A stretch of 64,000 bases of DNA from Nepenthes gracilis (Eukaryota; Streptophyta; Magnoliopsida; Caryophyllales; Nepenthaceae). Positions 1 through 64,000 of the stretch are shown one piece after another. Below the pieces are notes generated by a model. It did no database searches and was not told where the DNA came from. It saw only the letters and a program-made list of their open reading frames with translations. The translations under genes and the position numbers were made by a program. The stretch lies in NCBI GenBank assembly GCA_033239525.1, contig BSYO01000014.1, forward strand, positions 12,136,021 to 12,200,020, written 5' to 3'. Position 1 is the stretch's first letter. Each line of letters opens with the position of its first letter.

Positions 1-1542
1 CGCTGATGATCAAATTAAGGCCACCGACCATACCCTGAAGCTACAAAGGCAAAACAAATCAGTAGAACATCAACAAAAAGAAACAAAGCCAAAAGGGGGA
101 TAGAGGAGTACCTTGGATACAAAGGAACTACCGGAAGTGCTCTCCCCTTTGGAAGCTTCTGGCTCATCGGATTCTATGGTCACGGCCTCCTGCACTACAG
201 AAACCTCAGCTCTAGCCGCGGAAGCGGAGGCGGGTTCATCGAAGGCTGGGGGCTCAGCCGCTTCATGGTCATCCTTGGTAGCAACCTCATATTCTTCAGC
301 AAATGATATCCCCGTGCCGTCCTCAATGAGGGGATCCTCAGAGACCGCGGTCGGCATCATCACTGGACTGTAGATTTGGTTTGCTAGGCAAGGGAGCTCA
401 GTGGGCTTTGTTATAGGCTCCGCAAGAGGCAGCCTGATGGCCTGACTCTCCACGACCTCAGCAGCGTCAGCAGCTGTCGTCATCATCGTCATCACTGCTT
501 CATTGGTCCGCGTCACCTCAACCACCGGCGCAGCCTACTCCACGACGGTTCCCTTGGATGGATTATCCATCCTGTCCAAAACCTCATCAGAGAATCCAGA
601 AAGGATGTCAGGAATGGGCTCATCAGGGATAGGCTAGGTGATAAGCGGGTCCGTGGGCTGAAATGCGGGCTCAGAAGGCCGCCCGGACGACTCAGCAGAG
701 GTTGAAGGTCCGGCACCCGCAACACCTTGGATGGCGGCGACCTCCGAAGGTCTCGACCTCCTGAAGAGAGGTCCTATTACGACAACGTTGTCGTCAAATG
801 AGGAGTACTCAACAATGGCCATCTGACTCTTTGAAGCCTCTGTCCAGCGACTCTTCTTTCGGTGTTCAGTTGGCTCCTCAATCATCAGAGTCACCTCCTT
901 TTTCCTCAGTTTCTTCTTCTTCTTCTTCTCAACAGCAACAATGCCAGAGTCCTCGTCCAAAGTCCCCCACTTGGCTTTTGCTAAGTTCTCGGGTCCCAAC
1001 TTCTCATTAAAGCCGCCAAGGTTGGCCATCACCAAGTCCTTGACCTCCTTGGCAGCCTCCCTCTCCTCTCTGGATGTGTCCGAGCGGTGCTGCTCAGCAA
1101 TATTCCCCCAAGTGTTCTCAACGACCCAACTCTCTTGAACCGCCAAAAAGAAAAACTTGTCTTTTTACCACTTAGTGAAATCAGGGTTTCCAACACTCAT
1201 GACAGCAACCTTAGGACATGGAGTCATGGTGATCCAGTCCAGGTTATGGGTAAAGAGAAACATAATTTTCACCATCAACACCTCAAGCACTTTCTTGTGG
1301 CAATGTGTAAAAACACATAGAGAAACGTGGTACCTGATAACATTGGGCTGTAATCTTGCAAACAGAACCCAAGGTGATCTCATAAAAACATATAACTCCA
1401 TAGGAACTGGGAAGCGAAGCCCACCCTTGAGGTGGACTTTGTATACTGTGATGAACCCATTAGGAGGAATGCATGCCCCATCGTTGGGTTCAGGAACCAC
1501 CATTGTCATTGTGTCAGGGATATCCCTAACGATAGGAGCCAT
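1..1542 (-). pseudogene. T1 antisense ORF with Transposase_28 domain, two exons, broken
   Basis: One reading frame starts at the ATG at 1542 (MAPIVRD) and runs leftward to 112. An N-terminal Transposase_28 domain shows the family signature GFITVYKVHLKGG, then ARLQPN and YHVSLCVF. A charged linker and an acidic Glu/Ala/Ser-rich tail follow. Stops in the same frame occur near 1165, 634 and 535, so the copy is a pseudogene. At 112/111 the frame meets AAG|GTACTC, a good splice donor; at 42-41 there is TTTGTAG|CTTCAGGG, a good acceptor. Exon 2 then reads LQGMVGGLNL, matching LQGLIGGLSE after the intron of the T3 copy. The predicted intron is 41-111 (71 bp). Tat-lineage elements are known to carry an extra antisense ORF here; its function is not established. 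Confidence 0.75.
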
Positions 1543-2232
1543 GAAAACCAAAGAAGAAGCACGATAAAAACGAGAAGGAAAAACTCTTGAGAAAAATGGC
1601 TACCAGGAGTTTGATAGATGAAGTTTTAGGGTTGTGCAAAAGAAAATGAAGGCTAAAAATCATATTTGAAATGACTGAAAAGCATGAATGACACACCCAT
1701 CATTACCCTTGCCATGCATCAATCACCCGTAAGCTGCCAAAGATAGTCGGCTTTGCTTTCCCAAGGCAAAGTCAATCTCATTAATTGCGCATTTAATGCG
1801 CCTGGATGGCAGAAACTGCGGCACAGGCCAAGCTCTCGGATTATGAGGGGATTCTCAGACTCAAACTCATCTTAAAGCACTCGGACCCGCTCTCATAAAA
1901 GCCTACATTGTCTGAGGATATCTTTAGATCTCAGGCAAGTGCACAAAGACCGCGATCACTTATGAAAGCCTAGTAGTGCCTAAATCCCGACAAGTCCTAA
2001 AACGCTCTACTCAATCTGTAGACCGAGAATTTTCTTAGACGTTTTCGATAAAGTGTAAGCTTCAGCAACCTCTCGAGCATTTTGGTCGTGTGTCCCCAGG
2101 CTTTTGGTTCCTACCATATCTGCGGACATATGCAAGAGCCAAGGGCACGAGTGGATTTTCATGAAAGGAACCTTCACATGAGACTCGTTCGCGATTGCTG
2201 GACAAACCAAAAGGCCAAATTACTTTGATCCT
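1543..2232. other. T1 non-coding 3' region
   Basis: No credible gene. It holds the upstream side of the antisense ORF, including a near-palindrome GCGCATTTAATGCGC at 1787-1801. Variants of that motif recur upstream of, or in the LTRs beside, the antisense ORFs of T3 and T4. Short ORFs here have no recognisable content. Confidence 0.6.
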
Positions 2233-2249
2233 TTGGCATGGGAGGCTAG
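2233..2249 (+). other. T1 polypurine tract
   Basis: The G-rich run TTGGCATGGGAGGCTAG directly precedes the LTR start TGATGGGTAC. This is the expected position and composition of the plus-strand primer. T2, T3 and T4 have close relatives (GGCATGGGGGGCTA in T3 and T4) beside their 3' LTRs. Confidence 0.7.
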
Positions 2250-2637
2250 TGATGGGTACAAATAATTAATGCCCACATTAAAGATCCATCTCCTAGGAGT
2301 TGGACCCAGGTGCCACAAAGGCCCAAGAAGTTCAGGCGCCAGGGCTGGCCCACGAAGCACAGTGGGTTTGAAGTCCATTCTGACCCGTGGACTCATGATG
2401 GGCCTCGGACGCCACCTCACCTACAAAATCGACATGCCAGAGATTTGGTGACTAACCTATCAGATTGCAAGAAGAATGATGGCCAGCAGAGCACGCGGCT
2501 CTGTAGAGGAAACGTCACACCAGGTGGGCGTGCATGTAACCCTCTTGACACGGTGAAAAGGTTTTGCAGAATTGATGGCATGGTCCCCTACACATGCAAA
2601 CCCAACGTGGACTCCTCTCAATGGGAAGCTTAGCCAC

Positions 2638-2645
2638 TATAAATA
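2638..2645 (+). promoter_or_regulatory. TATA box of T1 LTR
   Basis: TATAAATA in the context CCACTATAAATATC, 355 bp before the LTR end, is the likely core promoter for the element. Inferred from sequence and position only. Confidence 0.5.
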
Positions 2646-2844
2646 TCTTAATTGTTTACCAAACAAATGATCCAACATTTACCTTGGCTAACCGTATTAG
2701 AGAGAGAATAGAGAGAGAAAGAGAGGGCTCATATTGTAAGAGTGACTCCTTAGAATTTCCACACACTTAGTCCTCAACTTCTTATACTTGAGCGCACCCT
2801 GTAACAAACACAAGATAGTGAAACAGTTTTCGGATAAAAGTCCT

Positions 2845-2881
2845 GTGGTTTTTCCTTCTCAATCACGAGAAGGTTTTCCAC
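2845..2881 (+). other. Bipartite hairpin in T1 LTR
   Basis: GTGG (2845-2848) can pair with CCAC (2878-2881). Inside a TTTTT/TTTT internal loop, CCTTCTC (2854-2860) pairs perfectly with GAGAAGG (2867-2873) around a 6-nt loop. The same architecture with different stem bases occurs in the Copia LTRs (4029-4063), T3 LTRs (34200-34236) and the solo LTR near 59343. Confidence 0.6.
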
Positions 2882-2999
2882 ATAAAAACTCTCTGTGTAT
2901 CCATCCGTGCACTCTCTCTCCCCCCTCTCCACCTGGGTATTATTTGGTGTTACTGTTGGATCCTCGTCCTTATTAGAGTAAGGATCCGAAGACGCAACA

Positions 3000-3512
3000 A
3001 ATATAATAAAATATATTAATTCTATCTTATAATTCAAATCTTTTAAATTATGTCATGAAAAGACATTAGAAGCATCCCATGACAAAGTGCTCTAGCTACT
3101 TGCCCACCTCTATTTTTAGTGTTTATTTTATCTTTATTTTTGTCCCCCTTCCCATTATGCTGAGAGCATTGCATATTTTCTTTGAAATGAAACAGAAAGC
3201 GTTCACTCAAGGAAATAAATATAGAAAAATCTTTTTTTTTTCTTTTTTTGGTAAATAGGAGAAAATCATAACACAAGAAGATGAGCCTGGAAGGTTTGCC
3301 AGATTGGAGTCCTAACTTTTGTGAAATGTCAGAGAAATTGACTGGTACTCAATTTTTACCCACAAAAGCTATGATGAGACTGGTACTCAAGTCAAGCATA
3401 AATTCTTGAGAGTCACATATCAATTACTCTATTCTTAACCCTTCAATGGTATACTACCCTATCACGATATTTGGAGATTTTATAATTGTTAGATTATAAA
3501 GTAGATCGATCA
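3000..3512. repeat. Duplicated host sequence, copy A, left part
   Basis: This segment matches about 56765-57315 closely from its first bases (aatataataaaatatatta) to the Copia insertion site; by eye it is around 90% identical, with indels near 3230 and 3330. The right part resumes at 8855. In copy B a 116-codon ORF spans the region matching 3350-3512; here that frame is broken. Not a recognised transposon. Confidence 0.75.
3508..3512. other. Copia target-site duplication, left
   Basis: GATCA directly precedes the 5' LTR and is repeated directly after the 3' LTR at 8850-8854. Copy B at about 57313 has the single, unoccupied site (agatcaatcactatag). Confidence 0.9.
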
Positions 3513-4188
3513 TGTTGAGGTCACTCCCGAGTGGCTTATGTCCGCGGACTCCAATGGAGAATGGACGAGGACTTTGTTTGAGGCGTCATCACCGAGAGGA
3601 CTTGGACGAGGACTCCATCCACGCGTGCGTTGACTTATTCTCTCATTAATGATCTACGACAGCAATAAATGAGGACAGGCTACTGGTGCAGCCTGATTGG
3701 AAGTTGGTGGCGGCCACAACTTCCAAGGTGTTGCAGGCCTGCCAGGCAACATGCCCAGCCACCCTAGGCGCTAGGGTGGCTAGGTAGCCTCCTAGGCTGG
3801 TGAATATATATATTTATTTACATGTATATATATATGTAGAGATCATTTAATGGGCACTAGAGAGAGAGGTTGGTGAGTTGTGGTGTGTGCCTTTGTGAGC
3901 AACCACTTTGTGAGACTTGTGAGAGAAACACTTTAGTGAGAGAAAGTTGTACACTTGAGATTGTTTTTCTTTAGTTTGAGCTTATGTAGCTAACACTTGT
4001 AAACAATCCTTTAATAATGTATTCTTTCGTGGTTTTTCCCTTGCTTATAGAAGGGTTTTCCACGTTAAACTCGTGTGTTCCCTCTCATATTTTCTCTCTC
4101 TACCTCTCTTGTCCGTCCGAGAGCCTTTGCTCTCTGTTCCTGTCCGAGCGTTGTGTCCGCTCGGCCTTTCACGCGTTTTGCTCCAACA
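3513..4188 (+). repeat. Copia 5' LTR
   Basis: Starts TGTTGAGG and ends TCCAACA. It contains AT-rich TATA-like tracts at about 3803-3837 and a bipartite hairpin at 4029-4063. The primer-binding site follows 2 bp after its end. Confidence 0.92.
4029..4063 (+). other. Bipartite hairpin in Copia LTR
   Basis: GTGG, TTTTT, CCCTT (4038-4042), loop GCTTATAG, AAGGG (4051-4055), TTTT, CCAC. Inner stem, U-rich internal loop and outer stem match T1's layout, while the inner stem bases differ in a pairing-preserving way. The 3' LTR carries the same structure around 8699-8716. Confidence 0.6.
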
Positions 4189-4190
4189 AG

Positions 4191-4202
4191 TGGTATCAAA
4201 GC
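4191..4202 (+). other. Copia primer-binding site
   Basis: TGGTATCAAAGC, 2 bp after the LTR, matches the usual initiator-Met-tRNA complementary site (TGGTATCAGAGC) of plant Copia elements except for one base. Confidence 0.85.
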
Positions 4203-4205
4203 AAG

Positions 4206-5747
4206 ATGGTTTGTTTGAACGGTTCAAACTTTGACATCTGGCAGAGCAAAATGTCTGACTTGCTTTTCGTCAAGTCTATGCACGATCCGGTCTTCACCTC
4301 CGAAAAACCGTCGTCGAAAACGGACGAGGTCTGGGCGTTGGAGCACAAACAGGTGTGCGGGTTCATCCGGCAGTTTGTGGACGAGAACGTGTACAACCAT
4401 GTTCGTAGGGAGACAAATGCCAAAGCCCTTTGGGAGAAGCTGGAGAAGCTCTTTGCCTCCAAATCTGGTAACAATAAAATTTACCATTTGATGCGGTTGG
4501 TCCATATCCGGTACAAGGACGGATCTTCTGTTGCCGACCACTTAAACGAGTTTGAGGGATGCGTGGACCGGCTCAACAGTATGGGCATTAAGTTCGAGGA
4601 CGAAGTGCTAGGACTTTGGCTCCTAGCAACCCTCCCGGACTCATGGGAAACCATGAGGGCCACAATCGCCAACACAGCTCCGAACAGTGTGGTGACACTG
4701 GAGACGGTGAAGGGAGCTGTGCTGAACGAGGAAGTACGACGGCTTTCTCAGGGTATGTCTGCCTCTCAGCAGCCCGAGGTCCTTGTCACGGAATCAAGGG
4801 GAAGAAGCCGAGGACGTGGCCCAAAGTCTGAAGACAAAGGGCGGAGTAAGTCACATTCTCGGTACCAAGATATGGAGTGCCATCATTGTGGCAAGAAGGG
4901 CGACATCAAAAAGTTCTGCTACAAATGGAAGCGTGAGAACGCTGGGAAGCAGAAGGGCGAAAAGAGACGTGGCGAGGAAGAGTCCTCGGTCTCTGTTGTG
5001 ACAGGAGAAGATCTCCTCTTAACCTGTGAGTCCGAGGCCTTGATGGCTGTGGCAGAGCAGTTCTCGGATTGGGCAGTGGACTCTGGCGCTTCAGTCCATG
5101 TTACCTCCAGGAGAGAACTGTTCTCCACTTATGCTCCTTGTGCCCCAGGAGTACTGAGAATGGGCAATAAGCAGACGTCCGAGTTCATCGGACGAGGAGA
5201 TATCACGTTGGTGATGAGTACTGGAGCCCGGTTGACTTTGAAGGACGTCCGACACGTCCCTGACATCAGGCTAAACATCATCTCAGTTGGGCGACTGGAT
5301 GATGAAGGTTACTGCAGCGTCTTCTGTGACGGTAGTATCAAAATGACCAAGGGCTCCATGGTCATTACCCGAGGAACTAAGGCATCTGGCCTTTATATCT
5401 TGAAGGCCCAGGCTGAAGTAGCTGAGGTGAATGCCACCAGGAGTGCGGAGTCCTCGGATCTCTGGCACAAGAGGCTCGGACACATGAGTGAGCGTGCCAT
5501 GGGTCACTTGGCCAGGAAGGGTCTCATCCCTGAGGTGGATGGAGACATGCCTAGGACGTGTCCTCACTGCATGGCGGGGAAACAAAGAAGAGTCTCCTTC
5601 TCCGGAGACGTAACTTCTAAGAAGTCCGAGATCTTGGAGCTTGTACACACGGACGTGTGGCCCTCTCCCGGAGAAGTCTTTTGGAGGTGCACAGCGATTT
5701 GTGACCTTCATAGACGATTGCTCGAGGAAGTCAGGTGTTTCCATTGA
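4206..5747 (+). pseudogene. Copia gag, protease and start of integrase
   Basis: The chosen start is the ATG at 4206 just after the primer site; the open frame extends upstream only through LTR sequence. Residues ~1-240 are a Copia gag (NFDIWQSKM, LWEKLEKLF, HLNEFEGCVDRL). A CCHC zinc knuckle follows (CHHCGKKGDIKKFC), in which the usual His is Asp. The aspartic protease has an intact WAVDSGASVHV active site. The pre-integrase domain reads LWHKRLGHMSERA and CPHCMAGKQRR. The frame is lost near 5665-5680, just after HTDVW, so the integrase core continues in another frame (FVTFIDDCSRKSG) and then shifts again at about 5735. The product would be a truncated gag-protease. Confidence 0.85.
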
Positions 5748-6733
5748 AGACCAAGGACCAGGTCGCGGAAACTTTTCAACAGTTCCACGTCCTTGTTGAG
5801 CGGGAGACCGGGAGGAGACTAAAGGTAATAAGGAGCGACAACGGTGGTGAGTACATTAGACGGTTTGATACTTACTGCAGAGCTCATGGTATCAAACATC
5901 AGAAGACTCCACCAAAGACGCCACAGTTGAACGGAGTGGCCGAGACGATGAACCGCACCCTCATGGAAAGGGTTAGGTGCATGCTGTCTAAGGCAAGGCT
6001 GCGAGGATCTTTTTGGGCCGAGGCCTTGAGGACGGCCGCCCATGTTATTAACTGCTCGCCTGAGAAGCCTCTCGCACGGAAAGTTCCTGAGCTGATTTGG
6101 ACCGGGAAAGAACCATCATACAGTCATCTGCGGACTTTTGGCTGCAAGGCCTTTGTCCATGTTTCGAGAGATGAGAGAACCAAACTGGAGCCAAAGACAC
6201 TACAATGTGTTTTTCTGGGCTATGGTGAGGAAGAATTTGGGTACAGACTTTATGACCCAAAAACAAAGAAGCTGGTTCGTTCCTGCGACGTGGTCTTCGT
6301 TGAGGACGAGACCATAGAGGACGTTGGGAAAGATGTGAAGTCTCTTTCCAGTACCTCCCGGACGGACACAGTTGAGATTGAAATTGTCCGTCCTGTACCT
6401 CTTGTATCCGATGTCCTCGGATTAAGGGTAACTGCCAACTAGGATCAGGCGAGTACAGCGCCTCAGGATCAGGTTGAAGATGTGGTACCTCAGCAGGGTG
6501 AGGTAGCCCAAGTGAGACGGTCGTCCAGAGTGAGACGTCCGTCCGTCCGCCTTCCAGCCAGTGAGTTTGTCCTCCTCACTGATGCTGGAGAACCAGAGGA
6601 CTTCGAAGAGGCCATGAGCAGTGCTGAGAAGGATAAATGGTTTGAAGCCATGGAGGAAGAAATGACTTCCCTTCATGAGAACCATACGTTTCAGTTGGCG
6701 GAATTGCCTAAGGGAAGAAGGCTCGAAAAATAA
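5735..6733 (+). pseudogene. Copia integrase core and linker
   Basis: Frame 2 from about 5735 gives the integrase core: SDNGGEY (second catalytic Asp) and NGVAETMNRTL (catalytic Glu). The C-terminal GKEPSYSHLRTFGCKAFVHV and FLGYGEEEFGYRLYDP follow. The first catalytic Asp lies before the frame break, in VHTDVW. A TAG at 6440-6442 interrupts the frame, which then resumes (VRRSSRVRRP, then the start of the RT region AMSSAEKDKWFEAMEEEM) to a second stop at 6733. These breaks separate integrase from reverse transcriptase. Confidence 0.82.
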
Positions 6734-7548
6734 ATGGGTCTTCAGTCAAGGCGACCGAGGACCCGAGCGCCCCCAGACACAAGGCAAGACTTGTGGTCAA
6801 GGGATTTGGTCAACGAAAGGGTGTTGACTTTGATGAAATTTTTGTGCCCGTTGTGAAGATGTCCTCGGTCCGTGTAGTGCTCAGACTGGTAGCAGCGTTG
6901 GACCTGGAGGTTGAGCAACTAGATGTCCGGACGGCCTTTCTCCATGGAGGTCTAGAGGAAGAGATCTACATGGAGCAACCAGACGGTTTTGAAGTTAAAG
7001 GAAAGGAGGGACTTGTTTGTCGTTTGAAGAAGAGCTTGTATGGGCTGAAACAAGCTCCGAGACAGTGGTACCGAAAGTTCGAGTCTGTTATGGTCAAGCA
7101 AGGTTACCATAAGACCTCCTCGGACCACTGTGTCTTTGTGCAGAAGTTCTCGGACAACGATTTCGTCATCCTTCTCCTTTATGTGGACGACATGCTGGTT
7201 GTCGGACAGAATAGTACTCGGATCATGGAGCTGAAGAAGCAACTGGGACAGTCTTTCGCCATGAAAGACCTCGGACCGGCGAAACAGATTTTGGGAATCA
7301 GGATTTCTCGCAACCGAGAGGGCAAGAAGCTTTGGCTGTCCCAGGAGGGTTCTATTGAAAAGGTGCTTCAAAGATTCCATATGGAAGGGTCCAAGCCTCA
7401 CAAGACCCCACCGCCACCATTTGCATCGAGTAGCAGGTGTCCGTCCTCGGACATTGAGAAGGCGCGCATGAGTAAGGTTCCTTACTCCTCGGCCGTTGGC
7501 AGTCTTATGTACGCGGCCGGACATTGCTCATGCGGTTGGCCTTGTTAG
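6734..7548 (+). pseudogene. Copia reverse transcriptase
   Basis: After a frameshift near 6724, frame 1 carries the RVT_2 domain: ARLVVKGFGQRKGVDFDEIFVPV, QLDVRTAFLHGGLEEEIYMEQP, SLYGLKQAPRQWYRKF and the catalytic LLLYVDDMLVVG (residues YVDD intact). It continues with KQILGIRISR and LSQEGSIEKVLQRF. The frame is lost at about 7510 inside SSAVGSLMYA, so the C-terminal RNase H is in yet another frame. Confidence 0.85.
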
Positions 7549-8135
7549 CAGATTTCTCTCAAACCCAGGGATGGAGCATTGGTCTGCGGTGAAGTGGATC
7601 TTCAGATATTTATGCGGGACCTCCAAGGTGGGTTTGATGTTTGGAGAAGAGAAGCCTCAGTTAATTGCGTACACGGACGCAGATATGGCCGGGGACGTTG
7701 ATTCTAGGAAATCAACGTCCGGATACTTGGTGAAATTTATGGGGGGCGGTCTCCGGCAGTCTGGGTTACGAGTGCGTCGCTCTCTCGACCACAGAAGCAG
7801 AGTTCATTGCCATGACCGAGGCCTGCAAGAAAATGCTATGGATGAAGAGGTTCGTCCAAGAATTGGGTCTAAGGCAAGAGGCGTACAAGATCCTTTGTGA
7901 TAGTCAGAGTGCCATTCACTTGTGTAAGAACTCCTCATTCCATTCTCGGTCAAAGCACATTGATGTGCGATATCTTTAGGTGAGAGATGTTTTTGATGAT
8001 GGGCAGCTATCAATTGGAAAGGTCCGCTCGGACGATAATGGGTCAGACATGATGACCAATGTTTTGCCAAAGGGGAAGCTGGAAGCTTGTTGTGACATTG
8101 TTGGTCTAACCGACTTTACTCCCACTCGGTCGTGA
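7505..8135 (+). pseudogene. Copia RNase H
   Basis: CTRPDIAHAVGLVSRF, then YTDADMAGDVDSRKSTSGYL (first catalytic Asp region) lie in frame 2 up to about 7745, where a G-run (GGGGGGC) coincides with a frameshift. The continuation (ALSTTEAEFIAMTEA, CDSQSAIHL, SKHIDVRY) is in a different frame and reaches a TAG near 7978. Translation in frame would end at the TGA at 8133-8135. Confidence 0.8.
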
Positions 8136-8144
8136 GGGGAAGTT
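8134..8144 (+). other. Copia polypurine tract
   Basis: GAGGGGAAGTT immediately before the 3' LTR start TGTTGAGG. Confidence 0.8.
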
Positions 8145-8849
8145 TGTTGAGGTCACTCCCGAGTGGCTTATGTCCGCGGACTCCAATGGAGAATGGACGA
8201 GGACTTTGTTTGAGGCGTCATCACCGAGAGGACTTGGACGAGGACTCCATCCACGCGTGCGTTGACTTATTCTCTCATTAATGATCTACGGCAGCAATAA
8301 ATGAGGACAGGCTACTAGTGCAGCCTGATTGGAAGTTGGTGGCGGCCACAACTTCCAAGGTGTTGCAGGCCTGCCAGACGTGCGCCTGGCAGGCGGCCTG
8401 ACAGGCAGCATGCCCAGCCACCCTAGGCGCTAGGGTGGCTGGGTAGCCTCCTAGGCTGGTGAATATATATATTTATTTACATGTATATATATATATGTAG
8501 AGATCATTTAATGGGCACTAGAGAGAGAGGTTGGTGAGTTGTGGTGTGTGCCTTTGTGAGCAACCACTTTGTGAGACTTGTGAGAGAAACACTTTAGTGA
8601 GAGAAAGTTGTACACTTGATATTGTTTTTCTTTAGTTTGAGCTTATGTAGCCAACACTTGTAAACAATCCTTTTATAGTGTATTCTTTCGTGGTTTTTCC
8701 CTTGCTTATAGAAGGGTTTTCCACGTTAAACTCGTGTGTTCCCTCTCATATTTTCTCTCTCTACCTCTCTCGTCCGTCCGAGAGCCTTTGCTCTCTGTTC
8801 CTGTCCGAGCGTTGTGTCTGCTCGGCCTTCCGCGCGTTTTGCTCCAACA
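8145..8849 (+). repeat. Copia 3' LTR
   Basis: 705 bp, starting TGTTGAGG and ending CTCCAACA. It is longer than the 5' LTR mainly because of an insertion around 8376-8405 (a GCCTGGCAGGCGG-like partial duplication of neighbouring sequence) and one extra TA step. Otherwise there are about 11 substitutions. Confidence 0.92.
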
Positions 8850-9205
8850 GATCACTATAGCCATGAATAGCATGTCTCTACCGGCGACAGAAATGAAGAA
8901 ATATATGAAAGGGCTTTAAGAAGATGAATATAAAGAAGATTGATTAAAAGGCATTAAGAAAGCAGCTGCTTCACTTAAAAAGAGCTGAAATCTTGACTGC
9001 GTTGTCCCAAAAGCTATGTTCATTTGATGAATTTTCTTTGTAAGAATCAGGGTTGATGCTGGTGAGTTATCAGTTGAGCATGATTGGATGGCCTATCTGG
9101 AGCATTCTCTTGATCATATCCATCCTAAATGCACTATTCGATGAACTGATCCAAGTAGCCAAATGAAACAAAACTATTAAAAGGATCATTCATCAAGCAA
9201 TTTAA
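8850..9205. repeat. Duplicated host sequence, copy A, right part
   Basis: Begins with the right GATCA duplication (8850-8854) and continues as the counterpart of about 57318-57675. Similarity stops near 9205, where gypsy gag-like sequence begins, so the duplicate was itself interrupted or truncated by G1. Confidence 0.75.
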
Positions 9206-10430
9206 ACCAGTAGTACAAGTGTGGTGAATTCAAGAGCTGTGCTAACGGCCTATGATCTATCCAAATGAACGAGTGAAAGAATTTTTGGGTGATTGGTTCC
9301 ATCGTATCAAAAAATTATTTGAAGTGATCAATTATTTGAAGGAGGATAAAATGAAACTCACTTTGTACAAACGGGACAGAGAAGCCAACCATTGGTAGGT
9401 AATGAAAAAAGAGGATTTTGGGATTGGAGAATGAATAGATTCCGTGGAACGTAATTTTGGAGACGTTTCTAAACAAGTATTAGGAGTCTTCAGGTATAAA
9501 AGCAAGATGAATTTGCTTATTTGCGGCAAGAAAATCGAACAGTGGTAGAGTGTGACGTCAAGTTAACTAAATGAACTCATTCTATTCCACATGTAGTTAT
9601 AGACGAGACAAGAAAAATGAGGAAATTTTTGCAATGGTCAAATGACGTGATTTGAAAACCGTTGGTTACATTGATATTGAGGACATATAGTGAAATTCTT
9701 TATCGGGCCGTACTATATGAGTAGGAGTTAGAGAAAAAAAATCCAAAAAGAAAAGTGCAAGTCAATGAGGTCAAAGTTTGGAATCGTGAGGATCTCACAA
9801 GAGATTGAAGTCTCATAATAAGGGGACACGAATGGGGGTTAAACTCCAAAGCGGATTAGGAAAGCAACAACAATTGAAACCGGTGTACCCATATTGTGGT
9901 AAATTCTATGGATGAAGGCTATTTTATAAGCATTCTGGAGTATGCTTCAATTGCGGCTAATCTGTCTATATGATCAAAGACTTGGCCTAACCCTTGAGGC
10001 AAACAACTAAAAAAACAAATGCTTTAGGGAGAATTTTTACAGTAATAGCCAAGGATATAAATATATCTCCTTCAGTAGTGGAATATAAGCTTGCAACTTT
10101 TCAAAGTTCAACACATATGCTGTTGGAGTCGAGCTCTACATATCCATTTATATCCCCTAAGTTTGTATGTCATTTGCATTCACCGCCTAGCATTATGTAT
10201 TATTTGTTAGTGGTGTCTACGCCCATAGGTTTGCATTTAATAACTAATATTATATACCTTACGAGTATAGTTTCGGTGCATGGGTTTAAGTTGGAGATAG
10301 ATTTGATTATGTTGAGCATGCACCATTTTGATATAATCTTATACATAGATTGGTTAGTAAACTATCATGCCAGTATGACTATTTTTATAAGAGATTGTAC
10401 TTTTTAATTCAGGGTTGTGCGCCTTTCTAT
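9206..10430 (+). pseudogene. G1: gag-protease remnant of a Tekay/Del-like gypsy element
   Basis: Fragments of gag are readable across many stops: LFEVINYLKEDKMKL, then a region aligning with the EFLYLRQG/TVAEYEAKF part of Tekay gag. A zinc-knuckle remnant lies at about 9893-9960. A 137-codon open stretch at 9994-10407 is the retroviral-type aspartic protease: VVSTPIGLHLITNIIY and MHHFDIILYIDWL match the family's VVSTP, TDVVYPGC and DFDVILGMDWL blocks. The active-site DSGATHSF is ESSSTYPF here, so catalytic Asp and Gly are gone. No RT or integrase follows. Confidence 0.7.
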
Positions 10431-12779
10431 TTTTAAGGAAATTGACTGAATCTTAATCGTCATGATACATTTTCAATCTCACAAGTGTACGAGAATTCGG
10501 TATAAGTTTTTGGTAAATTGGGTATTATATTTATAAGAAGTTGATTTTTAATATAAAATAAATTTTGTAACTATTTTATATTTTAAAAATATTAACAGAG
10601 AATTAAAATATTAAGTTAGTCATAATTGAGATAATCATAATAGCTATGGTTTGGAAATAAATTTACTAAAAGATATAAAATATTAAATAATAAATTTTAA
10701 AATTGTTGAAAATTTAAATACTTATGGTGACTATGTTGTCCGACAGCGATATAAATTAAAGTGTAGAAACTTAAAATATAAAAATATAAAATTAAAAGAG
10801 TAGTGGTGGCTCAATTATTGAAAGCTTAGAATAAAAAAAAAGGTAATAAATAAAGTATGAGAACTAAATAACATAAATATAAAATTATAAAAGTTATAGT
10901 AACTCAACTATCTAAGACTCAGAGAATAAAAAGATTAAAAATAAAATATAGAAAATTAAACAATAGAAATATAAAATTGTTAGATGACTTTAATGGTTAG
11001 TCATAATGTGTTAATTTTCATAGTACAATGCAACATAGAATTGTAAAGCTCTAATAACAATGCGAAATCAAACTAACCAGTGAGAATAAAAGACGAATGA
11101 AATGAAACTAATAAAGCCGAGTTGATCTGAAAATAAATTTTATATTAAACTAAGATTTACAGATATGAAATGATTGATCTAAACAGAATCTACTATACTA
11201 AATATTAAATTTGTGGAACAAAAACTAACACACTAAACATCTACCAAAACTTTCCCCTCTTTGTTTTTTTCTCTCCTCCCGCTCATCTATCCGCGCACCC
11301 TCTCTGTTTTTCTCTTCTACTCTCCTTCCTCTGCTTCCTGCACAGCTCGCTCTCTATTTTTCACTCTTCCGTTTGCTTCATGCCATACTACCGCTCTTTT
11401 TTTAAATTATCCCACAGAGATTTAAAACTTACACATGATAGTCATTCATACATTAGCCAAAATATCATTGTTTGATACATGCTTATTGGGCACTCGTATG
11501 ATTGAGCATCACTTGGTCGACACACGTATGCCAATATATTAAAAATAGACCCTTTGAGCGATTTTGTCTCATTCTTGTAAATCTTTTAAAAAATAGAGAA
11601 AAAGAGAGAGATGTAGAGTGAGAAGGAAGGAGACGGCAATCTAAGTTGATTTTAAGTAGAATCCAAATTTTTCTGAAATCTCTAAGTACTTCTTATTCAA
11701 ATATTCATACATATGATATTTGTTTACTTCTCTTGATAATATTATGCATGCATGTTAATTTGCTTTCCATTTTTTGAAATTTTTAAAAGTTTATATCTTA
11801 AATATATCATGTTGAAATCCTAAAATCTTTATAAATATATTCTTGTATATTATTTATTTGCTGATAAGCTAATGAAAACTCTACTCTAATTTTTGATGAA
11901 ACAATTTGGTTCTACAATTTTAAGAAAATATTTGTATATTTGCATTTCTATATAGAATTTTCTATTTTAACTAAATAAGGAGTGTTATAAAAAATTCACG
12001 AAATATATTTGGATATATCATAATATATTATTTATAAATTAAAGGTGAAGATAATATTCATTGATAAAAAAAATAACATTTGTCCCCAACTATATTAAAT
12101 ACTATATAATTAATCTACCCATGATTCACAAATAATGACGTATAAACTACTCGAACTTTGATATTAAACATTTGTTAGCAAAGTCATCATTAATTATTGG
12201 TTCCTATATGTTTGGAAGATTTTTATGTATTTTATATTCTTATATGTTTAGACGATTTTTGCATGTTTTATGTTCTTATGAATGATTTTTGCATGTTGTA
12301 TGTTTTTATGCTTTTACACAATTTTGGCATTTTCAATGTTTATATATTTGTTTATGGCATTCACATGTTTTATCATGGTTTTGACATTATCAACATTTTG
12401 GATTTTGATCATGAATATTGTTCTTTGTATATTCATTCGTTATATCCACATATATAAAATTTATATATACTTTGCTGATTATTAAATTCATTGTTACTAT
12501 AATTTTTTTCTAATCTTTCATATTAGTAGGCACCGATGTATTTGTAGGGATTTTAGATGTCGAAGAGGTTCTTCGGAAGAAAAAGTTGTTATGATATTTT
12601 AGCTATATTTTGATTTTTTAGACTAAGAATTGTAAATTCAATTCTTGGATATTATCTGTATTTTGGCCACAGGCTAAGAATTCTTCTATTTTAATACAAA
12701 GTTGCACATTTTATTGTTGGCTACTGTGATTTTAAGTTAAGATAGTTTTTCTTACTTATGGTTTAAGTGGAATAATTAA
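10431..12779. other. AT-rich interval, probable decayed 5' LTR of G2
   Basis: No gene. It ends just before a degenerate primer site at 12780-12800, so at least its right part is likely the G2 LTR. CT-rich (11250-11400) and GA-rich (11590-11640) stretches are followed by aagtacttcttattc at 11680, which resembles tacttcttatttt at 15793 at a comparable distance before the G3 primer site. The ORFs at 12197-12485 are low-complexity Phe/Met/Ile-rich reading of AT-rich DNA. Confidence 0.45.
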
Positions 12780-12800
12780 CAAGTCTTCAGAGCCACTTCC
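12780..12800 (+). other. Degenerate primer-binding site of G2
   Basis: AAGTCTTCAGAGCCACTTCC resembles the initiator-Met site TGGTATCAGAGCCAC with several changes; it lies about 120 bp before gag-like leader sequence. Confidence 0.45.
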
Positions 12801-14400
12801 GAATGTGAGTTTTAGATCTTGTGTTTGGATATTTATATATTATCAAACTATTACACAGTATTTGTTGTAGAATTGTGTCCCAACATTTTGTTGGGTTTAA
12901 GACGGATAAATAAATATTTATTTATGGATATTAAATTCAATACTGACTAGATGTAATGAAATTTGGGTTTTGGGCTAGGGACGCAACATATAAAGTGTCA
13001 TTAGAGAAAGTCATGAGAAAAATATTTTATTTGATTTGATTAATTAAAATGGTTAATTATATCATAATAGTTACTAAAAAATCAGACATATAAGGTAGTT
13101 CAAACTCTAACCAAAAAAATAAGTATCTTACTATCATGGTAAGAATGGAAAATGTTATGGACTAGAGAGGGTTCAAAGGCGACCGAATTCGGAGCCAATT
13201 GTGGTTAATCAAAGAGCACTACTAATGGCCTATGTTCTATTCACAATGAATGAGTGAAAGAATTTTTGGGCTATTTGGATTGTATCCATTATATCAAAAA
13301 AGTATTTGAAGTGATCAATTATCTGGCGGAGGACAAAGTGTAATTCACTTCATACAAGTTGGATAGAGAAGCTAAACATTGGTAGGCAATTAAAAAGAGG
13401 ATTATGAGATTGAGGAATGAATAAATTCCATGGAACACATTTTTAGAGGCACTTTTAAACAAGTTTTATGAGTCTACAGGTATAAAAGCAAGACGAATTT
13501 GCTCACTTACGGTAAGAAAATCAAACAGTAGTAGAGTATAATGCCAAGTTAACTAAATGAACTCATAATACTCCACATGTAGTCATGTACAAGACAAGGA
13601 AAATGAGAAAATTTATATAATGGTTATTCGAAACAGTTGGTTACATTGATATTGAGGACATATAGTGAAATTCTTGATCGAGCCTCACTGTAAGAGTAGG
13701 AGCTAGAGAGTGAATGTTTTCAAAGAGAAAAGTGCAAGTCAAGGAGGTTATAGTTTGAAATCGTCAGGATTTCATTAGAGGTTGAAGTCTCATAATAATG
13801 GGACAAGAATAGGGGCTGAACTCCAAGGCGCATTGGGAAAGCAACAACAATTAAGGCCTGTGTATTCATATTGTGGTAAATTCCATAGAAGAAGGCTATA
13901 TTATAAACAGTCAGAAGTATACTTCAATTGCAACTAATCTGGCTATATAATCAAACACTATCCCTAACCCTTAAGGCAAACAAGTAAAAAAACAAATGCT
14001 TTGGAGAGAGTTTTTGCTGTAACAACCAAAGATACTGATAAATCTCTTTCAGTGGTGGAAGATGAGCTTACAATTTTTCAGACTACAACACATATGCTAT
14101 TGGAATCGAGCACTGCATATTTATTTATATCCCCTAAGTTTGTATGCTATTTGTACGGACCACCTAACATTATGGATTATTCATTAGTGGTGTCTATACT
14201 TATAGGTACGTATTTAATCACTAATATTATAGACCTAGGTGTATAGTTTGGGTGCATGGGTTTTCGTTGGTGATAGATTTGATTATGTTGGGCATTCACG
14301 ATTTTGATATAGTTTTAGGTGTGTATTGGTTAGTTTGCTATCATACCAGTATGACCATTCCTACAAGAAAGTGTACTTTCTAATTCAAGGTTGTGCGCAT
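12801..14400 (+). pseudogene. G2: gag-protease remnant of a Tekay/Del-like gypsy element
   Basis: The leader and gag are closely related to G1; for example KVFEVINYLAEDK-like sequence near 13300 and the same TNEL/RKQKK blocks near 13500. A CCHC remnant lies near 13870-13945. The protease is partly open at 14001-14246 (RVFAVTTKDTDKSLSVVED, then LVVSILIGTYLITNIIDLG) and continues out of frame to about 14380. As in G1 the active-site Asp is lost (LLESSTAYLF) and no RT follows, so G1 and G2 probably descend from the same truncated form. Confidence 0.7.
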
Positions 14401-14689
14401 ACACAATAGACTAATTATATATTATTTTTTAGAATTGGGGTCAAATGTTACTTTTTTGACTCATTGATATTAGGTTTAATTTTTAATTTGTAAATAATAA
14501 ATTAAGATATGTTTAAATATATTTTATAAATTCTCTAAAATAATTCTTATTTAGTCAAAATTAAAAACTTTACACAAAATCTAAATATACACATATTTTT
14601 ATGGTAGAGAAACTATTTACTTGGTTGTTATTAGAGTTAATAACAAATTATTAAAGTTAATTACTTGTATATAAATATAACAATAGATT

Positions 14690-15337
14690 TCGCTTAATTT
14701 TTTATTACATAAATGATTAAGCTATTATAACTTATTTATATTATTAAATTTATAAATGAGTCAAATTTAAGCTTTTAAACAAGCCTATCAACAAAACATC
14801 CACCATATATATATATATATATAGTAATTCGAATAAAGTAGGGTTGGATTGTCAAATCTTTTATTTGAATCCTATATACTACAATATCAAATAAGAGAAT
14901 AAATGAGACGAGGCTCACTCCTCATTATATCCTCTAATACTTAAATCTATAGCTTTTAAAATGTTAAAAAGTTATAAGAAAAATGAGAATGTAAGAGAGT
15001 AAAATAGTGGAGGATTTGGTTTCATAATTCGTGAAGTTTTTAATAACGAGAGGGCTAAAGCTCTATATTTATTCTCCAAATTTTCTTTCCTCGTTTTTAG
15101 AAGAAGTGAATGTATTTATAGTCATACCATCGGTTAGTGATGGTTTTCTAAATATGAATAATTGATCATGGTTTGAGCGATTATTTGATTGAAAATTGAA
15201 TAATTCAACTGTTTGATATACTTTGAATGTAATGCTTATAAGTGTAATGTTTATCACCAAAGTTTATTGAATATTTATTTGTCTTAATCGACAATTAAAA
15301 TAATCATTCAATTCCTTTAATTATTCAACAAGATTAA
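14690..15337. repeat. Direct repeat R1, copy a
   Basis: About 650 bp from taattttttattacataaat to the run ending caacaagattaac. It matches 22770-23440 in the same orientation, roughly 80% by eye. It contains a (TA)n tract and a conserved block around gagagggctaaagct. No coding content. The family is unknown; it could be a non-autonomous element or part of a long LTR. Confidence 0.65.
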
Positions 15338-17098
15338 CTATTCTGACCGGTCCCCAATGCTCGTTCATGTATGGGATGGGTAGAGAGTTCATGCCTAATA
15401 GAAGCCTATTCAAAACTTGAGCGTGCATTCCAGTATACTCATACATGATGCATACCCGAGTAAGCATCCAAGTGTGATTTCTAGTGTAATTTGCGCTCGA
15501 CGCATGTTCGAGTGGCAATCGTACACCACTTGGTTTATCCATGGCGCCTGATACGCACCTAATGTATGCTCAAGCACTACTCTATTATAAGTTTCATGTC
15601 CGGCTGAATTTCGATCATTTTCTACGGAGATTTGAGAGATGATAGTGAAGGAGAAGGGAAGAAGAGAAAAAAAGAGAGAAAGGAAGTTAGAAAAAGCAAA
15701 TTCAAGTGAATCCAAATAAAAATTTGGTAAAATTTAAGTTAGGGCAGGTGCATTTTAACTTTTCTTTCCTTTGTTGATCTTCACTTTCTTGAATACTTCT
15801 TATTTTAAATATTCATACATAGTATGATTTCATAACTAAGATATTTATATTTTACATGCATGTAAAATTCTCCTCATTTTTCTATAAAAATGTATAAAAT
15901 TCATGTATAGACAATATATATTATAGCATTCAACTGATTTCTGCAATTGTACCTCATGCATATTTTGTTTTTCTAATATAATATTATTTCATGTTTGATT
16001 TTTATTTATAAAGTTTTTGCATGATCGAATTTATAAAAAATATATTATGTATGTTCCAAAAATTTATTAAAATTTTCTTGCATGTTCGCTAATAGAGATG
16101 GATTGCTAAATTATCTTAAGGTTGCTGATTTTTCTATAAAAGTTATACTAATTGTTGTAAATTTTAGAAAGTAGCTTTTATATGCTATAAGAATTTATAT
16201 GTTTAAATTTTTACATAGTTTTTATATAATGTATGTTATGAATTGATAGAATTTTGAAGAAAAACTCTATAATATTTTAATATCTAAGAACATTTTCTCG
16301 AAATAGAGAAAATATAAAAATTATAAAAAATTGTGTAGAGTTTTTATTAATTTAAGTGCCAAAATATTGTAATAAGTTTAACAGATAGTATATTATGGCA
16401 TACTTTAACATATTATAATGGCGATTTAGGTTTGAACCTATCACTGCTAGTGAATATGACATTTAATTTCATCTATAAAGTTATATATATGGCAGCCCAC
16501 CTACGAATCTTAAATAGTTACATATAACCTTTGGTTCTATGAAAATAAATATAACTCGAGTTTCAATTATCCAATCATTTAGTCATTAATGTCATACTAG
16601 CCCTTAGTCCTAAAGAATTTTATACTTGAGTATGGATTACATAATATGAATTTGAATAGGAATATAAAAAGAAAATTTAATAACCTGTGCATATTTGTCA
16701 TAAAAATTTATAGCCCTGTACTGAAATTTGATTCATTGTATCCTTCTAACATATTTTAATACAAGTTAATGTTAAATTATACAAAGTATATGCTTTACTG
16801 AGGTTTTAACTCACTCGTATTTCTATTTTTTACTTACCTCTCGAAATAAGAGGCTCAAACATTTGCAAAGACGGTAAAGTTCTAATCAAGGAGCTACAAT
16901 TGAAAAATTTTTAGATTGGAGATAGAAAGAAATCGATTATTATGTTTTATTTTGGACAATTTGGTTTTGTATGAACTAAATTAAGATATTATAACTTGTA
17001 TGATGTTGTTGGATTGAGTTTTTATTTTGATTGTTTAGATACGCTGATTTCATTTAGATCAAATATGACTCCTTATATAAGATTCGATATCATGATTT
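15338..17098. other. AT-rich interval, probable decayed 5' LTR of G3
   Basis: No gene. It is placed as LTR because it ends at a degenerate primer site and shares short blocks with the interval before G2. The left 250 bp are less AT-rich. Short ORFs on the minus strand (15321-15715) have no recognisable content. Confidence 0.4.
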
Positions 17099-17114
17099 AG
17101 TTAGGATCGAAGCC
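17099..17114 (+). other. Degenerate primer-binding site of G3
   Basis: TTAGGATCGAAGCCACATC, a damaged version of TGGTATCAGAGCCACATC, 130-200 bp before gag sequence. Confidence 0.45.
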
Positions 17115-17249
17115 ACATCATGACATGATATTTTTGGTCCTATGTTTAGGTTTTATTATTTTATTTTGGTTTGTCAAAATATAGTTATGAAGTTTATGTC
17201 TATGATTAACTGAGTTGCTAATTGGATAATAGTTAATGTTGATAATTAT

Positions 17250-20200
17250 TAAAGGCGGGATTGGATTTTGGGATGTGAATAATAATGTGACAGAAGCGGT
17301 AATCAGAGAAGTCATGTGGAGAATGCCTTATTTTTTATTCAAGGATCTAATGTAATTGACCATTTTATGATTAGATTGAAAAATATCATTAGGACAACAT
17401 AGAAGTGTTAGACCAACTCTCGCCCCAATTGGAAAGAGGAGCATTTGGCCATCATGGCAAGGATGGCCAACGTGATGAAATCTATGACCTGAGGATCTCA
17501 TAACCCAAAGCCAACTTCGGCTAATCCAGTGACTACATACGATCAATTCACCAACAAGAAGGTGCCAAAATTCATGAGCAACTCAGACCCTACAAAAGCA
17601 GAGATTTAGATTCAAGGGATTGAGAAAATTTTTGCCGTAATTCGTTATTTGAAGGAGGAAAAGGTTATATTTTCCTCATATAAGGTGGAAGGAGAGACAG
17701 ACCATTGGAGGTCAATGAAAAAGCAAGCTATGGGATTGGAGAATGAAGAAATTTCTTGGGTGATATTTGCAGAGGTTTTCATAGATAAGTACTTTCTAAC
17801 GAGTTTGAGAGAATAAAAGAATAATGAATTTGTCTGCTTGCTTCAAGAAAATTGAACGTTGGTAGCATATGACATCAAATTCATTGAGCTATCCTGCTAT
17901 ACCCTTCACATGGTCCACGATAGGACCATGAAAGCAAGGAAATTTTTGCAAGGTTTAAATGATATTATTTAGAAGCAACTTGTGACATTGAAATTGAGAT
18001 CCAACAAAGATATACTGGATCGAGCTTTCCTGTTTAAACGAGAATTGAAGAGAAAAAAATTTTTTAAGAAGAGGTCTGCTAGCCAAGAAGGCTAGAATTC
18101 GAAATCGGGAGGATCTCATAAAAGATCAAAATTGATGGATAAAGGAAAGTAATGAGAAGAAATTCAGTGTACACCAGACCCTCAATAATCAATGCGCATG
18201 TGCCCTCATTGCAAAAAGTCCCATGGAAGAAAACCGTGTTACAAGGTATTGGGAGCGTGCTTTAACTATGGCTACCATAGCTATATGATCAATGACTGCC
18301 TTTGTCCCTCATGGCAAATGGCAAAGAATCCAAGTGCTTCAGGAAGAGTGTTCATGCTGAGGGCCTAAGATGCGGATGCGTCACCCACGATGGTTAAAGG
18401 TAAACTTACAATTTTTAAAACTTTAGCTCATATGCTTTTGGTTTGTAGTCAATACATTCATTTGTATTACCTAAATTTGTCTGCTATTTGTTTTTGCCCC
18501 CAAAGATTATGGATTTTTCATTATTAATATCGACACCTACGGGATCATCTTTGATTATGGACATTATATACCCTTGGTGTGTTATTTGGATTAATGGGTT
18601 AGAGTTAGTAGTAAATTTGGTCTTGTTAGACATGCATGACTTTGATATATACTTAGGTATAGTTTGGTTAGCTATTTATCATGCTAGCATACATTATTTT
18701 CATAATGGGGTATATTTTATCATTTTGGGATGTAAACCATTTTATTTTTAAGGAGTAATACAAAAATAATCTCCATATATGATTTCGACATTGCATACTT
18801 ACTATTTGATAAAGAGTGTATGTCAAGCCTATTTGGCCTATGCAAGCACTATTAGGAGCCATAATATTTCAACAAGAGACATACTGATGGTATATGAGTT
18901 TGAGGATATTTTTTCAGAAGATCTTCTGAAACTACTACTAAATCGAGAGATTGAGTTTGAAATTGATATATACATGAAGCAGCGCCTATATCAAAGGCCC
19001 CCTATAGAATAGAACCATCGAAACTCAAAAAATTAAAACAATAATTGTAAGAGCTATTGGAGAAGGATTTTATCCGGCCAGGTGCTGCCCCATGGAGTGC
19101 CTCGATATTGTTTGTAAAAAAGAAGGATCGGTCTATATGACTATGCATAGATTATTGGGAGTTAAATAAGATCACTATCAGGAACAAGTACCTCTTGTCG
19201 AGAATTGATAACTTATTTGACTAATTGTAATGGATCTAAGTATTTTTAAAGATTGATCTTCATTCGAATTATTATTAATTGAGGATTAAAAAAGAAGATA
19301 CAGTGAAGATGGCTTTCTGAACGAGGTATTAGTATTATGAGTTTTTTGTTATACTTTTTAGGTTAACTAAAACCCCTACAGCTTTTATGAACTTAATGAA
19401 TTAGATGTTTCAACTCTATCTTACCAAGTTAGTGGTAGTATTCATTGATTATATCTTAATATACTTGAGGAGTTACAAAGAGTACGAGATGCACGTGAGG
19501 ATTGTCCTCCAAATGTTTATGGAAAGTAGATTGTATACTAAGCTAAATAAATGTGAATTTTGGTTTGAGTAAGTAATATTTTTGGGTCATGTAATTTTCA
19601 AATGAGGCATTTTGGTTGTTCCCGAGAAAGTTGAAATTGTAATTAATTAGAGTCGACTGACAATGTTGACCAAAATTAAGAGCTTTTTGAAATAGGAGGT
19701 TATTACGGAAAATTTGTGAAGAATGTTTTAAAAAAATTGCTATGCCAATAACCCAATTTACTTGAAAAAAGTTAAATTCAATTGAATAGAGACCTGTGAG
19801 AGAAGATTCCAAGAATTGAAGGACTATCTAACGACAACCTCTATTTTAACAATTCCCGAATGATCTAGAGGGTTCGAGGTTTATTGTGATACATTTAAGA
19901 TCGGAATAGGGTATGTTCTAATACAGCATGGGAAAGCAATTACATATGGATGAGGGAACTAAAGATGCATGAAAATAATTATCTAATGTATGATCTAGAA
20001 TTAGCAACAGTAATCTTTACGTTGAAAATTTAGAGACATTATTTATATGGAGAGAAATATTTGGTATATTCGAATCATAAGAGTCTCAAGTATTTATTTT
20101 TAACAAAAAGAAATGAACATGAGACAACGAAGACTTGACGTATATTGAAGAACCAATTTAAATTCTAGAAAGAAGTGATCAAGTGTTTTAAAAAAGGTAA

Positions 20201-20330
20201 TTTCGTTGGTAAATATCTCATTGAGAAACCATTTATGTGAAGAAACCACATGGTAAAGAGAAGATAAGATCAAGATGAAGTACCCGCATTTGTTTCTTCA
20301 ATAAAATATGCAAAATTTTGAGGACGAAAT
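17250..20330 (+). pseudogene. G3: gag-pol remnant (gag, protease, RT, RNase H) of a Tekay/Del-like gypsy element
   Basis: Gag spans about 17430-18340 with many stops; a CCHC remnant lies near 18200-18300. Protease is open at 18488-18751 (LLISTPTGSSLIMDIIYPWCVIW, VLLDMHDFDIYLGIVWLA). The linker to RT at 18779-19012 shows VYEFEDIFSEDLLKLLLNREIEFEIDI, the counterpart of the family's EFPDVFPEDLPGLPPDREVEF. RT and RNase H are readable only as fragments between about 19040 and 20200 (EVYCDTFKIGIGYVLIQHGKAI is the RNase H start). No integrase is visible before the purine tract at 20320, so it has been deleted. Inactive. Confidence 0.75.
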
Positions 20331-20350
20331 TTTTATAAGGATAAGAAAAA
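20320..20350 (+). other. G3 polypurine tract region
   Basis: GAGGACGAAATTTTTATAAGG is the sequence typically found at the pol end/purine tract of plant gypsy elements; the G-rich end is eroded (ataagaaaaa). Confidence 0.6.
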
Positions 20351-22769
20351 TATAATGTTTGAGTTTGAATTTTATTTTAATTATAATTAATTAAATTAAG
20401 ATAATTAAAATTAATATTAAAGAAGGAAAAAATTAAGTCAAAAATTAAAATTGGATCGGATTACATCAAATTGATGATACCTGATCGGCACTCAATACTC
20501 ATCCATGATTCGGATGGGCAAAAATGTATTCTAATAAGGATGTTTAGTATAAATTAATAAATTATTTTGATATTTTAGATTATTTCATGTTTGATAGAGG
20601 TCATGAAGATTTGAGTTTTAGAATATTTTATATTCTTGATTGAGAGTCGAAAGATTTATTTTAAATTATTTTCATTTGCAAAATTGTATTTAATTATTAT
20701 TTTATAAATATAAATGCGACTTTTAGTTAATTAATTAAAATAATTTTAGTGTTGGTTTTTTTTTTTGGCTAAGATGATACTTAAGTAGGAAAGAGCTTTA
20801 GATTTGATTAGGATTTAGAGATAAAACAAAATCAATTTTTTAAATTTATAAATTATCTCAAATTTAAAATATTGGATTGGATTCGAAATTTACCCCCGTC
20901 AATCCAATCTAACACATTATCATTCTTATTAGTAGGTTTTAAATGTAGAGCTGCCCAACCCTTATTTGTTTTTTTTCTCAAGTATCTATTTTCAGGTATA
21001 TGTTTTATATGTTTTTTGTTTAATTATATTTAAAAATACATAATTTAATTATTTTTTAAACGCTTTTAGTGATATAATATTTTATATATCTAAATTTATA
21101 TATCTAAATTTACTAATAAACTTATGCAAAGTAGAAATATAAAACCCATATTATTATCTAATATTATTCTATGAACAATTTTAAAATTTTTAAAAATATT
21201 TTTTTTGTTAAAAATCAAACCCCTTATTTGAATAGTAAAAAAATGAATCAATAACGACAACAAACTAACAATAATCATAAATAATGAGATAAATAAAATT
21301 TTTCGTGAAAAATGCTTATTTTTTTGTCAAATGAGAAAAAAACAATCACAGGACTATATATCCAAAATATAGCCTTTTTGTGATATATCCTGTTACAATA
21401 ATTCTAATGAATCCAAATAACAAAAGAGTATAAGATAAAAGAGAATAAATATAATCGATAAAATATTATTTTTAATTTTAAAAATAATATACCCAAAATC
21501 AGTAAAGACAAGTCAGAGCTTAATCGGATATATAAACCTTTCTTTTTTATTTTTTTTCTCTCTTTCTCTTCCTTTTCTCCCCGCGTTAATGCTTAACATA
21601 TCAAAAAATGTAAAGTGTAACTTTAAAAATCACATTAGGATGCTTTAAAACAAAAATAGTGCTCAAGTGCAATCAGACTGGCATAAGACGCAAGCCCATA
21701 GTGCAATTAACACACAAGCGTCAAATGGGTATATTTCAGATACTGAGCAATCTAGACGAATTTCACTTGAGTATCCCTTGGGTGCCTCCGATCCGGATGA
21801 TGTATGCATGTGTGCCCCTCGAGCGTCCCTAATCTAAACAATCGGTGCACATGTGTGAATTAGACACCACTTGTGCGTCATTTAATAACTTTTGTTGATC
21901 GAACTAAGAAACATGCATGATTGTATATCCTATTAAATAATTCATTAAATAAATATAAAATTTATAAAAAAAATGACATATAATTTACTATTTGTTTTAT
22001 AACTTTTACAGTATAAAATTGAGTCAATTTCAACGTCAGCATTTTAATGACTTTGTTTATTCGTTTTCGGTGTCGAGTCAATGAGAAAGCTCCCCGCTGG
22101 ATCTTGCCCTATCAACAATAATGGTACTTTTTCTTTCGTATTGTTTTTGACACATTAATAATATAAATTTTCTTTTAATCATTTAAAATATCAAAATTTA
22201 TTATCTTTATAACAATTATGATATACTTTTATAACATAAAAATTAAATTTAAAATAATATATTAAAAAATTATTATGAATAAAAATAATAAATAAAATAT
22301 TATATTATAAAAAATTATTTTAATAAGCTTGAAAATGTAATTCCTAATTCGACCTTATATGATATCTTAAATGCATATTATAATAATTATACATGAAGGA
22401 CAGTACTGAAGTTGGTGCAAGAAATTGAATCCCCAATGTGAAAATGGTCGTTGGTGTAATTGCTCTTATTTTTATTTTTTGGTAATATAAAAATAATAAT
22501 TTTTTAATTTTTTAATATTAAAATATTATATTATTAAAAAATAAAAATAAAATTATTATCATATTTCTCTTTTCGGCTAAAATTTTTTGAAGGTTGAGTT
22601 TACATATATTCAAGCTTAGCTTAAATTGATTCTTTTTTTAAATAAATAAATTTAAGTCGACTTTATTTTTTTAGATGAAACTCAATGAAAAATTTTCAAA
22701 CTTGAGCTTGTCTCATAAATTGATTTCTTTATCTATAGAGCCGAGTCAAGTTTAAAATCGAGTGTACGT
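20351..22769. other. AT-rich interval, possible G3 3' LTR
   Basis: Follows the G3 purine tract and so probably starts with the 3' LTR (tgtttgagtttg at about 20355). No counterpart of clear identity was found on the 5' side by eye. There is no gene. A CT-rich run at 21540-21585 and a GC-richer patch at 21660-21880 are the only compositional features. Confidence 0.35.
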
Positions 22770-23440
22770 TTAATTTTTTATTACATAAATGATCAAACTA
22801 TTATAACTTATTTGTTATGTCAAATTTATAAATGAGTCAATTTCAAACTTTTAAACAAGTCTATCAACAAAACATCAACCATATATATATATATAATTGA
22901 TGTGATCTTGAATCTAAATATTAAATTTGAATAAAGTAGGATTAAATTGTTAAATATTTTATCCAAATCTTATATACCACAATGTTAAATAATAGATCAA
23001 ATAATACAAGACTCACTCTTCATTATATTATATGATATTCAAGTTAGGAACTTTTCTAAAAAATTAAAAAAAAAAGTCATAAGAAATATTAGTATGTAAA
23101 AGAGTAAAAAAGTGAAGGATTTGGCTTCTTAATTTGTGAAGTTTTGAGTAGTGAGAGGGCTAAAGCTATGTATTTGTTCTCCAAATTCTTCTTTCCTCAC
23201 TTTTAAGAGAAGTTAACATACATATAATCATATTGTCGGTTAGTAATAATAACCTAAAGAGAAATAATCGATCATAAGTTGAGCGATTATTTGATTGAGA
23301 ATTGAATCATCTGATATGTTTTGAATGTAACACTTATAAGTGTAACATTTAACCCCAAAATTTATTAACTATTTATTTGAGTTAACTGAAAAATCAAAAT
23401 AATCCTTCAAATCCTTTAACTATTCAATATGATTAACCTT
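22770..23440. repeat. Direct repeat R1, copy b
   Basis: Same-orientation match to 14690-15337, with the conserved gagagggctaaagct block and the ttataagtgtaa block near 23335. Flanking sequences on both sides differ from those of copy a. Confidence 0.65.
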
Positions 23441-23601
23441 TTGATTTAAATAATTAATTTTCCATTTAGAATATCGGCTTTTAATATACTCAGCAGTCTG
23501 ATTACTTAGTTATTCAGCAATTTAGTCAAATTTTTTTCTAATCCATGCTTAACTTTTATTATCTGGATTTGATCTTAACAATTTAATTGATTCAAATTTA
23601 A

Positions 23602-24545
23602 TGCGTCCTGAATTCAAGTTCTAAACAGGTTTGGGTCAAGTCGCTGTTCTGAGACCGACTTCGTCCACTGAGTTTAAATCCTACACACCATAACTCCGAA
23701 TAAGACGTCAAGTGACTGCGGAAGGTTATCCCACCGAAAATACTCTGACGCTCAAGTCAGTAAATGACCTTCGAATTAAGAAGGTGAAAGTAAAAAGATG
23801 CAATGAGAATACAGAGAGTGTTTGTGATGGGGGAGTGCTCTCAATGAAAGACTTTGGTTGTTCATGAGGAGCAAATTCTCTAAGTACTGTTTTCATTGGG
23901 AATGTAGTAGCAAAGAGAGGTAGAGAGTTATGATGCCGGAAGCATGAGAGCTTGGCAATAGTAGGCTTTTATAGGCAAGTGAGAGTGTGTCTTGGAGTGA
24001 GAACACCATAACCTTTTATAGCCACTGTGCTGCGCTATCTTTTTTGTACATAAGGGTTTAATTCTTGCGCTCTGCTGGGATCGATGCCTTTTCTAGCATG
24101 GAGTTTTTATTACAGTAACGGTCGCTGGATTTATTGCTTTCCTTCTACGTTCTGTAACTGTTAGGGTCTACTGCAGATAAGAAGGGAATTCTTTTGCTTT
24201 TCTTCAGGGATGTGCATCGATCCTGGAAGCAACCGTTACCATAGAGCTTGCATTCTGTGGAGAGCATGAAATTCCGGGAGAAGACCATTATAGATTAAAG
24301 ACGGACACGTGGACCAATGAGACGCGTGAGTCCCAATTTTCAATCGGTCTTCTGGACATGCTCTCGTTCAACGAAAGTGTTGACATTCTTGGGCCCAAGT
24401 TGACCATCCAGCTCTTGGGCTTTTGCTAGCTCCTTAACCTTCCGTTCGATCAACGGCTTGTGTTAACCGTCTAGGTGCAAATAGGCCATTGTGTATCTGG
24501 GTCATTTCTCCTTCTTGGGCCAGCGCACTACTAGCGTACCCATCA
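23602..24545 (-). repeat. T2 3' LTR (left)
   Basis: Runs from TGCGTCCTG to GTACCCATCA on the plus strand. TATA-like boxes on the minus strand occur near 24012 (GGCTATAAAAGG) and 23965. The purine tract adjoins its right end. Confidence 0.8.
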
Positions 24546-24562
24546 CTAGCCTTCCATACTGG
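24546..24562 (-). other. T2 polypurine tract
   Basis: On the minus strand, GTATGGAAGGCTAG directly precedes TGATGGGTAC, the same LTR start as in T1. Confidence 0.6.
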
Positions 24563-24689
24563 TAGTCTAAAACTCTGGCTTCCACCATGTTCATGATGGG
24601 ATGAGCCTAACTTAGATACCTTGGTGAGGAAGTTAACAATGACTCCTAGTCTATTGATTGCATAATTTGTAGTGGTTGGCCATAGAGTC

Positions 24690-24990
24690 AAGATTCAAAG
24701 AATTGATGAGGGAAGCATTGACCAAATTTATTGACCATCTAGGCAGAATCTGGAGGACTGATGAGGAAAGCATTGACCAGATTCGTTGACCGTCTGGGCC
24801 AAATTTTGGAGAACTGATTAAGGAAGTATTGACCGAATTCGTTGACCGTTTGGGCTAGATTTCAAAAAACTGTTGAAGGAAGTATTGATCGAATTTATTG
24901 ATTGTCTAGACTAGAATCTGAAGAACAAGTAGAGGGAATACTGACCTGATTCGTTGACCACTTGGGCCAGAATTCGGAGAACTGGTGGGA
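24690..24990. repeat. 56-bp minisatellite in T2, five copies
   Basis: Units begin at about 24717, 24772, 24828, 24884 and 24940 (spacing 55-56 bp). Each has the frame attgacc..att.gttgacc..ctgggc..gaact, with divergence between units. Most units contain two TTGACC motifs. The array lies between the 3' LTR and the antisense ORF. Confidence 0.85.
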
Positions 24991-25278
24991 GTTAAACCGA
25001 CACGCTATCATGCCACCGGATTGTCAGTCAAAAAGTTGGCCACGTATCAGTGTGCAGTAAATTTGTGATCCCTGTAATTAATTGTCAGAATATCTGATTC
25101 GACTGCACCATTTCTGGAAGTGACATGTTTCCACAATGATGGGCACATGTTTAGGAGACGGTTCTCCTCCTCATGCATTCACTTACTTTTAAGTATTATG
25201 TCCATTTCTTCTCAAACTTCCCATGCTTTCTTCCTGAAAATTTTTTAAGTATTCTACTTCCTTCCTTCTCCCGTTTCC

Positions 25279-26532
25279 ATGGCATCCTCTATAACCCAAA
25301 TTTCCTCAGTGGTTAGAGCCACCGAAGTAAAGGCGTTGTGCGTCTTGTACAACATTCCGAACGAGATCGTCTTCAGAATTCCCAACAAAGAAGACCAGGC
25401 ATGCTCTCCTGAGGGTTGCATCCCCATATACGAGGCCCACCTGAGGAGTGGGTTATGCCTTCCAATCCCTGATGAGCTGCAGGACATTTTTACTGCTTTT
25501 CAGGTCCCTATCGCACAGCTTCATACTAATATTGTGTGATACATGTACTCACTCTGTATTTTTCTCTGCCACCATACGAAGCTGCTAATGGTGGAGGTGG
25601 TTAGGGTGATGTTTAAGTTCACCCAGAGCGGAGAGTGGATTTCCCTATCTCCACGAAGGCTCCTGATCAGTAGTGTCATCTACGATTCTTTAAAGAACTG
25701 AAAGAATAGGTTCTTTTTCATGCATGTTGACGAGTCCTACCCCCTGGCCAGGAATTGGATAGGGTGCCAGATAGTTACACTGGGACACCTGCGGACTAAG
25801 AGACTGTTGCTATGATGCCGTTCCTGAAGGTGGTGGAGGACCACCTCCTAGAGTTTCAGAGAGACCACTTGGTTTCACATGAGGGGGGGACTGTCTTCTC
25901 CGATCTAGAAGATGAGGGTGCCTTCCCATAAGAAGAAGACTAGCGCCATCATCATTGAGCCTGCTAGCGCGCCTCCCAATGAGGAAACTCCTAAGACTCC
26001 AAGGTAGAAGAAGGCGGCAATGGTGATGCCTTCTTATTATTCTTCTTCCACAGAGCTAGATTATATTTTCGCCGGCCTGTTCACTGGAGTCGAAAACAGT
26101 TCCAACATAGACAGTGTTGCGGCTGCTGTGGAGGCGTATAGGGCCAGACTGGGCTTAGCTGTGAATAGCATTATTCTTACTCTACCACAGTCGGAGCACT
26201 TGGCGGTGGAGTTGGTGTTACTTGTAGAGGTTCCAACAATGCAAGCTATTGAGCAGCCAGAGGTGCCGGATGTGGAGCCTGAGGAGCCTGCTGCCGGAGA
26301 GCTCCATGAGGTGCTAGAGAAGTCTGCAGCCAGAGAGTTCCAAGATGTGCCAGAGGAGCTTGCTTTCGGAAAGCTCCTAATGGCACCTGAGGTGCCAATC
26401 GCCGGAGAGCCCTTAGAGGCTGTTGGCATCAGTATTAAGCTGATGGAAGAGCCTGCCGTTAGAGAGCCTGCTGAGGCAGTTAGCCTTATTGAGGAGTTGC
26501 TTGAGGAGTCTGCGGGAGAAGCCTCTAAATAA
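25279..26532 (+). pseudogene. T2 antisense ORF with Transposase_28 domain
   Basis: ATG at 25279 (MASSITQISSVV). The domain's core is EGCIPIYEAHLRSG...PIAQLHTNIV, followed by a stop at 25537. The continuation in the same region, VVRVMFKFTQSGEWISLSP, aligns with the VKVMFRFTQNLDWI block of T3. A second open stretch, 26020-26532 (170 codons), is Glu/Pro/Ala-rich and corresponds to the acidic tail of the T1 and T3 proteins. It ends at SAGEASK-stop with no clear splice donor, and no exon 2 is found before the end of pol at 26757. Disabled. Confidence 0.7.
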
Positions 26533-26756
26533 AACATGATTAAACCAGATGACTAAGGATTAATTATGAACGGGTGAAAATCTAGCCGACTTACGAGCAG
26601 TCTAAATCATTTATATAACCTTGTAAATATACACATACACAAGGAGCATAAAAGAAAGAATAAAACATGGTTTAAATGAAAAGGTATTCTTATTTTATTA
26701 ATATCAACATGTATATTACAACCATGCACATGCAACATGGATGACTTACTGTACCC

Positions 26757-29700
26757 TTACTGGAAGTAGCACTTGAGATGGATCGTGTTCCACGTCTGCA
26801 AGACCAACTTGCCGTTCTCGGTTCGGAGTTTATATGCTCCATTCCACAGAACAGCTAAAACTAGAGACCTTTCTAGTTTGGAGAAAGCTTATTCTGGTTA
26901 GTAGTATTGCTCGTAACTTCGATGTTTCGTAAGACTAAGTCTCCAACTTCGAATTGCCGCACTTTTACCTTCTTGTTATAATAATGGGCGACTCGTTGTT
27001 GGTAGGCCACTATTTGCATTCTAGTAGCGTCGCAGGCTTCTTCTAGCAAGTCTAGGTGTTCCCTGAATTTTTAGGAGTTATCTTACGGATCTAATGCTTC
27101 AACCCTAAGACTTGGAAGACCGATCTCAACTGGAATCACCGCTTCAGTCCCATATCAAAAACTGAAGAGCGTCTCACAAGTTGATTCCTTTGGAGTCGTC
27201 CAGTAAGAACATAGGACGGAGGGTAGCTCATCGACCCAGGAGCCCCCTGCATCCTCCAACTTGGTCATTAGACCGTGGAGTAGCGTGTGGTTTGTAACTT
27301 CCACCTATCCATTTGTTTGTAGGTACACCACTGAAGTGTGGACCAATCTGATGCCTAAATTGGTGCAATACTTTGTGAAGCATTTTTCTGAGAATTAGAT
27401 TCTGTTGTTAGTCACAATGACCTCGGGAACGCTCAATCTACTGATTATGCTCTTGTGGATGAATTCTAGAGCGTTGTGCTAGGTGATCTAAGCTAGTGTG
27501 ATAGCTTTAACCCACTTGATAAAGTAGTTGATGCCACGATGATGAATTTCCTTTACCCAGTCGTGATGAAAAATGGGCTGAGAATATTAAGCCCTCATTG
27601 TGCAAAAGGCCAAGGAGTTTGAAGAGATCTCAACTCAGCGGGCAGCTGGTAGTGAAGATTGCCATGGACTTGGCAATTCTCACATTTCTTCAAGAATTCC
27701 ATGGCGTCCTTCTTCATTGTCGACCAGTAATATCCCTGGTGCATGATCTTGAATGCTAGGTTTTTACAGCCGATGTGCGATCTAAATATCCCAAAGTGGA
27801 CTTTGCTCAATGTGTAGTTGGCCTCCTCAGGAGTAAGACACCGGAGGTACAGAGTCAAGTAACCACGGTGATATAGCCGTCCCTCGACTATGGTGTACCA
27901 GCCGGCCGTCTTCTTGATCTACTTGGCTTCATCCGCGCTCTCTGATAGTATTCCGTCCGTCAAGTATCTCTCGTAAGGCGTCATCCAATTTTTCATGTTA
28001 GTGATTTGCATCATTTTCTGTTCCTCAGTGATGGAGCGTTCAGGACATCCTGGATGTCCCTCGAGTACTACTCTATATTTTCAGCTGCCACTACCCTGGC
28101 AAGTTGGTTGACCTTCCAGTTCTCAGTTCTGGGGACGTGGAACAAGTTCAACTTGTCAAATCTCCGGATGGCGTCCTTTGCCTTAGCCAAGTATTTGGCT
28201 AAGTGAGAGCTGCACGCCTCGAAACTCACATTTACCTGGTTAATGACCAGCTTAGAGTAGCAGTAGACGGTCAGTCGTCTGTTGGAGTACTATTGGGCTA
28301 GTCTTAACCTGACTAATAGGGTTTCATACTTGACAACGTTGTTGGTGGCCTGAAAGTTAAGTCTAAGAGAGTAGCTCGAAACTCCTGTTGTTCTAGGTCC
28401 TCAATGGGTTGTTCATCGAAAATTGGTGTCATTGTCTCGACAATAAAGTCGAGCAGTGCCTGCCATTTGATATTTGGTCTGGGCCGAAATTCAATGTCGA
28501 ACTCTCCCAACTCAATAGCCCACTTAACCAACCGTCCAGAAACGTTGGGTTTTTGGAGAATACTCTTCAGTGGCTGGTCGATCAGAATGACCATGAGATG
28601 AGCCTAGAAGTAAGGTCTCAACTTTCGGGTGGAGAAGAAGAGCCAATGCTAACTTTTCTGTACGCAGGTAACGCGTCTCTGCGCCAATCAACATCTTGCT
28701 CGCATAGTATATCGACTATTGAGAGTCGGAGTCTTGGCGTATTAGGACAGAGCTAAGGGCCACCTCTGACACTACCAAGCAAAGGTATAGCTCTTCTCCG
28801 TCCTTGAATGACGTCAGCAACGGTGGACTGACCAGGTACCGCTTTAATTTGTTGAAGGATACCTGGTATTTTACAGTCCACTAGAATCTGCTAGCTTTTG
28901 TCACCCTCAGAGGCTGAAAGAAAGGATGATACTTGTCCCTCCACTTGGCCAAGAAGCGGGACAACGTTGCCAGTCATCCGGTTAGCCTCTTGAGATCCTT
29001 GACGCTCTGTGGCGGAGTCATGTCCATGAAAGCCTTGATCTTCTCCGGGTTTGCCTCAATCCCTCATTGAGAGATGATGAGATTCAAGAATTTCCCCGAA
29101 GATACTCCGAAAACGCACTTGGAAGGATTCAACTTCATATTATCCATGCGGAGTACCTCGAAGGACTCATCTAAATCGCGAATGTGGTTGTTGGTGGTCT
29201 TACTCTTGACAAGCATGTCATCGACGTACACCTCCATATTATAGCCGATCTGCTTCTCAAATATCTTGTTCACGACCCTTTGATAAGTGGTACCCGCGTT
29301 CTTTAGACCAAAAGGCATGACCTTATAGCCATAGATACCTTGATCCATCATAAATGAGGTGTGCTCCTCATCTTCTACGCTCATTCGGATCTGGTTGTAT
29401 CCTGAGTACGCATCCATGAAACTCAATAGCTCGTGTCCAGATGTCAAGTCCATCAATAGGTTGATCCAGGGTAAATGGAAGCTGTCTTTTGGGTAGGCTT
29501 TGTTAATATCAGTGAAGTCGACGCAGATCCGTCATTTTTCTTTGCTTTTCTTTACCAGGATGACGTTAGAGAGCCAGTTTAGGTATTGAACTTCTCTGAT
29601 GAAGCTGGCATTCAGCAGCTTCTTTACCTCATCCAAAATGGCAATGAGTTTCTCCACGGAGTGGTTTCTCTGCTTCTACTCGATGGGCTTACAATCAGAA

Positions 29701-30000
29701 TTGAGGCCCAACTTGTGGACCATTACTCTGTCCGAAATTTTAGGCATGTCAACTGGAATCCATACGAAGACGTCAGCGTTCTATCGTAAGAACGTTATTA
29801 GCTTATCACGCAGTATCCCGATGAGTGCGCCCCCAATTTGTACGCACCTCACCGGGTCCTCTGATTTCAGTGGGATTAGATTAGTTGCCTCACCAGACTG
29901 CGCCTACTGCAAAGTTGCTTCATCTCGATGGTCAAGCTCTCCTGTTGCTTTAATGTTGCCGCTTGGAGCAATCTGGGACATATAACATGTCCGCCCAATG
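26757..30000 (-). pseudogene. T2 pol: RT, RNase H and integrase
   Basis: Pieces in order from right to left: RT N-terminus (KKLLNASFIREVQYLNWLSNVILVKKS) near 29540-29640; RT core open at 29064-29456 with [25 protein letters not shown] and the catalytic [12 protein letters not shown]; RNase H with RLVKWAIELGEFDIEFRPRP at 28313-28594; integrase zinc finger HFGIFRSHIGCKN..CENCQVHGN at 27595-27858; integrase tail YKLRTENGKLVLQTWN near 26800, ending at the stop at 26757-26759. The order and residues match T4. Multiple stops and frameshifts. Confidence 0.78.
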
Positions 30001-31640
30001 ATTTGATCACCTAACACTTCACAATACCACAGGCTATTCAGAATTTCATCTTGAGATGTGATATTGAAGTGATGACTCCAAACACTGTTAGGTGCAGGCA
30101 GCCTAGTATAGCATTGTACATGGAAGGCAGGTTAACGACCAAGAATGTGAGTGTACAACTCGCCTTTTTTGGTATGTACCCAAGGTGACCTCCAACTTGA
30201 TCATTCCTTGGACGGATACCAGCACATTGTTAAGGCCATAGAGTGGGCCTTTGACAGGTTTCAGTTGACACTTTTTTAAATCAAGTTTAAAAAAAGCATC
30301 AAGATAAAATAAATTACGATAACTTTTACTATCGATAAAGACTTGTTTTAGTTAGTAGTCAACGCTACCGTCCAAAACGAGCGAGAATACAATAAGGGAA
30401 TCTGCAAGGGGAGATTACATGATCCATGTCATTATCACTAAAGCTAATGACGTTGTCTTTTGTACGCTGCTTCTTTTGCCAAGTCTACTACTGCTTTCGA
30501 TCTGTTGGGGTCTTAGCCGGTCAGGTTATGATCATATTGACCACTCCAATCACGACTCGATTCTGTAGTTGAGAAGGCTTTGGTCCTTCCTCGCCTGAAG
30601 CACCAGAACTCTATCCCGGGTTCCTAATGAACCCAGTGAGGTGCCCCCTCCGGATGAATTTCTCGATCTCCCACTGGAGCATCTTGTAGTCCTCCGTGGA
30701 GTATCTGGGATATCGATAAAAATTACAGGATTTGGCTGGATTTTCTATCTCCGTTTTCTTAAGTCGTTTTGGCAACTTAAGGAATTTCTCTCCACGGATC
30801 TGTATGAGGATGTTGAACTGTGTGTCAGTCAGGGGTGTAAGGTTGATTGGCCCGTAATCCCTTCGCTCCAGTGCCTCAATCCTGTGCTGCTTCCTACGGG
30901 AGTGATCACCGCCATTGTGCTTCCTCTTTCCCTCGACCGAAAAAGAGCGAGACTGTTCGGTCCTTTCAGGACACTTAGCCTCGTTGGCTTCTTCAGCCGC
31001 TGTATAGGCCCTGATGATAGATTCTGTTTTCTAAAAGGTCTGCGAATTCTTGTGTGGCAGGTGCTTGAAAAAGTCCCAATGCGTTAAAGTAGAGATGAAA
31101 CTACCGAGTTTCATCTCTTCCGTGAGCATGAGAATCCTTCTAACCTCCACTACGAAGCGATGCAGAAACTTCTTCGGGTTCTCTCTTTACTTCTGCTTGA
31201 TGTGGGATAGATGCCATGGCTGCTTCTCTTCCTGACGGCTGGAAGCGTACTGCGCTAGCAAGAGGTCGATGAGCTCGCGGAAGCTCTAAATTGAGTATGA
31301 TGGAAGCCGGTGAAACCAGATATGGGCATTTCCCTTCAACGTGAGGGGGAAGCAATGGCACATTGTCGCGTCCTCCAACCCCTGGAGACTCAGATGGGTG
31401 CGGAAGTGATCTAAGTGATCCATAAGATCAGCACTTCCATCATAAGAGTCGAGGGTTGGCATCTTGAATTTTGCCAGCATGTGACAGTTCAAGATCTCTA
31501 CCGTGAAGGGAGATCTTTCCAAATCTGCAGCGTGTTTGTCATCTTTGGACACACGATTCAAGATTTTCTCCATCCTTGAATCTATCCGGTTGGCGTTGCC
31601 AAATCTTTTGGAGTTGAGGTAGATTCTCAACTCCGTTCTT
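30001..31640 (-). pseudogene. T2 gag and protease
   Basis: Gag is open at 31286-31630: KFKMPTLDSYDGSADLMDHLDHFRTHLSLQG and CFPLTLKGNAHIWFHRLP. This matches the T4 gag (KFKMPVLEGYDGSKDPMDHLNCF). A degraded CCHC knuckle occurs near 30640-30720. Protease-like sequence lies at about 30000-30300 with the counterpart of T4's AIFGRPFL region. Stops throughout. Confidence 0.7.
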
Positions 31641-31932
31641 TCTCCGGTGTGGCGCGTAGCTGGCTTGCTACTGTCACCAATAGATCTAACGATCGTGGAG
31701 GCTCCCTCTTAAGCCTGTGGCCTACTTCTGCTCGAGAGTATCGAGGTTCTGGAAGAACGGTGCAGGAACCCCATTGACCAAGTTACTAGCAGCAAGGTCC
31801 TGGTCGGGTGAGGTAGCGTCTCTAGCGGGCTCGCTAGTTGGCGCCCTAGTATTCACCCTCCTAGTTGATCACACTGATTCGGAAGGTAAAACTGAACGAG
31901 GTTGTGGAGAAAAGTGGTTAGCTTTTTGTAAG

Positions 31933-31955
31933 CTTCCCAGAGACTGTGCCAAGGA
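31933..31955 (-). other. T2 primer-binding site, mutated
   Basis: Read on the minus strand, TTGGCACAGTCTCTGGGAAG adjoins the 5' LTR. T3 and T4 have TTGGCGCCGTCTGTGGGAA at this position, so two changes fall in the CGCCG core. Confidence 0.7.
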
Positions 31956-32898
31956 TGCGTCCTGGATCAAAATTTTGAAAAAATTCGGGTCAAGTTACCT
32001 GTCTGAGTCCGACTCCATCCAGTGAGTCTAGATTCTGCACACCACAACTACGAATAAGAAGTCAGGTGATGGTAGGAGGTTGTTCCATCGAAAATATTTC
32101 GACGCTCAAATCAGTAAACGACCTTTGAATTAAGAATGTGAAAGTAAAGAGATGTAATGAGAATGCAGAGAGTGTTTGTGATCGAGGAGTACTCTCAATG
32201 GGAGACTTTGGTTACTCGTGAGAAGTGAATTCTCTAAGTACTGTGTTCGCTGAGAACATAGTAACAAAGAGAGGAAAAGAGCGTTATGAAGCTGAAAGCA
32301 TGAGAACTTGGCAATGAAAACTTTTACAGGCAAGTGAGAGCGTGTCTTAGAGTGAGAACTCTATGGCCTTTTATAGCTACTGTGTTGGGCTGCCTTCCTT
32401 GTGCAAAAGAACTTAATTCCCGCACTCTATTGGGATCGTTGCCTTTTCTGGTGTAGAGCCTTTATTACGGTAATGGTCGTTGGATTGATTGCTTTCCTTC
32501 TGCGTTCAGTAACCGTTGGGGTTTGTTGTAGATAGGAAGGGGATTATGATGCTTTCCTTCAGGGATGCACATCGATCTTGGAAACAACCGTTACCATAGA
32601 GTTTGCCTTTTGTGGAGAATACGAAATTAGGAGAGAAGATCGTTGTGACATGAAGACAGACACGTGGACCAATGAGACGCGAGTCCCAGTCTTCAACCAG
32701 TCTTCTGGCCACGCTCCCGATCACTAGAAGTATTGACCGTCTTGAGCCCAAGTCGACCGTCCAACTATTGGGCTTTTGCTATCTCCTTAGCCTTTCGTCC
32801 AGTCAACAATTTGTGTTAACCATCTATGTGCAGATGGACCGTTGTGTATTTGAATCGTTCCTCCTTCCTTGGCCAGCACATTACTAGCCTACTCTTCA
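31956..32898 (-). repeat. T2 5' LTR (right)
   Basis: Starts TGCGTCCTGG next to the primer site and ends ctactcttca. Minus-strand TATA box GCTATAAAAGG at 32367-32377. Compared with the left LTR there are many scattered substitutions (well over 10% by eye), so the insertion is old. Confidence 0.8.
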
Positions 32899-33266
32899 AA
32901 ATCTCTTCAAGATTTATTATTTGTGGTTCATTTATATTAATAAGTTAAATCGATCTTATTTTAGATAATATCTAACAATAATTATAATATTAGTTTACAA
33001 ATAAATCAACTGAGATTGGAGTTTTTCACGAGCCTATACAAAAACACAACCAATATATTCAAGAGCCCAAACAAACCAAATCCAAACAGGAACGATGGTC
33101 GAAAATTTTTGAAAGAGCCCAACCAATATATTTAACGAGTTTCAAAGTGATGTTTCTTTAAATAAACGAGCGACGACATATATGATGAAAACAACAAGAA
33201 CTTCAAGACTGTGGTCGAAATTCTTACTATGCAGTGCTGTGTATTGTTGAAAATTGTTAACAAAGT
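32899..33266. other. Spacer downstream of the methylesterase gene
   Basis: About 370 bp between the T2 LTR and the methylesterase stop codon, presumably holding the gene's 3' UTR. A minus-strand AATAAA is present at 32912-32917; whether it is used is unknown. Confidence 0.5.
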
Positions 33267-33551
33267 TCAAGCACATTTCTCTGCAACGATGTCAACAAGA
33301 CAATCGCAGAGTTTTTCCGGCATAGAAACCATCGGCATGTGACCGGAACCCTTAAGCACCTTCACTTGTTTCACTCCGCCGTTGTTGATCATCCACCGCT
33401 GAAAATTCACCGGTATTGCTTTATCTGCTTCGCATACGACATAAACTCGCTTGACCAATCCGTATCGATCGGCGGAAAACTTCTTCGCCTTCGATAAATC
33501 ATGCAGGAAGAACGAAGACGGCCTCCTCAGCAGCATTGCCAACTCAAAATC
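33267..33551 (-). other. Methylesterase exon 3
   Basis: 95 codons including stop, from DFELAMLLRRPSSFF to VAEKCA. The acceptor is GGGAAAG|GATTTT at 33552. Carries the catalytic Asp (CEADK) and His (SGHMPM). The open frame continues three codons into the intron, which could mislead a gene finder into a start at 33560. Confidence 0.88.
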
Positions 33552-36500
33552 CTTTCCCAAATGACAAAAAATTGAAAATAATAATAAGTGTCAGTAACTA
33601 GATGTTCCAAAAATTGAGGTTAAGCTCTACAATAATATTAAGTAAGGTCGCCGTATTACCATACATAGATTATTGGGGCTAATGTATTTATTATTATTAT
33701 TTTTTTATCATATTAGTATTTTGATATTTTAAATTTTTTTAAAAAAATATTAAATAAAATTAAGTATATACAAAGTGTGTATAATCATTGGCCTGGCAAT
33801 TACTAAAATTTTATTATCAATTATTTCTTAACATAATATTAGGAAATTTTTTACCAAATGGTTATAAGTTTAATTTTTCCAGAATTTTCTTCTAATCATC
33901 CCTTGGTTTAGTCAGCATTTGTTTACGGAAAATGTATTATATATGCAATTTTTATGAAGAATATAATAGGAAAAATTATATTTTTTTTCTAAGTATGTTA
34001 CTATTTTTAGATGAATATTATCTAAAAAATATGAATTATCATATAAATCGATCAATAATATTGCATATCAATTTGTGATTATATCACTTTTAGATTGTTG
34101 CGTTCTGGATCCGCGGGGTCCAATCGGATCCGTGGTTTCCAGACAACACGAGTGTTTGAAGTGTTGGGTGCAAGAGGGGGATTAAGACCGGATTTTTACG
34201 TGAGAAACCTTCTCGTGAATGGGGAGGAAAAACCACGAGACTCAGGGCCTTTAAAAATACTTCACTATTTGGGTGAAAGTCTTTACAAAATACAAGTGTT
34301 AGGGTTAATCCCTTCCTTATCTCTTATTTTGTATCTCTTCCCTAGGGGATATCGCTCACTGGAAGGTTTTATCACTTTCGTGGAAAGCTTTTTCTCTCTC
34401 TTTTGTTCCACTGGGAAGAGAGGATCAGGTGGCCGAGAGGTAGTGGGCATTTTTCCTTCCTTTTGGAGCAAGTTTTTGGGGGAGAAAATTTGGTCCTTTA
34501 GAAAAGGACTTAACTGGGCATTTATAGAAGAGATCATGCCATTGGGAGAAGACACGTGGCAGCCATTGGGTAGTCGATCAGTTGTGCAGTGTCTCACTGG
34601 CCTCATTTAATGTTGCTGACGTGCGGGGGATGGCACGCGGCTAGTGCCGCTGGTAGGCCTAGGTGTGTCAGTCATGTAGGGTCTAGGCGTCAGTCTTAAT
34701 TTGACCAGGCGTGCCTTGTTTTGACCACGATTGACAGTGGCTACAGGTTTCCTTGGGAATTGACGACGTTGCCTAGCTGGCATCATCGGCCAATCATAGG
34801 GCAGTCCTCGTTCTTAGGTGGGGCCCCCTTGTGAATTTGCGGACCCACAAGGGGGGGCAGTTCTCGGGGGATCCCCTGGGGAAAAGCCCTGGAGTCTCTT
34901 CTTGACTTCCCGGACGGTTCTGAGACTCGGCAGGACTTCTAGGGTTCTCAGTCTTTTCGGTGTCCGTGTATTCGAGTATCGTTGGCGATATCCTCGAGCT
35001 TTCTTACGAGCGGACGGGACCTCTTGGACTTCTGCGGTAGTCTTGGTCTTTTGGCCGCCGTCCTCTACTTTGGGCCTCTCAGGCTGTTCAGTTTTCTCGG
35101 CTCGTGGGAGCCTCTCGTTTGGGCCTTTCTCCTGGGCTGCGCTTTTATGGGCCCTTATGTTGGGGCCCAACATAGCCCCCCATGCCAAAGGGCCCGAGAT
35201 TCTTGACCGTTTGGCATGAGGTCACCGGTCTTCTAGAAGAGTTGGTTGCTTCCTGCTCGATTTTAGGTGCGCGCGTTTTCAACTTGATATGGACATTCCT
35301 GGACGGGCCAGAGCACGACAACCTGCGTTCTGGGTTAGGTCCTTCATAGTGACCATCCGAGTACGTGCGCCCTTGGGGTGAGTGCGGTGTTGAGTTTGAT
35401 GGGAGGCGGTCCCAGGGCTTCTTCTGGGTCTGAGACCTTTCCAGCGTCGCCGTTTTCGGGCTTCTTGGATGCATTAAATGCTGAAGTGACACGGCGGACA
35501 GCGCCTTTGGAAGGAAAGGCCATCACCTTTCTGCAACGAATGGCCGGGCGACGCGTGGCAAGGGTAATGAGCGCACTTTTTTGAATTCCAAGGTTATTTA
35601 AACGCCTCCTTGCTCCGACTTTCCACCTTCGCGTCTGCTTTTCTCCTTCTCCTCTTAAGTGTTGAGGCTTTCCGTCCTTTCTTCGTTCGAGTTTCTTCTT
35701 CATTTTCTTATTTTTCGGCGTTCATGGCGCCTGGGGTGAGACAGATTGCCTCCACGGTGACGCTCGACAAGCTCACAGAGATTCAAGCTCTATATCGAAT
35801 CCCTGAGTCCACATCCATGATGATTCTGGTGTCACATGATAGGACATTGTATCCTCAAGACGGCTTCATTACCGTTTATGAAGTCCACCTCAAAGGCGGG
35901 CTACCGTTTCCCATCGCGGAGGTGTTTTACGATATTATGAGGGCACTTGGAGTGCCCCTTGCCAGACTTCAGCCAAATGCGGTGAGGTATTTGGTATCCT
36001 TGTGCGTCTTCTTCCAGTGTCATAAGGGGCTCTTGAATGCCCTTACGGTCAAGGTGATGTTTCGATTTACACAGAACCTTGACTGGATTATAATGACTCC
36101 CTGCCTGGACTTTTCTTTGTTGTGCGGGGGTAACCCAGATTCCACGAAATGCTGGAAGAATAAGTTCTTCTTTCTTGGCGTTCACGAGCATTGGGCCGTT
36201 CCCTTTAAGTGGGGGAAGGTGGCTATCCAGTATAGCTCTGACCCTTCGAAGGAGGACAGGGAGAATGTGAAGGAGTTCACGGACTTGGTGCTGGCCAATC
36301 AGGGGAGCTTTCACCTGAACAAGCGCAACATCTGGCTGTCCCCCGAGAAGTTCGAGGAAGCCAAGTGGGGACCGCGGGCTAAGGCTTCGCCGCCAGCTTC
36401 TCCCAAGAAGTCCAAGAAGAGACTGAGGAGGAGAGCTGGGACACTGAGGATCGGGGGTCCCGCAACCGCCTGGGTGAAAACTTCCTTACAGAGAGCTCTG

Positions 36501-39500
36501 GGCTCCCAGCGGCCCTTGTTGAGCCTCCCTCTAGTGAGGATGACGATGATTTTAATATCGATAATTTGAGCGACGATGACGTGGCTGCTCCTCTGATTAA
36601 GAGGTCGAGGACTAGCTCTTTGCCTGAGTCCTCGGGGTCTGGAGGTCTTGCCTTCACTTCCACTACTAATCCTCCCGCTAAGTCCTCGAGAGCTGAAGGT
36701 CTCACCTTCACTTCCACTGCTAATCTCACTACGCCCTCGAGGGAAATTGTTCAGATCGTGGAGCTTCCGGACGTCCAGCCCCCCTGTGATGATCTTGTCC
36801 TCGAAGTTCTCGTTGATTTGCCTAGCGACGTCTCGGACAGGATTGATCATCCTTCCGAGGACGTAGGAGGCGGAAACTTCATGGTGGACTCTGAGAGGGG
36901 AATGACGGCTGAGACGATCCGAGAGGTGGTGGAGGTCAAGGAGTTGAGTGTCGACGAGCTCATGCCCCTTGATCCTTCTGAGCGCCCTACTGTGGTCCAA
37001 GTTGAGCGGTCATCTGAGTTTCTTGGGGATGTTGACTTTGAGGCAGGCCCTCCGGTCCCTTTTTTAGCCGCTGGGCCTGTGCCTGAGGGGGCGCCTAGGC
37101 GGCCCAGGAGAGGTCTTCAGGAGTCCGAGATCCCTAGGGAGCGCGGCACAGGGGACAATCCTCTTGTTTGTAAGGTAACCTCTTGTTTCTTTTCTTGCCC
37201 TGCTCTCAACTGTTCGTATTTTGATGAGCCTTTCTGTTGTAGCTCCAGGGTCTAATTGGAGGCCTCAGTGAGCTGGTGGGGGTGATCGCCCAATCTCGTC
37301 TGGAGATGGGGTCTTCGAGGGCTGCCCGAGAAGCTGCGCAACGGGCGGAAGCGGAACTGCCTGAAGCTAAGGAGAATATCGCTTCTTTGGAGGACACTGT
37401 CAAGATCCTACGGTTTCAGTAGGGCCTCCTTCAGGATCAGATCCATTGCCAGGAAGAGAGGTTGAGGACATCCGTACAGATTGCCGAGATGGCACCAATG
37501 TTGGACGGCAAGTTCTGGGACGGCATCCGCATGTGCCGCCGAGTGGCGCGACTGGTCTGTCTGCGATTCCCTATAGTCGTCCTTGTTCCCAGGGACGCCA
37601 GTGCCTTGAGCGTAGAAGACTTATACGGCGTCGCTGGGAGACCTTTCCCTGGGCCTCCCCGGGCAGGGCCGGATGGTGAGCCTCTTACGCCTAAGGAGCC
37701 AGTTCCGGCAGATCAGACGGGATCTTCAGAAGCCCAAGAGGCTCAACGAGGGAGTTGAGAGGCGCTCCCTTGATACGTTGTTTCTTTTCTTATTTTGCTA
37801 CACTTGTACACAAATTTATTTTTATGAATAAGACTTGTCCTTTTTGCATTGTTCCTTTTGTCTTGCTTGTACTAGTGTCTTCTGTTCTCTCTTTTTTTTT
37901 TCCTTTTTTTTGCGGCGTGCTGTACGGTGCCTTATTCCTAGCTCTGAGCGCGTGATCTCTTTAAGATCGCTGGCCCAACTTTTCGGGTTTGGGCGTGTGA
38001 CCCTTTTAGGATCTTCTAGCCTTTACCTATTTGATCTTTTGACCTCTAGGATCTGACCTCTGGGGCCGCTCGGTCACAGCCGAGTTTCTTTGAGATATTT
38101 TGACCTCTGGGGCCACTCGGTTACAGCCGAGTTTTTAGAGTTTTGACCTTTGGGGCCGCTTGGTCACAGCCAAGTTTTTTTGGAGTTTTGACCTTTGGGG
38201 TTCGACCTCTGGGGCCGCTCGGTCACAGCCGAGATTTTTAGAGTTTTGACCTCTCGGGTCCGACCTTTGGGGCCGCTCGGTCACAGCCGAGTTTTTGGAG
38301 GTTTGACCTCTGGGGTCCGACCTCTGGGGCCACTCGGTCACAGCCGAGTTTTTTTAGAGCTTTGACCTCTAGGGTCCGACCTGTAGGGTCGCTCGGTCAC
38401 AGCCGAGTTTTTTGGGGCTTTGACCTCTGGGGTTCGACCTCTGGGGCCGCTCGGTCATAGCCGAGTTTTTTGGAGCTTTGACCTCTGGTGTCCGACCTCT
38501 GGGGCCGCTCGGTCACAGCCGAATTTTTTGTAGTTTTAACCTCTCGGGTTCGACCTCTGGTGCCACTCGGTCACAGCCAAGTTTTTTAGAGTTTTGACCT
38601 CTGGGGTCCGACCTCTGGGGCCGCTCGATTACAGCCGAATTTTTTCTTGTGCCGCAAGTTGCTTCATTGCTAACGAGGGAGCATGAGAACGCTTCATAAT
38701 AGACATAACGGAGAGACGTTTCCATTGATATACACGTTTTACATTGAGTGGCCTCTAGGGCCTTTCCTCCTTTGTTTTTTTGGTTGCATTAGTCCGTGCG
38801 CTAGGGCCTTCATGCTCCTCAGTTACCGCTCCCATGGTTCTTCCGACAGCTACGTTTGGGACTGGCATCACCGGTATTGGCGCCCTTAGCGGGTGGTCAG
38901 GCGTGCTCCGCGCCCATCACGACTTTGCCCTTTGAGTGGCACGACCGGGTGTGTCCTGCTGCTCCGGGGCCATGCCCGGGTCATGGCAGGAAGCGGTCGA
39001 GATAGCCTTCCATTACCAGCCGCTCGATTTCCACCTGGAGTTTTCGACAGTCCTCGGTGTCATGGCCACAGCTGCAGTGGTAATGGCAATACTCCCATTG
39101 GTCGCCTCCCTCTGGATTTGTTAACGCCTTAGGCCATCTCAGGAACTCCTCGTCCCGATTCTGCCTTAGGATGTTGGTGAGGGAGTCGGTGAGAGTCAGT
39201 GGGCCCGAGGGCCCGTCTCCTGCAAGGACCATCCGTTCGGGCTCTTCTTGCCCGGACGACCCTTAGGTCTTCAGCTGGACGCTCGCCCTTCTTTTTCCTC
39301 CCCCTGTCCTCGGGGGCAGGGGGTCTTCTTATCCTCTCAGCTGACTTATTTCGCCGATTTTGGATCCGAAGATCGTCTTCCAGAGCCTTTTGAGCCTTTT
39401 CTTCGTCGGGGCTTGGCTCATGGACTTTTTTCTGTTGAGATAGTCCCTCAACTCGCTAAGAGCCCACGTCGCTTGTCGCCTTTGGGGCGCTGCTAGACGC

Positions 39501-42125
39501 GGGCTTTCGGGGCGCGTGCCCCGATCGCTCGTCCACCTTCTCCCGGAGGGTACGGACGGCTCTTGAAAGGCTGTCCACCTTCTGTACTAGCTTGCGCACG
39601 CTAGTACCGGGGCCGCCGCTTGTCCTGCCACCCGATGGGAGGCACCTGTCGTAGCGCTCCTCTTCCCGGGTGGACGTACTGTCTTGTCTGCTCATCATCT
39701 TCAGGGCGTTGGTTGTTCTGCGAGGGGGGAGGCTTGTGAGCTTTTTGTCAGCTATTCCCACAGACGGCGCCAATGCTGTGTTCTGGATCCACGGGGTCCA
39801 ATCGGATCCGTGGTTTCCAAGCAACACGAGTGATTGAAGTGTTGGGTGCGAGAGGGGGATTAAGACCGAATTTTTACGTGAGAAACCTCCTCGTGAATGG
39901 GGAGGAAAAATCACAAGACTCAGGGCCTTTAGAAATGCTTCACTATTTGGGTGGAAGTCTTTACAAGGTACAAGTGTTAGGGTTAATCCCTTCCTTGTCT
40001 CTTGTTTTGTATCTCTTCCCTAGGGGATATCGCTCACTGAAAGGCTTTATCACTTTCGTGGAAAGCTTTTTCTCTCTCTTTTGTTCCATTGGGAAGAGAA
40101 GGATTAGGTGGCCGAGAGGTAGTGGGCATTTTTCCTTCCTTTTGGAGCAAGTTTTTGGGGGAGAAAATTCGGTCCTTTGGAAAAGGACTTCACTGGGTAT
40201 TTATAGGAGAGATCATGCCATTGGGGAGAAGACACGTGGCAGCCATCGGGTAGTCGATCAGTTGTGTAGTGTCCCACTGGCCTCATTTAATGTTGCTGAC
40301 GTGCGCGGGATGGCACGCGACTGGTGCCACTCGTAGGCCTAGGTGTGTCAGTCATGCGGGGTCTAGGCGTCAGTCTTGATTTGACCAAGCGTGCCTTGTT
40401 TAGACGGTGACTGGCAGTGGCTGCATTTTTCCTTGGGAATTGACGACGCTGCCTAACTGGCATCATCGGCCGAGCATAGGGCAGTCCTCGTTCTTGGGTG
40501 GGGCCCCCTTCTGAATTCGTGGACCCACAATGGGAGGCAGTTCTCGGGGGATCCCCTAGGGAAAAGCCCCGGAGTCTCTTCTTGACTTCCCGGACGGTTC
40601 TGAGACTCGACAGGACTTTCAGGGTTCTCGCTCTTTTCGTTGTCCGTGTATTCGAGTATCGTTAGCGATATCCTCGAGCTTCCTTACGAGCGGACGGGAC
40701 CTCTTGGACTTCTACGGTAGTCTTGGTCTTTAGGCCGCCCGCCTCTGCTTTGGGCCTCTTACGCTGTCTAGTTTCCGCGGCTCGTGGTAGCCTCTCGTTT
40801 GGGCCTTTCTTCTGAGCCGTGCTTTTATAGGCCCTTATATTGAGGCCTAACATAGATAAAAATAATTTCAATTTTAATTAATGAAAATGATAGCTTTGAG
40901 GGCTTACAGAATAAGGCATACCTCAGCAGGAGCTGGATCGTAGATCAAGGACAAGAACTTACGCCCGAAGAACATGGTTGTCAAGGACTCCTCCGGCTTA
41001 CCATGGCATGCAAATTGCGTATCGAGCCAATACCCTTCAGCCATCTCGGAAGAAAACTAGAACAAAAATATATGGTCTTAATTTATCATATTATCATTTT
41101 TTGCTTATTTGAATTTCTAAATAATAAATCGAAATTTAATTATATAAAACCATCCACAGACTTCCTGAAATTATTTTCCATCAAATATTTTTTAAAGATT
41201 TTGCAAAGTAATTTTGTCTGGCCAGGTTTAGAAATTTTTGTTCAACTATCAAGTCTGTTCCATACTTTTTTATCCAACTAAGAAATTATAATTAAATGTG
41301 TTTTGAATTTTCAAACTTTTTAAAAAAAAATGATCACTTTGACTATTCTTTATACATTATGAAAATAAAAGGCATAAACTTAAGGGATCAGGGGGGGCTG
41401 CGCCTCAGCAGTGAAGCATAGCTTTTAAATATAAATTTAACCGTTTATGTGTTTTTATTTTAAAAATAAAAAATAAAAAAAATCTAAAATTATAATTTTT
41501 TAATTAAAATACATGGATTTTGCATCTGATGGTGCTGAGATCGCAGCTCAGGGGCTGCGCTTTACTACTAAAGGTACAGCCTCGTCTTTCCCGTAATGAT
41601 GATGTATTCCATTTCACTGTAGCCATAGAAAGCTGATTTTTGATATTTTTAACAATAATATATAAAATAGTTAGATAGATAAATAATACAGCATCACCTA
41701 ATAATATATCGATATTGAAGGATGATCGCCTGAATCTTTCTCATGTAATTTACCTGTTCTAAAACATACGATGGCTGATGAACAGTGTCAGGCATAAACG
41801 CTGACAAGAAAATGGCAGCTTCAATCCTCTGAGGGAACTTCTCCATGGCCAGAGCCAAGCTCAAGCCTCCAAGGCTATGGCCGACCACAACCACCTTCTC
41901 CTCAGGGGGAACCGTCTCCATCAGCTGCAACAGCGGCTCCGTGTAGTCGCGGAGGGTCTGAAGCTCATGAATCGTCTTCATGTTGACGCCGGAAGCCGCC
42001 AGGTCGACCGCCGTTACACGGTGGCCGGCCCTTTCCAGTAAAGGTTTCAGCTTGTGCCAACACCAAGCTCCTAGGCAGGCTCCATGTATCAGAATAATAT
42101 GCTTTTTTTGCCTTCCACCTTCCAT
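33267..42125 (-). CDS. Plant methylesterase (MES/SABP2-like alpha/beta hydrolase), three exons
   Basis: Exons 41754-42125, 40922-41056 and 33267-33551 join in frame (phase 0 at both junctions) to 263 codons, the usual size for this family. The start MEGGRQKKHIILIHGACLGAWCW is the conserved N-terminus. The catalytic triad is visible: Ser in VVVGHSLGG (exon 1), Asp in VVCEADKAIP and His in GSGHMPM (exon 3). All splice sites are GT-AG. Family members are soluble esterases that hydrolyse methyl salicylate, methyl jasmonate, methyl-IAA or alkaloid esters, or act as hydroxynitrile lyases; the substrate cannot be told here. Intron 2 is 7.37 kb because the retroelement T3 sits in it, in the same transcriptional orientation. 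T4 lies 470 bp upstream of the ATG. The coding sequence is intact; expression is uncertain. Confidence 0.9.
33552..34090. other. Methylesterase intron 2, part left of T3
   Basis: AT-rich intron sequence between the acceptor of exon 3 and the T3 target duplication (tagat, 34091-34095). No gene. Confidence 0.8.
34096..35172 (-). repeat. T3 3' LTR (left)
   Basis: Plus-strand ends TGTTGCGTTCTGG and GGGGCCCAACA. Contains the hairpin at 34200-34236 and a minus-strand TATA box near 34518. The polypurine tract adjoins at 35173. Confidence 0.92.
34200..34236 (-). other. Bipartite hairpin in T3 LTR
   Basis: On the minus strand: GTGG, TTTTT, CCTCC, loop, GAAGG, TTTC, TCAC, giving an outer stem with one G-U pair and an inner stem with one mismatch. 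In the other T3 LTR (39886-39905) the inner stem is CCTCC/GGAGG, fully paired. Confidence 0.55.
35173..35190 (-). other. T3 polypurine tract
   Basis: Minus strand TTTGGCATGGGGGGCTA directly before the LTR start TGTTGGGCC. Confidence 0.8.
35191..35594. other. T3 region between purine tract and antisense promoter
   Basis: About 400 bp without a credible gene. It holds GCATTAAATGC at 35471-35481 and CGACGCGTGG at about 35549, elements also found ahead of the T4 antisense ORFs. Confidence 0.5.
35595..35602 (+). promoter_or_regulatory. TATA-like box of T3 antisense gene
   Basis: TATTTAAA, 122 bp before the antisense ATG at 35724 and pointing towards it. T4 has the same octamer 78-102 bp before its two antisense ORFs. 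Confidence 0.55.
35724..37758 (+). pseudogene. T3 antisense gene: Transposase_28 protein with intron and coiled-coil tail
   Basis: ATG at 35724 (MAPGVRQIAS) is preferred to the upstream in-frame ATG at 35610 because it matches T1's MAPIVRD and follows the TATA box at a normal distance. Residues ~35-150 are the Transposase_28 domain (DGFITVYEVHLKGG, GVPLARLQPNAVRYLVSLCVFF, VMFRFTQNLDWI). A Lys-rich patch and an acidic Ser-rich region follow. One frameshift near 36410-36430 moves the frame into ESSGLPAALVEPPSSED. Exon 1 ends at 37174 (TGTAAG|GTAACC); exon 2 starts at 37243 (TTGTAG|CTCCAG), intron 68 bp, phase 0. Exon 2 is Ala/Glu-rich with coiled-coil character but has an in-frame TAG near 37421 before its end at 37758. 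The spliced form is an inference. Confidence 0.75.
37175..37242 (+). other. Predicted intron of T3 antisense gene
   Basis: 68 bp, GTAACC...TTGTAG, T-rich before the acceptor, phase 0. The exon 2 start LQGLIGG matches LQGMVGG in T1. Confidence 0.65.
37759..38039. other. T3 spacer between antisense gene and minisatellite
   Basis: No gene; T-rich, presumably the 3' region of the antisense transcript. Contains an AATAAG at about 37826. Confidence 0.4.
38040..38645. repeat. 46-58 bp minisatellite in T3, about 11 copies
   Basis: The block CGGTCACAGCC recurs at about 38071, 38116, 38161, 38220, 38279, 38338, 38396, 38454, 38511, 38569 and 38627. The first units are ~45 bp. Later ones are 57-59 bp because the GACCTCTGGGG piece is doubled within the unit. 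Nearly every unit contains a TTGACC. It lies between the residual gag and the antisense gene, where pol has been lost. Confidence 0.9.
38900..39740 (-). pseudogene. T3 truncated gag
   Basis: Downstream of the primer site the minus strand encodes a charged N-terminal gag region (MMSRQDSTSTREEERYD, then SLSRAVRTLREKVDERSG) to 39456. After frame changes comes a zinc-knuckle end at 38981-39232: CHYHCSCGHDTEDCRKL, like CQYHRCLGHSTENCRTL in T4. Between them only ~220 bp are present, so the main gag capsid domain seen in T4 and T2 is largely missing. What remains could not make a normal particle protein. Confidence 0.7.
39757..39773 (-). other. T3 primer-binding site
   Basis: Minus strand TTGGCGCCGTCTGTGGGAA adjoins the 5' LTR; the same as in T4 and common in plant gypsy elements. 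I do not assign the priming tRNA. Confidence 0.8.
39774..40852 (-). repeat. T3 5' LTR (right)
   Basis: Plus-strand ends TGCTGTGTTCTGG and GAGGCCTAACA. Same features as the left LTR. Confidence 0.92.
40197..40206 (-). promoter_or_regulatory. TATA box of T3 5' LTR
   Basis: CTATAAATAC on the minus strand within the right LTR; transcription from it would run through the element in the same direction as the host methylesterase gene. Confidence 0.5.
40922..41056 (-). other. Methylesterase exon 2
   Basis: 45 codons, FSSEMAEGYWLDTQF...LSLIYDPAPAE, including the family's PEESLTTMFFG block. Acceptor TCTAG|TTTTCT at 41057; donor GCTGAG|GTATGC at 40921. T3 begins only 64 bp beyond this donor. Confidence 0.88.
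41057..41753 (-). other. Methylesterase intron 1
   Basis: 697 bp, AT-rich, GTAAAT...CTAG. Two GC-richer patches (ctgcgcctcagcag near 41398 and cagctcaggggctgcgc near 41550) flank a very AT-rich centre and could be the ends of a small repeat, but no clear terminal inverted repeat was found. Confidence 0.75.
41754..42125 (-). other. Methylesterase exon 1
   Basis: 124 codons from MEGGRQKKH to PSYVLEQ. Contains the oxyanion region HGACLGAWCW and the nucleophile motif GHSLGG. Donor AACAG|GTAAAT at 41753. Confidence 0.9.
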
Positions 42126-42594
42126 TTCAACGTAGTGTTTCTTTCTTTTTTGTTTGTTTAACTCCGTGCCGTGAACCTCTTATCAATGAGGAGGCTGCTC
42201 CAGCTGGAGCTGACGACGTCGTAAATATTTTCTCCATATTTTTTATTTTTTTTATTTAAAAAAAAAAAAACTCAGCTTCACCTAAACTTTTATGATTAAC
42301 GCTACTATTCTCCCTTTATTTAGCAATTTTAATGCGTCAAAACATACTTAGATAATAAATATGTTAGAATTGATTAAAATTAGAATTTTAATTAATTTAA
42401 AAATCAACTACAGTTGAATTGTATTTTCGAAATCGAGTTCAAAATCAAGTATAGTTGCCAATAAAAGTGATTGCTTTTTTTATTCGAATTGTATTTTTTA
42501 TATTTTTTTTTATTTTAAATATTTATAATTTTAAAAATTATTTTAATAATTTATATTTTTGTGCAATTAGTAATTTTTTTTTATAGAATGGAGT
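42126..42594. other. Upstream region of the methylesterase gene
   Basis: The remaining 469 bp before the T4 LTR include an A/T-run at about 42240-42270 and very AT-rich sequence to 42590. No confident TATA box was picked. Any promoter elements further upstream have been displaced by 12.8 kb. Confidence 0.5.
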
Positions 42595-43596
42595 TGTTGC
42601 GTCCCGGGCCCACGGTTGTCGTACGGATTAGAGAGCCTTCGAATTCTTAAGCGTGCGGCTGCTTCGGAAGAAGGGTCCGGTCTCCGTCCCTGTGAACCTG
42701 GACCTGCACAATACAAACAACAAACAAGAGGTCAAGGGTCCGGCAGGATTTCTCCCACCCAGGCCGTTCCGACACTCAAGTTAGTAAATTTCCGCAATAA
42801 ACGGAAATGGCGCACGCTAAAGTGATGTGCGGAGAAATGTTGTGTAAGCGTATGAGATGCTTGTGCGGTGAAGTGGAGAATGCAATGAGCAAGTAGTGGA
42901 AGGCCTGGCTTCCTTGATGCACCGCAATGGGTGGCTGACTTTTCCGTGATCTCGGGAGATGCTGGGACGGTGAACGAGTAAGCTACTGCAGATGAGACGG
43001 TGCTCCGTCCCCACTCGTCACTCTCGTGTTCTTAATTAGAGAAGAGGGAAACAGTCGAGTATGATTAGCCGTTTAAATTCTTGATTTAAAGGGCACTAGA
43101 GAATCAAAGATGCTCTAAGAGATGTCGAGAGAAGGTCCCCTTCACTGTGGGATGTGAGGGCTCTTATATGCCTCTCCCTGTTGGACTCTTGGGCGCCAAA
43201 ATGCCCGTTGCTTGGGCCATCGCGCCGCTGGTCGCTGTCGTGGACCGCCGGTTACGCCGGCTGTCCTGTTGCCATGCTGGCACGCTACTGAGCATTGTTG
43301 ACCACGCCTGATTTTCCCTTGAGAGGGGATTGGTTGGCCACCTGCAGACGGCAGCGGGTGCCGTTGGCGCTGCGCCAGCCACGCCTCTATTGGCTAGCCT
43401 TTCCGCGTTTTTCGCCTGTTCCCGGCGATGCATTTAATGCGCTGTAGGTTTCCGTTGCCTTCTTCCCTCGTGGATTCGCGCCTCAGAACTCTTGGACTGG
43501 GCTGACCGCTTCACGTGAGCTTCTGGTTTCTTTATGGGCCGCGACCTATCTCGTTGGCCTGGGCACGTCTCATGGGCCAGGACATGGGACCCAACA
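42595..43596 (-). repeat. T4 3' LTR (left)
   Basis: Plus-strand ends TGTTGCGTCCCGG and GACCCAACA. Minus-strand TATA box (CATATAAGAG) at 43162-43170. GCATTTAATGCGC at 43430-43442. Confidence 0.92.
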
Positions 43597-43612
43597 CTAG
43601 CCCCCCATGCCT
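43597..43612 (-). other. T4 polypurine tract
   Basis: Minus strand GGCATGGGGGGCTAG directly before TGTTGGGTCC. Confidence 0.8.
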
Positions 43613-43869
43613 GGGCCGGCCAGTGGTCGGGCCTGGCATGTCCTCTGGGCCCATTTCCGCAGCCTCATACCCTTCCTCGTGCCGCGTCATTTTTGTCGTC
43701 TTCTGAGTTCACGCCTTTTCCAGGAGCCAGGGCAGGCTTTTCAGGCGCTGCCGTGACCCGTCACTTCATCAGGCGAGATTCGCGCGCCTTGGGTTGCGTC
43801 TGACCAGCGGTCGTTGCTGTTGCCCGAAAGACGTTTGCTGGATGCCGTGTTGCGCTGGGCAAGGGGATT

Positions 43870-44545
43870 GCCTGCACCTTGCCCATAAATAGGAGGGGCA
43901 CTTGAGCGAGTTGAGTTCATCCCTTATCAGCAAACCAAGAGGCAATGAGAAGATTCTGGCTCTCCCCGAGAAGGAGTTGGATGGACTACTTGCATGCCTG
44001 AGATTCCCGGTGGAGACCACTGTAGCCGATGCCCTGTGGCTTGCCTTCTTTGCTAACGAGAATGGCTCGGCCATTCCGCTGTCGTCGCGTGCTTCCTTCC
44101 GGGTTGTGGCCTGGCTAGCTTGAGCGGATTCTTGGAGGATCCCCGCGGCTGCCTTCGCCTGTTAGGTGACGGCTTTCGCAGGGGACCACTCCGCGAGCCA
44201 CGCCAGGGCGCTGACCGCGGAAGGAGTGCGAGGTCAGTAGCCCTCCGTGGAAGCTGGGCTTCTTGCCCAACTTTCCCGGAGTGCCTGACTTCGGTGCTTC
44301 CTGGACCCCGGTGGATTGGACTCTTTAAACCTCCATCGGGGGATGCTCCTTGCCTCCCGCCCAGTGCGCTCGGCGAAATACCGACTGCTTCCGCCGTCGG
44401 GATCTGGCGCAGATCACGTTCGCCGAGCTCACCTGGGGCATGGCAAGGGAGCATACGGGGCTCCGCACCACAGTCTTCTTTCGTCTTTCTCGCAGCTTCA
44501 TGGTTGTAGATCTTGTACTTTGTAAGAAAGCATTGATTAATAAAA
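43870..44545 (+). pseudogene. Possible third antisense unit of T4, decayed
   Basis: A TATA-like CCATAAATAG at about 43884 is followed by a short open stretch (to 44123, LPEKELDGLLACLRFPVETTVADALW) and then frame breaks. An AATAAA at about 44540 could end a transcript. The spacing resembles the two better units to its right, but the protein is not recognised. It may be a relic of an exon or simply chance. Confidence 0.3.
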
Positions 44546-44840
44546 GAAGTAGCCTCTTTTTGTCTTCAATTTTTGTCTCGTCTTCGTAAATGCTCTTATG
44601 TCGTCGGGCGCTTTGCCCTGAGGATCCACGCGTCATCCTTTGGGAGCTTGTGGGGTCCCTGTCAACCATCACGTCTCCTGGGACAGCCAGCGCATTTAAT
44701 TTCTGCGCGGCCAGGAGACGTCGTTCCGTCTTGGAAACGCGCAAGTATTCAGGGGCCTTGCACGTGGAGAATCCTCATTGGCCCTTCCTTAAATGCTTTC
44801 CGCCTTTTGGAGTTGCCGCCCTTTCAGGAGAAGATTTGCC

Positions 44841-44849
44841 TATTTAAAT
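44841..44849 (+). promoter_or_regulatory. Promoter of the first T4 antisense ORF
   Basis: TATTTAAAT, 102 bp before the ATG at 44943. Upstream are CACGTG at 44761-44766 and TTTCCGCCTTTTGG at 44797-44810. Both are repeated, in the same order, before the second antisense ORF. Confidence 0.55.
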
Positions 44850-44942
44850 ACGCCACTTTCTCTCGAAATCTGGCACGTCTCTGTACTTGCACAACTACTG
44901 GCCATTTGATCTTCCTCTGCGTGTTTCCTTGCCGCGAAGTCA

Positions 44943-45512
44943 ATGGAGGACACATCCAGCGACTCGGAACGCTCTTCCGCTGAGTCTGAGTTTGGCTCTC
45001 ACGCTCCTGGGTCCTCGGGAGAGGCCCGCTCTGAAGCCACGGTTGCTGGCCCTTCACGGAGCCGGGGGCCGCCTCCAGGTTTCGAGAGAGTCCAGCCACG
45101 TCGAGGGGCTGCTGCGATTCAAGTGGAGTGGCTGAGGGCCCGCGTCGCGCATTTAGAGAGTGCTCTGGCCGAGTCGGACCCCAGGGCCACACGACTGGTG
45201 GGTGCCAATGTGGGGGCGCAGGACCGCATATTGGCACTCGAAGGAGAAACGGAGCGGCTCAGACAACAACACGAGGCTGAAGTTGTAGAGTTGCGGTCGG
45301 AGCTGAGAATGAGGCTCCGGCCGGAGGGAGTGGATCCCGCCTTGGAGCGGTCTTACTTTGATGCCTTCTGGCTCTCCCAGAGACTGGCTTCGCTAGAGGA
45401 TCCGGGTTTCCGCGTGGGGGTTCTGGACCCTCGTAATTCGCAAGCTAGAACTCGCCGCCAGTTGGTGGATTATCACGTCCAAAGTTCTTCCACTGGCCAC
45501 CGGGACCGCTAG
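44943..45512 (+). CDS. T4 antisense coiled-coil protein, 189 aa, intact
   Basis: An uninterrupted ORF from ATG at 44943 (MEDTSSDSERSS) to the stop at 45512. Residues 1-55 are Ser/Gly/Glu-rich and probably disordered. Residues ~60-125 have heptad-like Leu/Val spacing with alternating charges (VEWLRARVAHLESALAES, then ILALEGETERLRQQHEAEVV), indicating a coiled coil. The C-terminal part (FDAFWLSQRLASLEDPGF) is compact and has no family I recognise. It is on the strand opposite gag-pol, between the 3' LTR and the Transposase_28 ORF, with its own TATA-like box. Unlike every other ORF in T4 it has no stop or frameshift. It may be a duplicate of the coiled-coil tail of the neighbouring antisense protein, or a captured gene. 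Function unknown. Confidence 0.6.
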   Translation: MEDTSSDSERSSAESEFGSHAPGSSGEARSEATVAGPSRSRGPPPGFERVQPRRGAAAIQVEWLRARVAHLESALAESDPRATRLVGANVGAQDRILALEGETERLRQQHEAEVVELRSELRMRLRPEGVDPALERSYFDAFWLSQRLASLEDPGFRVGVLDPRNSQARTRRQLVDYHVQSSSTGHRDR

Positions 45513-45901
45513 CCATTTCCTCACTGTTGTGCTTTTCTTCTTTAGTTGTAATCGTTGTAACGAAAATTTGTTGACGTAATAAGAATTGTTGGTTCTTCGT
45601 CCCACTTTGTTCACCGAAGGAGTTTTTATTCCCCCTCTTTTTTTCTTTTTCTTTTTTTTTGCATTTTCACTTTGCTCTTACCGTGCGCGTCTACAGGGGT
45701 TCTGCTATCATGAGCCCCTATTTAATGCGGCGGCGCCATCGTGAACCCTAGCCAGGCAGCTGAAGGGTCGCGCCCATTAGCCTGGCGCCTAGCCATCATT
45801 GCAATCGATTGAGATTCTGTGGTACGCCTTGATGTCACCACGTGTCCCAGTCTCCAGTGGCGGTGGCGTTTTGATTTTCCGCCTTTTGGCTTGGCGTTGT
45901 C
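45513..45901. other. Spacer between the two T4 antisense ORFs
   Basis: No gene. Holds T-rich sequence that could be the 3' end of the first antisense transcript, CTATTTAATGCGG at 45718-45730 and the second promoter module (CACGTG at 45839-45844, TTTTCCGCCTTTTGGC at 45876-45890). Confidence 0.5.
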
Positions 45902-45909
45902 TATTTAAA
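45902..45909 (+). promoter_or_regulatory. Promoter of the T4 Transposase_28 antisense ORF
   Basis: TATTTAAA, 78 bp before the ATG at 45980, preceded by CACGTG and the TTCCGCCTTTTGG block shared with the upstream unit. Confidence 0.55.
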
Positions 45910-45979
45910 CCAAGTGACGATCGCTTCCTCTCTTCCGCCGATTTCTTCCCCATTTACACTTGTGATTTTCGAGAGATAA

Positions 45980-47694
45980 ATGGCTGCAAAGGTAGAGAGT
46001 TCTTCTTCTTCCCGTGCCTCCAGAGCCGTGCGCCATGGTGTTCTCAACACCAGGTCTGTCATGACTGCTGGGCACATCGCTTCCCTCATGGTAGACTACG
46101 CGATTCCCAGTGACTGGAGTTACCGCGTTCCCGGCGAGTTGGACAGAGCCAACGCCCCCCAGCGGGCTTTATCACGGTGTACGAGCACCATCTGAGGGGG
46201 TCTTCGTTTTTCACTGAACTGCTCGTTGTACGTGGTGGTTGATACGCTGGGTGTCCCGATGGCAAGGCTGCACCCCAACGCCGTGCGCTATTTGGTGTCT
46301 TTGTGCGTTTTTGCTCTTATGCACGAATGCACCTTCAATGCGAAGGCAGCACGGATAATTTTTTGGTTCACGGAGTCGGAGGACTGGGTATCGCTTTCCC
46401 CCAAGCCGGGGTTCAACCTTCGCGGCACCAATCCTGACTCCGTGAAGGGCTGGAAGGAGCGCTTCTTCTTTCTACAGGAGCCCTCTGATTTTGAGCTTCC
46501 GAGGACGTGGGGCCCAATCTCAGAATACTTCCGGGACAAGCCCACCAACGAGGACGTTGCAGGATCTTCGAAGCTGATATCCGCCATTAAGTCGGAAGAG
46601 AAGAGGTTCTCGATCCAGGGCTATTACCTCACATCTGTCACGTTTGAGATTGGCAGATGGGGACCTCCGGCTAGTTGGGCGATAGCTGGTCCTGGAAAGG
46701 AGTTCCCTGAAGATATAGCCACTTCCCTACCGCCCGGGGGGAATGAGGAGGGAAGCTGTTCGTTGCTGGCGTCATCGTCGAGCGACGATGAGGATGCGGC
46801 CGCCCTTAAACGGCTAAGGGAAGCCGAAGGGACCCCTTTGAGGAGGTCCCGGAGATGAGTCGCCGGTCCTTCCATTGCGGGAAGTTCGGCTCCGAAGAGA
46901 CCTGCGAGCGCTGGTTACCAGAGGGAAACTGCCGAACCCTCATCACTTCGATCGCGAAACTAGCCGCTCGCGAAGTCTGCGAGGTCGAGTCTCTACCCGC
47001 TAGTTGTGCTGTTGAGGTGTCAGACGATGTTGTCATTTTAGAGGACCCGGAGGAGCCATTAGCTGCTGTTTCTGTGCCAGCGACGGGGGTCAGGGAGCCC
47101 GGAGAGCCAGCTATGATCTTTGCGGAGCCCCTCTCTGAATTCAGGCCTCTGGGAGGTTCGATCCCGTCTTCAGTGCAAGGCGTCGCGTTTGCCGCCGATC
47201 CGGTCGGGGCTAGCGAAGGGGCAGCCGGGATGTCCTCAAGACAGGAGCCTTCAAGCGCTCCTATGGCCGCCGTGCTTCCAGCCAGCCCGCCTCCAGCAGG
47301 TGAAAGAGCGGAGATCCAGGGAGAGGCTCTCCTGAGTGGCCTCGCACGCTCCCCATGCATCGCCTCTTCTCCGGTACGGTTGCTTCTTTCTGGCCCTCTC
47401 CCTTCGTCGTTTATTTTGGGAATGTCTCTGATCTTTCCTTCTATGCAGGTTCCTGGCAGTGTGGTCCCCTTCGATGCGCAAGCTTCCCTTTTTCGCGGGG
47501 ACCTGCAGCGGACCATCCTCAGCGGACAGCAACTCGTCTACCGCGGCCAAGCTCAGATCGCATCTCTTACAGAGGAGAACGGGCAGCTGCGGCAGAGAGT
47601 TGAGCAGCTGGAGGGTCTTCTCACCGCTGCGGAGGAAAGAGTCGCCAGGTTCGCCAGAGAAATGGTTGGCCGTCACTCTTCTGCAGAAATATAG
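45980..47694 (+). pseudogene. T4 antisense ORF with Transposase_28 domain, intron and coiled-coil tail
   Basis: Starts MAAKVESSSS at 45980. Two compensating indels (about 46156 and 46220) put PPAGFITVYEHHLRGSSFF in another frame for ~60 bp. The domain then continues in the first frame (LGVPMARLHPNAVRYLVSLCVF, IIFWFTESEDWVSLSP, GWKERFFFLQ) to a stop at 46858. A shifted frame from 46855 carries the acidic tail (VEVSDDVVILEDPEEP) and the end of the protein. GT at 47374 (CTCCG|GTACGG) and AG at 47448 (ATGCAG|GTTCCT) define a 75-bp, phase-0 intron that happens to be open. After it, ASLTEENGQLRQRVEQLEGLL is a clear coiled coil. Broken, but the architecture matches T3 and T1. Confidence 0.75.
47374..47448 (+). 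other. Predicted intron of T4 antisense ORF
   Basis: 75 bp, GTACGG...ATGCAG, T/C-rich, phase 0 and free of stops. Position and phase agree with the introns of T1 and T3, which supports it more than the splice consensus alone. Confidence 0.55.
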
Positions 47695-48880
47695 CTGGCG
47701 TTGGAGGCCCGGTATTGGGACGACATCCACCTATGTTGCAAGGTTGCTTCTTTGGCCGCTCCCCACGTTCCTGAGGGCATTTTTCACCCAGGAAACACCG
47801 GAGTAAATGCGGCATCTCGGTTGAAGAATTTTCACGTGGGGGCTGGCCCGTCGAGTTTGCCAGATTAGTCTTGGCTTGCGCTGGTTTTTGAAATTGGTCT
47901 TTGTCTTTGTCTTTGTAACATGTTCGTTTTCCCGCATGAATGAGAAGCATCATTTTATACTTTGCGTCCATGCTTTTTCTATCGTAGAGTGTTGCTTGCT
48001 TTTCGCTTTTGTTTTCGTCCGTTGGATCATGCTTCATGTTCGATCGTTGGGCTCTTTGGAGCCGCTGTTGTTAAGGCCCTATCCAGGCACCTTCTTGCGT
48101 GGTGCTCGTCCTTCGTAAGAGGATGTCATCACAACTCACATGTTTGGGGGGCTCGATCCGGTGAAACGGATGTCATCGCCAAGCCCCTGGAGCCTCATCG
48201 AGGGTCAGCGCGGAGGTCAGGCCGCGGTAACCGGACTCCTGGGTCTAGGACTCGGTCGCGTACGATTGCGGGAGGTGCGTCGCTCTTGCTCAAAGCGTTA
48301 TAATCACCAAGTTGAGGTCCTAGCCTATGACCATTGTAGACTGAGGGTGCTCTCTTCTGTTGGAGAAGGTCGCTGCACGCCTGCGATTCTTTGCCCCCTA
48401 AGGTTTTGTTGGCCGTAGAGTGGGGACTCAGGGAGCCCCCAGGCCTAATGTTTTGACCGCACGGGTCGTTGGCGTGAAGCCTTTGGAATGGATCGCCTGG
48501 ATCCTTTGTCCCAGCCTACGGCTGGATGCCTCCGGGCTGCCTAGCACGGGGCTTAGTCTCTGGGTGGCCGCTGGGGCCTTTTGGCGCGGAGCCATGGTGA
48601 GTAAAGCCGTCCCCAGGCCGCCTGGCGTGAGGACGGAGTCCTGAGACGATCTTCTTCGGACTGCCTGGCACTGAGCCAAGGACTGGTTTTACGGACGGAC
48701 GCTTGTCCTCCCGACTTAGGGGCAGTCTAGGTCATTTGATTTAGGAATGCGATGCATGTCATTAACTCACGCGAATGAATATGCAGGATGATAGAGCAAT
48801 TATGCTAATCGAAGATAAAACTCATGTTCAAGCACTCGTTATGATGCATGCGTGTTCGACTTACCTGAGCCGGAGTTGCA
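47695..48880. other. T4 region between antisense ORF and end of pol
   Basis: About 1.2 kb where the sense and antisense units converge. No gene or tandem repeat seen; T3 has its minisatellite at the corresponding place. Short ORFs on both strands are unrecognised. Confidence 0.5.
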
Positions 48881-51829
48881 TTACTGATAGTATTTTCTCA
48901 AGTTGGCCCGCGGGACCAGTTTGCCGTTCTGGGCACGTAGCTTGTATGCTCCGCTCCGGAGGATTGCGGAGACGAGGAACGGCCCCTCCCACCTGGGGGA
49001 GAGTTTGTTCGTATTTGCGATCTTTTCCGCCGCCTCTATGCTCCGGAGGACCAGATCTCCAACTTCCAGCGGGCATGCCTTTACTCGCTTGTTGTAGTAC
49101 CGTGCGACTCGCTGTTGGTAGGCCGCGGTTCTGAGTCGTGCGGCGTCTCAAACTTCCGAGAGCAAGTCCAGACTATCCGTAGCCTCAGCCCCAAAGCAAA
49201 GGTTGAAGGGCATCTCCCTTGTTGGCTCTCTCGCAGTTGTTCGGTACGACCATAGCACTGACGGTAGCTCCTCAGTCCAGGAGCCCCCTGCGTCTTCCAA
49301 TCTGGTTTTCAACCCGTGCAGCAGTGTGCGGTTGGTGACTTCGACCTGCCCGTTTTCTTGAGGGTGCGCCACGGACGTGTGCACCAGCTTAATACGAAGG
49401 TCGCGGCAGTACTTTGTAAAGCGCTTGCCGGTGAACTGGGTTCCATTATCGGTCACTACAACCTCGGGAATCCCAAAGCGGCAAACAATGCCCTGACGGA
49501 GGAACTCCGTCGCGTTTTGTTCTGTGATCTTTGCGAGAGGGATGGCTTCCACCACTTCGCATGCGGTGGTCGATGCCAACGGTCAAGAATTTCCTCTGTC
49601 CGTGACCATTGGTAGGGGTCCAAGTATGTCGAGCCCCCATTGTGCGAACGGCCATGGGGATTGGAGATAGTGCAGTTCGGTGTGCGGCTGGTGCGTCATG
49701 TTGCCATGGACCTGGCAACTTCCACACTTGCGGACGAATTCCATAGCGTCTCGTTTCATGGTGGGCCAGTAGAACCCTTGCCGTATGACGCTGAATGCTA
49801 GGTTCTTCCCGCCAATGTGTGATCCGCACAGACCCAGGTGTACTTCTGCCAACGCGTTGTCGACTTCCTCCGGAGTAAGGCACTTTAGGAGAGGGGTGGA
49901 GTATCCTTGCCTGTATAGTCTCCCATTTAGGACCTTATACCATCCTGCCATCTTCTTGATTCGCTTGGCTTCGTTGATGTCTTCTAGTAGGGTTCCTTCA
50001 GTTAGGAACCTTACGTATGGCGTCATCCAGTTGTCCCTTGTGTTGACATGAAGGACCTCTTTGTCTTCGGCGTCGATGCTGGGTACGTTCAGGACTTCGC
50101 TGGGCTCCCTCGCGTACTGCTCTACAGTTAGGGTGGCCGCGTCCCGGGCCAATCAGTCAGCGCGTTCGTTATTCGATCTCGGGATATGCTCGATCTCAAA
50201 CCAACCGAACTCAGGGATCAGGGCCCTTACTTTTACAAGGTACCTCACAAGTTGTGGGTTCGAGGCTTCGAAGTTCCCCTTCACCTGATTGACCATGAGT
50301 TCGGAGTCATTACGTACGACCAACGACCGCGCGGAACACTCCCACGCCAACCGTAGGCCCCCAAGGAGGGCCTCATACTCCGCAACGTTGTTCGTGGCCG
50401 GGAAGGCCAGAGTAACGGAGTATACGATCTCCATGCCCTCGGGCGTCCTTAGCACGATACCAGCTCCGCTGCCTGTCTGGGTAGACGATCCGTCTACGTT
50501 CAGGGTCCACCCAGGTGAGTCGTCGCCCTCCGTACTTCCTGGATTGCTATCCTCTTCCTGTACTGGCGTCACTGCCTCGACGATGAAGTCCGCCAGGGCC
50601 TGTCCTTTCACGGCTGGCCGGGGCCGAAATTCTAGATCAAATTCTCCTAGCTCGACGGCCCACTTAACCAGCCGGCCTGACGCCATCTTTTCAGCGTGTA
50701 GATAGCGGGCCTCTACGTCATTCAGCACCCGACTTACGTAATACACCGGCTGTTTGCTGCCCTCGTGCTCCGCAACTAGCACGGAGCTGAGGGCTGACGC
50801 CGATGTGGCTAGGTAGAGATAGAGGTCTTCCCCTTCGCGCGGCGAGCTTAAGAGCTGCGCGCTAGAGAGGTAAGTCTTCAGTTCCCTGAAGGCTTCGTCA
50901 CATTCTTCATTCCATTTGAACCCGTGCGATTTGGTGCCCCTTAGCACCTTGAAGAAGGGCAAATATTTCTCGGCTGACTTGGCTAGGAACCGTGAGAGGG
51001 CGGCAATCCACCCTGTCAACTTCTAAACTTCTTTTATTGTCCGCGAAGGGTTCAAGTCGAGTATGGCGTTGGTCTTTTCTGGATTGGCTTCTATTCCGCG
51101 TTGGGACACGATGAAGCCTAAGAACTTTCCAGGGGTCACCCCGAACGCGCATTTGACAGGATTGAGCTTCATCCCATGCCGTCGAAGAATCTAAAAGGTC
51201 TCATCTAAGTCGTTGACATGGTGGCTCGCGACTTTGCTTTTCACGAGCATGTCGTCGACGTACACCTCCACGTTCCGTCCGATTTGAGCTTCGAACATTT
51301 TGTTTACAAGGCGCTGGTACGTCGCGCCAGCATTCTTGAGACCAAAGGGCATCATTTTATAGCAATATGTCCCTTGATCTGTCATGAACGAGGTGTGCTC
51401 CTCGTCTTCTGGGTCCATCCTGATCTGGCTGTACCCAGAGTATGCATCCATGAAACTCAGCAGTTCGTGCCCGGATGTGGAATCCACGAGTTGGTCGATC
51501 CTGGGAAGCGGAAAGCTATCTTTGGGGCAGGCCTTATTCACGTCCGTGAAGTTGACGCACATCTGCCACTTGCCGCTGCTCTTTTTCACCAGCACGACGT
51601 TGGACAGCCACTCCGGGTACTGGACTTCTCTGATGAATCCGGCATCCATAAGCCTCTTCACTTCTTCCCTGATGGCGACCAACTTCTCGACGGAGTGGTT
51701 CCTCCGCTTCTGCCGGACGGGTTTTCGACTCGCGTCAAGGCCCAGCTTGTGGACTATGACTTCGGCCGATATCCTGGGCATGTCAGCGGGGACCCAGGCT
51801 GAAGGGATCTCCCCACGTTGATGCACCAT
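48881..51829 (-). pseudogene. T4 pol: RT, RNase H, second RNase H, integrase
   Basis: One frame runs from RT to integrase, interrupted by stops near 51191, 51020 and 50153; frame slips occur near 49580. [36 protein letters not shown], catalytic [13 protein letters not shown]. The usual RNase H (EARYLHAEKMA region) is followed by a second, archaeal-type RNase H: NVDGSSTQTGSGAG (Asp), NNVAEYEAL (Glu), RNDSELMV (Asp) and RSNNERAD (Asp). That domain is characteristic of the Tat lineage. Integrase: zinc finger HLGLCGSHIGGKN...CGSCQVHGN, catalytic region DILGPLP, VTDNGTQF and ENGQVEVTNRTL. The tail KLRAQNGKLVPRANLRKYYQ ends at the TAA at 48881-48883. Confidence 0.88.
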
Positions 51830-52751
51830 TTCGGATCGAAAGGGTTAAGCGAGATCGCCTCAGTTTCCTCCCCTGACTGGGCCTGTTGCAGCGACGTCTC
51901 GTCGCGGAGGTCAAGGTCTTCGCTCGGTTTGCATGGTGCCACGGGGCTGATTTGGGACAGGTAGCAAGTCCGTCCCATTTTTTGATCTCCAAGAACTTCT
52001 CCCACGCCCCAGGGGGTGGGAAATTTCACCTTTAGATTCGGGATCGACGTTACGGCCTCGAAGGAAGTCAAGAAAGGTCTGCCGAATATGGCGTTGTAGA
52101 CGGATGGAAGGTCGACGACAAGGAACGCCAGTTCGCGCGTCATGGAGCGCGGGTGTGTCCCCACCGTGACTTCCAGCCGCACTATCCCTTGCACGGGAAC
52201 CGGCTCGTTGTCCAAGCCGTACAATGGTCCGCTTGCAGCCTTCATTTGGTTCCTTTTAGTCCAAGTTTAAGAAATGCAGTGAGATACAGCAAATTTTGTG
52301 AACTTTCATTATCATTGAAGACCCGTTTCAGTTGGTAGTCATCACCACCAGCTGAAACAAGGGCCGATACAACAAGGGGGTTAGTGTGGGGATAGGTTAC
52401 ATGAGCCATGTGGTCGCTACTAAAGCTAATGACATCATTCCTAACCCCTATCTTCGCCCGCTTGTTGCTGGAAGTTGTCTTCGGCTGTCCGCGCCTGGCG
52501 CTCGCAGTGTCAGCGGAACAAATCATGTGGACTACGCCGGTAGCCGTGCGGGCTCTCGGAGGCTCGCTGGCCTCACCGTCGGAGGTAGCAGGTTTGTGCC
52601 CTGGACTCTTTACGAACCGCTTCAAGTGTCCGTGCTGGATCAGATATTCAATTTCCTGCTGCAGGGTGCGGCAGTTCTCGGTCGAGTGCCCCAGACAGCG
52701 ATGGTATTGGCAGTACTTCATCTGGTTGCTGCCGCTAGGACCCTTGGGCAT
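51754..52751 (-). pseudogene. T4 gag end and protease
   Basis: The frame from 52751 has the CCHC-type knuckle CQYHRCLGHSTENCRTL, a linker and the start of the protease: VFNDNESSQNLLYLTAFLKLGL, where the family has DNGSSADILYL; Asp is kept but the Gly is Glu. A frameshift at about 52245 leads into LEVTVGT and AIFGRPFLTSFEAVTS, the second half of the protease. The protein as encoded could not be an active protease. Confidence 0.75.
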
Positions 52752-52773
52752 TTTCGGCCACTTGAAGAACTTT

Positions 52774-53906
52774 TCATCCTGAATGCATCAGGATGTTTGC
52801 GTGGCTATCGTTCAGTGGGGTCAGAGAGGTCCTGCTGTAATCCTTTTTGGGCCCCGGCGGGGGCCGCTGCTGCTTTCGGCGCTCCGAGAAGCGCTGACTA
52901 TTGTTGTCCCTCTTTCTCCCTCTAGAGTCTCTAGGGGCTTCTGGGGGCCGGTCCACTCGCTCGAGACGCTTCGCCTCGTTGGCCTCTTTGGCCGTGATGT
53001 ACGCCCGGGCAATGGTCTCAGCCTTCCGGAAGGTCTGAGGGCGCTGGTGCGACAGATGTTTGAAGAAGTCCCCCGCCGCCAGCGTGGCGACGAAGGCGTT
53101 GAGTTTCAGCTCGTCGGAGAGGTGAGGGATCCGCCACGCCTTAGTAATGAAACGGTCCAGAAACCGCTTCAGACTTTCATCCGTCCTTTGGCGGAGGCGG
53201 ACCAGGTGCCAGGGTTGTCTCTCCTCCCTTCTGCTGGAGGCAAACTGGCTCAAGAAGCTATCAGCAAACTCGTCAAACGAGCGAATGGAGTTCGTGGGGA
53301 GGCCGTGGAACCAGAGCAGCACGTCACCCCTAAGGGTGACGGGGAAACACTGGCACATCAGGGCCTCGCTTGCCCCTTGTAGAGAGAGGTAGGTGCGGAA
53401 GCAGTTGAGGTGGTCCATTGGGTCCTTGCTTCCGTCGTATCCCTCCAGGACCGGCATTTTGAACTTGCTCGGCAACGGCTGCATCCGCAAGTCCATGGCG
53501 AAGGGCGATCTACGGAGGTCGGCGGAGGAGGGCGTGGGTTTCTCCTTATGCAGGGTGTCCCACAACACATTGACTTTCTCCTCCATCGAGGGGTCCGTAG
53601 AGCCTCTCCGCGCATTGAGGACGTCACGGAGCTCCGTATTGCCCGGAGGTGTGTCTGGGCTTGTCGGGGGTGGTGACTCTCCGCCTGGGTGGCGCGTTCG
53701 CCGTTGGAGCCCGCGGCGGGTGGCCTCCCATTGCCACGAGAGTTACGGGGGTTGCGCCCTTCGAGGCTGTCCTCCCTGTCATCGTCGGCAGGATGGCTTT
53801 CCGCCTCATTCTGGCCATTTTCACTTGGGCGGGCGCAAGCGGTCTCGGTTAGCTCACCTCCCCGCGAGCAGCCTCGACGCCTTTCTCTCTTGGAGGTGGA
53901 GGCCAC
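52774..53906 (-). pseudogene. T4 gag
   Basis: The N-terminal, Arg/Glu/Pro-rich part starts at the ATG at 53906. A frameshift near 53590 links it to the open frame 52774-53586. The capsid-like retrotransposon gag domain reads KFKMPVLEGYDGSKDPMDHLNCFRTYL, CFPVTLRGDVLLWFHGLP and FLSQFASSRREERQ. A Lys/Arg-rich tail ends at 52774, 23 bp before the zinc-knuckle ORF, to which a further frameshift or stop would link it. Confidence 0.82.
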
Positions 53907-54366
53907 GAGGCCGGGTTAGCTCACCTCCGGCGAGGAGGACCTCTTCAAATCATTTATCTCTTGGAGGTGGAGGCTCCGGCTGCGTTTGCTCAGGAGGAAG
54001 CGTTCTGGGCGGTGACAAGCCTAGCTTGTGCTCGGGTGTTCACAAATTTCTAGATGGGAAAGAGGCACTTGGCTTTGGCCGTTTCCCACAGACGAGGAGG
54101 ACCTCGGATTAGAGATCATTTATTCCTAAGCGCGACGCCTTTCTCTCTTGGAGGTGGAGGCGGACGCTGCCGGGGGCGGACATTGATCGTTTGCACGCAA
54201 GGAGGACCTCCTTGAGATCATTTATGTCCGCGAGCGGGAACCGTTTTGGGCGGTGACTTCCACCGCAGAGAGCCTAGAGCCCTAGCTTCGGTGGGTGTTT
54301 TTCGTTGTCGCCAGCTAGATGGGAAAGAGGCACTTGGCTTTTGTCGCTTTTCCCACAGACGGCGCC
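53907..54366 (-). repeat. T4 leader with internal duplication next to the primer site
   Basis: Sequence by the primer site (tagatgggaaagaggcactt, then cccacagac) at 54315-54362 recurs at 54050-54096. A tgggcggtgac block recurs at 54007 and 54248, and tctcttggaggtggaggc at about 53885, 53957 and 54143. Together they indicate a tandem duplication of ~240-265 bp of the 5' leader. Confidence 0.7.
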
Positions 54367-54368
54367 AA
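54351..54368 (-). other. T4 primer-binding site
   Basis: Minus strand TTGGCGCCGTCTGTGGGAA next to the 5' LTR. The duplicated leader at about 54090 keeps CTGTGGGAAA but not the GGCGCC core. Confidence 0.8.
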
Positions 54369-55360
54369 TGTTGCGTCCCCGGGCCCGGTTGTCGTGACGG
54401 ATTAGAGAGAGCCCGGATTCCTAAGCGTGCGGTTTGCTTGAAGAAGGGTCAGATCTCCGTCCCCTGTGAACTGGACTCGCACAACACAAACAACAAACAA
54501 GAGGTCAAGAGTCCGGTAGGATTTCTCCCACCGAGATCGCTCCGTCGCTCAAGTCAGCAAATTCCCGCAATAAACGGAAATGGCGCACGCTAAAGTGGTG
54601 CGCGGAGAAATGCTGTGTAAGCGTATGAGATGCTTGTGCGGTGAAGTGGAGAATGCAATGAGCAGGTAGTGGAAGGCCTGGCTTCCTTGATGCACCGCAA
54701 TGGGTGGCTGACTTTCCCGTGATCTCGGGAGATGCTGGGACGGTGAGCGAGTAAGCTACTGCAGATGAGACGGTGCTCCGTCCCCACTCATCACTCTCGT
54801 GTTCTTAATTAGAGAAGAGGGAAACAGTCAAGTATGATTAGCCGTTTGAATTCTTGACTCAAAGGGCGGTAGAGGATCAAAGATGCTCTAAGAAATGTCG
54901 AGAGAAGGTCCCCTTCTCTGTGGGGTGTGAGGGCTCTTATATGCCTCCGTGTTGGACTCGGGGCGCCCAAACGCCCGTTGCTGGGGCCTTCGCACTGGTC
55001 ATTGTCGTGGACCGCCGGTTACGCCGGTGCCCCGTAGCCATGCTGACACGCCGCTGAAAGATTATTGACCACGCCGATTTTTCCATGATAGGATTGGTTG
55101 GCACTGCAGACAAGAATGGTGCCGTTGGCCGAAGATCGCCACCCACGCCTCTATTAGCCTTTTCGCCTTTTTTTTGCCTATTCCGCGACGCATTTAATGC
55201 GGCTGCAGTGTTTCAGTTGCGCTTCTTTCTCGTGGGTTCGCGCCTTTAGAACTTTTGGACGGGGTGACCATTTCACGTGGGCCACGGGTTTCTTTATGGG
55301 CGCGACCGCCTGCGCCGTGGGCGCAGGCGCGATTCATGGGCCAAGACATGGGACCCAACG
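54369..55360 (-). repeat. T4 5' LTR (right)
   Basis: Plus-strand ends TGTTGCGTCCCCGG and GACCCAACG (final A changed to G). TATA box at 54936-54942 on the minus strand. By eye it differs from the left LTR by many single-base indels plus substitutions. Confidence 0.92.
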
Positions 55361-55365
55361 GGGGT

Positions 55366-56764
55366 CTTTTTTTTTTTTTTAATTTACTCTGGCCAGACAG
55401 TTAGAATATAATTCCACCGAAAGAAAATTCAACACAGAATTTTAATTTCACGCAATTTACATGTCATTAGCACAACTATTTTTAGATATATTATTTAATT
55501 AGGTCACTGCCTACGTCACAATATACTAACGTGTCAATATTTTAACAATTTCAATTTACAAAATTAAATTAATATAAATAAATAAATATTAAAATATCTG
55601 TGCTAACAGACGTAATTTCAACATTTTATTTTTCACAGAATTTGCCGCAACGAAAAATATTTTTAAAATGTTATTTTGTTTCCTTAACATATTTAATTTT
55701 TATTTTTTCTTCTTATTTTTATTCTCAAATTTATATTTCAATACCAAGTTTATTCTAAAAAGAAAAAAAATATTAAAAATTTGATTAAACACGTCAAAAT
55801 TGATAATTCATTTTAAACTTTTATCTCTCTATATTTTACTAATATCACTTGCCAAGAAGCATTCGATTCGAAATAAAGCCAATTTAATTAATTTTTTTTT
55901 GTTATAAAAAGAAATAATTCGAAAAGAATAAAATCTATGAAAAAGATATTCATAAGCATTTTTTTTCTATTTCTGTTTCATGACACTTGCGATTCTTATT
56001 TCTATTATTGAAACACATTGATTTGACCTACCTAGAATAATTTAAAATAGTAATAAGTTAAAGTTAAATGACTTCAAGACACACAACAATAAGAGAGTGG
56101 CCACGCCCCGACAAAGTCCACCAGCTAAAAGCACTGTACGGAAATAGGCAATGACTTCAATGCATTTTCTCCATCAGTCTAGCAATCTAACTGATATGGC
56201 AAAAACAGCTAATCAATTGGAGAACGGAGACGTGAAATATTAAACCCTACACTTAGACCTAAGTAGCCGGGCTCTCCGTTTTGCCATTGTGGAAGAAAGC
56301 GGGGTAAAAACATCTACTAGTTGAGAATATGCTTAGGTAAAAAATTAACTATTTTACAAGTCACTTAGCACTTTTCAGAGGAAAAATCCTTTTATAATGA
56401 AGGTAGGAAATCAATCAGAGGCTAAAAAGTGGATAAAATTTTTCCTTATTTTGAATTATTGGTTGATGAGTCATTTTACCTTACCTTGTAGCCACAATGA
56501 GAGACCAAAGGCCTACTATTTCACCAAATGAAGAATAGAAGAAGAATGTTTAAATTGAACTTATCTATAAGAAAATTTCAAGTAAATAAAGAATGATTAA
56601 ATTCTCTGCAAATGAGTTATTTAATTTTCATGAATTATTTAATTTTACGTTCTTACCTAATCTCATAGTATATCAAGGATGATGTATTGCAACGAATATA
56701 TATATAGATTGATCTTATAATGATAACAATAATAATTTCATTTCAAGAATTTAGATAACTAAAA
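55366..56764. other. AT-rich host sequence
   Basis: 1.4 kb without a credible gene. A T-run (55366-55382) abuts the T4 end. Nothing else recognised. Confidence 0.6.
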
Positions 56765-57675
56765 TTATAATAATATAATAAAATATATTAAACCTATCTC
56801 ATAATTCAAATCTTTTAAATTATGTCATGAAAAGGCATTAAAAGCATCCCATGACAAAGTGCTCTAGTTACTTGCCCACCTCTATTTTTAGTGTTTTTTT
56901 TAATCTTTATTTTTATCCCCTTTCCCGTTATGTTGAGAGCATTGCATTTCAAGTGAAAACATTAAGCATTCACTCAAGGAAATAAATATAGAAAATTCTT
57001 TCCTATTTTTTTGTTAAGTAGAGAAAAATCATAACACAAGAAGACGAGACTGAAAAGTTAGCTAGATAGGAGTCCTAACTTTTGTGAAATGTCAAAGAAA
57101 TTGAATGAAGGATTCGGATTTTTTCCAAAGTTTTTTGACACTTGATAGAGACGGTTTCCATTTTTACGTACAAAAGCTATGATGAGACCGGTACTCGAAC
57201 CAAGCACAAATTCAATAGAGTTACGTATCAATTGCTCTATTCTCACCCTTCAATGGTATGCTACCCTATCACAATATATGGAAATTTTATAATTGTTAGA
57301 TTATCAAGTAGATCAATCACTATAGCCGTGAATAGCATGTCTCCGCCGGTGACAATAATGAAGAAATACATAAAAGTGCTTTATGAAGATGAATATAAAG
57401 AAGATTGGTTAAAAGGTACTAGAAAAACAGCCATTGTAGTTAGAAAACGCCGAAATGGTGACTACGTCGTCCCCAAAGCTTTGCTCATTTGATGAATTTT
57501 CTTTACAAGAACCGGGATTGTTGTTGGTGAGTTATCAGCTAAGCATAGTTGGATGGCCTATCTGGAGCATCTTCTTGGTCATATCCATCCCGAATGCATT
57601 GTCTGATGGACTGATCCAAGCAACAAAATGAAACAAAACTATCAAAAGGATCATTCATCAAGCAATTCAAACTTG
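56765..57675. repeat. Duplicated host sequence, copy B (unoccupied)
   Basis: Uninterrupted counterpart of 3000-3512 plus 8855-9205. It preserves the pre-insertion sequence at the Copia site (about 57309-57320) and reads through the T1 LTR boundary. Similarity ends near 57675. Confidence 0.78.
57142..57492 (+). CDS. Unrecognised 116-codon ORF in duplicate copy B
   Basis: Open from 57142 to 57492 (MIETVSIFTYKSYDETG...RRNGDYVVPKALLI). Lys/Arg/Asp-rich near the end (MKKYIKVLYEDEYKEDWLKG). The frame is broken in copy A, so it may be an exon or relic of an older gene that survives only here. No family recognised, no promoter or splice context identified; it could be chance. Confidence 0.25.
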   Translation: MIETVSIFTYKSYDETGTRTKHKFNRVTYQLLYSHPSMVCYPITIYGNFIIVRLSSRSITIAVNSMSPPVTIMKKYIKVLYEDEYKEDWLKGTRKTAIVVRKRRNGDYVVPKALLI

Positions 57676-58160
57676 TAGACCACTTACTATTTTCTGAGTA
57701 AGTATCAAGTAAATTGGATGTATTGTTTCTCTAGAAAAAACAAGCAACACTCGGGACTAATTTGAAGATCATTAGCTCAATGAGTAAAACCTAAGCATGA
57801 CTGGACTTGACTGTTTTAGACTTATAAAAAGCTCGACTAAGCTTATTTATGAGCTCATAAATAAACTCTTGAACAAACTCACTTATAAACTCGAAAATAG
57901 ATCTATTTAAGAACTAATAATAAACGTAATTATGAGCTTGGGAACACGTCCAGATTTAGCTCGGCACGGCTTGTTGGCAGTCATATGCAAAATAAGGACT
58001 AATACCAAGCTTAAACATCAAGAAACTTGAAAAGAAATCTATCAGACAGAACTCTAATTACAGTTTTAGTACTTGTTGACTAATCAAGATGATTATTGCC
58101 AATTGAGAACTACCATTAAGTTTTGCTCGTTAATATATCCATACACTGAGTGCACATATG
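57676..58160. other. Non-coding host sequence
   Basis: No gene or repeat recognised. Confidence 0.5.
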
Positions 58161-58430
58161 TACCATGATTACCCCCACGACTCAGGGACGAAAGATTAAA
58201 TCCATGATTACAAATTATTTCCTAATAATACACACAAATTTACTTAGTATATAATCTCTATGAATGTCATATAACCAAAATTTGCACCGCATGATTACCC
58301 AGCAACTTAGGAATGAAAGGTTAAATCCATGTTCACAAATCAAATTCCTATTAATGCGCATATAAATTTACATAGTATATGGTCTCTATGAGTAAGGTTA
58401 TATAATCAAAGTTTGCACTGCATCATTATA
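58161..58430. repeat. 126-bp tandem repeat, about two copies
   Basis: catgattaccc at 58164 and 58290 start two related units sharing gattaaatccatg, aatttac.tagtatat and tctctatga blocks; a third start (gcatcattat) follows at about 58421. Confidence 0.75.
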
Positions 58431-59244
58431 CTAAATACAGAGGTGGGAAGGAGATTATTGGTCCTTAGAGAGACTCCTTGCACATAATGGATATATGCAG
58501 TATGATTATTCATCATGTGTCACAATATGATTTTTATAGGTGCAAAACTATATTACACATCCATTTCTATTGGAACCTGGATGCTAATCAAGTTAACCCT
58601 TGAACACATTTAAGTATGAAGGTTAATCTCGAGATGTAATGACGTATAAGCAATCAATGTCGAGTTTACAAGCAAAAGTGAATTGGTAATTGAAGGTGTG
58701 AAAACATAATAAAGTAAGCAATTAAATTGCAGCAAATAATAATTAAAAAGGAAGAAGGATTTCTTGAATTCAACCCCCATATGGAGCATTTTAGACCTTT
58801 TTGTCTTTAGGCAGTAATATATATTAAAAAGTCATAACTTTTACAATAGGTATCTAATTCTTCAACAATACTCAAATTCAAACTAAATTTACCTAAATTC
58901 TTAAAAATTTCAAAAATATAAGAAAAAAATGGGTAAAAATATTTACAAAAGTTCGGTTTAGATTCTAACACCTTACACAAGCAAAAACCAAAGCCAACCG
59001 TAACCTACAATATATGGATAGATATACATACACTCAGCCTTGTGGGACAAAAGGCTTTGTAGTTGTTGTGTTTACATGTTATGCATACACCATCATAACA
59101 AGTATTTTCCGATGCTGCCTTTCCACTTAATATTGTTGGTAAACAAATAAAACACATCGTGCTTAGACCGACAACAATTGGAAAGGCAGATTGATTTGAA
59201 CAAGAAATTTCTAAAATTTAGGGATGCATATCTGCCCATTGTCT
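58431..59244. other. Non-coding host sequence
   Basis: About 0.8 kb, AT-rich, no gene recognised. Confidence 0.5.
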
Positions 59245-60165
59245 TGTTGGAGGCAAAAGGCCGATCGGATAGAATAATATAATGTTACACACAGTGAAAG
59301 AGAAGAAAAAGAAGAAACACATACAAGTTTTATATGAAAAACCCTTCACAACCGAAGGAAAAATTACGGAATACAAAATCCACTGCAAGTCCACTATGAG
59401 AAAAATTGGTTACAAACTCCCAAGATAGAGTATCCGCAACACACTCGAGAATAACAGAGAAAAAAACCTCTACAGAGCAAACAAGAAAACACTCCTCCGT
59501 TTTCACTCTCTATTTTTCTCTCTTCTTCCTCACTGGTGGTACACTTCTCTCCTTCTCTTTTTACATTTGGATCTCACACTCTACACACCCCCCAACAAGT
59601 CCGCCTACTTGCTTTTAAATATGGAAGCCCATATTCAGCAAATCCAATGAATATTCCATATCCGCTTATAAAATCTGTCCTTACCAACAATATAAATATA
59701 CTTTGTATAAAAATGACTTCGGTAAAGCTGTTTGAGATCATGTACGCTGAGAAGATCTGCTGAGTTGGCACTCTTACTCAGAAAATCTCCTTTGGCCCAT
59801 TGGTCGCCCGTGCACTCCGTCCGAGTGCTCCGTTGGCCGTCCGCCCATTTTCCTCCTTGGCCTCCTCAGGCCGGTCAACTCATTGGCCAGCCATCCTACA
59901 CATATGGGCATCCAGGCAAAATGGCCAACCTTTTATCTACCGGTCAACAAAGTTGACCGGCTTCTACTCTCCAGAAAGGTACTCCAATATTTTCCACTCT
60001 AAAAATACTCCTCGCCAGTCATTCTCCAGTTGACCGTCTTCAGTTCTCCGCCGGTCATCCTCCCGTTGACCGGATTCTTCTCTCGGATTTGCTCTCCACC
60101 AAATGAATTCCATCATTTGTTCTCCACAAATCTTTCGATGACAAAAGTTATTTGTTAAGTCATCC
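59245..60165 (-). repeat. Probable solo or truncated Copia-type LTR
   Basis: Read on the minus strand the sequence ends GCCTCCAACA at 59245. About 100 bp before that end it has the GAAGGGTTTTTCA/TAAAACTTG block and hairpin (59343-59358) seen in the Copia and T1 LTRs. No primer site, purine tract or coding region adjoins it. The far boundary is not defined; the start of the CACTA element at 60171 limits it. No target duplication was found. Confidence 0.5.
59343..59358 (-). other. Hairpin in the probable solo LTR
   Basis: CCTTC...GAAGG inner stem within T-rich flanks, equivalent to the hairpins at 2854-2873 and 4038-4055. The outer GTGG/CCAC stem is not conserved here. Confidence 0.45.
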
Positions 60166-60170
60166 ACAAT

Positions 60171-60285
60171 CACTATAAAAAAACTAATCTTTAGTGACAA
60201 AAAATTAGTGACAAATATATTTTTGTCACTATTAGTAATTAATATTTATAATTTAGTGACAAAAATATTATTTTGTCATTAAAAG
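60171..60285 (+). repeat. CACTA terminal and subterminal repeats
   Basis: Five copies of an AGTGACAAA or TTTGTCACT motif within 115 bp, in mixed orientation, as expected of binding sites for CACTA transposition proteins. Confidence 0.8.
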
Positions 60286-60451
60286 TTGAAAATCAAATAA
60301 ATAATATTTTTATTATAATTTAAAATTTAAATAATAATATAATAAAAATTTAGTAAATATAAGTTTATGTATTACGTAAATATAAGATTCTGGCTAATAA
60401 AAATCAACCACGTGCCAATATTTTTTTTATTAAAACAAAGGGGTAACATGT

Positions 60452-60480
60452 AGCCGTTGGATGAAAAGGCATCCAACGGC
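60452..60480. other. Perfect 11-bp hairpin in CACTA leader
   Basis: GCCGTTGGATG, 6-nt loop AAAAGG, CATCCAACGGC. Lies about 280 bp inside the element, just before the leader. Confidence 0.6.
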
Positions 60481-63400
60481 CGCAGGCAAAGGAGGCAAGG
60501 TAAACCCTCATCCCCATTCAGTCATCCCGTTTTGCTGGTCGCGACCTTTCTCTCTTCCTCGATCGAGCGTTACACTCTCTCTTTCTCTCTTCCTCTTCTC
60601 CCCTTCATTTTGCTCAGTGTTGCCATTCAGTCACTATCGTTATTTCCGTAACTGTTGCAGTTGCCGTTGCCTGAGAAAGAGCTACTGTTACCGTGGTCGT
60701 TATTTCATATCGCCGTTGTCCATCATCACTATTTGGAGCTGTCGTCACTGTATATCGTCGTAAATTAGGCAAGCAATCGTGTTCTTTCTATGTCTTTTCT
60801 TCGCAAGCAAAATAGAAGTCTTATGTTCTGTGTATGACGACAAAATAGAAGTATTCGCAAGCAAAAATTGATGTGTATTTTGATTCGATTATAAATAATA
60901 TTCTAAGAGATATATATATATATATATATTTAAAACTTTTGAGAACAGTTCATTGATTTTTCATATCCGTCATATGCCTTGAAATTTTTTCAATAAATTT
61001 AAATATTGAGCAAAATATTATTCTAGAAATTTTGTTTGATTTTTTTCAATAAATTTTTCATCAGTTTGATTAACTTCTGTTTGTTTAAACATTTGGATAC
61101 ATGATTCCTATTGATGTTTGTGTGATCGATTCGATGAATTGAACTGCTTTTGGTTGAAAATTCTAGAAATTCTGCTACCTGATTTTGTAAAGTATTTGTC
61201 GAAAAGAAAGAAAGGAGATGGAATCCATTTATCCTCTTGTGACCATTCAAAGTCTTGGAAAACTCATGTGCAACCGATTTACTCCAGTCATCATAGTCAT
61301 TACAGTGGCAATTTTTAAAAAAATTCATTTAGTGACTTTAGCAATTGGAAGAAAAACTTGTTCAGATTCAAAAGTTAATAGAGCCACAGTAGCAGTCTGT
61401 ACAAATCTTTTGCAAATAGCTAACAGCACTCCCCTAAATCATTTCATTGTTGTTAATCCACTTTATACAATTTGGAAAGGGATGACACCGATTTCAGCTA
61501 ATATTTACTAGTTCGAAGTGCATAGAATAGATGGCATTTTGATATTACTATGTGATGGAAAACATCTTTTAGGGATTAAGGAGTTGTGACAACTATACCA
61601 TCACCAAGGGTATTAATTACTGTAGATGGTGTTTTGATGTATTTTAACCACTCTTCCCAACATATCTAGCTCACACGACTGTCACTGCTACCACAATCCA
61701 CCAATCTCAAACAAAATTTCCGATAGCATGGCCTAGCATCTTTAGGACTTGTTTTTAATCTCAAACAAAACTGCTTTGCGTGCTGTGCTGATACAACTTC
61801 TTCACGTAAGTGCGTTCTTTCCCCCACTTTGGATGTTTCTTGAACTATTTGTTGAGTAATATGGTATTTGATGCAGCTCGTGGTATGTAATATAAAATTA
61901 CTAGCTTTTGCACCGCATGGTATGTTTTTGAGTATACTTATTGATACATCTTCTAGAACTTCTGCATGTGACATCCTTGTAAAGTGAGGTTGACAGATAC
62001 ATCTTTTTTATTTATCTGTTTTGACAGCTGAGATATTTGTCTTGGTAATTTTAAGTTAACTTGAGGTTTTATTGAGAATATTAGAACATAATTTACATCC
62101 ATCTTTTATGACATTACATGGCATCTGGATCTTGAGACCGCAGATTATGACCTGAAGTCTTTAAGGTTCATGTATGTACAATAAAGTAAAAAATAAACAA
62201 TATTATGTCATATTACCTGTTTTATGAAATTTATAATTTTCAAATCTTTAGTTGCAATGTCTCCTCTTAAAGGTTAACATGAGTAATATTTTGAGCTTGT
62301 TCTGTTCACCTCTTGATTTATATTAACAATCTAACTTGCTGATGTCAAAAGACATCTTCATGCCCTTGTAATAGTTGACGGATAACCGTGGTAATATTAC
62401 CAAACATAGAGTGGGGAATCAGAGAAAGCTGCCAGGAACTTTTAAACTTTATGATGTTTGTTATGAGTTAGAGTTACTAATCTTGGTGATCTTCATACTT
62501 CATTGTGAAATGTCCCATCTTGTGTAGTCATTATAGTCAATACTTTTTAGGTTCTACCTTGACCATGATATCTGAACGTGCCCCTACCAGTCAGCATAGG
62601 CAGGACACTGTATTGTTTGCTCAGTACAGTACAATGAATTTGGGACAGCTATTCAAATCCCAGTGAAACACCGGATTTGTTATGTCGAGTCTGCTTTTGT
62701 GAAAAAAAATACCAATTGAAGATCATGGTTTTGTTGCCTCTTATAGACAACCATGTTATATGGGTGCCCTTGGGTCAGATTATAATCAGCATGATCCCGC
62801 TTGCTTTTGGGGGTGGATCATCTTAGGAGTGCCAGCAAGCAGGTTTGCCTATAAATTATACATGAAAGTTATACATTAAAGTTACAAAGAACCTATAAAT
62901 TGAAATGCTCAAAGACTCCCATGATGGCCCAAATAAATGGATCAATGGATTTGGGAGAAAGAGGTTGATTGCCATGAAATAGATGAATAAGAGGCATAAT
63001 AGATGAAATTGGAAGGTCGACATAGCAGTTTGGAAAGGAACCATGATTTCGAAGATTTCATCAATAATGTAACTTCAAAATTAAAAACAAGCAATCATAT
63101 CTAATTCATACAATGGAAGTTAGAGACATATTTTGTTTAACTAATTTTTCTATATTTAAAATTACTTAAAAAATAACATGTATCATATTTTGTTTACTAA
63201 GGATACTAATAAATCTTCATTGTTGTTATGTAGACACTGCTATACAACTTATTGGTGATTATAACCCATTGTATTCTGATTCTATCGTTACCAAAATTGT
63301 TGGGTATGATAGTCAGTTGAGATGTTGCCAAAATATCATATACAACATACTTTATAGAATAATTCATACACACACACAAATCAACGCATTACCTTCAAGT

Positions 63401-63541
63401 TTTCATATGGCACACCAAAGCTATTAGGCAATATGGCCCAAATATGATTTTTATTATATATTTATTTACTTATCTCTTTATAACGTGGTTAACCTATAAT
63501 TGATTTATTAATACTAACATTTTTCTTGTTTATATTTTAGG
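60481..63541 (+). other. CACTA 5' leader and internal region
   Basis: No recognised gene for 3 kb. A CT-rich stretch (60530-60610) and Val/Pro/Leu triplet-like sequence to 60720 resemble a transcribed leader. ORFs of 66-102 codons at 61118-61511 and 61666-61974 are unrecognised and may be captured host fragments. A splice acceptor (TATATTTTAG|G) ends directly before the transposase ATG, so part of this stretch is probably an intron. Confidence 0.5.
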
Positions 63542-64000
63542 ATGGATAAGAGTTGGATAAATTATAAAATTGTTAATGACAGACGAAAGCCAAAGTATAG
63601 AAAATGAGCTATCGAATTTCTTGATTTTGCATTTTCAAAAGTTGAAAAAGGGGATATGATACGTTGTCCATGCAATAATTGTAATAATCTTTTTTTTCAA
63701 GATAGGAAAATAATATTCAACCACTTAATCATATATGGAATATTAAGGGATTACAAACAATAAATTTTTCATGGAGAAGAAGAAAATGACTCTACCAGTG
63801 ATGAAGGACATGATGATGATGGGAAAGAAAGCGGAGATAATGATTTCGAATATGATGATACTATTTCTTTGATCCATGATGCCGCAAATGTTAAAAATGT
63901 AGATTTCAGTGAGGATGTCGACCATTTAGGTGATGAAACTGATCAAAATGATGCAATGCCCGAAAATTCTTATAGACTTAAGAAGATGCTGAATAAGAAT
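63542..64000 (+). pseudogene. CACTA transposase (TNP2-type), N-terminal Transpos_assoc domain, broken
   Basis: ATG at 63542 gives MDKSWINYKIVNDRRKPKYRK. A TGA follows, then AIEFLDFAFSKVEKGDMIRCPCNNCNN, then a TAA after RDYKQ, then IFHGEEEE and an Asp/Glu-rich tail. This is the transposase-associated domain that precedes TNP2 in plant CACTA elements; its CPCNNC zinc-binding cysteines are kept. Two in-frame stops indicate a dead copy. The catalytic region lies beyond the window. Confidence 0.82.

What the first reader, a model, noticed from the sequence alone, without database searches (positions are those of the whole stretch)
2845..59365. Bipartite, covarying hairpin shared by four LTR families of two superfamilies
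Seen in sequence: T1 LTR (2845-2881), Copia LTRs (4029-4063 and about 8690-8724), T3 LTRs (34200-34236 and about 39878-39914, minus strand) and the probable solo LTR (59343-59358, minus strand). Layout: GTGG, T-run, inner stem, loop, inner stem, T-run, CCAC. Inner stems differ but still pair: CCTTCTC/GAGAAGG, CCCTT/AAGGG, CCTCC/GGAGG, CCTTC/GAAGG. The outer stem is GTGG/CCAC in T1 and Copia, and GTGG/TCAC (one G-U) in T3. It always sits about 100-125 bp before the LTR end. Pairing kept while bases change suggests an RNA structure, perhaps for 3' end formation, packaging or strand transfer. T2 and T4 LTRs lack it.
Basis: partly seen in the sequence, partly recalled or inferred. Interest (0 to 1): 0.75.

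Follow-up and report, generated by a model that had tools for sequence, protein, structure and literature searches.

The report
ENE-like tail-binding hairpin in plant LTRs
Many retrotransposons in this plant-sized genome carry, inside their terminal repeats, a small RNA hairpin with two facing U-runs that looks like the known 'ENE' element, which clasps an RNA's own poly(A) tail and protects it from decay; this is a known kind of element in a slightly unusual place.

Summary
The hairpin is real and not chance. The layout GTGG-U5-CC..stem-loop..GG-U4-CCAC occurs in the window's T1, Copia (both LTRs) and T3 LTRs; one T3 copy is broken and the solo LTR is a weak match. In the window's own 752-Mb genome the pattern with free inner arms occurs 1299 times, reversed control 0. 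In 56 distinct strings of the 100 rows shown, the free inner arms pair in 151 of 168 cells (shuffled mean 118; chance bacterial/viral matches 10 of 36); a second, complete sample gives 159 of 183. On 27 distinct aligned rows 35 cells changed on both sides (shuffled 10.7). The inner stem covaries; the outer arm hardly does. The hairpin sits in Copia LTRs and in gypsy LTRs with a TGGCGCC primer site, downstream of a TATA-like box. A stem-loop with facing U-runs closed by G-C pairs is the anatomy of the ENE, which forms a triple helix with poly(A). ENEs are already reported from plant LTR retrotransposons, one (Evade) shown functional. I read this as a new member of that kind, inside the transcribed part of the LTR, so probably at both RNA ends. 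Poly(A) sites and triplex formation were not tested.

The parts
2250..2999 (+). T1 LTR (gypsy-type, probably the 3' LTR)
   Evidence: starts after polypurine stretch GGCATGGGAGGCTAG, ends GACGCAACA, no primer site after it; blastn to L017 covers 1-750 at 83.5%
2845..2881 (+). T1 hairpin GTGG-T5-CCTTCTC..GAGAAGG-T4-CCAC
3513..4188 (+). Copia 5' LTR, TSD GATCA
   Evidence: element has RVT_2, Retrotran_gag_2, gag_pre-integrs
4029..4063 (+). Copia 5' LTR hairpin, inner stem CCCTT/AAGGG
8145..8849 (+). Copia 3' LTR, TSD GATCA
8690..8724 (+). Copia 3' LTR hairpin, identical to the 5' LTR copy
34096..35172 (-). T3 3' LTR (gypsy-type)
   Evidence: repeats D3/D5/D16; polypurine stretch GGCATGGGGGGCTA
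34200..34236 (-). T3 3' LTR hairpin, inner stem broken by one C-A
   Evidence: 62.6 bits
39774..40852 (-). T3 5' LTR, followed by primer site TTGGCGCCGTCTGTGGGAA
39878..39914 (-). T3 5' LTR hairpin, inner stem CCTCC/GGAGG
59331..59367 (-). probable solo LTR hairpin, weak: inner CCTTC/GAAGG, outer GTAA/TCAT
   Evidence: (25.7 bits)

Best explanation
The hairpin is an ENE (element for nuclear expression): a stem-loop whose internal loop is made of two facing U-runs (5' U5, 3' U4), closed on both sides by G-C pairs. In the retrotransposon RNA the poly(A) tail would enter this loop, pair with one U-run by Watson-Crick and with the other by Hoogsteen pairs (at most 4-5 U-A-U triples), and so be shielded from deadenylation, raising RNA level and transposition. 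It lies in the LTR downstream of the predicted promoter, between a TGTA motif and an A-rich TAAAA stretch that look like far- and near-upstream signals for plant polyadenylation (motif roles recalled), so the tail would be added a few tens of bases 3' of it. Being in the transcribed part of the LTR it should also be present near the 5' end of the RNA. Shown here: anatomy, inner-stem covariation, abundance, position in LTRs of both superfamilies. Inferred: transcription start, poly(A) site, triple helix, stabilisation.
For: [quoted passage not shown] PMC12501189 (sections read): in Evade the U-runs and the G-C pairs next to them were needed for the triplex, and deleting the ENE lowered RNA stability, extrachromosomal DNA and copy number; its introduction says around 200 ENE motifs were found, most from plants and fungi, strongly associated with LTR retrotransposons. 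Here: 1299 exact matches in own genome, 0 reversed. Inner pairs 3-5: 151/168 cells over 56 distinct strings of the 100 rows shown, shuffled 118.1 sd 4.6, max 134 of 2000; all 71 matches of a second pattern, 61 distinct: 159/183, shuffled 129.5 sd 3.8, max 142 of 5000; 12 distinct chance strings 10/36 cells and 0/12 with all three pairs, against 41/56. A6, 27 distinct rows: 35 both-sided changes against 10.7 sd 3.2 and covariation 0.403 against 0.207 sd 0.017 (0/500 each); 6 pairs changed on both sides against 3.4 (2/500); further pair types 14 against 11.8 (16/500); slid structures at most 0.110. Fully Watson-Crick inner arms of seven kinds: CCCCC/GGGGG, CCCCT/AGGGG, CCCTC/GAGGG, CCCTT/AAGGG, CCTCC/GGAGG, CCTTC/GAAGG and CCCAC/GTGGG. 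Copia LTRs (primer site TGGTATC by eye: window Copia, L058, L067, L070, L080) and gypsy LTRs (TGGCGCCGTCTGTGGGAA or a one-base variant: T3, L053, L064, L074) both carry it. TATA-like box 149-291 nt upstream in 10 of 11 copies and TGTA 31-64 nt upstream in 10 of 11 (7 of 8 families by my grouping; background 0.13 per 44 nt).
Against: No RNA data: start and poly(A) sites are guesses from motifs chosen after seeing the sequences. A search for 14 A within 3-32 nt after the hairpin found 0 matches, so no retroposed 3' end maps the site. The outer arm GTGG/CCAC is almost invariant (9 matches with another base at position 2, no convincing compensation); ENE pairing alone does not demand that T-A pair, nor the CGTAAA after it. 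The 3' U-run has four, not five, U in the pattern I searched. One T3 copy and many T1 relatives are decayed; 15 of 56 distinct strings lack one or more of inner pairs 3-5, and in L075 the inner arms do not pair. Rfam has no match at gathering score. T2 and T4 regions lack it. Shuffles do not correct for relatedness, and A6 is fitted to the model's structure.
Confidence: 0.75

Rival explanations
1. A 3'-processing hairpin: it folds away spacer so that far-upstream (TGTA) and near-upstream (TAAAA) signals lie close together, as the folded R region does for polyadenylation in HTLV-1 (recalled). The U-runs would be processing-factor sites, not triplex strands.
For: TGTA 31-64 nt before the hairpin in 10 of 11 copies and an A-rich stretch directly after it; the outer arm and CGTAAA are nearly fixed in sequence, as a protein site would be.
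Against: Does not explain two facing U-runs closed by G-C pairs on both sides, the known ENE core.
Confidence: 0.12
2. A retroviral-type leader signal acting at the 5' end: dimerisation, packaging or strand transfer.
For: The hairpin lies downstream of the TATA-like box, so it should be in the 5' leader too.
Against: Loops vary in sequence and length between families, unlike a kissing-loop signal; the distance to the LTR end and primer site varies from about 86 to 197 nt.
Confidence: 0.05
3. Shared ancestry or exchange of a 60-nt LTR module without present function, or a DNA-level palindromic protein site.
For: Outer arms, U-runs and CGTAAA are nearly identical between Copia and gypsy and are the part of their LTRs that blastn aligns.
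Against: Inner stems changed on both sides in several families while staying paired, unexpected for neutral descent. A DNA palindrome would not be expected to keep T-runs facing T-runs.
Confidence: 0.06

Closest known systems
ENEs of plant and fungal transposable elements (Tycowski, Shu, Steitz 2016, Cell Rep; paper not held, known here from statements in PMC12501189 and PMC12846552 and from recall)
   Same: triple-helix-forming stem-loops with U-rich internal loops; in plant LTR retrotransposons
   Different: whether these same families, or an LTR-internal position, are in that paper's list could not be checked
ENE of Evade (ATCOPIA93), PMC12501189
   Same: Copia element, U-rich internal loops with flanking G-C pairs, near the RNA 3' end
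   Different: Evade has four U-runs in a spacer between ORF and 3' LTR; here two U-runs seen, inside the LTR, so in both LTRs
ENEs of KSHV PAN RNA and MALAT1 (PMC8704770, PMC11411715, passages)
   Different: there in noncoding RNAs; here in retrotransposon LTRs, with a variable inner stem and a fixed outer arm
R-region folding for polyadenylation in HTLV-1 (recalled)
   Same: RNA structure in R near the 3' end
   Different: recalled as a much longer fold without facing U-runs; not checked here

Membership tests
[quoted passage not shown]
ENE | G-C pairs directly next to the U-runs on both sides | tested here: met
   outer closing pair G-C in 22, A-U in 3, G-U in 2 of 27 distinct rows; inner closing pair C-G in 26 of 27. 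T3-39k has A-U and solo no G-C on the outer side
ENE | conserved as structure (compensating changes; my criterion) | tested here: met
   inner stem yes; outer stem nearly invariant
ENE | lies near the RNA 3' end, upstream of the poly(A) tail | tested here: inconclusive
   inside LTR, downstream of a TATA-like box, followed by an A-rich motif; no poly(A) fossil
ENE | binds poly(A) as U-A-U triple helix | not testable with these tools
   needs melting or footprinting
ENE | raises RNA level or half-life | not testable with these tools
   needs reporter or mutant
ENE with four U-runs (as in Evade) | four U-runs in one fold-back | tested here: inconclusive
   58-66-nt folds show one U-loop and the descriptor scan shows one hit per copy, but longer fold-backs were not examined
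Rfam families | score at or above gathering cut-off | tested here: not met
   0 matches in the window; 9 matches at E<=10 in 2700-4200, all below the gathering score

The most novel reading that the evidence does not exclude
Because the ENE is in the transcribed repeat, each genomic RNA carries two copies. The 5' copy could capture the poly(A) tail of the same or a partner RNA, closing the RNA into a loop or linking two RNAs by a U-A-U triple helix, and so promote pairing of the ends for the first strand transfer; the same module would have been kept or swapped across Copia and gypsy for this reason.
Probability: 0.1. Interest if true: 0.8.

Novelty: new member of a known kind. Interest (0 to 1): 0.45.

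Why it matters
In the papers I saw, ENE-mediated tail protection has been shown to aid the mobility of one plant retrotransposon (Evade; PMC12501189, whose authors call ENEs seemingly rare in Arabidopsis). Here one genome holds 1299 exact matches of a compact ENE-like pattern (not all with intact inner arms), and the copies whose LTR end and primer site I could read lie in Copia or gypsy LTRs. If active, tail protection is a common, shared retrotransposon strategy in some plants rather than a curiosity, it predicts which families escape deadenylation, and its place in the LTR makes a 5'-end role directly testable.

Tried and rejected
Rejected: chance (reversed-pattern control 0 against 1299); recent recombination among the window's LTRs; outer-stem covariation as support. 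For the outermost pair (G-C to A-T) I counted by eye 14 ATGG..CCAT among 78 matches (reversed control 35), but both bases sit in CpG contexts and the single change on the other side (ATGG..CCAC) did not complete; only GTGG..CCAT was (71), so I make no claim. About fifty of those 78, by eye, are an unrelated repeat (TCGG..CCCA and variants) whose inner arms do not pair.

Led nowhere: bacterial and viral collections (chance matches only, later used as controls; none); Rfam (17, 31); poly(A) fossil search (103: 0); text search for motif letters (13). Model R1 on 14 bacterial/viral loci gave 16 matches at E<=1, up to 24.8 bits, two of them (L012 3769, L014 5731, 21.3 bits) away from the stretch that picked the locus, so scores under about 25 bits are not evidence. 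T1 relatives L015-L042: 23 of 28 hairpins could be read and show decay of one ancestor without compensation; L019-L021 were put in the wrong orientation, and the script's anchor missed L025 and L032. One search's script misplaced the hairpin end in L065, L066 and L075 and the LTR end of T3; those distances are not used.

Selection: one search used the 56 distinct strings among the 100 rows shown of 1299 matches; one search fetched 20 of those places, chosen by me for different inner arms; one search used 19 of these 20 (L075 left out, its stretch starts inside the hairpin). One search examined 22 strings picked by me from the 60 (reversed control: 1), taking the best of 12 offsets, which is lenient.

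Papers: Tycowski 2016 (asked by two ids) and two other papers are not held. PMC12501189: outline, introduction, first part of Results, Discussion, passages; PMC8704770, PMC11411715, PMC12846552, PMC3601003, PMC11656987: passages only; all others: search listings.
Full report
What was checked. Folding gives outer stem, U-run internal loop, inner stem and loop as the minimum-energy state in those four. The T3 3' LTR copy has a C-A mismatch in the inner stem and folds otherwise; the solo LTR keeps inner stem and U-runs but not the outer arm. A strict descriptor finds 5 hits in 64 kb against 1 hit in 30 shuffled windows together.

Families. Copia is a Copia element by Pfam (RVT_2, Retrotran_gag_2, gag_pre-integrs), with GATCA on both sides. 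T3 has the primer site TTGGCGCCGTCTGTGGGAA after its 5' LTR, and T1, T3 and T4 share the polypurine core GGCATGGGRGGCTA, so T1 and T3 look gypsy-type (lineage name Tat recalled). Two superfamilies stand; 'four families' counts two gypsy-type families of one lineage, one Copia and one weak solo LTR.

Genome scale. The window lies in a 752.5-Mb assembly. The pattern with fixed outer arms, U-runs and CC/GG but free inner arms occurs 1299 times (621 + 678), reversed control 0. The same pattern gave 11 stretches in the prokaryote genome collection (257 billion bases by the tool's description) and 3 in viral contigs, the 3 with one and the same string; of these 12 distinct strings none has all of inner pairs 3-5, and 10 of 36 cells pair. 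In the own genome, over the 56 distinct strings of the 100 rows shown, 151 of 168 cells pair and 41 of 56 strings have all three. A second sample, all 71 matches of GTGG..CCAT (61 distinct), gives 159 of 183 cells. In 20 systematically placed 10-kb stretches plus the window (264 kb), model R1 finds 13 matches at E<=1; the three under about 26 bits (solo, L062, window 21297-21351) are not safe by score alone.

Covariation. On 30 matches (27 distinct rows) aligned to the model, 98.1% of cells pair, 35 are changed on both sides (shuffled 10.7 sd 3.2) and the covariation score is 0.403 (0.207 sd 0.017), none of 500 shuffles as high; 6 pairs changed on both sides (3.4; 2 of 500 as high) and 14 further pair types (11.8; 16 of 500); sliding the partner destroys it. 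The alignment is fitted to the model and rows are related, so these numbers lean towards the structure; the free-arm counts above do not depend on it, though they too ignore relatedness. Within gypsy alone, inner arms CCTTC/GAAGG (T1), CCTCC/GGAGG (T3), CCCTC/GAGGG (L053) and CCCAC/GTGGG (L074) need several both-sided changes. The outer T-A pair does not covary: 9 matches with another base, reversed control 0, most of them mismatched or from a GGAGGTTTT-type repeat. A further 60 matches (reversed control 1) have a purine between the 5' U-run and the inner stem; of 22 strings I examined, 16 pair for 4 or more bases at the best of 12 offsets.

Position. The hairpin is 149-291 nt downstream of a TATA-like box in 10 of 11 copies with upstream sequence (L062 has none; L058 has a further box at 132), TGTA lies 31-64 nt before it in 10 of 11 (not L061), and an A-rich stretch such as GTAAAA or GTTAAA follows. 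It lies about 86 to 197 nt before the LTR end. So it should be in the transcribed part of both LTRs. Whether the poly(A) site is 3' of it is inferred; a fossil search was negative.

Interpretation. Facing U-runs closed by short stems are the ENE core as described in PMC8704770 and PMC11411715 (passages). In Evade, U-runs and adjacent G-C pairs were needed for triplex formation, and ENE deletion cut RNA stability, extrachromosomal DNA and copy number (PMC12501189, sections read). That paper also reports from Tycowski et al. 2016 that around 200 ENE motifs are known, most from plants and fungi and strongly associated with LTR retrotransposons. So the kind and even the type of host are known. What differs from Evade is one U-loop seen rather than two, position inside the LTR and so in both LTRs, a near-invariant outer arm with CGTAAA, and presence in both superfamilies as the part of the LTRs that blastn aligns. 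I could not check whether the 2016 list already holds these families; in the text searches no title or abstract start listed describes an LTR-internal ENE.

Verdict. Real, structured, widespread; most likely an ENE acting on the poly(A) tail (0.75). The unexplained residue is the fixed outer arm and CGTAAA, and what, if anything, the 5' copy does.

Noticed in passing
G000 (own genome), 60 matches: Further hairpin families with an A or G between the 5' U-run and the inner stem (for example CCCC/GGGG, TCCCT/AGGGA, TCCTTC/GAAGGA arms), same outer arm and CCACGT.
   Followed up: partly
G000, about 50 of 78 matches (by eye): A repeat TCGGTTTTTCC..GGTTTTCCCA in many copies, four of them spaced about 5.18 kb apart on C14, whose inner arms do not pair; unrelated to the hairpin.
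   Followed up: no
window 38145-38644: Tandem array with copies 58 bp apart in the T3 internal region.
   Followed up: no
window 35571-36569 (+): 332-aa open frame inside T3 on the strand opposite to its LTRs, no Pfam match; of the T3 interior only this frame and 36383-37252 were scanned, so whether T3 is non-autonomous is open.
   Followed up: partly
window 3990-8100: The Copia element's reading frame lies in several pieces (3990-5747, 5714-6442, 6712-7548, 7472-7900).
   Followed up: no
window 9291-14398: Pairs of diverged direct repeats about 3.98 kb apart (82-84% alike).
   Followed up: no
L062 7466-7530: Weak hairpin match followed directly by a run of A (CCACGTAAAAAAAAAAAA); could be a retroposed 3' end or A-run expansion.
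   Followed up: no
L071: A second, inverted hairpin copy (34.9 bits) lies just beyond the LTR end, a nested or neighbouring LTR.
   Followed up: no
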